Shown here piece after piece: positions 1-64,000 of a DNA stretch of 64,000 nt. The DNA is taken from positions 18,117,561-18,181,560 of the forward strand of contig NC_052618.1 of the NCBI RefSeq assembly GCF_016545825.1, written 5' to 3'. The translations under genes and the position numbers were made by a program. Position 1 is the stretch's first letter, and every line of letters starts with the position of its first letter. The notes under the pieces were generated by a model. It was given only the letters and a program-made list of their open reading frames with translations. It was not told where the DNA came from and made no database searches. This stretch comes from Eucalyptus grandis (taxonomy: Eukaryota; Streptophyta; Magnoliopsida; Myrtales; Myrtaceae).

Positions 1-186
1 ATGTACTTATCATTAATATCAATGTATCGAATGATACATGTACAGGATAAGGGAGACGAACGTTCATTGTATAGGGAGATGTACTTAGAACATTTGATAC
101 AAATGTACCATAATAAGTACATTGGATAAGATGAATATAATGAATATTCATTCATGTATTCTATCATATTCATGTATTTCATAACA
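1..186 (-). repeat. Possible edge-truncated LTR of a copia-like element
   Basis: Read on the minus strand, the purine tract AAGGGGGAG (plus positions 187-195) is followed directly by TGTTATGAAATACATG. This is the usual arrangement of a polypurine tract followed by the TG start of a 3' LTR in plant copia elements. The LTR would run leftward out of the window. No internal coding sequence is recognisable to its right, so the call rests on this junction alone. Confidence 0.3.
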
Positions 187-240
187 CTCCCCCTTGAATA
201 TTCATTCATGTATTCTATCATATTCATGTATTTCATAACA
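141..240. repeat. 46-bp direct duplication
   Basis: A 46-bp sequence at 141-186, beginning TGAATATTCATTCATG and ending TTCATAACA, is repeated exactly at 195-240. The copies are separated by 8 bp that include the CTCCCCC tract. The second copy sits where the internal region of the putative minus-strand LTR element should lie. Confidence 0.75.
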
Positions 241-394
241 TCTTTTATATTATTTAGGAACATTTATCATAAAAATAAATCTTAAAACATGCTCACACTC
301 ACATAAACTAAAAATGACCAGAATTTGAAAAAATGTTATAATTTAGAAAAAAAAGATATTATCTTTTGAAGCTGCTATCTAACAAATAAAATAT

Positions 395-1084
395 CGAGAA
401 AATGTTAAATAAGGGCTCAAGTGTCATTATTTTCTCAAATAAAGGCTTGAAGCGCCGTAATTCTTTCAAATAAGGATCTGAAATGAAATCAGTTTTAAAT
501 AGGGTCTGCAATGGTTATATCAATTTTAAATAAGTACTTGACTTTCTAGGTGGTTAAGGGTATTTCTGTCCTTTACTCTCTTTTTTTTTTTTTGTGATTT
601 TTTTTCTTTATACATTTTTTTTTTTCCTTTTTGATTTTCTCTTCCCGTTTGCCGGTGGTCGAGCAGGTAAGGCAACCATTGCCTTGGGTGAGACCGCCCT
701 TGCAAAATCTAGGCAAGGTTTGCCCTCAAAAGCTATAGGTGAAGGTCGCCATATCCAATCTAGGTGAGGGGATGGCCTCGACTTGATCGCAGTCCTCACT
801 AGCGGTTGGGAGGTCATTGAGCCCTCGTCGGCGCTCACTAGAAAAAAAAAAAAAAGGAAAAGGAAAAGAAGAAAGAAAAAGGAAAAGATAATTTAACATA
901 AAAATGGTCTTTTGATAAAAATACCCTTTGGCTAGCCGGAATATTTAGCCAGCCGGCAATCAACAAGGTTAGTCCCTTATTTGAAGCTACTATAGCTGCT
1001 TCATGCCTTATTTGACGTAAGGTCCACTTTAGGTCATTATTTGAAAAAATGATAGTACTTTAGGCTCTTATTTGAAATTTTCCC
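395..1084. mobile_element. Non-autonomous TIR element with 8-bp TSD
   Basis: The ends are imperfect inverted repeats: the left end reads GAGAAAATGTTAAATAAGGG and the reverse complement of the right end reads GGGAAAATTTCAAATAAGAG. Both arms continue with repeated 'TCAAATAAGG' blocks. The element is flanked by a perfect 8-bp duplication TAAAATAT (387-394 and 1085-1092). The centre (about 640-840) is GC-rich, followed by a purine-rich AAAAGGAAAAG stretch. No transposase is encoded. An 8-bp TSD would fit hAT-like or, with one decayed base, Mutator-like mobilisation; the superfamily is not settled. Confidence 0.75.
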
Positions 1085-1142
1085 TAAAATATTGCTGCAC
1101 AACGGACTATGGTCGTTACAAATTAAATTCAGTGTGAATAAT

Positions 1143-1347
1143 TTTTTTTTTGGTAACCCAAGAAACCTCCGTGGGCTGCTTCGCGGTTGAAGTAAACCCT
1201 GGAGGGAGTAGAGTCACCACCACCCTTGCTTCCCGGGTAAGTCGTGGGTTCCTTTCCAACAAGGCAGATGACGCAGGGGATTCGAACACTTGGACCTCTT
1301 GCGAAAGGAACCAGCGCTAACCACTACGCCGCCACCACGGGTGATCG
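1143..1347 (-). mobile_element. tRNA-derived SINE with 11-bp TSD
   Basis: On the minus strand the element starts near 1347 and contains a box-A-like TAGTGGTTAGCG followed by a box-B-like GTTCGAATCCC, the internal RNA polymerase III promoter pair. It ends in a poly(A) tail, seen as a T run at 1142-1151 on the plus strand. A perfect 11-bp direct repeat GTGTGAATAAT flanks it (1132-1142 and 1348-1358). Length (about 200 bp), promoter boxes, tail and TSD together make a plant SINE retroposed by LINE machinery the most economical reading. Confidence 0.85.
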
Positions 1348-1358
1348 GTGTGAATAAT

Positions 1359-3349
1359 GTTCATATAAATAATGATACTGAAAAGAGCTAGTATCTAACA
1401 AGTAAAATGGGTTTGTCAGCCCTAAGTTCTTTATATATATTTTGGTCAAATTCTTTATAAATATTTTGCTTTTTTTAATATGATTTGAAGTTTTTATCCA
1501 AGTAGCATATACATGCGAAGAGCTTAAAGAGAGTGTGGGTTTTCCTAGAATATTAATGTGTTTTAATAATGTGAGTTAGGTCGGGTAAGGATTGAGTATG
1601 GGTCATTAGATTTGCACTATATGAATATGTATCAAAATGGGTTAAATGGGGTAATATGGGTCATACCATATACAACTTGACCCACTCATTTGACTAGGTC
1701 ATAAGAGCCCACCGAACCAATTCTCTGCCACCGAATTGGATTGTTAGCCCTCCCCATTGCCTATGGTTGATTTTATACTTAGATATTGAAACTTCTTATT
1801 ATCCTTGTATTGGTTAGAAATGAAAGTTATATCATTCTGAAAAAAAAAAAAATCAATGCAATGATTTTACTATCTATGCTCTCAGTGGTTTCTTTGATTA
1901 GTGTACAGTGTATCATTTGCTCTGCTGCTTTTTTTATAACTTTGACCTCTAGTTTTTGAACTGGAGTTCCTTTTGGCACTGTAACCGACTACGTCAACCT
2001 TGACGGTCGGCCACTATTAGATTTAAGCGAGATCATTAATTAATTGCATTTAAATCAAGTACCGCCGCCCGATAGTAATATAATTTTTGCTCTAATCCAG
2101 TAGTTACTTCATCACCTTCTTATTAATGTCGTCACGATTCTATTCTTGGTATCTAAGCTTACAGGCTTGCGGGAATAGGTAATGCGCATAGACCTAAGTC
2201 ACGCCAAAAGTGGGAAATCTAGACGCCCTCACCTACCGTGCAAAGGGTCGCAGGTGGTGTTGTATATATGTCTGGTTCCTTTGGGCCTGGTCGCTACGAC
2301 CCTCTTTGCGAGTACACAAGTGCTGTTGTACACATGCTTGGTTACACGGAAGGTGAAACCAGCTACGGCTGCTCTTTCGGCGTGCTCTAGGTTTCTTTTT
2401 ATGTTTCCTTTGTCCATCAAGCTCATCACTAAAACAGCATCAGTTTAGGCGTCTCGTGTTGAAGTTCGATCTTCTTCAAATTTGAACAAATGACGAATCA
2501 TCCGACTATTCGAATAATGTCGCTTTTTGAATTTTCTATCAATTAGTCTTCACATTATATCGAACTTCTCTAAAGATGAATTCCGCGCAAGTTCTTTAGA
2601 TGTGGTTTTTAATTTTTCTTTTCTACCTCGGTCTTTCATATATATTAGCTTTTAAAAAAATTTCAAAACAGATACAAAAAAGGAAAAAGGCAAAATGTGG
2701 AGGAGAGGTGGCACAGGAGTATTTAGTGGGGCTGTGCAGATTCTAGGGCAAAGTACTTGCACTTTTTTATAATTACCAAGTTTCAATTTTTGGAATCTAG
2801 AACCTAACCTATATATTCTTGGAATCGCCCTTGAAATCTGGAACTTGTTATTAGTTATATGCCATAAAGTAACCATGTAATAGTTATATGTTAGAGATTT
2901 CAGTTGTGTTGTCAAATTAATGATAAAAACGTATTCATTCATTCGCCCAATTATCTGTATGAATAATTCCATAAGATTAGTTGTAACTGGACTTATTCTT
3001 GAGACGTTAAGAATATGCGTGACGAGTTCACAGTTAAATTGAATTTTAAACCATTCATGGTCAATGGATATTAATGATCCAGTTGAGACCGGTGTATTCT
3101 TAGCTCACCATCAAGTATTGTATGCTCAAGATAATGATGAGTCATGAGTCTTGGGTATTATGATGCTCAAGTTAGAACACACGTGCTTGTAACAGACACG
3201 TTCATTGAATGTGACACATAGAATGATTGGCAACATGGAAGCTTTTAGCGGGGTCAATGACTAATTGTTCATGCTCTGGTTTTGTATAAATAATTCTTAA
3301 ACTTGAGGCACAGTGTTGACTTATATAGTGTTTGGACTAAATACTGAAA
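1359..3349. other. Intergenic DNA without a supported gene
   Basis: The stretch is AT-rich with short open frames only. Around 1560-1700 it carries a 'GGGTCGGG...GACCCA' type dispersed-repeat motif also seen near 15.4 kb. A somewhat GC-richer patch at 2180-2450 has an 88-codon open frame that I do not recognise and that shows no domain. Nothing here supports a gene. Confidence 0.5.
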
Positions 3350-6300
3350 GGGTAAATCAGACATTTACCCATGACCAGTATCAAAATATCATGAAGGCCC
3401 CCAATCAATTAAGTGCTATTGACAGGACTGCTAGTTTCTGAGGTATCTCTTTATGCATAATAGACTCTATTTCAATTGATGCATGGATGATTGTTTAAGG
3501 TGCTAACGAACACATAATTTGCAATGAGAAGCTTTTCTCTTGAATTGACACCATATTCCATTCTCCATGTCAAGTATGTCTTCCAAACAAATGTCACTTG
3601 TGTCACCAAAATTGACATTGTTTATCTTAGTCCCAAAATTATTCTTAGAAATGTCCTTTATATTCCTAAATTTGAGTTCAAGTTAATATTGTTTTCCAAA
3701 GCTTGCAAGGACAATTCTTGTCACGCCATATTCAACTCACAAAATTGCTTCTTTTAAGACCTTTCGGTGAATAAACCGATGGGCTTGGGTAGTATTACAC
3801 AAGAGCTATACTTTTGGACCAATTTTCTAAAGGATTTTGATTAATCTTCCATTTCATGAAATAAAGGTGTTTCATGTAATGACATTATTGATAATAAGAT
3901 CCTTCTTTTCCATCGTTTGGGTCATAGTACTTGTTTTCCTCACTGCAAATGTCCCATCTATCCTTTGGCAAAATAGTCACGAATATCATTCCTAGTCAAT
4001 AAATCTTGAGCCACCAGTGCTTTTCATTAATACATGTTGATGTATGGGGTCCGTATCATACTCCACATCACAATGGAGTTCGTTTCTTTCTCACCATTGT
4101 GAATGATTATACTCCTACCACATGAGTTTTCTTCATGCAAAAAGAGCCAAACTTCTTCCCATTTGCAGAATTTTTTTCACCCTAATAAAGAATCAATTTG
4201 ACAAATTTATAGGTAATAGACATGAGTTTTTCACTACTGACTATAAGTCTTTTTTCTTTTCTCGTGGCATTCTTCATGAGAGTTCTTGCACCTATAATCG
4301 TCAGCAAAATGGAATTGTTGAATGAAAGCAACGTCATCTTTTAGAAGTAGCTTGAGCCTTTAAATATCAAGCATTAGTTTCTTAGGCATTTTGAGGAGAT
4401 TGTGTGGTCACAACAACCTATTCATTCAATCGCATGCCAGATACTTAAAGATTGGACTCCTTTTAAAATGCTTTTCCGGAAACGACCATATATTGATCAT
4501 TTAAGAGTTTTTGACTATTTATGCTAAGCAACTATTGTAGGACCTCAAGACAAAATGGATCACGTGCCATATAATGCATTTTTATGCTGTATCTTGCTTT
4601 ACGAAAGGTTATATTCTCATGGAGATATCCACATCCCAGTTCTTAATAAGTAGAGATGTTGTTTTCCATAAAGATATATTTCTATTTCAAGAAATGACAT
4701 CTTCATCTCAATCACCTGATTCGGTATTAGATCGTCGATCATTCTAATCAGGGGGAGGATTTATCTTTGAATCCATAGTATATTTTTGCTACATTAGATC
4801 CTGAATATTCTCTACTAGCAACACATAATTTTGTCTCCAAGAATCAAGCAATCGAGTCTTTAGTGATGTCATCTGAGGAGAGGACCACACTTGTTTCACC
4901 TGCTTCATCAATAGCATCTCCACAGCTAATTTTTGATGAATCTTCATCACTGTTCATGGATAGATGCCTATTGAGCAACCTCGACATACTGGCCATCATG
5001 TTCGCCCCACCAATATGGACCAAAGACTACATATGTCCCACATTGAATTCTCCGAATACACATTATCTAGTGTCCTCTCATGTCTCATATAGTTGACTAT
5101 CACTAGACTATATGTGTTGTATTTGTCGCATATCATAGGAACAAGAACCTTCTTCCTATGATGAAGCAGCTCATGATCCATGTTGGCATCAAGCTACAGA
5201 GTCCGAGTTAAATGCTCTCATAGAGAATCACACTTGGGATATTGTTTCGTTACCTCCACATCAAAAACCAATAGGTTGCAAATGGGCATACAAGATTAGA
5301 TATTGGGGAGATGGTTCTGTTGAGCATTACAAGGCTTGATTGGTAGCTAAAAGCTTCACACAAAGAGATGGATTCAATTATCATAACACTTTTTCTCCAG
5401 CTACTAAGGAGGTAATTGTTCGTTCCTTTTTCTCCATTACCGTATTTCACAATTGGCCACGGATGTCCACAATACTTTCCTTTATGGGAGCTAGACGAAG
5501 AAATCTATATGGATCTTCCATGGGGTTTACATAGATAGGGGAGTCTTGGGTATGTCGTCTCCACAAATTCTTGTATGGACTTAAATGGGTTTCCCAACAA
5601 TGGTATGCCAAATTTACCACACCACTCATAGATGCAGGTTTTCAACATTCCAAGCATGATTATGCCTTATTTACATGGACCAGAGGTACATCATCAATCT
5701 ATTTGTTAATGTATGTCGATGATATATTATCATGGGATATGATGAATATGATGTTGAAGATTTCAAAGAATATCAACATTCCACCTTTTATATTAAAGAT
5801 TTGGGACCTCCCAAATATTTTCTTGGCATTGAGATTGTTTGGTCCGATGAAGGAATCTGCCTTAGCCAACGAAAATTCATTAAAAATCATATTAGAAGTA
5901 GGATTGTTAGGGTGTAAGCCAATTGTTGTTTAGATTGAATAAAATATCGTTGACAACACATGAATATGATATGGGATCATCATCATCACCTATTGTTGAT
6001 TTATTGCTTAAGGATCCATGAAGCTACCAAGACTTATCGGAAAATTGATTTATCTCACCATGACTAGACTAGACCTGATATATATTATGTGGTACATATA
6101 CTCAATCAATTTATGCATAGCCCAAAGCATTTGCATATGAATATAGCATTAAAAGTTGTGAAATATTTGAAAGGATGTCTAGGCCTTGGAATACTTTTAT
6201 TGTGTGATTGTGACATGAACATGGCATCTTATTGTGACACGGACTATGCTACTTGTCCAATGACATGAAGATTTGTCATAGGTTTTTCCATTAAATTAAG

Positions 6301-6708
6301 AAGATCCTCGATTTCATGGAAGACAAAGAAATAGTCAACAGTTTCCTTATCATCAATTGAATCGGAATATCAAGCTATGGCAAAGATTGCTTGTGAAATA
6401 GTATGGATTCAAGGATTACTTTCTAATCTTGGAGTGCAAGTGGATGGGCTGAACATATTGTTTTGCGATAATGATGTTGCACTCAAGCTTGGAGCAAATC
6501 CAATATTTTATGAGAGGACAAAACACATAGAAATCGACTATCATTTCACTTGGGATAAAATCCCAAAAGAATAGTTGCAACAAGAGGAATTGCAACTGCT
6601 GAACAACCCGCGGACATTTTCACCAAATTATTATGTCAAAGATAGCACATGTATCCATTGAGTAAGCTAGGCATCTTCGATATATACAAGTCACTAGCTT
6701 GAGGGGAG
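3350..6708 (+). pseudogene. Decayed Ty1-copia polyprotein
   Basis: Remnants of a copia Pol are read in several frames on the plus strand, in the expected order. Near 3480-3520 is a degenerate protease active-site region. At 3650-3720 are the NVLYIPKF-like residues that normally follow it. At 3905-3960 is a GAG-pre-integrase His/Cys patch, and at 4020-4330 integrase pieces ending in a YNRQQNGIVE-type block. At 5200-5420 is the start of reverse transcriptase (KPIGCKWAYKI), at about 5705-5735 the catalytic YVDD, and at 6340-6600 the RNase H end (SIESEYQAMA, then RTKHIEIDYHF). Many in-frame stops and shifts show an old insertion. The 5' LTR and gag are not recognisable. It is clearly a different family from the array further right. 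Confidence 0.85.
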
Positions 6709-6905
6709 TGTTGAAGATACGATTTGGTATATCTTGAAGATATGATTTGATTCCACGGATGATTGTACTAATCTTAGATTGATAGATTAATTGATTCAAA
6801 TGATTCAAATAGGAAAATAGTATCAAGTATATTATTTCCTATATTGTATATTCTTGTATTACATATACCTCATACATGAACGAAAGATACATTGAAAATT
6901 TCTCA
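6709..6905 (+). repeat. 3' LTR of the decayed copia element
   Basis: A polypurine tract TGAGGGGAG ends at about 6708. It is followed by TGTTGAAGATACG, the usual TG start, and the segment closes with ATTTCTCA, ending in CA at 6904-6905. About 197 bp is short but usual for some plant copia lineages. No matching 5' LTR was found upstream, so the 3' border rests on the terminal dinucleotide only. Confidence 0.55.
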
Positions 6906-8168
6906 AGATCTTGATTTCTGTCAGAATAGAATATACTTAACGGGAAGTTCGTTGAATTCTGATCCTCTTCCGTTTCCATGTGGAGTCCGAAACTTGACAT
7001 CCCGTTCATCTATGTCGACAGGGCGAGGCAATCACCATAAGAAAGAGGGGAAAGAGCCAAGTCAACTGGGAGGCATAATTAAGCCACGACTAAGTCATAT
7101 ATAAGAAAATTAATAGATAGAATTAGCACCCCCACCATTCTATTAAGTGATCTATGATTGCACGTGGCCCCATGATCAACCAAAGCGACGACGAATACCG
7201 CGTCGAAATTCCCATGTTCACCAATCGAATTGATAAGGTAACAATAATTGATAGCTCGATAGGATAGAATATACTTGGTGTGAAGCACATTGAATTATGA
7301 TAATACCATTTTCATATAAAATCTGAAACTTGGAGCTGCGGACACCTAGAGTGTCAAAATTAGGCACAATGTAACATTTTAATGCCAAAAGTTTCAAAAT
7401 ATACATTTAAATGTCAAAATCGGAGAAAAATGGAATACTTAAGTGCTAACAATGAGAAATTCCAGTAAGCAACATCGTTTTTGGTACTGATGTGGCTAGA
7501 TAGACGCAAAATAACATCGTTTTGGCATTGACGTAACTGCAAAATTGAATTTAATATAATATTAATTAAAACAAATTTAAAAAAAAAAAAATTAAAAAGA
7601 AGGAGGCGGGACAAATTCCCTCGCTGAAGCTTGCTGCAAATCTCTCCTTTTTTTTTTAATTCACATTTATTTTAAAATTCAATTTCGAGGCAAAACGATG
7701 TCGTTTTTGTCAGATCATTACTGAGTTGGTTTCCGACGAGCCACATAAACCACATATATTATTCATGAAAGCCACGTCAGATTTCCAACTACTCTTATTG
7801 GACTTGGCACTGAAGTGATCTACTTTTCAAAAAAGTGGTACTTAAATGTACATTTTGAAACTTTTTGCACTGAAGTGTTTACCTGTGCCAAGTTAACACT
7901 TTTGGTTTACTTTACCCCAGAAATTTGACATCCTATTTATCTATATCAATAGGGCAAGGTGTGATGATGACATGGATGAAAATCCATAAGACAACGTAAA
8001 TAAATTATATCGTGCAGATTGATCTCTTTAAATAAGTACTTCACAATGACACAAGTAGAGAACAAACACGATACAAGTAGAGAATAAACATGTATATGTC
8101 TATAGCCAATAGTATTCTTTTTGGGAGAGAGTTCTCTTTTGATCTTTTCACCTAATTACCTCGAAACC
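6906..8168. repeat. Two diverged copies of one segment, the second split by a transposon
   Basis: Sequence around 6925-7030 (AGAATATACTTAACGG ... CCGAAACTTGACATCC ... GGGCGAGG) recurs at 7265-7332 (AGAATATACTTGGTGT ... CTGAAACTTG) and resumes at 7920-7965 (AAATTTGACATCC ... GGGCAAGG). The second copy is therefore interrupted by the element at 7333-7919. Similarity is moderate, roughly 70% by eye. A 70-codon open frame at 6892-7104 lies over the first copy but is not recognisable as a protein. Confidence 0.55.
7333..7919. mobile_element. Fold-back/TIR element inserted in a duplicated segment
   Basis: Inverted arms of about 100 bp: the left arm contains AAAAGTTTCAAAATATACAT, and the reverse complement of the right arm contains AAAAGTTTCAAAATGTACAT, with further matching either side. 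Flanks are GAAACTTG (7325-7332) and GAAATTTG (7920-7927), an 8-bp duplication with one mismatch. The homologous uninterrupted copy near 6990 shows the empty site. It has no coding capacity. Confidence 0.7.
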
Positions 8169-8176
8169 AAGTTGGG

Positions 8177-8780
8177 GGGAAAAGTACCAAAAAAGTCATA
8201 AACCTATTGTATTAGTACAAATTTGGTTATAAACTTTTTAATTGGATCAATTCAGTCATAAACCTTTTAATATTTGTGCCAATTTAGTCCATCCGGCCAA
8301 TTTTGGCCGGCCGGTCTTGACGTGGACGTCGGCCGGTGGCGGACGCCGACATGGCAATTTTTATGATTTTTTAATTATTTTTTCGAATTTTTGATTAATT
8401 TTTTTCTTTTTTCTTTTCTTTTTACTTTTATTTTCAGCTTTCTTCCTCACGGTGGCCAACGAGCCTCTGCTGAGGCTCACCGACCACTGGGCAAGGGCTT
8501 CGCGGCCCTCGCCCGGCCTCTCCTAGGGTCACCGGTGAGGCGGCTTCGCCCAGATCTGGGCGAAAAGAAAAGAAAAAGAAAAGAAAAAGAAAAGAAAAAA
8601 GAAAAAAAATTAATAAAAATCATAAAAATTGCCACGTCAGCGCCAACTGGCCAAAATTGGCCAAATGGACTGAATCGGTACCAATATTAAAAGGTTTATG
8701 ACTAAATTGGTCCAATTGAAAAGTTTAGAACTGAATTGGTACCAATGCAATATGTTTTGGACTTTTTGTACTTTTCCCAT
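8177..8780. mobile_element. Fold-back element with repeat-built arms and GC-rich core
   Basis: The left end GGGAAAAGTACCAAAAAAGT matches the reverse complement of the right end, GGGAAAAGTACAAAAAGTCC. Both arms consist of repeated blocks of the type 'AATTTAGTCATAAACCTTTT'. AAGTTGGG flanks both sides (8169-8176 and 8781-8788), an 8-bp TSD. The core is palindromic around GGCCAATTTTGGCCGGCCGG on the left and GCCAAAATTGGCCAAATGG on the right. It contains a GC-rich block (8450-8560) followed by a GAAAAGAAAAAG run. The 99-codon open frame crossing the core is low-complexity and not a credible gene. Confidence 0.75.
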
Positions 8781-8978
8781 AAGTTGGGAGAACTACTTGA
8801 ATTAACTTAGAATACATGCGATGTTTTCATTTAGCACTTGAAAGTTCTAAACCGCCATTAATTTCCCACTCTCCTACTTTCCACTACCTAAACGTAAGTA
8901 GTCAATTGTCATACAAAAATGAAATAGAACAACATATAGTTGCTAGTTTTTAGCTAGCGAACTATTTATCATTTCAAA

Positions 8979-9099
8979 AAATTTCATGGGCATCAGCGGC
9001 TTAATCTAACGTAAATGGTGCAACACACATGCGGTCTACCTTCACAAATTTTTCGTGGGTATCAGCGGCTCAATCTAACGTAAATGGGGCAACTTCATG
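8979..9099. repeat. Two-copy direct repeat, about 69 bp
   Basis: The block TGGGCATCAGCGGCTTAATC followed by TAACGTAAATGG (from about 8987) recurs with a few changes from about 9056. Nothing else is recognisable in 8789-9144. Confidence 0.6.
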
Positions 9100-9144
9100 T
9101 GGCGTTTTTAAAATAGGATTGTGCTGCTTAGTTTGTATTTTAAG

Positions 9145-9745
9145 GAATATTGTCCAAAAAAAAAAAAATCCTGAACTTATGGTACGGTAGCCAACTTGGT
9201 CCTAAGATTTATACCAATTTAGTCATAAACATTTCAATTGTGCCAATTTAATCTTAAACCTTTTAATGATTTGTTAATTTAGTATAAAACCTTTTAATTA
9301 ATCAATTTAGTTTTAAATCTTTTGATAATATGCCAATTTAGTTATTGCAACCAATTTTTGGGAAGATATCGCTAATAGGTAGTCTAGCATCATCTACCCT
9401 TGACTATGGCCAGTTGCCAGCCATCCTGAGCCTTGGCAATTTGCGGAGGAGGAAGGAAAAAAAGAAAAGAAAATGGGGAGATAAAAAAAAAATTAATTCA
9501 GAAAAATTTAGAAAAATGTAAAAATTATCAAAGTTAGCACTGGCTGTTTCTTATAGGACTATCGATGTCCACATTAATGATTTCTGATAAGAATTAATAG
9601 GAAGGACTTAATTGGTAAATTGTCAAAAATTTTATGATTAAATTGATAAATAGTCAAAGGGTTTAGGATTAAACTGATACAATTGAAATATTTAATATTG
9701 AATTGACCACCTAACAATAGGCTTAAAACTTTTTAGACAATGTTC
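9145..9745. mobile_element. Fold-back element of the same style
   Basis: The left end GAATATTGTCCAAAAA pairs with the reverse complement of the right end, GAACATTGTCTAAAAA. The arms again contain repeated 'CCAATTTAGTC.TAAACC' blocks. A short GC-richer core at about 9390-9440 is followed by AAGGAAAAAAAGAAAAG. No clear TSD was found, so the borders are approximate. Confidence 0.6.
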
Positions 9746-10253
9746 TTCTATAATTTGTGCGATGAATTAGAAAAGAAGAAATATCATGTAGTTATGATCC
9801 TCTCGTACAGAAGAAGACACGGCAAATACGGAGCCGTGTAATGTGGAAAATGATCTAGTTATATAGTTGCACTTAAATATTAAGGAATTTATCCGTGAGT
9901 ACTTATGGAGCACTTGTTAAATCAGTACTTAAGGCAATATTACGATCTACAATCTACAAGTTATTCTTGTACAACGTGTAATTGTAATCAATACTTCGCA
10001 AATTAATTTTTTATAATGCATACTTTAACAAGCGCCCAAGGAGCATTCATTATTATATTATGAAGCATTCCACCATAAAATATTAATAGAAGATTCTTAA
10101 TAGAAGATTCATTATTGCACTTTCTATTGGTATATTGGCTTGTGCATATGAAACTTGTCCTCCATATTCAACTACGCACATTAAGAGTATTTGATTATTT
10201 CGTCATATTCAAAACATTATAAGGAAATTTCTCAACACTAACTCAATCGCTGC
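9746..10253. other. AT-rich intergenic DNA
   Basis: No open frame of interest. A 14-bp direct repeat TTAATAGAAGATTC occurs twice near 10080-10110. Otherwise nothing is recognisable. Confidence 0.5.
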
Positions 10254-10764
10254 ATTTTTTTTTTTTTGGTTAATACCATGAAAATCTATAAATTAGTATA
10301 CTTGTAACAAATTTATCTTAAACTAATTTTTTGACTATTAAAAACTCTAAATTGGTGGACCTTTGATAAATTTATTTCAAACCGATATACTTGTGACAAA
10401 TTTATTCCATGTTATTTATGGTAAATTTTATTGTTTAATTTGTTGAGTTGAATAACGTGCGATAGTTAACCGGTATATCAATTTGATATTTTACTTTTCA
10501 TTTGTCAAAATTGTACTGGTTTTGTAGTTTTTTGTGATATTAATTCAATTTAATGGAGGGTATATCTATCATAAATGTACCGGTGTGAGGTTTTTGGCAG
10601 TCAAAAATTAATTTGGAGTAAAATTTGTTACACGTGCACCGGTTTAAGGTTTTTTGTGGTCATTTGAGGTAAATTTATCATAAATGTACTAATTTGAGAT
10701 AAAATTGGCACATGTATACTAACTTGAGGTTTTTCGTGATATTAGTCTTTTTTTTTTTTTTTTT
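10254..10764. mobile_element. Fold-back element
   Basis: The left arm contains TTAATACCATGAAAATCT and then TTAGTATACTTGTAACAAAT. The reverse complement of the right arm contains ACTAATATCACGAAAAACCT and then TTAGTATACATGTGCCAATT. Poly(T) tracts lie at both outer ends. Blocks of the type 'AAATTTATCATAAATGTACC' recur inside. No coding capacity and no clear TSD. Confidence 0.55.
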
Positions 10765-11277
10765 TTGGGTTCATTTTTGAAGAAAAGCAATATGCAATTA
10801 CATTGCCACATAAGAAGCAACACCAATAGTCAACACGAAGACAACACGCAAATACGAATTACCAGCCCATCATCCCCGATGGATTAAAGGGGCAAACATA
10901 AGCATTTTTTTTTTTTTTTTTACTGTAAGTTGGTAAAACGTCGTGCAACGTTCAGTAAATGAGCTCCAAATTTATCGAAGAGTGCCTCTATCTTGAGAGT
11001 AAATCCTCGACTATTCTTTATTCGTAAAGGATTTTCTACTTGCTTTTTGAAAACATTTAACCTAATTCCTTTAGATTCTATTTCTTCATTTCGATAAGAT
11101 CTTTTCAGCGATGTCTCAACAATATTGATGTTAACAAATATAATTTAGTCGCAAACTCAAAACTAAACCACATTCATGTAGAATAATGATCGAAATCATT
11201 GCGATACCAAAAAAAATAACAGGAAGAGGGATCGAGAGAATCTCCATCCATTGTGTGATAAAACCTGTAAGCTAACA
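10765..11277. other. Intergenic DNA, nothing recognised
   Basis: AT-rich, with a T run at 10904-10920. No open frame, RNA gene or repeat can be supported. Confidence 0.5.
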
Positions 11278-11625
11278 CGGTAATTAACTATCTAAAGTGC
11301 AAACTACCCAATTAGTTTTAAACTTATTATACGGATGCCAATTTAGCCTCAGACAATTTAATTCTAAATTTTTTATGCGAAATTCCAATGTAGCCATTTT
11401 AGTCCATTTTCACCGAAATCATTGATGTGACAATCCATTCATCGCCGAGGCATCATAGGTAGCACACTAACATGTCAACAATTTTCGGCAAAAGTTGATT
11501 GGAATGATTTTATTGGTATTTCATGTAAAGTGTAAGGATTAAATTGGCAAAAATGAAAAGTTCAAGACTGAATTGACCGTGTGGTAGGTTTAGAACCGAT
11601 TGGTCCCCTCATGATGTGTACAAAG
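11278..11625. mobile_element. Short fold-back element
   Basis: The left arm has TACCCAATTAGTTTTAAAC followed by GCCAATTTAGCC. The reverse complement of the right arm has GACCAATCGGTTCTAAACC followed by GGTCAATTCAGTC. The arms use the same 'CAATTTAGTC...AAAC' vocabulary as the elements at 8177 and 9145. The borders are estimated. Confidence 0.45.
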
Positions 11626-12977
11626 AGAGAAACTTACTATAACAAATATTTCCTTTTGAGACTTAATTGAATTAGCCTTTGTCCCGCCCCTCCCTTATCC
11701 TAAATCAAGACATTTCACCCCAAAATTTATTTTTAACCACATGGATTTAAATTTCAGTTCAAGATGATATATTTATATCTTAACTTTACCTCCAACAAAA
11801 AACGGATGGCACATTGGCAAATTAATTTTGTATAGGGTTTTTCCGTCTTTCTTTTTTGGACTTTACTAGCATAATAATCATTAGACTAGAGAATAACAGC
11901 TTGTTGTGAGTCATAAATTTTTGAAGGAATAGGCACCACAATAATTTATAATTATTTGTTATTTGGTTTTAATGATTCAAAATAAAATATTATTTTTATG
12001 ATAGATTAAAGACCGCCACCTAATCATTTCTCTTCTCTTTTTTTCCCCTTTCCCTTTTAGTTCTCTTCCCCCCATTTCCTTGTTCTTTTCCGAGCACCCC
12101 TTCTCCTCCGTCCACTGCACATCAAGCCAATCGGGGCTTGGTGGTTGCGTACGTAAATTTTACTAAAGCGAGCTTAATAGATGAGTGACTTGACCGAATT
12201 TCGACCGTTTATTTGATTTTTCATTTGTCAATGAATTAGAGAAGGTAAATTTAAGATGTTTTATCCTTAAATTTAGAATATGCTGCTGTAAATAATTTAC
12301 GATCTTTAAGAGAGGAGAGATAGTTAATTAAAAATAAGACTATATCTCTACTTAATTGACTTGTCGTCTAAATTGTTCGAATCAAAAGTATTTATATCAA
12401 AACAATACATATAGGAAAGTGAATAATATAATCTAATAAGGTTATTAGCTATTTTATAAAATATTATCCCTAATATCTCATAATATCTCTAACGATATTA
12501 TCTAATAAGGAAATCTCTAATATCCATAAACATTTGGAAATTAACAATGCATGTATATTATAAGAAGGTGAAACAGGCGAGGTGCACGTCGCCAATATTT
12601 ATGAGAGGTCTATAAGGTATTTAGTATTCCACGTTTCTTAGATGGATATATTATGTAGTATTGCCAGCCTAATAGTGCTGTTAACTAACGGTGCAATTCA
12701 TAGCACATGTTGAGAAAATATATTTTAAGAAACAAATCTACTCATATCATCCAAGCTGGAGATCTAAAGTTGGAGAAGCCACCGTTCCATGTGAAAAACT
12801 TACAATACCGTCACATAATCATTTCCCTCTAATATATGCGATCGTTCCTCCCATTACTTGAATCGGTATTAAAAAAATAATCTTGATGTGGAAGGTAGGA
12901 AATGGACATGTAACGGGTCTATTGCACGCAGTCTTAAGATGCATATTCCAGGACTCAAATATCGTCTTGGAACGCTC
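11626..12977. other. Intergenic DNA and upstream region of the BAHD gene
   Basis: AT-rich. A pyrimidine-rich block at 12028-12115 resembles one at about 14900-14985 (shared ATTTCCTT.TTCTT..C.GAGCACC), so it is probably a dispersed repeat. At 12420-12530 there are repeated 'CTAATATC/TATTATC' blocks. No gene is supported before the TATA box at 12978. Confidence 0.5.
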
Positions 12978-12984
12978 TATAAAA
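12978..12984 (+). promoter_or_regulatory. TATA box of the BAHD gene
   Basis: TATAAAA lies 89 bp upstream of the chosen ATG, placing a transcription start near 13010 and a 5' leader of about 55 nt. The flanking sequence (CTATAAAACGAGCA ... GACAGATC) is conserved at the promoter of the pseudogene near 23237, which supports a real promoter. Confidence 0.65.
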
Positions 12985-13066
12985 CGAGCATTGCACTGGA
13001 CAGATCTTGCATGCAACCATATTCACCATCCTCGTTTGACTAGATATCTTGAGAAGCAATACAAGC

Positions 13067-14377
13067 ATGAAGGTGGAAGTGCAATGGAAGAAGTTAGTCA
13101 AACCATCGATGCCGACGCCGAACAACCGGCAAAAATGGAAGTTAACATCGCTGGATCAGCTTCAAATGCCAATTTACATAGGCGTTATGTTCTCCTATAG
13201 AGATAATGCTGAGAACCCAGGAGTTGATATTTCTCAAAGGCTTCTCCAAATGGAAGAGTCACTTTCTGAAACCCTAACACTCTTTTATCCTATGGCAGGG
13301 AGGTATATTGAGGATGATGGTTGTTTTATTGACTGTAATGACCTTGGAGTTGAGTTCGTCCACGCCAAAGTGGGTGGCCAGATTGATAAGCTTCTCCATC
13401 GAGATCCCGACATTGATTTGCTCCAACGTTTGTCGAAGTACCCGACCGATGTAGCCGGCAATCCGTTAGTTGTGATCCAAGCGAATACGTTCGAGTGCGG
13501 CGGATTAGTGATTAGCATGCGCTTTACACACAAGATCGGTGACATGTACACCATGGCCATGTTCATCAATTCGTGGGCTACCGCTTGCCGAGGTAATGCA
13601 GACGCGATGGTCCATCCTAGTTTCGAGCTGTCATCTCTATTCCCAGTAAAAGAGTTGGCGGTTCCGATTTTGAGTCCACGACGTATTGGCAACCAGGAGC
13701 TCATCATGAGCAGGTTGAGGTTCAACGCCGATGCTTTATCGAAGCTGAAAGCCTTAGCTAGGGACAATGCAAAGGACTCGATGGCCAACGATTCCCAGCC
13801 TTCAAGGCTGGAGGTTGTTTCGGCACTACTAGGTAGGGCTTTCGTCAATATTTGCCGAAATAAACATGGCGAACAAAGGACTTTCTTAGTTTGTATGCCA
13901 GTTAACTTGCGTGAGAAGATCAATCTGGCGATACCCACGAATTCTTGTGGCAATCTTTTCGCCATCGTGTGGACGCGATCTGGTCAACCAACGGCCGGAA
14001 AAATTGAGTTGGAGTTCAACGGAATGGTGAATGTAATGCGCGATATGATAGCGGATGCCAAAACAAAGTACGCAACAGTAGTAGACGGGGATGAGTTATG
14101 CTCAATGGTGGGCAATTCTCTAGCCGAGTTTGTCAAAATTCTTGCCAGAGGCGAAGATTGTCTGTTTGGTTTTAGTAGCTGGTGCCGGTTGGGGCTATAC
14201 GAGAATGACTTCGGGTGGGGAAGACCGGTTCTCGTGAGCAACACACCGTCGAATTTTGTATCGATTTTTCTTATCGACGATGAAGAGAGCGGAGGAATCG
14301 ATGCATGGATAACCGTTGGCAAAGATGAGATGATTCTTCTTAAACAAGATCCGGAGATTCTGAAATTTACTTCCTAG
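13067..14377 (+). CDS. BAHD acyl-CoA-dependent acyltransferase (vinorine-synthase-like clade)
   Basis: An uninterrupted 436-residue frame. BAHD enzymes are cytosolic monomers that transfer an acyl group from acyl-CoA to an alcohol or amine on specialised metabolites. The catalytic HxxxD is present as HKIGD at residues 155-159. The structural DFGWG motif is exact at 381-385, preceded by SSWCR. The N-terminus (MKVEV, then KPS.PTP and LTSLDQL) fits the vinorine-synthase/acetyl-CoA alcohol acyltransferase group, and the length is normal. ATG 13067 is preferred because these family residues begin there; the frame stays open for six more codons upstream but only to a TTG. No intron is visible, as usual in this clade. 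Acceptor and acyl donor cannot be deduced. A damaged paralogue lies about 10 kb downstream on the same strand, so the locus arose by tandem duplication. Confidence 0.9.
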   Translation: MKVEVQWKKLVKPSMPTPNNRQKWKLTSLDQLQMPIYIGVMFSYRDNAENPGVDISQRLLQMEESLSETLTLFYPMAGRYIEDDGCFIDCNDLGVEFVHAKVGGQIDKLLHRDPDIDLLQRLSKYPTDVAGNPLVVIQANTFECGGLVISMRFTHKIGDMYTMAMFINSWATACRGNADAMVHPSFELSSLFPVKELAVPILSPRRIGNQELIMSRLRFNADALSKLKALARDNAKDSMANDSQPSRLEVVSALLGRAFVNICRNKHGEQRTFLVCMPVNLREKINLAIPTNSCGNLFAIVWTRSGQPTAGKIELEFNGMVNVMRDMIADAKTKYATVVDGDELCSMVGNSLAEFVKILARGEDCLFGFSSWCRLGLYENDFGWGRPVLVSNTPSNFVSIFLIDDEESGGIDAWITVGKDEMILLKQDPEILKFTS

Positions 14378-15784
14378 TCAGTGATAGAGATGTTGCCTGA
14401 TTATATCATTTGTGAAGTCATCGTTTCTGACAATAATGTAAAGTGGGACAATGAAAATGATGACCTCAAATCACTAGTATTTGTAACATCTGTTTGGTTT
14501 ATTCAAGAATGATGCTTCTTGTGAACAAGGTTAACTCTTAACCAATGTTTATGAACTTATTAATTACCTTATTACTGCATTTATTCATATCTTGCAAATG
14601 AGTTGACGTAATTGCATTTTATAGTACGATTGCTGCTGGAAATTCATTCGCTTAATGTTTTGAGTGGGTTTTTTTTTACCTTTCATACATATAGGGTTGG
14701 GAACCTAAAGTTTGGGAATGAATTTAATTTTTAAATTCACCTCCATCAGTGAAAACTCGTGTACCTACCAAACACTTAGCTTCCCTCTCCTCTCTCTCTA
14801 TTTTGTCAACCCAATGCATAGACTTGCTGCTGCGGCCGCGGTTGCTGCCTCCATCACTCCTTGCCCACCGTTTGGACGATCCACGTGACCTCCGAGACGG
14901 TTTTTTCTTTCCTTCGTTTTTTCACTCTTTTTTTCCTATTTCCTTATTCTTCTCTGAGCACCTCTTCCCTTTGCCTTCCGCACGTCACGTCAGCTGGCAA
15001 TAGCATTGCTTCATCGGCTACTGTTTTATTATTAGTAGGAATGTCAATGGGTTGGATCGGCCGGGTTTCAATGTTACCTAAACCCCCTAATCACAAGGAT
15101 TGTGTACTTTGTCGAACCTAACCTGACCTGAAACGTATAAGACCTGAAGCAAATCCGAGTTGGGTTGGGTTGGGTAGGTTAGGTCTATTCAGATGGGTTT
15201 TCGAAGAACAATAGATCTAGTATTTTCACACAAATTGGAAATAATAATTCTTGCTACTACAATTTCAAGGGCATTTCTATGTTTTGGCTTAAACCAATGA
15301 CCCAAAACTATTTGTCCAAACACAACCCACCCAAACTCTGAGATTTTCGGTGAAAACAGCTTGGATAGCACTAGGGCCATCAAATGGGTGAGTTTGGGTT
15401 CAGGTTTGGGTCGGGTCTAAAATGGTTTGATCCGTATTGACCTATTTAATTCGTTTTAACCTATTTTCATGTAATGTAAATTTGATGACTTATATTCGAC
15501 CCAATCCATAACCGACCCAACCCATATTACCGAAAATATATCAATATTTAACTCAATTTAGGTTAATTCACTCCAACACATTTAATTCACTTTAAGCTCT
15601 TCACATATATATTCATCGAAAAAAAAAACTTCACATCAAATTTAAAAGAAAATTAAACAATAAATAATTAGTAAATAAAATAAAAAAAATGTGAAAACCT
15701 TTAACTAAACCTAAGAAAGATTTTTTTAAAGGTGGTGTTGCTAAAATACTTTAATGCAATACATATTTTTTAAAATATAATTTT
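14378..15784. other. 3' flank of the BAHD gene and repeat remnants
   Basis: The first roughly 90 bp downstream of the stop are still alignable to the pseudogene's 3' flank. At 15036-15600 there is a dispersed repeat rich in GGGTTGGGT and GACCCAACCC motifs, with a TAGGAATGTCAA left end reminiscent of hAT termini. Open frames at 14749-15121 are low-complexity and pyrimidine-rich. No gene is supported. Confidence 0.45.
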
Positions 15785-16109
15785 TAATTGCTCTCTCTAT
15801 GTCTCTGTCTCTCTCTCTTTTGTCTCTGTCTCTTGTCCTCAATGGTTGGCATGGATGCCAATTAGGACATGAAAAGGTTGGGTCTATGGATGTTTTGCTC
15901 TGATACAACTATTGGTCATGTATGTCTTTACTCGTAGACTGAATGTATGTGGTGAGATTTTTTTTTAATTATTTTAGTTTAATATTATTAAGTGATTAAC
16001 ATTATTTGTTCTCTCTCTCTTTCTCGTCCTCAATGGTTGGCATGGATGCCAATCATCACATGTACTTGGTCTAGGAATGTTTTGCTCTAATACAAGTACC
16101 TATCATGCG

Positions 16110-16111
<2 letters not shown>

Positions 16112-16150
<39 letters not shown>
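16112..16150. repeat. (TC)n microsatellite
   Basis: An uninterrupted TC run of about 19 repeats inside the minisatellite, replacing the second half of one unit. Confidence 0.95.
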
Positions 16151-16154
<4 letters not shown>

Positions 16155-16541
16155 CTCAATAGTTGGCATGGATGCTAACTAGCACACGGAAAGACTTGGT
16201 CTAGGAATGTTTTGCTCCAATACAAGTACCTACCATACATGTATCTATTCGTAGATTGAATATATGGGGTGAGATTTTCTTTTTATTAATTAAAATTATT
16301 AAGCGATTAACTATATTTGCTCTCTCTCTCTCTCTCTCATCCTCAATAGTTGGCATGGATGCTAATTAGCACACGGAAAGACTTGGTCTAGGAATGTTTT
16401 GCTCCAATACAAATACCTACCATGCATGTATCTATTCGTAGATTGGATATATGTGGTGAGATTTTTTTTTTATTATTTTAATTTAATATTATTGTTTAAG
16501 CGATTAACTATATTTGCTCTCTCTCTCTCTCTCTCGATCTC

Positions 16542-16576
<35 letters not shown>
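16542..16576. repeat. (AC)n microsatellite
   Basis: An uninterrupted AC run of about 17 repeats, located where the unit would normally read CATCCTCAATAG. Confidence 0.95.
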
Positions 16577-16578
<2 letters not shown>

Positions 16579-17199
16579 ATGCATGTACCTTTTTATTATT
16601 TTAGTTTAATATTATTAAGTGATTAACTATATTTGTTCTCTCTCTCGCGAGTGCTCATGAGCACACGAAAAGGCTTGATCTATGAATATTTTGCTATAAT
16701 ACAAGTTACAGGACTGAATATATGCAATGAGATTTTCTTTTAATTATTTTAGTTTAATATTAATAAGTGATTAACTATATTTGTTCTTTCTTTTGTTTTC
16801 AAGTGGTTATAATTTGCAGCAATTTTTATATATGATTGAGGAATGAAATTCTGTGATTAAGATTTTTATGTTACATATATTGAATTTTTATTATTTATTT
16901 TATTTTGCGTGTTCATCTTTTATGGATTTTCGTGATTGATAAATGAAACTTTTGTTGTTTTGTTCGCTTTCGATTTGACTATAATTGAAACAAAAAAAAA
17001 ATGATAAAAAGAAAAAAAATTGGTTGGTTCTTGATTTTAGTCCAGAACCGATTGGTAAGGTAGATTCTAAGTTCCATGACATATATGGTAAATTATAGGT
17101 TCCAAAATTAGGAACCGGTCCCACTAGGTGGGTTACAAGTTATAGGTGAAACTTGAACTGGTCCCAATTGATAAGGTAGATTCTAAGTTCTAGATTAGT

Positions 17200-17475
17200 G
17201 AGGCTTGAGCCTTGCTAGATGTCGGCGAGGTTGAGGCCTCGCTAGATTGGCGAGCTCAAGCTTGCCCAACGCCGGCAAGCTCGAGGCTTGCCGGATATTG
17301 GCGAGCTCGAGCTTGCCCGATGCCGACAAGCTTGAGTCTTGCTACATCTGGTGAGGCTTGAGCCTTGCCAATCGTTGGGAAGGCCTTGGCCTCACTAGAT
17401 TGGCGAGATTGAGTTCATCCAATGCCGGCAAGCTTGAGCCTCTTGGCAATCATCAGCCATTGCCATGCCGGCCAA
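17200..17475. repeat. GC-rich degenerate tandem repeat
   Basis: Repeated blocks of roughly 40-50 bp of the form 'TTGGCGAGCTCAAGCTTGCC' + 'CAACGCCGGCAAGC' + 'TCGAGGCTTGCC'. It is followed directly by a purine run (GAGGAAGAAGAAAGGG...). The same GC-core plus purine-run arrangement occurs inside the fold-back elements at 395 and 8177. The 96-codon open frame over it is repeat-derived, not a gene. Confidence 0.65.
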
Positions 17476-18599
17476 CGACTAAGGAAGGAGGAGGAAGAAG
17501 AAAGGGAAAAAAAAAGAAGAATAAAAAGAACAAGAAAAGAAAATTAAAATACAAAAAAATAATCCTAATTTCGATTTTTATATTAAAAAAACATTTTTAT
17601 AAAGGGGGAAGAGAGAGTGTGAGGCTTGGGTTGGAAATGAGTGTTTAAGTGCAACTCATTTAAGACCCATTTAACTAATCTCTTCAAAATATAAGTGACC
17701 CATATATGATTTACTTCAAAATGTAAGTGACTCATATATGATCCCTTTATATAGGTTTAAGATTCATTTTGACATCTATATCCAAAGAGTGGATCAAAGA
17801 ACTTGCAGTCTGCCAGATTTATCAACATCTATAGCGCACTAAAGAAGGGTAGAAACCCCACTGACAAAATCATATGCAGCATAAATTAATTATTTGAAGT
17901 CTCTATGGCACAGAATCTTTTGATGAAGCATTTTATCGTTTAATACGCAATGTTGAAATCCGGAAAGATAAGAAATTCAGTCTAAGATTTTCTTTACTCA
18001 GCCTAAGTTTTTACACCATTTACCAAAACAGAAGCCTCTAACAAGCACATGAATACCTAAAGTAAGTCCATTGAAAATGACACTCCTCTCATCAACTTTG
18101 ACACATCCCTCTCACTGGGATAGAATAGAATGAACATAAAGAAAATCAAATCATAGATATCTATTATCAAACTAGTGCGACCATTTTCATCTTAAATCCA
18201 TTTCTAAAAAATTCTCACATAGCGAGAGATTGTGCTGAGAGACTATTACACTGTAAAATCTTAACTTGTGATTCACAACTTAATTGGAAAAATACATAAA
18301 CCAATGCTTGTGATGACGAATGAAATCAATTTCATGGTCAAGGAAGGGTGAAAACATAACATGAAGATCAAGATCCAATGTTTTATTCCACTATCAGCGA
18401 GTAAGAAGCCTAGCATCAGCAGAAGTTAAATTTATTAGAATCACCAGATGCTTGTTCCGCCAATGTCTTGCAAATCTATTGATCAAATACGCACAAAATT
18501 TGACCTTCACTGGCCAGTCGCATCAGAATGTGTCCTGATCACAATTACTTTCTCGCAATAGAAAAATGGAAAATGAACGGAGCTGGCCAAGGAGTTATA
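17476..18599. other. Intergenic DNA
   Basis: Contains short repeats of 'AATATAAGTGACCCATATATGAT' type at 17685-17740. The rest is plain AT-rich sequence with no supported gene. Confidence 0.45.
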
Positions 18600-19250
18600 T
18601 TAAAACTTAGACAACACCATATACAAGATCTGTATCAGAATGTTCTGCGTCAACAGCAACCAGGGTGCTGCTAGACAAAAAGCCAACAGTTATTTAGTTT
18701 ACTCAGACGGGAATTCTGTCACTGCGAGATATGAACCGAACTCTTATGAGTCAAAGGACCTGAGAGTCATCGGCAGCTTGTATGGAACAGTAACCTCCAC
18801 TTTATCAATCCAAAAGACATTCATGCAGCAGATAAAACGCGACGACTTGATTCTTGTTTAAGACCCACTGAGTGGATCTTTATCAGGAAAAAACCTGGAC
18901 GATTCGCATGTAGCCCAACAGCTCATATTTGATTTGACACCGAAATGAATCACAAAGGAGCAAAAAGGAAAAAAAGTCTCAGAGACGCTCGGACGAAGTA
19001 GAAGGAAAGAGAGTTGAGAGAGTGAGTGGGGCGAAAGAGAGGGTTTTGTCTTGCTCGTGCAGAGAGAGAGAGAGAAGGGGAGAGAGTCGAGAGTGAGGGA
19101 GAAGGCGTAGGAGCACGAGAGTGAGGGAGAAGTCGTACTAGCACAATTGCTGGGCCAAGCTTGGGTTTAATCTGGGGTTTCGTCTTGCTCGTGCACAGAG
19201 AGACAGAGGAGGAAGGGAGAGGGAGATCAGGCCTGTGCTCCAGGTAGTGT
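18600..19250 (-). other. Possible transcribed remnant or 5' leader on the minus strand
   Basis: Read on the minus strand, 19250 to 18950 is a CT-rich, leader-like sequence with an internal duplication: GCACGAGCAAGAC occurs at about 19190 and 19055, and CTCCCTCACTCTCG occurs twice. It then runs into less biased sequence (18950-18600) with short open frames on both strands, including 73 codons at 18640-18861 on the plus strand. I recognise no protein. It may be an untranslated exon, a long non-coding RNA or a captured transcript fragment. Confidence 0.25.
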
Positions 19251-21400
19251 TATATAACCTAGCCCTACCCAACTCTAATAATACCCACAACTAAAAACCT
19301 TTACCCAAAGAAAACTAGGCATGGCTCCAAAATACTACAAATTTTCAAGTAGGGTGGTAGGTTTGGGCTGGGTTGGGCTGGATTGGGCTTTTTGACACCC
19401 ACTTGTTATTCTAGACAAAAAGGTTTCACCAATCATGAGAAAGAAATATAAAAAGGTACCACAATCATGTTATTTTGATTAGTAATTGTTTATCAATTTT
19501 TTTTAAGGAAAAAGGTTATCAAAATGTGACATCCCGATTTTCCAATTCTATTTTCAATAAATTGATACGGGCATTTCGTTGGCACGCATATAGTTCTTTT
19601 CCTTGAGTTGGCCACTCATGTGGAAACTAGTCTATCGGGGAGAAAGTCAGAAGAGTTTCTAATGCATCGACTTCGAGAATTTGACCGGGAAGCGACATTT
19701 CGGCGAGCTAGTCTGCAAGGGTCATTACGGCACAATTAAAATCGATTAGAGATCGGGGAATAGGTCGACTCGACGGAGGCATGTGATCGGGTGTGGGTGA
19801 TTCCACCGGATCGCACAATTCTTGTCGATCGATCTTTGGACCGACTTTTCTATCGATTGGGTACCTGTTTTCCTATTTGAAACCTTGAGATTACCCCGAC
19901 AACCGAAAGTCGCCAATGTTTCAAAGATGTACATCGTGGCTTGAGATGATCAACCACGAGGTCAAATGCATGAAAATTTCTAAAGGCTACCCGGTAGGTT
20001 GGGCTGCACTAGTATCATGCCAAAGTGAAATTAACCGTGGAATTGAGATTGAATTCAAAAATTAGAAGTGCGGTATGTCACAAATCATTTTAGGATCATT
20101 GATTTACCTTTGGAAGATTTTTCATGCAAGCCGAGTGTTTCGGCAAATTAATTAGAGAATGGCTAATTTGGCTCGAGAATTAGTAGGCCCGTCTTTGGCC
20201 GTGCTTATGGGACTTAAGTTGGTTCTATGGACAAGTGACGATGTAAATTGAAGTGTGGTGACATTGGATTAAGTTTATGACATTGGAAGAGAATTGAATG
20301 GAATTGGAGAAATTAGTGTACAAGAATGGACCACGGAAAATGAAATTTGCAACCATTGGAAGAGGTTGTGGAGGATTGGGTGAGTGGAGTGTAATGTCAC
20401 CCATGATGTCATGGTGGTGGGCCATTGTGTGGGATTAAAAGAAAGAAAAAAAAGAGAAAAGAAAAAGGGTCCCATCTCTCTCTCTCCTCTTTCTCTCTCC
20501 TCCCTCTCTTCTTCCTCTCTCCCGTGTGATTCCTCCATGGGCATTTTCTTCTTCTTCTTCTTCGGACATCACGAGCAGCCGGCAACCCCGTCGCAGCCAC
20601 CGCCCGGCGAGATCCGTCGTTGCTCGTCGCCGTCGTCGGAGTCGTCGCCGTCCACGCCCGGGCCGCCGATGCAAGCCCAGTCGGCTCGTCGCTCCTCCAC
20701 AGCGTCCCGAGATCTCGTGCAGCGGTGACCCGGAACCCGGTCGAGCTTGACGCCGCACGCTCGTCGCGAGCTCGCCGTCGCTGCCGTCCACCCGCGCTCG
20801 CCCGCGCTTGGCCGACGCCCGGCCGTCTCCGTGGCCTCTGCTCGTGCATCTCGGGGGCTGTTCGGCCAGCTCGGACCGCGATTCAGCCACCTCGGCCACC
20901 GTGAAGCCCGCCTAGGTCCGGTTTAGCTCCTCCGCCCATTCCCGACCCCAACCAGCCCGGATCTGCTCATTTCGGTTCCAAATCCAGCAGCGAGCGAGAG
21001 AGTTGGAAAATGGGTATGCAGCGGACGTTTGGCTCGTTTTGGCCGCCTTCCACAGCCCGGATGCTCGGCCCGCCTTGAGGAAAGCCGATCCTCGCGTCGT
21101 CCTCGTCGTTTTGGTTCGCTCGGCCCGCTAATCCGGTGAGTTTAGCTCACTAAACCTCGCTTAGAGGGTTAATTATGCTTAGGGTTTAGTTTATGTTAAG
21201 TATTATTAGGTTGTTAGTTTAGGTTAATTAAGAGTGGATTTGGTTAAGGTTGTGGTTTAATTTAAAGTGTGCTAACTAAGGGTAAGTAGGTTTATTTAAA
21301 ATAAGCCTTGATTTGACTTAAATGAATTTACTTTTGATTTATTTAAATGTTTCGAAATTATTATATGATTTAATAATATATTTTATTCGAAATTAATAAA

Positions 21401-21735
21401 ATATTATTATTTAATTATTTTCGGAATAAATTTAATTATTTATTAAATTCGAAAATTTTGTCGGGACCCTAAATTCTCAGAATTTCGTACCGGTCGGCTG
21501 ATTTGTGTAGCCAGATTTTGAAATTGATGATTGGCTATTATAAATCGAGTGTGGATTGTGAAAGATAGGGATATTATTATTTAATTATTTTCGGAATAAA
21601 TTTAATTATTAAATAAATTTCGAAAATTAAGTTGGAACCCTAAATTCTCAGAATTTTATGGTGATCGCTACGTGTATTCAGATTATGAATTTGATGATTA
21701 GATATTACAAATTGAGTGATGATTTGTGCAATTAA
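21401..21735. repeat. Two-copy tandem repeat, about 170 bp
   Basis: Both copies start ATATTATTATTTAATTATTT followed by TCGGAATAAATTTAATTATT. They share ACCCTAAATTCTCAGAATTT and the end 'TTTGATGATT...ATTA', with the second copy from 21571. It lies inside the solo-LTR-like element. Confidence 0.85.
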
Positions 21736-21765
21736 TTATTGAATTGTTGTGTGCTGGTTGAAAGA

Positions 21766-22055
21766 CTCGGGTCGCAGTAGTGGCTAGGCCGACTGGATCC
21801 TTATTCTTCTAGAAATGCCGTCAAGGGAGAGTGACGTGGCTCGAGTCGCAGTAGTGGCTAGGCCGACTGGACCTTTGTTCGTATAGAAATGCCGTCGGGA
21901 GAGTGACGTGGCTCGGGTCGCGGTAGTGGCTAGCCGATCGGGACCTTTGTTCTTATAGAAATGCCGTCAAAGAGAGTGACGTGGCTCCGGGTCGCGGTAG
22001 TGGCTAGGCCGAATGGGACCCATGCTCCTTCGGGGAATGCCGTCGGCGTAATGAC
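21766..22055. repeat. Four-copy tandem repeat, about 73 bp
   Basis: Copies start CTCGGGTCGCAGTAGTGGCT or close variants at 21766, 21840, 21912 and 21985. Each continues 'AGGCCGACTGGA', 'AGAAATGCCGTC' and 'GAGAGTGACGTGG'. Located in the right half of the solo-LTR-like element. Confidence 0.9.
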
Positions 22056-22753
22056 GAAGCCGCTGCTCTTGGGGGGGGAGCGTGCTGGCTATATGCCGGT
22101 AGATAGCCGGACTGCGAGTAGGCTATGCCCTTGCGTGGCAGTGATTAATAATTGGAATGTGTTAAGTGAGGCGTGATTTATATGAAAGTGATGACGTTCA
22201 ATTGTTTGAATTATTATTACTACCTGAGATTGTGTAATACGAATTGTGCTAACCTCCGCAAGGAAGAATTGGAGGCGGGTAAGTTCTCTTGTGATGTGGT
22301 TAGGCCACCTTTGGGCGTATTTTCTTTCTAATAGGGGTTTTAGGGAGTTGAACTTCTTGAGACGTTGTCTCGGTTATTGAATAACCATTTCAGGTCCCCT
22401 TGGTGGACGGAGAAAGCGCCAGATAGCTTTGGTTGGCCTTGAGGAGTTGCGAGAGGTGAAGTCATAAGAATTGGAGAATGTGTCCGACTTGTAGGTCGTA
22501 GGACAATTCCTTTTTAAGAACCGGTCTTTTGTAGACTTTTTGGCTGTAGGCTTCTGTTTGTAATTCTGTTGAATTATGGAAGTGTTATGTTGTGGTTTTG
22601 CTTCCTGCTTTTTCTATCCCGTATTTTATTGTCGGGGGTTTTATAGTACGTTCCGCTTGCAATAATAAATGAATGGGGTCGGCGACACTACTGGGAATGT
22701 CGCATTTGCATGACCAAGGTGGGATGTTGGCGCTTCGAGGTTCGGGCGTGACA

Positions 22754-23236
22754 CAAAAACTCTAAATTATATTCATTACGACATATGTTGATTTTAAGCA
22801 ATCTACCTACTCAGTTCGTATTTTAATTACCCAACCAGCACTAGATCTGAGAAGAATCAAAATAATGGACGATTAATTCAATTTGGACAAAGTCATCATT
22901 TTTATATTACTCTGAGGTTAGTGAACCACTGTCAAGTTAGTACGAAAGGAAATTTTTTCAAAAGTCCTAAACCTCCCGTCCGAAATCTTTCAATTTTTGT
23001 ATTACAAAGGTTTTTGACACTTACTTGTACTAGTTAAAATGTGCCAAACAAAATATATTATTTTTGGGTATGGAGCAATAGAATTATGCATCATTCATTA
23101 ATGTGACTGGATACAAGCAATATTTAAATAAATAAGCAGGATATATTCCAAATCTCTAACGTGACTCTCTATGTCAATTTCGTTGACCAATCTCATCATG
23201 CGTAGCACTTCAACATTTAAAATTGTTCGAGAAACC
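22754..23236. other. Upstream region of the BAHD pseudogene
   Basis: AT-rich with no open frame of note. It starts with the right-hand CAAAA target duplication of the solo-LTR-like element. Confidence 0.45.
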
Positions 23237-23244
23237 TATATAAA
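23237..23244 (+). promoter_or_regulatory. TATA box of the BAHD pseudogene
   Basis: TATATAAA followed by ACAAGCA and, shortly after, GGGACAGATC. This matches the arrangement at 12978 upstream of the intact gene. It shows the duplication included the core promoter and that this copy was a full gene, not a processed copy. Confidence 0.55.
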
Positions 23245-23361
23245 ACAAGCAATAATGATACATGGGACAGATCATAGTGTATGCCTTCTGAAATTTTTGC
23301 TCTTTCGACCAAATTAGTTCCATTTTGAAGTTCTATACATATCCTGAGAAGCCATCCAAGA

Positions 23362-24630
23362 ATGAAGGTGAAGCACAGTGGAAGAAGGCGGTGAAGCCAT
23401 CAAGCTTCGCCTCAGTACTGGCGAAACTAAAGTTGTCTTCAATAGACGAGCTTCAAACGCCGGCTTATGTCGGCATCGTCTTTCCATTATAGAGACAATG
23501 CTGAGAATTCAGGAGTTGATATTCTCGAAGGCTTCACCGGACGGAGGGAGTCCCTTTCGGAAACTCTTAACAATCTTTTATCCTATGGCAGGGAGATATA
23601 TTGAAGACGACGGTTGCTTCATCGACTGTAACGACCACGGTTGAGCTCGTGCATGCCAAAGTGAACGATCGATTGGATTTGCTCAATCATTTGTCGAAAT
23701 TCCCAAACGAGGTAGCAGGCAATCCCTTGGTTGTGATTCAAGTGAACATGTTTGAGTGCGGTGGATTAGCCATTGGCCTGCGTATTTCATAAGATCGGCG
23801 ATATGTGCCTATGGCCATGTTCATGAATTCTTGGGCCAACATGTGCCAGGGCAACATGCACAAGATAGTTCGTCCAAGTTTCGAGTTATCGTCTATATTC
23901 CCCCGAAAGCAGTCATCCTTCGAAGTTGGCCGGAACCTATATTCATATAGAAATTCGTTATCAGTACACGTTCAGGTTCGACGGTAGGCTATCTCCAAAC
24001 TCAAAGCCCGGAGCTGCGCCTGATGCGCCGGATTCAATCACTGATAATTTGCAGCCATCAAGGGTAGAGGTCGTTTCGGCACTAATAACTAGGGCGCTTG
24101 TTAATATCGATTGAAACAAACATGGCAGACTAAGGCCTTTTGTGTTTGCATGACGATGAACTTGTGCGTGAGAAAATCGGTCTCACGATACCTACTAATT
24201 CTTATGGCAATCTATACCGTGATTGCCGCTCGATTCGGTGGATTCGCCAGCCAATGAAAGCGAGTTGGGTTCAAAAGTGGTGAACAGGATGAGCGAAATG
24301 GTACGCAATTCCAAAGCAGGGTATGCAAAAGTAGTAGATGGAGAGAAGCTACATTCAATGGTGAAGGATTCTCTAATGGATTTCACGGAATTGGTGTTCC
24401 CAAGTGAAGAGCATCTTATTCCCTTTTAGTAGCTGGTGCCGGTTCCAGCTATTCAAGAACGACTTTGACAGGTTGGGGACTGGCTCTAGTTGGCCTCGCG
24501 TCGGTAAAATTTGGGTTGGTTTTCTAATTGACGATGAAGATGATGAAGGAATCTATGTGGGTGACTCTCAAGGAAGATGAGGATGATTCCTTTCAAACAT
24601 GATGTGGAGATCCAAGCAATTACTTCTTAG
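23362..24630 (+). pseudogene. BAHD acyltransferase pseudogene, paralogue of the gene at 13067
   Basis: Starts at an ATG equivalent to that of the intact gene, but the frame shifts within about 12 codons and again repeatedly. Stretches readable in different frames include FYPMAGRYIEDDGCFIDCND (from about 23574), NPLVVIQVNMFECGGLAIGL (about 23720-23780), the HxxxD as HKIGD near 23790, SRVEVVSALITRALVNI (about 24060) and SSWCR near 24430. The DFGWG motif is destroyed (NDFDRLGTG near 24455). The C-terminal FLIDDEDDEG remains near 24525. The 3' flank is alignable to the intact gene up to about 24665. Frameshifts at several sites plus loss of DFGWG exclude a functional enzyme. Confidence 0.9.
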
Positions 24631-24945
24631 TCAGAGATACATGTTGCCCAAATGTTATATCATTTGCCATACTCATTGTATCTAAAAATTTAGCAAATAG
24701 TGCAAATTGAAACGATAAATTGAGGTCTTCATAGAAAATATATAATTTGCACCGTCATTGAAAACAAGATTTTACGTGAAAATGGATTTTGTTGGGTCTC
24801 TTGATAAAATATTTGCTCTTGTGAGGAAATTCGTTCATTATGTTTGTCAACATAATGTCCATATATGTGACAATTGCAACAAGGAATCAAAACCAGGCAA
24901 GAAAACATTCGGACTCCAAATCCTTCTCACCCTAAAGAAAAAAAC

Positions 24946-25236
24946 ATGCCTGAATTGTTCACTACTACAAATATAGAAGGGGACGAAGTTCTAATTATAT
25001 CGTTAAAAAGAAAACGAAAGAAAAAGAAGTACGACAAAGAAGTCGGCAAGGATCTTAAATGCATCATAAGTTGTCCCCGAAAAGACAGAATTGCTTATCT
25101 TTTAGACCAATCATTAGCCTCTATCGACACTACCCATAAAGACATGGTCGGGAGAATCTTGCTCGTGGTCCATATCGACCGGGATGGAATCTCTTGCCCG
25201 AGCATTACTGAATTTTTTTTAAAAGTACAAGTTTAA
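24946..25236 (+). CDS. Hypothetical lysine-rich open frame abutting the array
   Basis: 96 codons from ATG 24946 (the frame stays open upstream to about 24874 from a non-ATG codon). It has a KRKRKKKKYDKEVGK basic tract and a C-terminal half (ISCPRKDRIAYLLDQSLASI, then GRILLVVHIDRDGI) that looks more protein-like than random. The last codons and stop fall inside the first bases of the retrotransposon array (from about 25221), so any original C-terminus was lost there. I do not recognise the family. It may be the truncated end of a host gene or old transposon coding sequence, or chance. Confidence 0.2.
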   Translation: MPELFTTTNIEGDEVLIISLKRKRKKKKYDKEVGKDLKCIISCPRKDRIAYLLDQSLASIDTTHKDMVGRILLVVHIDRDGISCPSITEFFLKVQV

Positions 25237-25401
25237 AGCCGAGCTACTTGTCACTTTGATAGAGCTTTGATATACTTGCACTAAGTAAAGGTTTAACTCG
25301 AAAGAGACCTTTATGTATGTATATTAATCTTACTGAAACTTTGGCTGTATGGTTTTTAAAAATTTTATTTTGAAATTTTGTTTTACAAACAAAGTGGGGA
25401 T
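25221..25401 (+). mobile_element. Truncated 3' tail of a further copy at the array's left edge
   Basis: From AAAAGTACAAGTTTAAAGCC at about 25221 to the LTR1 start, the sequence matches the 181 bp that precede every other LTR in the array (for example 30681-30860). Left of 25221 the match stops abruptly. It is the remnant of an internal region whose remainder is absent. Confidence 0.9.
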
Positions 25402-26182
25402 TGTTGGAATTTTGTTTGTTAAAACAAAATAAGTGCTTTTTACTTTGTCCCACATAGAAAAGGTGGGAGCAGGAGGATTAGTTTATTAATGAGGAATTTC
25501 CTTTTGTAGTTAAAGGAGTGATTAGGTGGGGCTAGACCCACCATACCCGCGTGCGGGGTGCGCGGATAATTGCGCGATTTTGGCGCGATTATTTGGCGCA
25601 CTTAGCACTTTGCACGCCTGCGCGCCCGCGGTTTAATTAGCATTAATCCCTTGCTTTTTATTTATTTATTTTATTTTATTTTATATTTTAGTTCAAAGGT
25701 TGCCTTTTAATTTGAGAATTTCGGAAATGAAATATAAATGAAAATTCGAAATTCTATTTAAACATATATATTTATATTCCGAATTTTATTTGTGCCTTTT
25801 CAAGACAACCTTTGGAAAATTACTTATTCGGTTTTTTAATTTATCCGAAGGATTGCAATTGTTCGTTTTTTCGACTTCTTCCGAAGAGTCGCGTTGGTTT
25901 ATCCGAACAATTTTCTAAAGACATGTTTGTTCGCAATTTTCACGAAGAGTTGCAAGACCGTTTCATATAAATACTTGTCATTTTCGGAAAGAAATAAGTG
26001 GTCATTTTTCGAGTCTTCTTTCTGAAAAACTGCAGCCAATTTTTCGATTGTTTTTTAGAGAGACCCTGGAGAAATATTAGAATTGCTATCTAGTATTCTC
26101 ACTTGAGACTTTGTTGTATCCTGGAGGAAATTTGCCGGTGACCATTAGCAACGTAGTGGGGCAAATAAATCCTTAAAGAAAG
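25402..26182 (+). repeat. LTR1 of the array (representative LTR, about 0.78 kb; 3' border approximate)
   Basis: Starts TGTTGGAATTTTG directly after the polypurine tract AAAGTGGGGAT. A CpG-rich block with repeated GCGCGATT/GGCGCA words lies at about 25546-25635. A TATA box TATAAATA at 25966-25973 puts the transcript start (start of R) near 26000. The 3' border cannot be fixed because the sequence is periodic. TGATATCACGCC at 26183 is the only weak resemblance to an initiator-Met primer binding site. CA dinucleotides at 26149-26150 and 26162-26163 are alternative LTR ends. Later LTRs in the window begin at the positions given for each unit. Confidence 0.75.
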
Positions 26183-26291
26183 TGATATCACGCCTCAAAG
26201 TCCGAGTTGTTTTTACTCGATCCGATTTCATTGTTCTACCCATTTCGCAGACTTATCTTTTACAACAATTTTAAGGATTTATTTTGCTGCA

Positions 26292-27007
26292 ATGGAGTCG
26301 GAGACAATCAAAGTTATGAATCAAGATATGGTCAAACTAGACCGGTTCGATGGGAACAATTTTGCTCGCTGGAGGGACAAGATGATGTTCTTACTCACTG
26401 CTCCGAAGATCTCCTACATTCTGGATCCTAACTTGGCGCCTATAGAAGATCCTACGCCTACTTTCGATGGAGGACAGCCAAGTGCAGAAGCCATTGAGAG
26501 GGTTAATAAGGAAAAGAAGAAACGTGCGGAGGATGAATTACTTTGTCGAGGACACATTCTGAACACACTCTCCGATCGTCTGTACGACTTATTCACTGAA
26601 ATGAAGTCGGCCAGAGAAATTTGGAATGCACTGGAATTCAAGTACAAAGCGGAGGAGCAAGGTACCAACAAATATCTAATTGCAAAGTATTTTGATTACA
26701 AGTTTATTGATACTAAGCCCTTGCTGGAACAAGTCCATGAATTGCAAGTGATTGTGAATAAGATTCGTGCTCTCAAGATTGATATTCCGAAGCTTTTCAA
26801 GTTGGAGCAATTATTGCGAAATTGCCTCCAAGTTGGAAAGACTATGGAAAAAGGCTGATTCACAAGTCGGAGGACTTTACTTTGGAGCAAATACAGAAAC
26901 ATCTTCGCATTGAGGAAGAGTCACGTTCACGTGATAATTCTGTTTTGTATAATTCCAAGGTGAATTTTGTGGATAAAAACGGAAACTCGGCCAGAACTTC
27001 AAAGTAA
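26292..27007 (+). pseudogene. gag: Copia Gag, unit 1 (frameshifted)
   Basis: Gag forms the cytoplasmic virus-like particle that packages the element RNA. The frame starts at MESETIKVMNQDMVKL, contains the family-typical RFDGNNFARWRDKMMFLL, and carries a UBN2-type Gag region (REIWNALEFKYKAEEQGTNK). In this unit one A is missing near 26788 (ATTCCGAAG against ATTCCAGAAG elsewhere). The frame therefore ends at 26858, and the rest of Gag is read in another frame up to the stop at 27005-27007. Confidence 0.9.
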
Positions 27008-30000
27008 AAAGCGGGGGGCATAAATTCAAGAGAACACAAAAGAAGCAAAAGGGTTGCTGTTTTGTATGTGGCAAACAGGGACACTACGCGAAGGATTGCT
27101 TTCAACGTAAGAGCTTTTCAAAGGACAAGAACATTCCGGTGGTGAAAGCAGATGCAAATCTGGTTGAAGAAAATTATGTAGCCATGATTTCGAACATGTT
27201 TTCGAACATGGAAATTTCTGAAATAAATGATGCTATGGCTATGGTTTCTGAAATTAATTCTACCACTGTCCAATCCAGTTGGTGGATAGATTCTGAGCAA
27301 CTGTTCATGTGTGTAAGGACAAATACATGTTCAAGCAATTTGAAGAAATTGTTGACTCAAGTGTTCAAGAGGTCCCGATGGCGAATAATGCTCTTGCAAA
27401 GGTTGCTGGAAAAGGCACGGTGGAGATAGACTTCACTTCTGGAAAGAAGATAACTCTTCTTAATGTGTTATTTATACCCGAAATTAGGAAGAACCTAGTT
27501 TCTATTGATTTACTTTGTAAGAGGGGGTTTCGGGTTTTGTTTGAATCCGACAAGGTTATCCTATCGAAAAATGGGCTGTTTGTTGGGAAGGGTTATGCCA
27601 ATGATGGCATGTATCAACTGAGTATCAATAATAATATTTCTAGTTCTGCTTATACTTGTCGAGTCTTCAATTTTATGGCATAGTAGGTTGGCACATATAA
27701 ATTTTCGTTATTTGAAGAATATGAAAAAATTAGACTTGATAAATTTCAGTGGCGAATTTGATAAATGTGAAATATGTGCTAAGTCAAAACTTACTAAGAA
27801 GCCATTTCCTAGTGTTAAAAGAAATTCGAATTTATTGGATTTGGTTCATAGTGATATATGTGAATTTAATGGTATGCTAACACGTGGAGGTAAAAGGTAT
27901 TTTATTACTTTTGTGGATGATTGTAGTAGGTTCTTATATGTTTATCTCATGAGATCGAAGGATGAAGCATTTACCATGTTTAAGAAATATAAAGCTGAAG
28001 TAGAGAATCAATTAGAAAAGAAAATCAAAGTTCTACGATCAGATAGAGGTGGAGAATATTTCTTAAATGAATTCTCTTCATTTTGTGAAGAACATGGTAT
28101 TATTCATCAAGCTTCAGCACCATATACTCCACAACAAAATGGTTTGGCTGAAAGGAAAAATCGATCTCTTGGAGAAATGGTCAATTGTATGCTTTCAAAT
28201 TCAAAGCTACCAATTAATCTTTGGGGAGAAGCATTACTTGCTGCATGCTATATTCATAATAGAATACCTTCCAAGAAAAATGACATAACCCCTTATGAGA
28301 TATGGAAAGGTAGAAAGCCAAATTTGTCATATCTTAAAGTGTGGGGGTGTTTAGCGTACTACCGAGCTCCAGATCCTAAGAGAACAAAGCTCGGTCCTAG
28401 AGCTATCAAAAGTGTTTTCATAGGGTATGCTGAAAATAGTAAAGCTTATAGGCTTCTTGATTTAGAGTCTAATGTCATAGTAGAGTCGAGAGACGTCGAA
28501 TTCTTTGAGAATAAATGTTTTACAAGTTCTGAAATGATTGAAAATAATTCAAGATCTAGGGAAACTCAAAGTGATTTTCAAGAGAAAGAAACGAATCCTA
28601 AAGACATGATTGAACCAAGGAGAAGTACTAGAGCTAGGAAAATAAAAGACTTAGGTCCTGATTTTATTACTCATGTTTTTCTTGTTGAAGGAGATGGAGA
28701 TAATAATGTGGTAAATAAATACCCTTTAGTGTTAAATTTAGAAGATGATCCTGGAAGCTTTGATGATGCTATGTCTTCTAGAGATGCTTCTTTTGGAAAG
28801 AAGCTGTGAATGATGAAATGGACTCCATTATGTCCAATAATACTTGGGTATTAGTAGATTTACCAAAAGGATCAAAACCTATTGGAAGCAAATGGGTTTT
28901 TAGAAGAAAATATCATTCTGATGGTTCTATTCAAGCTTTTAAAGCTAGGCTTGTAGTTAAGGGATATAGACAAAAAGAAGGTATAGATTATTTTGATACA
29001 TATGCTCCTGTTGCACGTATAACTTCCATTCGAGTTCTTTTTGCTCTAGCTTCCATTTATGATCTTTGTGTTCATCAAATGGATGTTAAAACTGCTTTCT
29101 TAAATGGAGACTTAAATGAGGAGATTTACATGGAACAACCGGAGGGTTTTGTTCTTCCTGGAAATGAAAGAAAAGTATGTAAATTGATTAAGTCTCTTTA
29201 TGGACTTAAGCAAGCTCCTAAGCAGTGGCATGAAAAGTTTAATTCGGTCATATTGTCAAATGGTTTCATCAATAATAGTGCCGATAGGTGTATATACTCT
29301 AAATTCACTAAAGACTATGGTGTCTTAGTGTGCTTGTATGTTGATGATATGCTTATCTTTGGAACGAATATGACTGGAGTTAATGAAACTAAGAAGTATC
29401 TAACTTCCATGTTTAAAATGAAGGACTTGGGTGAAGTAGATACTATCTTAGGTATTAAAGTCAAGCAAAATAGTGGGGGTTATTCTTTAAGCCAATGTAG
29501 TTATGTTGAAAAATTATTAAATAAATTTCAACATCTTGGTTTTAAAGAAATAAGTACTCCATTTGATTCTAGTATTAAATTAAATTATAATACTGGTAGA
29601 GCGGTGGCACAACTAGAATATGCAAGTGCTATAGGGTCTTTAATGTATGCGATGCATTGTACTAGACCCGATATTGCTTTTTCTGTATGCAAGTTGAGTA
29701 GGTATACAAGTAATCCAAGTACAGAACATTGGAGAGCTATTACTAGAATTTTTGGTTATCTTAAGAGAACTAAAAATTTAGGATTGTTCTACAATAATTA
29801 TCCGGCTGTATTAGAAGGATACACCGATGCTAGTTGGATTACAAGTGTGGGAGATGAGCGTTCCACTTCTGGATGGATCTTCACACTAGCTGGAGGTGCT
29901 GTATCTTGGGCGAGCAAGAAACAGACATGTATAACTCACTCAACAATGGAATCTGAATTCATTGCTTTGGCGGCAGCTGGGAAAGAGGCTGAATGGATTA

Positions 30001-30290
30001 GAAATTTGTTGTTGGATATCAAATTATGGCCTAGTCCTATGCCTCCTATTTCTATCCACTTTGTGATAGTCGTGGCCACTTTGGCAAGAGCCTATAGTAG
30101 CACCTATAATGGTAAGTCTAGACATATTAGTTTAAGACATGAATATGTGAGACAATTGATTAAAGATGGTACCATAACAATTGTCTATGTGAGGTCAAGT
30201 AAAAATCTTGCCGATCCTTTGACGAAGGCTTTACCAAGACATATGGTAATAACGACCTCACAAGAAATGGGGCTGAAACCCTTTAATTAA
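27008..30290 (+). pseudogene. pol: Copia Pol, unit 1 (four frame breaks)
   Basis: Order: CCHC zinc knuckle (CFVCGKQGHYAKDC, about 27059-27100), protease, integrase, RT and RNase H. Breaks: a 6-G run just after the gag stop; loss of one G in the protease active site near 27294, so the catalytic DSGA is not read; an extra T near 27655 between protease and integrase; loss of one T near 28793. Integrase (27688-28809) and RT/RNase H (28806-30290, 494 residues with YVDD) are each open. The RNase H tail reads through because two indels (CACTTTGTG and GTGGCC, about 30058-30078) compensate, but the HCDS residues are lost. Confidence 0.9.
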
Positions 30291-31747
30291 AATCACCAAT
30301 AATGGTAACCCGACCTTTTCTAGAACATCACTAGTTACAAGGTTTAATGGGTAAGAACAAGTTATTGAATGTGATTGTTTGATACCGACATAGCCCCGAT
30401 ATGAGAAGTCGGTATTGTCATTACGTTTTGTAGGCTGAATTGAATTCTCAATGAAGTATGATACAAGTTTGTAGTGTGTTGATAGTAACAGAAACACATG
30501 GTAGATACTTCACCTATATGAGCTTAGAAGTGGTGCCGCTTCTTACGAAAGTGAGGGTTGCTTTCTAGAGAGCTCATGAAACAGGATCAAGCACAAGGCC
30601 ATAATAGTGCGGAGTAATATAGAAATTCTCGCTGAAACAAGAGGTTAGTGTATGTGTGGTATGTCCGGTTCTATTACATAAAAGTACAAGTTTAAAGCCG
30701 AGCTACTTGTCACTTTGATAGAGCTTTGATATACTTGCACTAAGTAAAGGTTTAACTCGAAAGAGACCTTTATGTATGTATATTAATCTTACTGAAACTT
30801 TGGCTGTATGGTTTTTAAAAAATTTATTTTGAAATTTTGTTTTACAAACAAAGTGGGGATTGTTGGAATTTTGTTTGTTAAAACAAAATAAGTGCTTTTT
30901 ACTTTGTCCCACATAGAAAAGGTGGGAGCAGGAGGATTAGTTTATTAATGAGGAATTTCCTTTTGTAGTTAAAGGAGTGATTAGGTGGGGCTAGACCCAC
31001 CATACCCGCGTGCGGGTGCGCGGATAATTGCGCGATTTTGGCGCGATTATTTGGCGCACTTAGCACTTTGCACGCCTGCGCGCCCGCGGTTTAATTAGCA
31101 TTAATCCCTTGCTTTTTATTTATTTATTTTATTTTATTTTATATTTTAGTTCAAAGGTTGCCTTTTAATTTGAGAATTTCGGAAATGAAATATAAATGAA
31201 AATTCGAAATTCTATTTAAACATATATATTTATATTCCGAATTTTATTTGTGCCTTTTCAAGACAACCTTTGGAAAATTACTTATTCGGTTTTTTAATTT
31301 ATCCGAAGGATTGCAATTGTTCGTTTTTTCGACTTCTTCCGAAGAGTCGCGTTGGTTTATCCGAACAATTTTCTAAAGACATGTTTGTTCGCAATTTTCA
31401 CGAAGAGTTGCAAGACCGTTTCATATAAATACTTGTCATTTTCGGAAAGAAATAAGTGGTCATTTTTCGAGTCTTCTTTCTGAAAAACTGCAGCCAATTT
31501 TTCGATTGTTTTTTAGAGAGACCCTGGAGAAATATTAGAATTGCTATCTAGTATTCTCACTTGAGACTTTGTTGTATCCTGGAGGAAATTTGCCGGTGAC
31601 CATTAGCAACGTAGTGGGGCAAATAAATCCTTAAAGAAAGTGATATCACGCCTCAAAGTCCGAGTTGTTTTTACTCGATCCGATTTCATTGTTCTACCCA
31701 TTTCGCAGACTTATTTTACAACAATTTTAAGGATTTATTTTGCTGCA

Positions 31748-32464
31748 ATGGAGTCGGAGACAATCAAAGTTATGAATCAAGATATGGTCAAACTAGACCG
31801 GTTCGATGGGAACAATTTTGCTCGCTGGAGGGACAAGATGATGTTCTTACTCACTGCTCCGAAGATCTCCTACATTCTGGATCCTAACTTGGCGCCTATA
31901 GAAGATCCTACGCCTACTTTCGATGGAGGACAGCCAAGTGCAGAAGCCATTGAGAGGGTTAATAAGGAAAAGAAGAAACGTGCGGAGGATGAATTACTTT
32001 GTCGAGGACACATTCTGAACACACTCTCCGATCGTCTGTACGACTTATTCACTGAAATGAAGTCGGCCAGAGAAATTTGGAATGCACTGGAATTCAAGTA
32101 CAAAGCGGAGGAGCAAGGTACCAACAAATATCTAATTGCAAAGTATTTTGATTACAAGTTTATTGATACTAAGCCCTTGCTGGAACAAGTCCATGAATTG
32201 CAAGTGATTGTGAATAAGATTCGTGCTCTCAAGATTGATATTCCAGAAGCTTTTCAAGTTGGAGCAATTATTGCGAAATTGCCTCCAAGTTGGAAAGACT
32301 ATGGAAAAAGGCTGATTCACAAGTCGGAGGACTTTACTTTGGAGCAAATACAGAAACATCTTCGCATTGAGGAAGAGTCACGTTCACGTGATAATTCTGT
32401 TTTGTATAATTCCAAGGTGAATTTTGTGGATAAAAACGGAAACTCGGCCAGAACTTCAAAGTAA
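31748..32464 (+). CDS. gag: Copia Gag, unit 2 (238 aa, open)
   Basis: Complete for the copies seen here: 238 codons from the ATG of MESETIK to a TAA directly after NSARTSK. The frame remains open 108 bp further upstream only to a GTG in the leader, so the ATG at 31748 is the sensible start. There is no zinc knuckle inside this frame; the CCHC box lies downstream in a different frame, after a 5-G run. Intact Gag frames also occur in units 3, 4 and 6. Confidence 0.88.
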   Translation: MESETIKVMNQDMVKLDRFDGNNFARWRDKMMFLLTAPKISYILDPNLAPIEDPTPTFDGGQPSAEAIERVNKEKKKRAEDELLCRGHILNTLSDRLYDLFTEMKSAREIWNALEFKYKAEEQGTNKYLIAKYFDYKFIDTKPLLEQVHELQVIVNKIRALKIDIPEAFQVGAIIAKLPPSWKDYGKRLIHKSEDFTLEQIQKHLRIEEESRSRDNSVLYNSKVNFVDKNGNSARTSK

Positions 32465-35400
32465 AAAGCGGGGGCATAAATTCAAGAGAACACAAAAGAA
32501 GCAAAAGGGTTGCTGTTTTGTATGTGGCAAACAGGGACACTACGCCAAGGATTGCTTTCAACGTAAGAGCTTTTCAAAGGACAAGAACATTCCGGTGGTG
32601 AAAGCAGATGCAAATCTGGTTGAAGAAAATTATGTAGCCATGATTTCGAACATGTTTTCGAACATGGAAATTTCTGAAATAAATGATGCTATGGCTATGG
32701 TTTCTGAAATTAATTCTACCACTGTCCAATCCAGTTGGTGGATAGATTCTGAGCAACTGTTCATGTGTGTAAGGACAAATACATGTTCAAGCAATTTGAA
32801 GAAATTGTTGACTCAAGTGTTCAAGAGGTCCCGATGGCGAATAATGCTCTTGCAAAGGTTGCTGGAAAAGGCACGGTGGAGATAGACTTCACTTCTGGAA
32901 AGAAGATAACTCTTCTTAATGTGTTATTTATACCCGAAATTAGGAAGAACCTAGTTTCTATTGATTTACTTTGTAAGAGGGGGTTTCGGGTTTTGTTTGA
33001 ATCCGACAAGGTTATCCTATCGAAAAATGGGCTGTTTGTTGGGAAGGGTTATGCCAATGATGGCATGTATCAACTGAGTATCAATAATAATATTTCTAGT
33101 TCTGCTTATACTGTCGTCGAGTCTTCAATTTTATGGCATAGTAGGTTGGCACATATAAATTTTCGTTATTTGAAGAATATGAAAAAATTAGACTTGATAA
33201 ATTTCAGTGGCGAATTTGATAAATGTGAAATATGTGCTAAGTCAAAACTTACTAAGAAGCCATTTCCTAGTGTTAAAAGAAATTCGAATTTATTGGATTT
33301 GGTTCATAGTGATATATGTGAATTTAATGGTATGCTAACACGTGGAGGTAAAAGGTATTTTATTACTTTTGTGGATGATTGTAGTAGGTTCTTATATGTT
33401 TATCTCATGAGATCGAAGGATGAAGCATTTACCATGTTTAAGAAATATAAAGCTGAAGTAGAGAATCAATTAGAAAAGAAAATCAAAGTTCTACGATCAG
33501 ATAGAGGTGGAGAATATTTCTTAAATGAATTCTCTTCATTTTGTGAAGAACATGGTATTATTCATCAAGCTTCAGCACCATATACTCCACAACAAAATGG
33601 TTTGGCTGAAAGGAAAATCGATCTCTTGGAGAAATGGTCAATTGTATGCTTTCAAATTCAAAGCTACCAATTAATCTTTGGGGAGAAGCATTACTTGCTG
33701 CATGCTATATTCATAATAGAATACCTTCCAAGAAAAATGACATAACCCCTTATGAGATATGGAAAGGTAGAAAGCCAAATTTGTCATATCTTAAAGTGTG
33801 GGGGTGTTTAGCGTACTACCGAGCTCCAGATCCTAAGAGAACAAAGCTCGGTCCTAGAGCTATCAAAAGTGTTTTCATAGGGTATGCTGAAAATAGTAAA
33901 GCTTATAGGCTTCTTGATTTAGAGTCTAATGTCATAGTAGAGTCGAGAGACGTCGAATTCTTTGAGAATAAATGTTTTACAAGTTCTGAAATGATTGAAA
34001 ATAATTCAAGATCTAGGGAAACTCAAAGTGATTTTCAAGAGAAAGAAACGAATCCTAAAGACATGATTGAACCAAGGAGAAGTACTAGAGCTAGGAAAAT
34101 AAAAGACTTAGGTCCTGATTTTATTACTCATGTTTTTCTTGTTGAAGGAGATGGAGATAATAATGTGGTAAATAAATACCCTTTAGTGTTAAATTTAGAA
34201 GATGATCCTGGAAGCTTTGATGATGCTATGTCTTCTAGAGATGCTTCTTTTGGAAAGAAGCTGTGAATGATGAAATGGACTCCATTATGTCCAATAATAC
34301 TTGGGTATTAGTAGATTTACCAAAAGGATCAAAACCTATTGGAAGCAAATGGGTTTTTAGAAGAAAATATCATTCTGATGGTTCTATTCAAGCTTTTAAA
34401 GCTAGGCTTGTAGTTAAGGGATATAGACAAAAAGAAGGTATAGATTATTTTGATACATATGCTCCTGTTGCACGTATAACTTCCATTCGAGTTCTTTTTG
34501 CTCTAGCTTCCATTTATGATCTTTGTGTTCATCAAATGGATGTTAAAACTGCTTTCTTAAATGGAGACTTAAATGAGGAGATTTACATGGAACAACCGGA
34601 GGGTTTTGTTCTTCCTGGAAATGAAAGAAAAGTATGTAAATTGATTAAGTCTCTTTATGGACTTAAGCAAGCTCCTAAGCAGTGGCATGAAAAGTTTAAT
34701 TCGGTCATATTGTCAAATGGTTTCATCAATAATAGTGCCGATAGGTGTATATACTCTAAATTCACTAAAGACTATGGTGTCTTAGTGTGCTTGTATGTTG
34801 ATGATATGCTTATCTTTGGAACGAATATGACTGGAGTTAATGAAACTAAGAAGTATCTAACTTCCATGTTTAAAATGAAGGACTTGGGTGAAGTAGATAC
34901 TATCTTAGGTATTAAAGTCAAGCAAAATAGTGGGGGTTATTCTTTAAGCCAATGTAGTTATGTTGAAAAATTATTAAATAAATTTCAACATCTTGGTTTT
35001 AAAGAAATAAGTACTCCATTTGATTCTAGTATTAAATTAAATTATAATACTGGTAGAGCGGTGGCACAACTAGAATATGCAAGTGCTATAGGGTCTTTAA
35101 TGTATGCGATGCATTGTACTAGACCCGATATTGCTTTTTCTGTATGCAAGTTGAGTAGGTATACAAGTAATCCAAGTACAGAACATTGGAGAGCTATTAC
35201 TAGAATTTTTGGTTATCTTAAGAGAACTAAAAATTTAGGATTGTTCTACAATAATTATCCGGCTGTATTAGAAGGATACACCGATGCTAGTTGGATTACA
35301 AGTGTGGGAGATGAGCGTTCCACTTCTGGATGGATCTTCACACTAGCTGGAGGTGCTGTATCTTGGGCGAGCAAGAAACAGACATGTATAACTCACTCAA

Positions 35401-35746
35401 CAATGGAATCTGAATTTATTGCTTTGGCGGCAGCTGGGAAAGAGGCTGAATGGATTAGAAATTTGTTGTTGGATATCAAATTATGGCCTAGTCCTATGCC
35501 TCCTATTTCTATCCACTTTGTGATAGTCGTGCCACTTTGGCAAGAGCCTATAGTAGCACCTATAATGGTAAGTCTAGACATATTAGTTTAAGACATGAAT
35601 ATGTGAGACAATTGATTAAAGATGGTACCATAACAATTGTCTATGTGAGGTCAAGTAAAAATCTTGCCGATCCTTTGACGAAGGCTTTACCAAGACATAT
35701 GGTAATAACGACCTCACAAGAAATGGGGCTGAAACCCTTTAATTAA
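32465..35746 (+). pseudogene. pol: Copia Pol, unit 2 (broken)
   Basis: Zinc knuckle and protease start in a frame open from about 32424 to 32885, then shift where one G is missing near 32750 (DSGA lost). The protease-integrase junction reads through because it has TACTGTCGTCGAG (near 33113), a form seen only here. Integrase breaks at an A-run one base short near 33615, just after the catalytic Glu in the NGLAERK region. It resumes at 33634-34266, then the short T run near 34249 shifts again. RT/RNase H is open 34263-35591 and ends early through the indels around 35516-35532; the last 69 codons are in another frame (35537-35746). Confidence 0.9.
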
Positions 35747-37211
35747 AATCACCAATAATGGTAACCCGACCTTTTTCTAGAACATCACTAGTTACAAGGT
35801 TTAATGGGTAAGAACAAGTTATTGAATGTGATTGTTTGATACCGACATAGCCCCGATATGAGAAGTCGGTATTGTCTCATTACGTTTTGTAGGCTGAATT
35901 GAATTCTCAATGAAGTATGATACAAGTTTGTAGTGTGTTGATAGTAACAGAAACACATGGTAGATACTTCACCTATATGAGCTTAGAAGTGGTGCCGCTT
36001 CTTACGAAAGTGAGGGTTGCTTTCTAGAGAGCTCATGAAACAGGATCAAGCACAAGGCCATAATAGTGCGGAGTAATATAGAAATTCTCGCTGAAACAAG
36101 AGGTTAGTGTATGTGTGGTATGTCCGGTTCTATTACATAAAAGTACAAGTTTAAAGCCGAGCTACTTGTCACTTTGATAGAGCTTTGATATACTTGCACT
36201 AAGTAAAGGTTTAACTCGAAAGAGACCTTTATGTATGTATATTAATCTTACTGAAACTTTGGCTGTATGGTTTTTAAAAAATTTTATTTTGAAATTTTGT
36301 TTTACAAACAAAGTGGGGATTGTTGGAATTTTGTTTGTTAAAACAAAATAAGTGCTTTTTACTTTGTCCCACATAGAAAAGGTGGGAGCAGGAGGATTAG
36401 TTTATTAATGAGGAATTTCCTTTTGTAGTTAAAGGAGTGATTAGGTGGGGCTAGACCCACCATACCCGCGTGCGGGTGCGCGGATAATTGCGCGATTTTG
36501 GCGCGATTATTTGGCGCACTTAGCACTTTGCACGCCTGCGCGCCCGCGGTTTAATTAGCATTAATCCCTTGCTTTTTATTTATTTATTTTATTTTATTTT
36601 ATATTTTAGTTCAAAGGTTGCCTTTTAATTTGAGAATTTCGGAAATGAAATATAAATGAAAATTCGAAATTCTATTTAAACATATATATTTATATTCCGA
36701 ATTTTATTTGTGCCTTTTCAAGACAACCTTTGGAAAATTACTTATTCGGTTTTTTAATTTATCCGAAGGATTGCAATTGTTCGTTTTTTCATTTCGACTT
36801 CTTCCGAAGAGTCGCGTTGGTTTATCCGAACAATTTTCTAAAGACATGTTTGTTCGCAATTTTCACGAAGAGTTGCAAGACCGTTTCATATAAATACTTG
36901 TCATTTTCGGAAAGAAAAAGTGGTCATTTTTCGAGTCTTCTTTCTGAAAAACTGCAGCCAATTTTTCGATTGTTTTTTAGAGAGACCCTGGAGAAATATT
37001 AGAATTGCTATCTAGTATTCTCACTTGAGACTTTGTTGTATCCTGGAGGAAATTTGCCGGTGACCATTAGCAACGTAGTGGGGCAAATAAATCCTTAAAG
37101 AAAGTGATATCACGCCTCAAAGTCCGAGTTGTTTTTACTCGATCCGATTTCATTGTTCTACCCATTTCGCAGACTTATTTTACAACAATTTTAAGGATTT
37201 ATTTTGCTGCA

Positions 37212-37928
37212 ATGGAGTCGGAGACAATCAAAGTTATGAATCAAGATATGGTCAAACTAGACCGGTTCGATGGGAACAATTTTGCTCGCTGGAGGGACAA
37301 GATGATGTTCTTACTCACTGCTCTGAAGATCTCCTACATTCTGGATCCTAACTTGGCGCCTATAGAAGATCCTACGCCTACTTTCGATGGAGGACAGCCA
37401 AGTGCAGAAGCCATTGAGAGGGTTAATAAGGAAAAGAAGAAACGTGCGGAGGATGAATTACTTTGTCGAGGACACATTCTGAACACACTCTCCGATCGTC
37501 CGTACGACTTATTCACTGAAATGAAGTCGGCCAGAGAAATTTGGAATGCACTGGAATTCAAGTACAAAGCGGAGGAGCAAGGTACCAACAAATATCTAAT
37601 TGCAAAGTATTTTGATTACAAGTTTATTGATACTAAGCCCTTGCTGGAACAAGTCCATGAATTGCAAGTGATTGTGAATAAGATTCGTGCTCTCAAGATT
37701 GATATTCCAGAAGCTTTTCAAGTTGGAGCAATTATTGCGAAATTGCCTCCAAGTTGGAAAGACTATGGAAAAAGGCTGATTCACAAGTCGGAGGACTTTA
37801 CTTTGGAGCAAATACAGAAACATCTTCGCATTGAGGAAGAGTCACGTTCACGTGATAATTCTGTTTTGTATAATTCCAAGGTGAATTTTGTGGATAAAAA
37901 CGGAAACTCGGCCAGAACTTCAAAGTAA
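37212..37928 (+). CDS. gag: Copia Gag, unit 3 (238 aa, open)
   Basis: Full-length frame. Two codon changes relative to unit 2: CTG for CCG in TAPKISY (reading TALKISY, shared with unit 7) and CCG for CTG in SDRLYDL (reading SDRPYDL, shared with unit 6). It ends at the same TAA, which is followed by a 6-G run. Confidence 0.88.
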   Translation: MESETIKVMNQDMVKLDRFDGNNFARWRDKMMFLLTALKISYILDPNLAPIEDPTPTFDGGQPSAEAIERVNKEKKKRAEDELLCRGHILNTLSDRPYDLFTEMKSAREIWNALEFKYKAEEQGTNKYLIAKYFDYKFIDTKPLLEQVHELQVIVNKIRALKIDIPEAFQVGAIIAKLPPSWKDYGKRLIHKSEDFTLEQIQKHLRIEEESRSRDNSVLYNSKVNFVDKNGNSARTSK

Positions 37929-40900
37929 AAAGCGGGGGGCATAAATTCAAGAGAACACAAAAGAAGCAAAAGGGTTGCTGTTTTGTATGTGGCAAACAGG
38001 GACACTACGCCAAGGATTGCTTTCAACGTAAGAGCTTTTCAAAGGACAAGAACATTCCGGTGGTGAAAGCAGATGCAAATCTGGTTGAAGAAAATTATGT
38101 AGCCATGATTTCGAACATGTTTTCGAACATGGAAATTTCTGAAATAAATGATGCTATGGCTATGGTTTCTGAAATTAATTCTACCACTGTCCAATCCAGT
38201 TGGTGGATAGATTCTGGAGCAACTGTTCATGTGTGTAAGGACAAATACATGTTCAAGCAATTTGAAGAAATTGTTGACTCAAGTGTTCAAGAGGTCCCGA
38301 TGGCGAATAATGCTCTTGCAAAGGTTGCTGGAAAAGGCACGGTGGAGATAGACTTCACTTCTGGAAAGAAGATAACTCTTCTTAATGTGTTATTTATACC
38401 CGAAATTAGGAAGAACCTAGTTTCTATTGATTTACTTTGTAAGAGGGGGTTTCGGGTTTTGTTTGAATCCGACAAGGTTATCCTATCGAAAAATGGGCTG
38501 TTTGTTGGGAAGGGTTATGCCAATGATGGCATGTATCAACTGAGTATCAATAATAATATTTCTAGTTCTGCTTATACTTGTCGAGTCTTCAATTTTATGG
38601 CATAGTAGGTTGGCACATATAAATTTTCGTTATTTGAAGAATATGAAAAAATTAGACTTGATAAATTTCAGTGGCGAATTTGATAAATGTGAAATATGTG
38701 CTAAGTCAAAACTTACTAAGAAGCCATTTCCTAGTGTTAAAAGAAATTCGAATTTATTGGATTTGGTTCATAGTGATATATGTGAATTTAATGGTATGCT
38801 AACACGTGGAGGTAAAAGGTATTTTATTACTTTTGTGGATGATTGTAGTAGGTTCTTATATGTTTATCTCATGAGATCGAAGGATGAAGCATTTACCATG
38901 TTTAAGAAATATAAAGCTGAAGTAGAGAATCAATTAGAAAAGAAAATCAAAGTTCTACGATCAGATAGAGGTGGAGAATATTTCTTAAATGAATTCTCTT
39001 CATTTTGTGAAGAACATGGTATTATTCATCAAGCTTCAGCACCATATACTCCACAACAAAATGGTTTGGCTGAAAGGAAAAATCGATCTCTTGGAGAAAT
39101 GGTTAATTGTATGCTTTCAAATTCAAAGCTACCAATTAATCTTTGGGGAGAAGCATTACTTGCTGCATGCTATATTCATAATAGAATACCTTCCAAGAAA
39201 AATGACATAACCCCTTATGAGATATGGAAAGGTAGAAAGCCAAATTTGTCATATCTTAAAGTGTGGGGGTGTTTAGCGTACTACCGAGCTCCAGATCCTA
39301 AGAGAACAAAGCTCGGTCCTAGAGCTATCAAAAGTGTTTTCATAGGGTATGCTGAAAATAGTAAAGCTTATAGGCTTCTTGATTTAGAGTCTAATGTCAT
39401 AGTAGAGTCGAGAGACGTCGAATTCTTTGAGAATAAATGTTTTACAAGTTCTGAAATGGTTGAAAATAATTCAAGATCTAGGGAAACTCAAAGTGATTTT
39501 CAAGAGAAAGAAACGAATCCTAAAGACATGATTGAACCAAGGAGAAGTACTAGAGCTAGGAAAATAAAAGACTTAGGTCCTGATTTTATTACTCATGTTT
39601 TTCTTGTTGAAGGAGATGGAGATAATAATGTGGTAAATAAATACCCTTTAGTGTTAAATTTAGAAGATGATCCTGGAAGCTTTGATGATGCTATGTCTTC
39701 TAGAGATGCTTCTTTTTGGAAAGAAGCTGTGAATGATGAAATGGACTCCATTATGTCCAATAATACTTGGGTATTAGTAGATTTACCAAAAGGATCAAAA
39801 CCTATTGGAAGCAAATGGGTTTTTAGAAGAAAATATCATTCTGATGGTTCTATTCAAGCTTTTAAAGCTAGGCTTGTAGTTAAGGGATATAGACAAAAAG
39901 AAGGTATAGATTATTTTGATACATATGCTCCTGTTGCACGTATAACTTCCATTCGAGTTCTTTTTGCTCTAGCTTCCATTTATGATCTTTGTGTTCATCA
40001 AATGGATGTTAAAACTGCTTTCTTAAATGGAGACTTAAATGAGGAGATTTACATGGAACAACCGGAGGGTTTTGTTCTTCCTGGAAATGAAAGAAAAGTA
40101 TGTAAATTGATTAAGTCTCTTTATGGACTTAAGCAAGCTCCTAAGCAGTGGCATGAAAAGTTTAATTCGGTCATATTGTCAAATGGTTTCATCAATAATA
40201 GTGCCGATAGGTGTATATACTCTAAATTCACTAAAGACTATGGTGTCTTAGTGTGCTTGTATGTTGATGATATGCTTATCTTTGGAACGAATATGACTGG
40301 AGTTAATGAAACTAAGAAGTATCTAACTTCCATGTTTAAAATGAAGGACTTTGGGTGAAGTAGATACTATCTTAGGTATTAAAGTTAAGCAAAATAGTGG
40401 GGGTTATTCTTTAAGCCAATGTAGTTATGTTGAAAAATTATTAAATAAATTTCAACATCTTGGTTTTAAAGAAATAAGTACTCCATTTGATTCTAGTATT
40501 AAATTAAATTATAATACTGGTAGAGCGGTGGCACAACTAGAATATGCAAGTGCTATAGGGTCTTTAATGTATGCGATGCATTGTACTAGACCCGATATTG
40601 CTTTTTCTGTATGCAAGTTGAGTAGGTATACAAGTAATCCAAGTACAGAACATTGGAGAGCTATTACTAGAATTTTTGGTTATCTTAAGAGAACTAAAAA
40701 TTTAGGATTGTTCTACAATAATTATCCGGCTGTATTAGAAGGATACACCGATGCTAGTTGGATTACAAGTGTGGGAGATGAGCGTTCCACTTCTGGATGG
40801 ATCTTCACACTAGCCGGAGGTGCTGTATCTTGGGCGAGCAAGAAACAGACATGTATAACTCACTCAACAATGGAATCTGAATTCATTGCTTTGGCGGCAG

Positions 40901-41213
40901 CTGGGAAAGAGGCTGAATGGATTAGAAATTTGTTGTTGGATATCAAATTATGGCCTAGTCCTATGCCTCCTATTTCTATCCACTTGTGATAGTCGTGGCC
41001 ACTTTGGCAAGAGCCTATAGTAGCACCTATAATGGTAAGTCTAGACATATTAGTTTAAGACATGAATATGTGAGACAATTGATTAAAGATGGTACCATAA
41101 CAATTGTCTATGTGAGGTCAAGTAAAAATCTTGCCGATCCTTTGACGAAGGCTTTACCAAGACATATGGTAATAACGACCTCACAAGAAATGGGGCTGAA
41201 ACCCTTTAATTAA
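37929..41213 (+). pseudogene. pol: Copia Pol, unit 3 (three breaks)
   Basis: Zinc knuckle followed by a readable protease: here GG is kept near 38216, so the DSGATVHVC active-site residues are in frame (ORF 38060-38605). Breaks: extra T near 38577 between protease and integrase; extra T near 40350 in RT (GACTTTGGGTG), after the YVDD; extra T near 40984 in RNase H. The integrase plus most of RT is one 582-codon frame (38610-40358). The remainder is in 40351-40989 and 40986-41213. Confidence 0.9.
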
Positions 41214-42675
41214 AATCACCAATAATGGTAACCCGACCTTTTCTAGAACATCACTAGTTACAAGGTTTAATGGGTAAGAACAAGTTATTGAATGTGATTG
41301 TTTGATACCGACATAGCCCCGATATGAGAAGTCGGTATTGTCTGTTACGTTTTGTAGGCTGAATTGAATTCTCAATGAAGTATGATACAAGTTTGTAGTG
41401 TGTTGATAGTAACAGAAACACATGGTAGATACTTCACCTATATGAGCTTAGAAGTGGTGCCGCTTCTTACGAAAGTGAGGGTTGCTTTCTAGAGAGCTCA
41501 TGAAACAGGATCAAGCACAAGGCCATAATAGTGCGGAGTAATATAGAAATTCTCGCTGAAACAAGAGGTTAGTGTATGTGTGGTATGTCCGGTTCTATTA
41601 CATAAAAGTACAAGTTTAAAGCCGAGCTACTTGTCACTTTGATAGAGCTTTGATATACTTGCACTAAGTAAAGGTTTAACTCGAAAGAGACCTTTATGTA
41701 TGTATATTAATCTTACTGAAACTTTGGCTGTATGGTTTTTAAAAATTTTATTTTGAAATTTTGTTTTACAAACAAAGTGGGGATTGTTGGAATTTTGTTT
41801 GTTAAAACAAAATAAGTGCTTTTTACTTTGTCCCACATAGAAAAGGTGGGAGCAGGAGGATTAGTTTATTAATGAGGAATTTCCTTTTGTAGTTAAAGGA
41901 GTGATTAGGTGGGGCTAGACCCACCATACCCGCGTGCGGGTGCGCGGATAATTGCGCGATTTTGGCGCGATTATTTGGCGCACTTAGCACTTTGCACGCC
42001 TGCGCGCCCGCGGTTTAATTAGCATTAATCCCTTGCTTTTTATTTATTTATTTTATTTTATTTTATATTTTAGTTCAAAGGTTGCCTTTTAATTTGAGAA
42101 TTTCGGAAATGAAATATAAATGAAAATTCGAAATTCTATTTAAACATATATATTTATATTCCGAATTTTATTTGTGCCTTTTCAAGACAACCTTTGGAAA
42201 ATTACTTATTCGGTTTTTTAATTTATCCGAAGGATTGCAATTGTTCGTTTTTTCATTTCGACTTCTTCCGAAGAGTCGCGTTGGTTTATCCGAACAATTT
42301 TCTAAAGACATGTTTGTTCGCAATTTTCACGAAGAGTTGCAAGACCGTTTCATATAAATACTTGTCATTTTCGGAAAGAAATAAGTGGTCATTTTTCGAG
42401 TCTTCTTTCTGAAAAACTGCAGCCAATTTTTCGATTGTTTTTAGAGAGACCCTGGAGAAATATTAGAATTGCTATCTAGTATTCTCACTTGAGACTTTGT
42501 TGTATCCTGGAGGAAATTTGCCGGTGACCATTAGCAACGTAGTGGGGCAAATAAATCCTTAAAGAAAGTGATATCACGCCTCAAAGTCCGAGTTGTTTTT
42601 ACTCGATCCGATTTCATTGTTCTACCCATTTCGCAGACTTATTTTACAACAATTTTAAGGATTTATTTTGCTGCA

Positions 42676-43392
42676 ATGGAGTCGGAGACAATCAAAGTTA
42701 TGAATCAAGATATGGTCAAACTAGACCGGTTCGATGGGAACAATTTTGCTCGCTGGAGGGACAAGATGATGTTCTTACTCACTGCTCCGAAGATCTCCTA
42801 CATTCTGGATCCTAACTTGGCGCCTATAGAAGATCCTACGCCTACTTTCGATGGAGGACAGCCAAGTGCAGAAGCCATTGAGAGGGTTAATAAGGAAAAG
42901 AAGAAACGTGCGGAGGATGAATTACTTTGTCGAGGACACATTCTGAACACACTCTCCGATCGTCTGTACGACTTATTCACTGAAATGAAGTCGGCCAGAG
43001 AAATTTGGAATGCACTGGAATTCAAGTACAAAGCGGAGGAGCAAGGTACCAACAAATATCTAATTGCAAAGTATTTTGATTACAAGTTTATTGATACTAA
43101 GCCCTTGCTGGAACAAGTCCATGAATTGCAAGTGATTGTGAATAAGATTCGTGCTCTCAAGATTGATATTCCAGAAGCTTTTCAAGTTGGAGCAATTATT
43201 GCGAAATTGCCTCCAAGTTGGAAAGACTATGGAAAAAGGCTGATTCACAAGTCGGAGGACTTTACTTTGGAGCAAATACAGAAACATCTTCGCATTGAGG
43301 AAGAGTCACGTTCACGTGATAATTCTGTTTTGTATAATTCCAAGGTGAATTTTGTGGATAAAAACGGAAACTCGGCCAGAACTTCAAAGTAA
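42676..43392 (+). CDS. gag: Copia Gag, unit 4 (238 aa, open)
   Basis: Full-length frame whose protein matches that of unit 2 residue for residue as far as I can see. It stops at the common TAA followed by a 6-G run, so pol lies in the third frame relative to gag, as in units 1 and 3, rather than the second as in units 2, 5, 6 and 7. Confidence 0.88.
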   Translation: MESETIKVMNQDMVKLDRFDGNNFARWRDKMMFLLTAPKISYILDPNLAPIEDPTPTFDGGQPSAEAIERVNKEKKKRAEDELLCRGHILNTLSDRLYDLFTEMKSAREIWNALEFKYKAEEQGTNKYLIAKYFDYKFIDTKPLLEQVHELQVIVNKIRALKIDIPEAFQVGAIIAKLPPSWKDYGKRLIHKSEDFTLEQIQKHLRIEEESRSRDNSVLYNSKVNFVDKNGNSARTSK

Positions 43393-46300
43393 AAAGCGGG
43401 GGGCATAAATTCAAGAGAACACAAAAGAAGCAAAAGGGTTGCTGTTTTGTATGTGGCAAACAGGGACACTACGCCAAGGATTGCTTTCAACGTAAGAGCT
43501 TTTCAAAGGACAAGAACATTCCGGTGGTGAAAGCAGATGCAAATCTGGTTGAAGAAAATTATGTAGCCATGATTTCGAACATGTTTTCGAACATGGAAAT
43601 TTCTGAAATAAATGATGCTATGGCTATGGTTTCTGAAATTAATTCTACCACTGTCCAATCCAGTTGGTGGATAGATTCTGGAGCAACTGTTCATGTGTGT
43701 AAGGACAAATACATGTTCAAGCAATTTGAAGAAATTGTTGACTCAAGTGTTCAAGAGGTCCCGATGGCGAATAATGCTCTTGCAAAGGTTGCTGGAAAAG
43801 GCACGGTGGAGATAGACTTCACTTCTGGAAAGAAGATAACTCTTCTTAATGTGTTATTTATACCCGAAATTAGGAAGAACCTAGTTTCTATTGATTTACT
43901 TTGTAAGAGGGGGTTTCGGGTTTTGTTTGAATCCGACAAGGTTATCCTATCGAAAAATGGGCTGTTTGTTGGGAAGGGTTATGCCAATGATGGCATGTAT
44001 CAACTGAGTATCAATAATAATATTTCTAGTTCTGCTTATACTTGTCGAGTCTTCAATTTTATGGCATAGTAGGTTGGCACATATAAATTTTCGTTATTTG
44101 AAGAATATGAAAAAATTAGACTTGATAAATTTCAGTGGCGAATTTGATAAATGTGAAATATGTGCTAAGTCAAAACTTACTAAGAAGCCATTTCCTAGTG
44201 TTAAAAGAAATTCGAATTTATTGGATTTGGTTCATAGTGATATATGTGAATTTAATGGTATGCTAACACGTGGAGGTAAAAGGTATTTTATTACTTTTGT
44301 GGATGATTGTAGTAGGTTCTTATATGTTTATCTCATGAGATCGAAGGATGAAGCATTTACCATGTTTAAGAAATATAAAGCTGAAGTAGAGAATCAATTA
44401 GAAAAGAAAATCAAAGTTCTACGATCAGATAGAGGTGGAGAATATTTCTTAAATGAATTCTCTTCATTTTGTGAAGAACATGGTATTATTCATCAAGCTT
44501 CAGCACCATATACTCCACAACAAAATGGTTTGGCTGAAAGGAAAAATCGATCTCTTGGAGAAATGGTTAATTGTATGCTTTCAAATTCAAAGCTACCAAT
44601 TAATCTTTGGGGAGAAGCATTACTTGCTGCATGCTATATTCATAATAGAATACCTTCCAAGAAAAATGACATAACCCCTTATGAGATATGGAAAGGTAGA
44701 AAGCCAAATTTGTCATATCTTAAAGTGTGGGGGTGTTTAGCGTACTACCGAGCTCCAGATCCTAAGAGAACAAAGCTCGGTCCTAGAGCTATCAAAAGTG
44801 TTTTCATAGGGTATGCTGAAAATAGTAAAGCTTATAGGCTTCTTGATTTAGAGTCTAATGTCATAGTAGAGTCGAGAGACGTCGAATTCTTTGAGAATAA
44901 ATGTTTTACAAGTTCTGAAATGGTTGAAAATAATTCAAGATCTAGGGAAACTCAAAGTGATTTTCAAGAGAAAGAAACGAATCCTAAAGACATGATTGAA
45001 CCAAGGAGAAGTACTAGAGCTAGGAAAATAAAAGACTTAGGTCCTGATTTTATTACTCATGTTTTTCTTGTTGAAGGAGATGGAGATAATAATGTGGTAA
45101 ATAAATACCCTTTAGTGTTAAATTTAGAAGATGATCCTGGAAGCTTTGATGATGCTATGTCTTCTAGAGATGCTTCTTTTTGGAAAGAAGCTGTGAATGA
45201 TGAAATGGACTCCATTATGTCCAATAATACTTGGGTATTAGTAGATTTACCAAAAGGATCAAAACCTATTGGAAGCAAATGGGTTTTTAGAAGAAAATAT
45301 CATTCTGATGGTTCTATTCAAGCTTTTAAAGCTAGGCTTGTAGTTAAGGGATATAGACAAAAAGAAGGTATAGATTATTTTGATACATATGCTCCTGTTG
45401 CACGTATAACTTCCATTCGAGTTCTTTTTGCTCTAGCTTCCATTTATGATCTTTGTGTTCATCAAATGGATGTTAAAACTGCTTTCTTAAATGGAGACTT
45501 AAATGAGGAGATTTACATGGAACAACCGGAGGGTTTTGTTCTTCCTGGAAATGAAAGAAAAGTATGTAAATTGATTAAGTCTCTTTATGGACTTAAGCAA
45601 GCTCCTAAGCAGTGGCATGAAAAGTTTAATTCGGTCATATTGTCAAATGGTTTCATCAATAATAGTGCCGATAGGTGTATATACTCTAAATTCACTAAAG
45701 ACTATGGTGTCTTAGTGTGCTTGTATGTTGATGATATGCTTATCTTTGGAACGAATATGACTGGAGTTAATGAAACTAAGAAGTATCTAACTTCCATGTT
45801 TAAAATGAAGGACTTTGGGTGAAGTAGATACTATCTTAGGTATTAAAGTCAAGCAAAATAGTGGGGGTTATTCTTTAAGCCAATGTAGTTATGTTGAAAA
45901 ATTATTAAATAAATTTCAACATCTTGGTTTTAAAGAAATAAGTACTCCATTTGATTCTAGTATTAAATTAAATTATAATACTGGTAGAGCGGTGGCACAA
46001 CTAGAATATGCAAGTGCTATAGGGTCTTTAATGTATGCGATGCATTGTACTAGACCCGATATTGCTTTTTCTGTATGCAAGTTGAGTAGGTATACAAGTA
46101 ATCCAAGTACAGAACATTGGAGAGCTATTACTAGAATTTTTGGTTATCTTAAGAGAACTAAAAATTTAGGATTGTTCTACAATAATTATCCGGCTGTATT
46201 AGAAGGATACACCGATGCTAGTTGGATTACAAGTGTGGGAGATGAGCGTTCCACTTCTGGATGGATCTTCACACTAGCTGGAGGTGCTGTATCTTGGGCG

Positions 46301-46677
46301 AGCAAGAAACAGACATGTATAACTCACTCAACAATGGAATCTGAATTCATTGCTTTGGCGGCAGCTGGGAAAGAGGCTGAATGGATTAGAAATTTGTTGT
46401 TGGATATCAAATTATGGCCTAGTCCTATGCCTCCTATTTCTATCCACTTTGTGATAGTCGTGCCACTTTGGCAAGAGCCTATAGTAGCACCTATAATGGT
46501 AAGTCTAGACATATTAGTTTAAGACATGAATATGTGAGACAATTGATTAAAGATGGTACCATAACAATTGTCTATGTGAGGTCAAGTAAAAATCTTGCCG
46601 ATCCTTTGACGAAGGCTTTACCAAGACATATGGTAATAACGACCTCACAAGAAATGGGGCTGAAACCCTTTAATTAA
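43393..46677 (+). pseudogene. pol: Copia Pol, unit 4 (three breaks)
   Basis: Protease with DSGA in frame (ORF 43524-44069). Integrase plus RT is a 582-codon frame (44074-45822) that ends seven codons after KYLTSMF because of an extra T near 45813. RT end and RNase H are read in 45815-46522, which is terminated by the CACTTTGTG/GTGCC combination near 46447-46462. The last 69 codons are in 46468-46677. Confidence 0.9.
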
Positions 46678-48141
46678 AATCACCAATAATGGTAACCCGA
46701 CCTTTTTCTAGAACATCACTAGTTACAAGGTTTAATGGGTAAGAACAAGTTATTGAATGTGATTGTTTGATACCGACATAGCCCCGATATGAGAAGTCGG
46801 TATTGTCTGTTACGTTTTGTAGGCTGAATTGAATTCTCAATGAAGTATGATACAAGTTTGTAGTGTGTTGATAGTAACAGAAACACATGGTAGATACTTC
46901 ACCTATATGAGCTTAGAAGTGGTGCCGCTTCTTACGAAAGTGAGGGTTGCTTTCTAGAGAGCTCATGAAACAGGATCAAGCACAAGGCCATAATAGTGCG
47001 GAGTAATATAGAAATTCTCGCTGAAACAAGAGGTTAGTGTATGTGTGGTATGTCCGGTTCTATTATAAAAAGTACAAGTTTAAAGCCGAGCTACTTGTCA
47101 CTTTGATAGAGCTTTGATATACTTGCACTAAGTAAAGGTTTAACTCGAAAGAGACCTTTATGTATGTATATTAATCTTACTGAAACTTTGGCTGTATGGT
47201 TTTTAAAAAATTTTATTTTGAAATTTTGTTTTACAAACAAAGTGGGGATTGTTGGAATTTTGTTTGTTAAAACAAAATAAGTGCTTTTTACTTTGTCCCA
47301 CATAGAAAAGGTGGGAGCAGGAGGATTAGTTTATTAATGAGGAATTTCCTTTTGTAGTTAAAGGAGTGATTAGGTGGGGCTAGACCCACCATACCCGCGT
47401 GCGGGTGCGCGGATAATTGCGCGATTTTGGCGCGATTATTTGGCGCACTTAGCACTTTGCACGCCTGCGCGCCCGCGGTTTAATTAGCATTAATCCCTTG
47501 CTTTTTATTTATTTATTTTATTTTATTTTATATTTTAGTTCAAAGGTTGCCTTTTAATTTGAGAATTTCGGAAATGAAATATAAATGAAAATTCGAAATT
47601 CTATTTAAACATATATATTTATATTCCGAATTTTATTTGTGCCTTTTCAAGACAACCTTTGGAAAATTACTTATTCGGTTTTTTAATTTATCCGAAGGAT
47701 TGCAATTGTTCGTTTTTTCATTTCGACTTCTTCCGAAGAGTCGCGTTGGTTTATCCGAACAATTTTCTAAAGACATGTTTGTTCGCAATTTTCACGAAGA
47801 GTTGCAAGACCGTTTCATATAAATACTTGTCATTTTCGGAAAGAAATAAGTGGTCATTTTCGAGTCTTCTTTCTGAAAAACTGCAGCCAATTTTTCGATT
47901 GTTTTTTAGAGAGACCCTGGAGAAATATTAGAATTGCTATCTAGTATTCTCACTTGAGACTTTGTTGTATCCTGGAGGAAATTTGCCGGTGACCATTAGC
48001 AACGTAGTGGGGCAAATAAATCCTTAAAGAAAGTGATATCACGCCTCAAAGTCCGAGTTGTTTTTACTCGATCCGATTTCATTGTTCTACCCATTTCGCA
48101 GACTTATTTTTACAACAATTTTAAGGATTTATTTTGCTGCA

Positions 48142-48859
48142 ATGGAGTCGGAGACAATCAAAGTTATGAATCAAGATATGGTCAAACTAGACCGGTTCGA
48201 TGGGAACAATTTTGCTCGCTGGAGGGACAAGATGATGTTCTTACTCACTGCTCCGAAGATCTCCTACATTCTGGATCCTAACTTGGCGCCTATAGAAGAT
48301 CCTACGCCTACTTTCGATGGAGGACAGCCAAGTGCAGAAGCCATTGAGAGGGTTAATAAGGAAAAGAAGAAACGTGCGGAGGATGAATTACTTTGTCGAG
48401 GACACATTCTGAACACACTCTCCGATCGTCTGTACGACTTATTCACTGAAATGAAGTCGGCCGAGAGAAATTTGGAATGCACTGGAATTCAAGTACAAAG
48501 CGGAGGAGCAAGGTACCAACAAATATCTAATTGCAAAGTATTTTGATTACAAGTTTATTGATACTAAGCCCTTGCTGGAACAAGTCCATGAATTGCAAGT
48601 GATTGTGAATAAGATTCGTGCTCTCAAGATTGATATTCCAGAAGCTTTTCAAGTTGGAGCAATTATTGCGAAATTGCCTCCAAGTTGGAAAGACTATGGA
48701 AAAAGGCTGATTCACAAGTCGGAGGACTTTACTTTGGAGCAAATACAGAAACATCTTCGCATTGAGGAAGAGTCACGTTCACGTGATAATTCTGTTTTGT
48801 ATAATTCCAAGGTGAATTTTGTGGATAAAAACGGAAACTCGGCCAGAACTTCAAAGTAA
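48142..48859 (+). pseudogene. gag: Copia Gag, unit 5 (frameshifted)
   Basis: An extra G near 48463 (GGCCGAGAG against GGCCAGAG) breaks the frame in KSAREIW. The first part ends at 48546 and the second (from about 48572) continues in the next frame to the common TAA. The break falls at the start of the UBN2-type region. Confidence 0.9.
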
Positions 48860-51800
48860 AAAGCGGGGGCATAAATTCAAGAGAACACAAAAGAAGCAAA
48901 AGGGTTGCTGTTTTGTATGTGGCAAACAGGGACACTACGCCAAGGATTGCTTTCAACGTAAGAGCTTTTCAAAGGACAAGAACATTCCGGTGGTGAAAGC
49001 AGATGCAAATCTGGTTGAAGAAAATTATGTAGCCATGATTTCGAACATGTTTTCGAACATGGAAATTTCTGAAATAAATGATGCTATGGCTATGGTTTCT
49101 GAAATTAATTCTACCACTGTCCAATCCAGTTGGTGGATAGATTCTGAGCAACTGTTCATGTGTGTAAGGACAAATACATGTTCAAGCAATTTGAAGAAAT
49201 TGTTGACTCAAGTGTTCAAGAGGTCCCGATGGCGAATAATGCTCTTGCAAAGGTTGCTGGAAAAGGCACGGTGGAGATAGACTTCACTTCTGGAAAGAAG
49301 ATAACTCTTCTTAATGTGTTATTTATACCCGAAATTAGGAAGAACCTAGTTTCTATTGATTTACTTTGTAAGAGGGGGTTTCGGGTTTTGTTTGAATCCG
49401 ACAAGGTTATCCTATCGAAAAATGGGCTGTTTGTTGGGAAGGGTTATGCCAATGATGGCATGTATCAACTGAGTATCAATAATAATATTTCTAGTTCTGC
49501 TTATACTGTCGAGTCTTCAATTTTATGGCATAGTAGGTTGGCACATATAAATTTTCGTTATTTGAAGAATATGAAAAAATTAGACTTGATAAATTTCAGT
49601 GGCGAATTTGATAAATGTGAAATATGTGCTAAGTCAAAACTTACTAAGAAGCCATTTCCTAGTGTTAAAAGAAATTCGAATTTATTGGATTTGGTTCATA
49701 GTGATATATGTGAATTTAATGGTATGCTAACACGTGGAGGTAAAAGGTATTTTATTACTTTTGTGGATGATTGTAGTAGGTTCTTATATGTTTATCTCAT
49801 GAGATCGAAGGATGAAGCATTTACCATGTTTAAGAAATATAAAGCTGAAGTAGAGAATCAATTAGAAAAGAAAATCAAAGTTCTACGATCAGATAGAGGT
49901 GGAGAATATTTCTTAAATGAATTCTCTTCATTTTGTGAAGAACATGGTATTATTCATCAAGCTTCAGCACCATATACTCCACAACAAAATGGTTTGGCTG
50001 AAAGGAAAAATCGATCTCTTGGAGAAATGGTTAATTGTATGCTTTCAAATTCAAAGCTACCAATTAATCTTTGGGGAGAAGCATTACTTGCTGCATGCTA
50101 TATTCATAATAGAATACCTTCCAAGAAAAATGACATAACCCCTTATGAGATATGGAAAGGTAGAAAGCCAAATTTGTCATATCTTAAAGTGTGGGGGTGT
50201 TTAGCGTACTACCGAGCTCCAGATCCTAAGAGAACAAAGCTCGGTCCTAGAGCTATCAAAAGTGTTTTCATAGGGTATGCTGAAAATAGTAAAGCTTATA
50301 GGCTTCTTGATTTAGAGTCTAATGTCATAGTAGAGTCGAGAGACGTCGAATTCTTTGAGAATAAATGTTTTACAAGTTCTGAAATGATTGAAAATAATTC
50401 AAGATCTAGGAAACTCAAAGTGATTTTCAAGAGAAAGAAACGAATCCTAAAGACATGATTGAACCAAGGAGAAGTACTAGAGCTAGGAAAATAAAAGACT
50501 TAGGTCCTGATTTTATTACTCATGTTTTTCTTGTTGAAGGAGATGGAGATAATAATGTGGTAAATAAATACCCTTTAGTGTTAAATTTAGAAGATGATCC
50601 TGGAAGCTTTGATGATGCTATGTCTTCTAGAGATGCTTCTTTTTGGAAAGAAGCTGTGAATGATGAAATGGACTCCATTATGTCCAATAATACTTGGGTA
50701 TTAGTAGATTTACCAAAAGGATCAAAACCTATTGGAAGCAAATGGGTTTTTAGAAGAAAATATCATTCTGATGGTTCTATTCAAGCTTTTAAAGCTAGGC
50801 TTGTAGTTAAGGGATATAGACAAAAAGAAGGTATAGATTATTTTGATACATATGCTCCTGTTGCACGTATAACTTCCATTCGAGTTCTTTTTGCTCTAGC
50901 TTCCATTTATGATCTTTGTGTTCATCAAATGGATGTTAAAACTGCTTTCTTAAATGGAGACTTAAATGAGGAGATTTACATGGAACAACCGGAGGGTTTT
51001 GTTCTTCCTGGAAATGAAAGAAAAGTATGTAAATTGATTAAGTCTCTTTATGGACTTAAGCAAGCTCCTAAGCAGTGGCATGAAAAGTTTAATTCGGTCA
51101 TATTGTCAAATGGTTTCATCAATAATAGTGCCGATAGGTGTATATACTCTAAATTCACTAAAGACTATGGTGTCTTAGTGTGCTTGTATGTTGATGATAT
51201 GCTTATCTTTGGAACGAATATGACTGGAGTTAATGAAACTAAGAAGTATCTAACTTCCATGTTTAAAATGAAGGACTTTGGTGAAGTAGATACTATCTTA
51301 GGTATTAAAGTCAAGCAAAATAGTGGGGGTTATTCTTTAAGCCAATGTAGTTATGTTGAAAAATTATTAAATAAATTTCAACATCTTGGTTTTAAAGAAA
51401 TAAGTACTCCATTTGATTCTAGTATTAAATTAAATTATAATACTGGTAGAGCGGTGGCACAACTAGAATATGCAAGTGCTATAGGGTCTTTAATGTATGC
51501 GATGCATTGTACTAGACCCGATATTGCTTTTTCTGTATGCAAGTTGAGTAGGTATACAAGTAATCCAAGTACAGAACATTGGAGAGCTATTACTAGAATT
51601 TTTGGTTATCTTAAGAGAACTAAAAATTTAGGATTGTTCTACAATAATTATCCGGCTGTATTAGAAGGATACACCGATGCTAGTTGGATTACAAGTGTGG
51701 GAGATGAGCGTTCCACTTCTGGATGGATCTTCACACTAGCTGGAGGTGCTGTATCTTGGGCGAGCAAGAAACAGACATGTATAACTCACTCAACAATGGA

Positions 51801-52138
51801 ATCTGAATTCATTGCTTTGGCGGCAGCTGGGAAAGAGGCTGAATGGATTAGAAATTTGTTGTTGGATATCAAATTATGGCCTAGTCCTATGCCTCCTATT
51901 TCTATCCACTGTGATAGTCGTGGCCACTTTGGCAAGAGCCTATAGTAGCACCTATAATGGTAAGTCTAGACATATTAGTTTAAGACATGAATATGTGAGA
52001 CAATTGATTAAAGATGGTACCATAACAATTGTCTATGTGAGGTCAAGTAAAAATCTTGCCGATCCTTTGACGAAGGCTTTACCAAGACATATGGTAATAA
52101 CGACCTCACAAGAAATGGGGCTGAAACCCTTTAATTAA
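48860..52138 (+). pseudogene. pol: Copia Pol, unit 5 (three breaks)
   Basis: The zinc-knuckle frame is open 48819-49280 and shifts at the single-G protease site near 49145. From 49160 to 50458 a 432-codon frame joins protease and integrase without a break, then loses one G near 50408 (CTAGGAAAC). A 496-codon frame (50455-51945) covers the integrase end, RT and RNase H. It keeps the HCDS residues but shifts at GTGGCC near 51922. GACTTTGGTG near 51276 stays in frame with Leu replaced by Phe. Confidence 0.9.
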
Positions 52139-53598
52139 AATCACCAATAATGGTAACCCGACCTTTTTCTAGAACATCACTAGTTACAAGGTTTAATGGG
52201 TAAGAACAAGTTATTGAATGTGATTGTTTGATACCGACATAGCCCCGATATGAGAAGTCGGTATTGTCTGTTACGTTTTGTAGGCTGAATTGAATTCTCA
52301 ATGAAGTATGATACAAGTTTGTAGTGTGTTGATAGTAACAGAAACACATGGTAGATACTTCACCTATATGAGCTTAGAAGTGGTGCCGCTTCTTACGAAA
52401 GTGAGGGTTGCTTTCTAGAGAGCTCATGAAACAGGATCAAGCACAAGGCCATAATAGTGCGGAGTAATATAGAAATTCTCGCTGAAACAAGAGGTTAGTG
52501 TATGTGTGGTATGTCCGGTTCTATTACATAAAAGTACAAGTTTAAAGCCGAGCTACTTGTCACTTTGATAGAGCTTTGATATACTTGCACTAAGTAAAGG
52601 TTTAACTCGAAAGAGACCTTTATGTATGTATATTAATCTTACTGAAACTTTGGCTGTATGGTTTTTAAAAATTTTATTTTGAAATTTTGTTTTACAAACA
52701 AAGTGGGGATTGTTGGAATTTTGTTTGTTAAAACAAAATAAGTGCTTTTTACTTTGTCCCACATAGAAAAGGTGGGAGCAGGAGGATTAGTTTATTAATG
52801 AGGAATTTCCTTTTGTAGTTAAAGGAGTGATTAGGTGGGGCTAGACCCACCATACCCGCGTGCGGGTGCGCGGATAATTGCGCGATTTTGGCGCGATTAT
52901 TTGGCGCACTTAGCACTTTGCACGCCTGCGCGCCCGCGGTTTAATTAGCATTAATCCCTTGCTTTTTATTTATTTATTTTATTTTATTTTATATTTTAGT
53001 TCAAAGGTTGCCTTTTAATTTGAGAATTTCGGAAATGAAATATAAATGAAAATTCGAAATTCTATTTAACATATATATATTTATATTCCGAATTTTATTT
53101 GTGCCTTTTCAAGACAACCTTTGGAAAATTACTTATTCGGTTTTTTAATTTATCCGAAGGATTGCAATTGTTCGTTTTTTCGACTTCTTCCGAAGAGTCG
53201 CGTTGGTTTATCCGAACAATTTTCTAAAGACATGTTTGTTCGCAATTTTCACGAAGAGTTGCAAGACCGTTTCATATAAATACTTGTCATTTTCGGAAAG
53301 AAATAAGTGGTCATTTTTCGAGTCTTCTTTCTGAAAAACTGCAGCCAATTTTTCGATTGTTTTTTAGAGAGACCCTGGAGAAATATTAGAATTGCTATCT
53401 AGTATTCTCACTTGAGACTTTGTTGTATCCTGGAGGAAATTTGCCGGTGACCATTAGCAACGTAGTGGGGCAAATAAATCCTTAAAGAAAGTGATATCAC
53501 GCCTCAAAGTCCGAGTTGTTTTTACTCGATCCGATTTCATTGTTCTACCCATTTCGCAGACTTATTTTACAACAATTTTAAGGATTTATTTTGCTGCA

Positions 53599-54315
53599 AT
53601 GGAGTCGGAGACAATCAAAGTTATGAATCAAGATATGGTCAAACTAGACCGGTTCGATGGGAACAATTTTGCTCGCTGGAGGGACAAGATGATGTTCTTA
53701 CTCACTGCTCCGAAGATCTCCTACATTCTGGATCCTAACTTGGCGCCTATAGAAGATCCTACGCCTACTTTCGATGGAGGACAGCCAAGTGCAGAAGCCA
53801 TTGAGAGGGTTAATAAGGAAAAGAAGAAACGTGCGGAGGATGAATTACTTTGTCGAGGACACATTCTGAACACACTCTCCGATCGTCCGTACGACTTATT
53901 CACTGAAATGAAGTCGGCCAGAGAAATTTGGAATGCACTGGAATTCAAGTACAAAGCGGAGGAGCAAGGTACCAACAAATATCTAATTGCAAAGTATTTT
54001 GATTACAAGTTTATTGATACTAAGCCCTTGCTGGAACAAGTCCATGAATTGCAAGTGATTGTGAATAAGATTCGTGCTCTCAAGATTGATATTCCAGAAG
54101 CTTTTCAAGTTGGAGCAATTATTGCGAAATTGCCTCCAAGTTGGAAAGACTATGGAAAAAGGCTGATTCACAAGTCGGAGGACTTTACTTTGGAGCAAAT
54201 ACAGAAACATCTTCGCATTGAGGAAGAGTCACGTTCACGTGATAATTCTGTTTTGTATAATTCCAAGGTGAATTTTGTGGATAAAAACGGAAACTCGGCC
54301 AGAACTTCAAAGTAA
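53599..54315 (+). CDS. gag: Copia Gag, unit 6 (238 aa, open)
   Basis: Full-length frame ending at the common TAA, with SDRPYDL as in unit 3 and TAPKISY as in unit 2, so it is a mosaic of variants found elsewhere in the array. Confidence 0.88.
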   Translation: MESETIKVMNQDMVKLDRFDGNNFARWRDKMMFLLTAPKISYILDPNLAPIEDPTPTFDGGQPSAEAIERVNKEKKKRAEDELLCRGHILNTLSDRPYDLFTEMKSAREIWNALEFKYKAEEQGTNKYLIAKYFDYKFIDTKPLLEQVHELQVIVNKIRALKIDIPEAFQVGAIIAKLPPSWKDYGKRLIHKSEDFTLEQIQKHLRIEEESRSRDNSVLYNSKVNFVDKNGNSARTSK

Positions 54316-57300
54316 AAAGCGGGGGCATAAATTCAAGAGAACACAAAAGAAGCAAAAGGGTTGCTGTTTTGTATGTGGCAAACAGGGGACACTACGCCAA
54401 GGATTGCTTTCAACGTAAGAGCTTTTCAAAGGACAAGAACATTCCGGTGGTGAAAGCAGATGCAAATCTGGTTGAAGAAAATTATGTAGCCATGATTTCG
54501 AACATGTTTTCGAACATGGAAATTTCTGAAATAAATGATGCTATGGCTATGGTTTCTGAAATTAATTCTACCACTGTCCAATCCAGTTGGTGGATAGATT
54601 CTGAGCAACTGTTCATGTGTGTAAGGACAAATACATGTTCAAGCAATTTGAAGAAATTGTTGACTCAAGTGTTCAAGAGGTCCCGATGGCGAATAATGCT
54701 CTTGCAAAGGTTGCTGGAAAAGGCACGGTGGAGATAGACTTCACTTCTGGAAAGAAGATAACTCTTCTTAATGTGTTATTTATACCCGAAATTAGGAAGA
54801 ACCTAGTTTCTATTGATTTACTTTGTAAGAGGGGGTTTCGGGTTTTGTTTGAATCCGACAAGGTTATCCTATCGAAAAATGGGCTGTTTGTTGGGAAGGG
54901 TTATGCCAATGATGGCATGTATCAACTGAGTATCAATAATAATATTTCTAGTTCTGCTTATACTTGTCGAGTCTTCAATTTTATGGCATAGTAGGTTGGC
55001 ACATATAAATTTTCGTTATTTGAAGAATATGAAAAAATTAGACTTGATAAATTTCAGTGGCGAATTTGATAAATGTGAAATATGTGCTAAGTCAAAACTT
55101 ACTAAGAAGCCATTTCCTAGTGTTAAAAGAAATTCGAATTTATTGGATTTGGTTCATAGTGATATATGTGAATTTAATGGTATGCTAACACGTGGAGGTA
55201 AAAGGTATTTTATTACTTTTGTGGATGATTGTAGTAGGTTCTTATATGTTTATCTCATGAGATCGAAGGATGAAGCATTTACCATGTTTAAGAAATATAA
55301 AGCTGAAGTAGAGAATCAATTAGAAAAGAAAATCAAAGTTCTACGATCAGATAGAGGTGGAGAATATTTCTTAAATGAATTCTCTTCATTTTGTGAAGAA
55401 CATGGTATTATTCATCAAGCTTCAGCACCATATACTCCACAACAAAATGGTTTGGCTGAAAGGAAAAATCGATCTCTTGGAGAAATGGTTAATTGTATGC
55501 TTTCAAATTCAAAGCTACCAATTAATCTTTGGGGAGAAGCATTACTTGCTGCATGCTATATTCATAATAGAATACCTTCCAAGAAAAATGACATAACCCC
55601 TTATGAGATATGGAAAGGTAGAAAGCCAAATTTGTCATATCTTAAAGTGTGGGGGTGTTTAGCGTACTACCGAGCTCCAGATCCTAAGAGAACAAAGCTC
55701 GGTCCTAGAGCTATCAAAAGTGTTTTCATAGGGTATGCTGAAAATAGTAAAGCTTATAGGCTTCTTGATTTAGAGTCTAATGTCATAGTAGAGTCGAGAG
55801 ACGTCGAATTCTTTGAGAATAAATGTTTTACAAGTTCTGAAATGGTTGAAAATAATTCAAGATCTAGGGAAACTCAAAGTGATTTTCAAGAGAAAGAAAC
55901 GAATCCTAAAGACATGATTGAACCAAGGAGAAGTACTAGAGCTAGGAAAATAAAAGACTTAGGTCCTGATTTTATTACTCATGTTTTTCTTGTTGAAGGA
56001 GATGGAGATAATAATGTGGTAAATAAATACCCTTTAGTGTTAAATTTAGAAGATGATCCTGGAAGCTTTGATGATGCTATGTCTTCTAGAGATGCTTCTT
56101 TTTGGAAAGAAGCTGTGAATGATGAAATGGACTCCATTATGTCCAATAATACTTGGGTATTAGTAGATTTACCAAAAGGATCAAAACCTATTGGAAGCAA
56201 ATGGGTTTTTAGAAGAAAATATCATTCTGATGGTTCTATTCAAGCTTTTAAAGCTAGGCTTGTAGTTAAGGGATATAGACAAAAAGAAGGTATAGATTAT
56301 TTTGATACATATGCTCCTGTTGCACGTATAACTTCCATTCGAGTTCTTTTTGCTCTAGCTTCCATTTATGATCTTTGTGTTCATCAAATGGATGTTAAAA
56401 CTGCTTTCTTAAATGGAGACTTAAATGAGGAGATTTACATGGAACAACCGGAGGGTTTTGTTCTTCCTGGAAATGAAAGAAAAGTATGTAAATTGATTAA
56501 GTCTCTTTATGGACTTAAGCAAGCTCCTAAGCAGTGGCATGAAAAGTTTAATTCGGTCATATTGTCAAATGGTTTCATCAATAATAGTGCCGATAGGTGT
56601 ATATACTCTAAATTCACTAAAGACTATGGTGTCTTAGTGTGCTTGTATGTTGATGATATGCTTATCTTTGGAACGAATATGACTGGAGTTAATGAAACTA
56701 AGAAGTATCTAACTTCCATGTTTAAAATGAAGGATTTGGGTGAAGTAGATACTATCTTAGGTATTAAAGTCAAGCAAAATAGTGGGGGTTATTCTTTAAG
56801 CCAATGTAGTTATGTTGAAAAATTATTAAATAAATTTCAACATCTTGGTTTTAAAGAAATAAGTACTCCATTTGATTCTAGTATTAAATTAAATTATAAT
56901 ACTGGTAGAGCGGTGGCACAACTAGAATATGCAAGTGCTATAGGGTCTTTAATGTATGCGATGCATTGTACTAGACCCGATATTGCTTTTTCTGTATGCA
57001 AGTTGAGTAGGTATACAAGTAATCCAAGTACAGAACATTGGAGAGCTATTACTAGAATTTTTGGTTATCTTAAGAGAACTAAAAATTTAGGATTGTTCTA
57101 CAATAATTATCCGGCTGTATTAGAAGGATACACCGATGCTAGTTGGATTACAAGTGTGGGAGATGAGCGTTCCACTTCTGGATGGATCTTCACACTAGCT
57201 GGAGGTGCTTGTATCTTGGGCGAGCAAGAAACAGACATGTATAACTCACTCAACAATGGAATCTGAATTTATTGCTTTGGCGGCAGCTGGGAAAGAGGCT

Positions 57301-57591
57301 GAATGGATTAGAAATTTGTTGTTGGATATCAAATTATGGCCTAGTCCTATGCCTCCTATTTCTATCCACTGTGATAGTCGGGCCACTTTGGCAAGAGCCT
57401 ATAGTAGCACCTATAATGGTAAGTCTAGACATATTAGTTTAAGACATGAATATGTGAGACAATTGATTAAAGATGGTACCATAACAATTGTCTATGTGAG
57501 GTCAAGTAAAAATCTTGCCGATCCTTTGACGAAGGCTTTACCAAGACATATGGTAATAACGACCACAAGAAATGGGGCTGAAACCCTTTAA
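54316..57591 (+). pseudogene. pol: Copia Pol, unit 6 (longest integrase-RT frame)
   Basis: An extra G near 54386 breaks the CCHC knuckle; further breaks are the single-G protease site near 54602 and an extra T near 54964. The frame 54996-57266 is then open for 756 residues. It holds integrase with D56, D119 and E155 (35 residues between the last two, the usual DDE spacing), RT with YVDD at 551-554, and the start of RNase H with YTDASW at 712-717. An extra T near 57210 shifts the frame. The RNase H end with [11 protein letters not shown] is in 57205-57591, whose last residues change because TC is missing near 57565. Confidence 0.9.
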
Positions 57592-59060
57592 TTAAAATCA
57601 CCAATAATGGTAACCCGACCTTTTTCTAGAACATCACTAGTTACAAGGTTTAATGGGTAAGAACAAGTTATTGAATGTGATTGTTTGATACCGACATAGC
57701 CCCGATATGAGAAGTCGGTATTGTCTGTTACGTTTTGTAGGCTGAATTGAATTCTCAATGAAGTATGATACAAGTTTGTAGTGTGTTGATAGTAACAGAA
57801 ACACATGGTAGATACTTCACCTATATGAGCTTAGAAGTGGTGCCGCTTCTTACGAAAGTGAGGGTTGCTTTCTAGAGAGCTCATGAAACAGGATCAAGCA
57901 CAAGGCCATAATAGTGCGGAGTAATATAGAAATTCTCGCTGAAACAAGAGGTTAGTGTATGTGTGGTATGTCCGGTTCTATTACATAAAAGTACAAGTTT
58001 AAAGCCGAGCTACTTGTCACTTTGATAGAGCTTTGATATACTTGCACTAAGTAAAGGTTTAACTCGAAAGAGACCTTTATGTATGTATATTAATCTTACT
58101 GAAACTTTGGCTGTATGGTTTTTAAAAATTTTATTTTGAAATTTTGTTTTACAAACAAAGTGGGGGATTGTTGGAATTTTGTTTGTTAAAACAAAATAAG
58201 TGCTTTTTACTTTGTCCCACATAGAAAAGGTGGGAGCAGGAGGATTAGTTTATTAATGAGGAATTTCCTTTTGTAGTTAAAGGAGTGATTAGGTGGGGCT
58301 AGACCCACCATACCCGCGTGCGGGTGCGCGGATAATTGCGCGATTTTGGCGCGATTATTTGGCGCACTTAGCACTTTGCACGCCTGCGCGCCCGCGGTTT
58401 AATTAGCATTAATCCCTTGCTTTTTTTATTTATTTATTTTATTTTATTTTATATTTTAGTTCAAAGGTTGCCTTTTAATTTGAGAATTTCGGAAATGAAA
58501 TATAAATGAAAATTCGAAATTCTATTTAAACATATATATTTATATTCCGAATTTTATTTGTGCCTTTTCAAGACAACCTTTGGAAAATTACTTATTCGGT
58601 TTTTTTTTATCCGAAGGATTGCAATTGTTCGTTTTTTCATTTCGACTTCTTCCGAAGAGTCGCGTTGGTTTATCCGAACAATTTTCTAAAGACATGTTTG
58701 TTCGCAATTTTCACGAAGAGTTGCAAGACCGTTTCATATAAATACTTGTCATTTTCGGAAAGAAAAAGTGGTCATTTTCGAGTCTTCTTTCTGAAAAAAC
58801 TGCAGCCAATTTTTCGATTGTTTTTTTAGAGAGACCCTGGAGAAATATTAGAATTGCTATCTAGTATTCTCACTTGAGACTTTGTTGTATCCTGGAGGAA
58901 ATTTGCCGGTGACCATTAGCAACGTAGTGGGGCAAATAAATCCTTAAAGAAAGTGATATCACGCCTCAAAGTCCGAGTTGTTTTTACTCGATCCGATTTC
59001 ATTGTTCTACCCATTTCGCAGACTTATTTTACAACAATTTTAAGGATTTATTTTGCTGCA

Positions 59061-59776
59061 ATGGAGTCGGAGACAATCAAAGTTATGAATCAAGATATGG
59101 TCAAACTAGACCGGTTCGATGGGAACAATTTTGCTCGCTGGAGGGACAAGATGATGTTCTTACTCACTGCTCTGAAGATCTCCTACATTCTGGATCCTAA
59201 CTTGGCGCCTATAGAAGATCCTACGCCTACTTTCGATGGAGGACAGCCAAGTGCAGAAGCCATTGAGAGGGTTAATAAGGAAAAGAAGAAACGTGCGGAG
59301 GATGAATTACTTTGTCGAGGACACATTCTGAACACACTCTCCGATCGTCGTACGACTTATTCACTGAAATGAAGTCGGCCAGAGAAATTTGGAATGCACT
59401 GGAATTCAAGTACAAAGCGGAGGAGCAAGGTACCAACAAATATCTAATTGCAAAGTATTTTGATTACAAGTTTATTGATACTAAGCCCTTGCTGGAACAA
59501 GTCCATGAATTGCAAGTGATTGTGAATAAGATTCGTGCTCTCAAGATTGATATTCCAGAAGCTTTTCAAGTTGGAGCAATTATTGCGAAATTGCCTCCAA
59601 GTTGGAAAGACTATGGAAAAAGGCTGATTCACAAGTCGGAGGACTTTACTTTGGAGCAAATACAGAAACATCTTCGCATTGAGGAAGAGTCACGTTCACG
59701 TGATAATTCTGTTTTGTATAATTCCAAGGTGAATTTTGTGGATAAAAACGGAAACTCGGCCAGAACTTCAAAGTAA
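59061..59776 (+). pseudogene. gag: Copia Gag, unit 7 (frameshifted)
   Basis: One base is missing near 59349 (GATCGTCGTACG). The first part ends at 59372 and the rest is read in a second frame from about 59345 to the common TAA. It carries TALKISY as in unit 3. Confidence 0.9.
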
Positions 59777-62700
59777 AAAGCGGGGGCATAAATTCAAGAG
59801 AACACAAAAGAAGCAAAAGGGTTGCTGTTTTGTATGTGGCAAACAGGGACACTACGCCAAGGATTGCTTTCAACGTAAGAGCTTTTCAAAGGACAAGAAC
59901 ATTCCGGTGGTGAAAGCAGATGCAAATCTGGTTGAAGAAAATTATGTAGCCATGATTTCGAACATGTTTTCGAACATGGAAATTTCTGAAATAAATGATG
60001 CTATGGCTATGGTTTCTGAAATTAATTCTACCACTGTCCAATCCAGTTGGTGGATAGATTCTGGAGCAACTGTTCATGTGTGTAAGGACAAATACATGTT
60101 CAAGCAATTTGAAGAAATTGTTGACTCAAGTGTTCAAGAGGTCCTGATGGCGAATAATGCTCTTGCAAAGGTTGCTGGAAAAGGCACGGTGGAGATAGAC
60201 TTCACTTCTGGAAAGAAGATAACTCTTCTTAATGTGTTATTTATACCCGAAATTAGGAAGAACCTAGTTTCTATTGATTTACTTTGTAAGAGGGGGTTTC
60301 GGGTTTTGTTTGAATCCGACAAGGTTATCCTATCGAAAAATGGGCTGTTTGTTGGGAAGGGTTATGCCAATGATGGCATGTATCAACTGAGTATCAATAA
60401 TAATATTTCTAGTTCTGCTTATACTTGTCGAGTCTTCAATTTTATGGCATAGTAGGTTGGCACATATAAATTTTCGTTATTTGAAGAATATGAAAAAATT
60501 AGACTTGATAAATTTCAGTGGCGAATTTGATAAATGTGAAATATGTGCTAAGTCAAAACTTACTAAGAAGCCATTTCCTAGTGTTAAAAGAAATTCGAAT
60601 TTATTGGATTTGGTTCATAGTGATATATGTGAATTTAATGGTATGCTAACACGTGGAGGTAAAAGGTATTTTATTACTTTTGTGGATGATTGTAGTAGGT
60701 TCTTATATGTTTATCTCATGAGATCGAAGGATGAAGCATTTACCATGTTTAAGAAATATAAAGCTGAAGTAGAGAATCAATTAGAAAAGAAAATCAAAGT
60801 TCTACGATCAGATAGAGGTGGAGAATATTTCTTAAATGAATTCTCTTCATTTTGTGAAGAACATGGTATTATTCATCAAGCTTCAGCACCATATACTCCA
60901 CAACAAAATGGTTTGGCTGAAAGGAAAAATCGATCTCTTGGAGAAATGGTTAATTGTATGCTTTCAAATTCAAAGCTACCAATTAATCTTTGGGGAGAAG
61001 CATTACTTGCTGCATGCTATATTCATAATAGAATACCTTCCAAGAAAAATGACATAACCCCTTATGAGATATGGAAAGGTAGAAAGCCAAATTTGTCATA
61101 TCTTAAAGTGTGGGGGTGTTTAGCGTACTACCGAGCTCCAGATCCTAAGAGAACAAAGCTCGGTCCTAGAGCTATCAAAAGTGTTTTCATAGGGTATGCT
61201 GAAAATAGTAAAGCTTATAGGCTTCTTGATTTAGAGTCTAATGTCATAGTAGAGTCGAGAGACGTCGAATTCTTTGAGAATAAATGTTTTACAAGTTCTG
61301 AAATGGTTGAAAATAATTCAAGATCTAGGGAAACTCAAAGTGATTTTCAAGAGAAAGAAACGAATCCTAAAGACATGATTGAACCAAGGAGAAGTACTAG
61401 AGCTAGGAAAATAAAAGACTTAGGTCCTGATTTTATTACTCATGTTTTTCTTGTTGAAGGAGATGGAGATAATAATGTGGTAAATAAATACCCTTTAGTG
61501 TTAAATTTAGAAGATGATCCTGGAAGCTTTGATGATGCTATGTCTTCTAGAGATGCTTCTTTTTGGAAAGAAGTGAATGATGAAATGGACTCCATTATGT
61601 CCAATAATACTTGGGTATTAGTAGATTTACCAAAAGGATCAAAACCTATTGGAAGCAAATGGGTTTTTAGAAGAAAATATCATTCTGATGGTTCTATTCA
61701 AGCTTTTAAAGCTAGGCTTGTAGTTAAGGGATATAGACAAAAAGAAGGTATAGATTATTTTGATACATATGCTCCTGTTGCACGTATAACTTCCATTCGA
61801 GTTCTTTTTGCTCTAGCTTCCATTTATGATCTTTGTGTTCATCAAATGGATGTTAAAACTGCTTTCTTAAATGGAGACTTAAATGAGGAGATTTACATGG
61901 AACAACCGGAGGGTTTTGTTCTTCCTGGAAATGAAAGAAAAGTATGTAAATTGATTAAGTCTCTTTATGGACTTAAGCAAGCTCCTAAGCAGTGGCATGA
62001 AAAGTTTAATTCGGTCATATTGTCAAATGGTTTCATCAATAATAGTGCCGATAGGTGTATATACTCTAAATTCACTAAAGACTATGGTGTCTTAGTGTGC
62101 TTGTATGTTGATGATATGCTTATCTTTGGAACGAATATGACTGGAGTTAATGAAACTAAGAAGTATCTAACTTCCATGTTTAAAATGAAGGATTTGGGTG
62201 AAGTAGATACTATCTTAGGTATTAAAGTCAAGCAAAATAGTGGGGGTTATTCTTTAAGCCAATGTAGTTATGTTGAAAAATTATTAAATAAATTTCAACA
62301 TCTTGGTTTTAAAGAAATAAGTACTCCATTTGATTCTAGTATTAAATTAAATTATAATACTGGTAGAGCGGTGGCACAACTAGAATATGCAAGTGCTATA
62401 GGGTCTTTAATGTATGCGATGCATTGTACTAGACCCGATATTGCTTTTTCTGTATGCAAGTTGAGTAGGTATACAAGTAATCCAAGTACAGAACATTGGA
62501 GAGCTATTACTAGAATTTTTGGTTATCTTAAGAGAACTAAAAATTTAGGATTGTTCTACAATAATTATCCGGCTGTATTAGAAGGATACACCGATGCTAG
62601 TTGGATTACAAGTGTGGGAGATGAGCGTTCCACTTCTGGATGGATCTTCACACTAGCCGGAGGTGCTTTGTATCTTGGGCGAGCAAGAAACAGACATGTA

Positions 62701-63057
62701 TAACTCACTCAACAATGGAATCTGAATTCATTGCTTTGGCGGCAGCTGGGAAAGAGGCTGAATGGATTAGAAATTTGTTGTTGGATATCAAATTATGGCC
62801 TAGTCCTATGCCTCCTATTTCTATCCACTTGTGATAGTCGTGCCACTTTGGCAAGAGCCTATAGTAGCACCTATAATGGTAAGTCTAGACATATTAGTTT
62901 AAGACATGAATATGTGAGACAATTGATTAAAGATGGTACCATAACAATTGTCTATGTGAGGTCAAGTAAAAATCTTGCCGATCCTTTGACGAAGGCTTTA
63001 CCAAGACATATGGTAATAACGACCTCACAAGAAATGGGGCTGAAACCCTTTAATTAA
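59777..63057 (+). pseudogene. pol: Copia Pol, unit 7 (748-codon integrase-RT frame)
   Basis: Zinc knuckle and protease with DSGA are joined in one frame (59736-60452). An extra T near 60425 shifts before integrase. Then 60457-62703 is open for 748 residues through integrase and RT, including an in-frame loss of three bases near 61573 (one Ala missing after FWKE). Two extra Ts near 62668 in the RNase H GGA-SWAS region shift the frame again. Further indels near 62829 and 62841 put the C-terminus in another frame up to 63057. A CTG for CCG change in the protease (EVLMANN) is private. Confidence 0.9.
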
Positions 63058-63628
63058 AATCACCAATAATGGTAACCCGACCTTTTCTAGAACATCACTA
63101 GTTACAAGGTTTAATGGGTAAGAACAAGTTATTGAATGTGATTGTTTGATACCGACATAGCCCCGATATGAGAAGTCGGTATTGTCTGTTACGTTTTGTA
63201 GGCTGAATTGAATTCTCAATGAAGTATGATACAAGTTTGTAGTGTGTTGATAGTAACAGAAACACATGGTAGATACTTCACCTATATGAGCTTAGAAGTG
63301 GTGCCGCTTCTTACGAAAGTGAGGGTTGCTTTCTAGAGAGCTCATGAAACAGGATCAAGCACAAGGCCATAATAGTGCGGAGTAATATAGAAATTCTCGC
63401 TGAAACAAGAGGTTAGTGTATGTGTGGTATGTCCGGTTCTATTACATAAAAGTACAAGTTTAAAGCCGAGCTACTTGTCACTTTGATAGAGCTTTGATAT
63501 ACTTGCACTAAGTAAAGGTTTAACTCGAAAGAGACCTTTATGTATGTATATTAATCTTACTGAAACTTTGGCTGTATGGTTTTTAAAAATTTTATTTTGA
63601 AATTTTGTTTTACAAACAAAGTGGGGAT

Positions 63629-64000
63629 TGTTGGAATTTTGTTTGTTAAAACAAAATAAGTGCTTTTTACTTTGTCCCACATAGAAAAGGTGGGAGCAGG
63701 AGGATTAGTTTATTAATGAGGAATTTCCTTTTGTAGTTAAAGGAGTGATTAGGTGGGGCTAGACCCACCATACCCGCGTGCGGGTGCGCGGATAATTGCG
63801 CGATTTTGGCGCGATTATTTGGCGCACTTAGCACTTTGCACGCCTGCGCGCCCGCGGTTTAATTAGCATTAATCCCTTGCTTTTTATTTATTTATTTTAT
63901 TTTATTTTATATTTTAGTTCAAAGGTTGCCTTTTAATTTGAGAATTTCGGAAATGAAATATAAATGAAAATTCGAAATTCTATTTAAACATATATATTTA
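63629..64000 (+). repeat. LTR8, cut by the window edge
   Basis: Begins TGTTGGAATTTTG after AAAGTGGGGAT and follows the other LTRs to the last base of the window. Whether another internal region follows cannot be seen. Confidence 0.95.

Follow-up and report, generated by a model that had tools for sequence, protein, structure and literature searches.

How a long terminal repeat (LTR) retrotransposon comes to stand in a long head-to-tail row, and how far such a row in an assembly can be trusted, are the questions raised by a 64-kb window of Eucalyptus grandis DNA (the whole stretch analysed, 64,000 nucleotides), in which a row of copia units fills the stretch from 25.2 to 64.0 kb. We refer to the contig carrying the window as C7 and to further contigs of the same assembly as C11, C9, C8, and C3.

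Array layout and element identity

There are eight LTR starts in the window, at 25402, 30861, 36321, 41785, 47250, 52711, 58169, and 63629, spaced successively by 5459, 5460, 5464, 5465, 5461, 5458, and 5460 bp. The original prediction gave eight LTR starts at a spacing of 5458-5465 bp, a single LTR between consecutive internal regions, and near identity of the units, and all three were borne out: the computed spacings span this range, neighbouring internal regions are separated by one LTR and not two, and identity to unit 1 is 99.3-99.7% for units 2-7. The C7 array exhibits the alternation of internal regions with single shared LTRs by which a tandem LTR retrotransposon is recognized. The mean 31-mer count per 500-bp bin rises from about 1 in the left flank to 5.4-7.6 from position 25501 on, and repeat offsets in the window lie mostly at 5456-5467, which argues that the periodicity is not due to chance. 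The window contains seven complete units and an eighth LTR that is cut at the window end, in the following order:

25217..25401, + strand, left array edge, final ~182 bp of an internal region; joined to host sequence at ~25217 with ~1 bp in common, without an LTR end and without a target site duplication (TSD)
25402..26267, + strand, LTR 1, with start and end motifs
26268..30860, + strand, internal region 1
30861..31723, + strand, LTR 2
31724..36320, + strand, internal region 2
36321..37187, + strand, LTR 3
37188..41784, + strand, internal region 3; copia domain matches in pieces, frames interrupted
41785..42651, + strand, LTR 4
42652..47249, + strand, internal region 4
47250..48117, + strand, LTR 5
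48118..52710, + strand, internal region 5
52711..53574, + strand, LTR 6
53575..58168, + strand, internal region 6
58169..59036, + strand, LTR 7
59037..63628, + strand, internal region 7
63629..64000, + strand, LTR 8, truncated where the window stops; array extends to about C7:18187632

Past the window the array continues with unit 8 and then LTR 9 (C7:18186652-18187516), and its right edge falls ~120 bp beyond LTR 9, inside a further internal region. The whole array in the assembly comprises 8 internal regions and 9 LTRs over about 44.9 kb. The predicted shared-LTR copia tandem of at least seven units holds for the assembly, with eight units once the next stretch is included; the left start proposed for it does not. 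Position 25221, given as the start of the array, lies ~180 bp before LTR 1 in the 3' part of an internal region, which rules it out as an LTR start. LTR 1 begins at 25402 with TGTTGG, right behind a purine-rich tract (25391-25401). What precedes LTR 1, from ~25217 to 25401, is the terminal 3' part of an internal region, so the array starts inside a unit.

The pieces of unit 3 match, in order, the Pfam models Retrotran_gag_2, Pol_BBD, gag_pre-integrs, rve, SH3_retrovirus, and RVT_2, with zf-CCHC just below the cut-off and no RNase H model among the matches. This is the Ty1/copia arrangement, with gag and protease-side domains and with integrase before reverse transcriptase. The LTRs are about 865 bp long and run from TGTTGG to CAACA, and the TG...CA ends together with a 5-bp TSD, found in 6/6 single copies read and absent from the C7 array itself, are likewise those of Ty1/copia elements. 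The longest stop-to-stop frame in the array is at most 778 aa and no unit has one open gag-pol frame, but the indels look like assembly error (see below), so the interrupted frames and the coding state of the units have no biological interpretation.

We identified a perfect 15-nt inverted repeat at the expected primer binding site:

26163..26177, + strand, arm 1, 15 nt, inside LTR 1, perfect complement of arm 2
26270..26284, + strand, arm 2, 2 nt after LTR 1, at the expected primer binding site

Arm 1 sits ~105 bp before the LTR end and is present in 9/9 LTRs examined; arm 2 is present in 26/26 units, with one base altered in the six C11 units. The usual motif of a tRNA-Met primer binding site was not seen at the expected place after the LTR. 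The LTR complement at this place suggests a putative self-priming type of primer site. Elements of the TAR lineage are predicted to self-prime in the accessible text of Neumann et al. 2019 (PMC6317226), and in this likeness the copia family of the array perhaps belongs to the TAR lineage of Ty1/copia, an assignment to be taken as a lead only.

Related loci in the genome

A search for further tandem sites, as proposed in the original prediction, found three more multi-unit loci of the copia family among the matches scored, here called C11, C9A, and C9B. With a 600-bp query across the internal-LTR junction, the best 40 of 699 candidates were scored; 21 fell in multi-unit loci (9 in C7, 6 in C11, 4 in C9A, and 2 in C9B) and 19 were isolated. 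A C11-type query again placed 21 of its best 40 (of 730 candidates) at the same four loci. Among the loci read, none has more than eight units, where a satellite would have very many.

Six of the 19 isolated junctions were read. Each belongs to a single element flanked by a 5-bp repeat (GTTAT, GGTGC, AGGGG, CGAAC, GAAGC, and TTCAT). In four of them the two LTRs differ from each other by 0.25, 0.47, 0.74, and 1.09% (the copies C5b and C3 were left out for their shortened LTRs). A family that seems so recently active might have inserted repeatedly at one place, independently or nested. The internal regions of the array are separated by one LTR rather than two, however, and the units are in register with no host sequence between them. 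The single shared LTRs refute such repeated insertion, to which we assign almost no credence.

The cleanest relative is the C11 array, which has 7 LTRs, 6 internal regions, and a perfect 5-bp TSD (AATTA) on both sides. There are no N gaps in the 50 kb around it. The C11 flanks lie side by side in six paralogs, which represent paralogous empty sites; base-level alignment of five of the six found an exact single AATTA site in two and one extra base in three. Judged from its sequence, the C11 array is one integration site carrying six units in the assembly. This array with its TSD and empty sites, together with the multi-unit rows at other loci, indicates that shared-LTR rows are probably a real kind of structure, and it is unlikely that the whole kind is an artefact. 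A single TSD would be left by the integration of one element that later gained units by recombination, but a ready-made multimer inserted whole would leave one TSD as well, and the count of six units at C11 comes from the assembly that also gives the C7 count.

The remaining two loci are rows of the same copia in opposite orientation that carry halves of one common GTCAG target repeat:

C9:35985738-35997506, - strand, C9B row, AATTA flank at the 5' end and GTCAG at the 3' end
C9:36642548-36665059, + strand, C9A row, GTCAG at the 5' end, cut LTR at the 3' end, N gap ~110 bp further

A mis-join or an inversion between the two rows is the likely source of this pattern as read from their ends. The first C9B unit carries a mixture of alleles of both subfamily types. 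Gene conversion was considered for this unit and put aside, as the types alternate site by site, more like a mixed consensus. Since these loci look mis-joined or inverted, the assembly can be wrong around copia units.

Array edges, unit differences, and reliability of the assembly

Both edges of the C7 array were inspected; neither falls at an LTR end, no TSD was found, and at each edge ~1 bp is common to the array and the sequence joined to it. The absence of LTR edges would suit an end-joined concatemer, whereas a multimer inserted by integrase would have LTR edges. The left-flank host sequence is also found on C8 (97%) and C3 (89%), where it continues past the C7 left breakpoint in a stretch of ~470 bp common to both. 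The counterpart site on C8 and C3 contains no piece of this copia, the nearest match (66%) lying more than 4 kb further on in C3. The host continuation expected after the left breakpoint was not found on C7: among 38 matches, its first 473 bases are covered only by C8 and C3, and the other 36 match a short repeat at its far end only.

The left flank contains a BAHD acyltransferase ORF (Pfam Transferase) at window positions 13040-14377 and a diverged BAHD fragment at 23336-24213 that is ~76-79% like this ORF in three pieces. The left part of the window also contains the reverse transcriptase remnant (RVT_2) of a second copia at 5535-5933, diverged repeats of 187 and 317 bp with TC runs at 15794-16543, and a 74-bp minisatellite of 3.4 copies at 21766-22016.

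The array is followed on the right by part of a gene of the ACD6-like family, which we take to be defence-related:

C7:18187633-18205684, exon of an ACD6-like ankyrin gene and upstream sequence, the exon cut at the right array edge; N gap at the end

The first 600 bases of this flank match sites on C11 (11.66-12.54 Mb), C9 (36.03-36.13 Mb, and one at 42.45 Mb), and C8 (13.5 Mb), and the only C7 site of the family is the right edge of the array. From base 44 on, the flank matches the 3' flank of the C11 array over at least 12.6 kb (main blocks 88-97%), while bases 1-43 align to C11 flank sequence that lies ~646 bp away from the insertion point of the C11 array. This arrangement would fit a C7 array that derives from a copy of the C11 insertion, moved and broken, or two loci joined through copia units. 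Synteny of the right flank with the C3 paralog was rejected, as the matches at 12.7-18 kb seem to belong to another copia-like element, which the left flank matches too.

An assembly artefact at C7, with fewer units in the genome or with an ACD6-like cluster contig attached to the C7 flank across near-identical copia units, would account for the location of the right-flank family on other contigs, the missing 473-bp host continuation, and the N gap ~18 kb beyond the array, and the C9 rows that look mis-joined point the same way. In an older E. grandis assembly, in which the tag letters presumably stand for chromosomes, the named matches to the family are tagged K (14) or E (2) and none G, among 58 proteins of ~257-817 aa. 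The lack of G names is weak evidence, given this range of protein lengths and since a truncated gene may be unannotated. Against this reading, a join made between copia units would not alone account for edges at which host sequence runs into the interior of a unit. The C11 array, moreover, has empty sites and no N in the surrounding 50 kb. We consider an artefact at C7 improbable.

The differences among the units bear on the same question. The 21 unit pairs in the window differ by 2-9 substitutions versus 7-19 indel events, and indels outnumber substitutions in most pairs, which suggests assembly error, so that very few unit differences can be trusted. Thirty of the 39 indel states are of 1 bp, and 16/39 lie within runs of at least three equal bases. 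Homopolymer error as the sole source of the indels was rejected on this last count. We take the E. grandis assembly to have been built from nanopore reads. Given the indel excess, the ACD6-like family on C11, C9, and C8, and the N gap at 18 kb, the exact number of C7 units and the right-hand join are not secure.

We compared the units in clean columns, defined as those away from gaps and with the chosen outgroups agreeing. Variable clean internal columns number 4/4098 in C7, 9/3848 in C11, and 16/3904 in C9A (13 of these in one unit), and likeness among units is far higher within an array than across arrays. With so few variable columns, the arrays are either young or kept alike. Clean LTR columns are nearly invariant (C9A 0/768, C11 1/684, and C7 9/764, eight of the C7 columns being confined to a single misaligned run of one unit), as would be expected of a multimer inserted ready-made. 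At C7, three sites combine into two pairs whose distributions among the units are incompatible; this may reflect exchange between units, or possibly noise, and argues weakly for later exchange over insertion of a finished multimer. LTR-centred conversion, in which LTRs would be less variable than internal regions, was rejected: it appeared in pairwise counts only, and in the raw columns of the three arrays (p 0.12) the LTRs were the more variable. Lower LTR than internal variation in the cleaned columns rests on few sites and was dropped as evidence.

Origin and relation to known tandem elements

We favour, as reasonably probable, a shared-LTR array of a young Ty1/copia element, a structure of a real kind, formed by recombination after a single integration and with its edges broken later. 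One element would have integrated, leaving a 5-bp TSD such as that seen at the C11 relative, and homologous recombination between LTRs or between whole units would have raised the unit number, whether by unequal exchange, during sister-chromatid repair, or with cDNA or one-LTR circles coming in as partners. Exchange would have kept the units of an array alike. Later non-homologous breakage would have stripped both outer LTR edges of the C7 array and left it between the BAHD-gene region and the ACD6-like gene fragment. We infer the recombination step and the edge breakage from what the assembly contains: head-to-tail order (8 units and 9 LTRs in register at C7), one LTR per unit, near identity, non-LTR edges, related rows, and one TSD with empty sites.

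The main biological rival to recombination, which we regard as unlikely, is the ready-made multimer already mentioned, which could be an extrachromosomal concatemer or a tandem copy (cDNA or transcript) made from a one-LTR circle; its unit number would have been fixed at insertion. This route is held possible in a survey of tandem LTR-retrotransposon structures in plants (Morales-Diaz et al. 2025, PMC11899658), which, in its accessible text, left undecided whether the origin is complex insertion or recombination.

In the recombination reading as in its rival, the C7 array is a long example of an already known kind, as rows of tandem LTR retrotransposons are known in plants. In the tandems of PMC11899658, as its accessible text describes them, internal regions alternate with single shared LTRs as they do here, and perfect TSDs are found in 10/28 curated tandems. 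One TSD surrounds each of two described rice loci, and one described locus has a 5-bp TSD, as AATTA surrounds the C11 array; no such repeat surrounds the C7 array. Curated tandems begin and end with an LTR, as does the C11 array, in contrast to the C7 array. The two detailed rice loci contain two internal regions each, compared to eight in C7 and six in C11, and 82% of the 28 curated rice tandems are gypsy elements, whereas the family here is copia. The scan in that survey had a locus size limit of 40 kb and may have missed rows as long as the C7 array. By the descriptions cited there, the units of TRIM tandem arrays and of kangaroo tandems also share the internal LTR, but TRIMs are short and non-coding and the kangaroo case is centromeric. 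Ogre satellites are likewise tandem DNA from LTR retrotransposons (Vondrak et al. 2019, PMC7004042); in the part of that paper available, their unit is a short subrepeat from the 3' untranslated part, whereas the unit here is an LTR with a whole internal region. We found no description of an eight-unit copia array in the open-licence literature.

A bolder and doubtful proposal is that the copia family repeatedly forms long arrays at separate loci (8, 6, and at least 4 units), en route to a satellite, and that the arrays act as breakpoints through which parts of the ACD6-like cluster are carried to a different chromosome and a segment of chromosome 9 may have been inverted. Should the C7 join be real, the array would also have served as a breakpoint beside the ACD6-like gene fragment. 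The copia family is young, its rows differ in size within a single genome, and one row has a TSD and empty-site paralogs, which makes the family a workable test case for the origin of tandem LTR retrotransposons.
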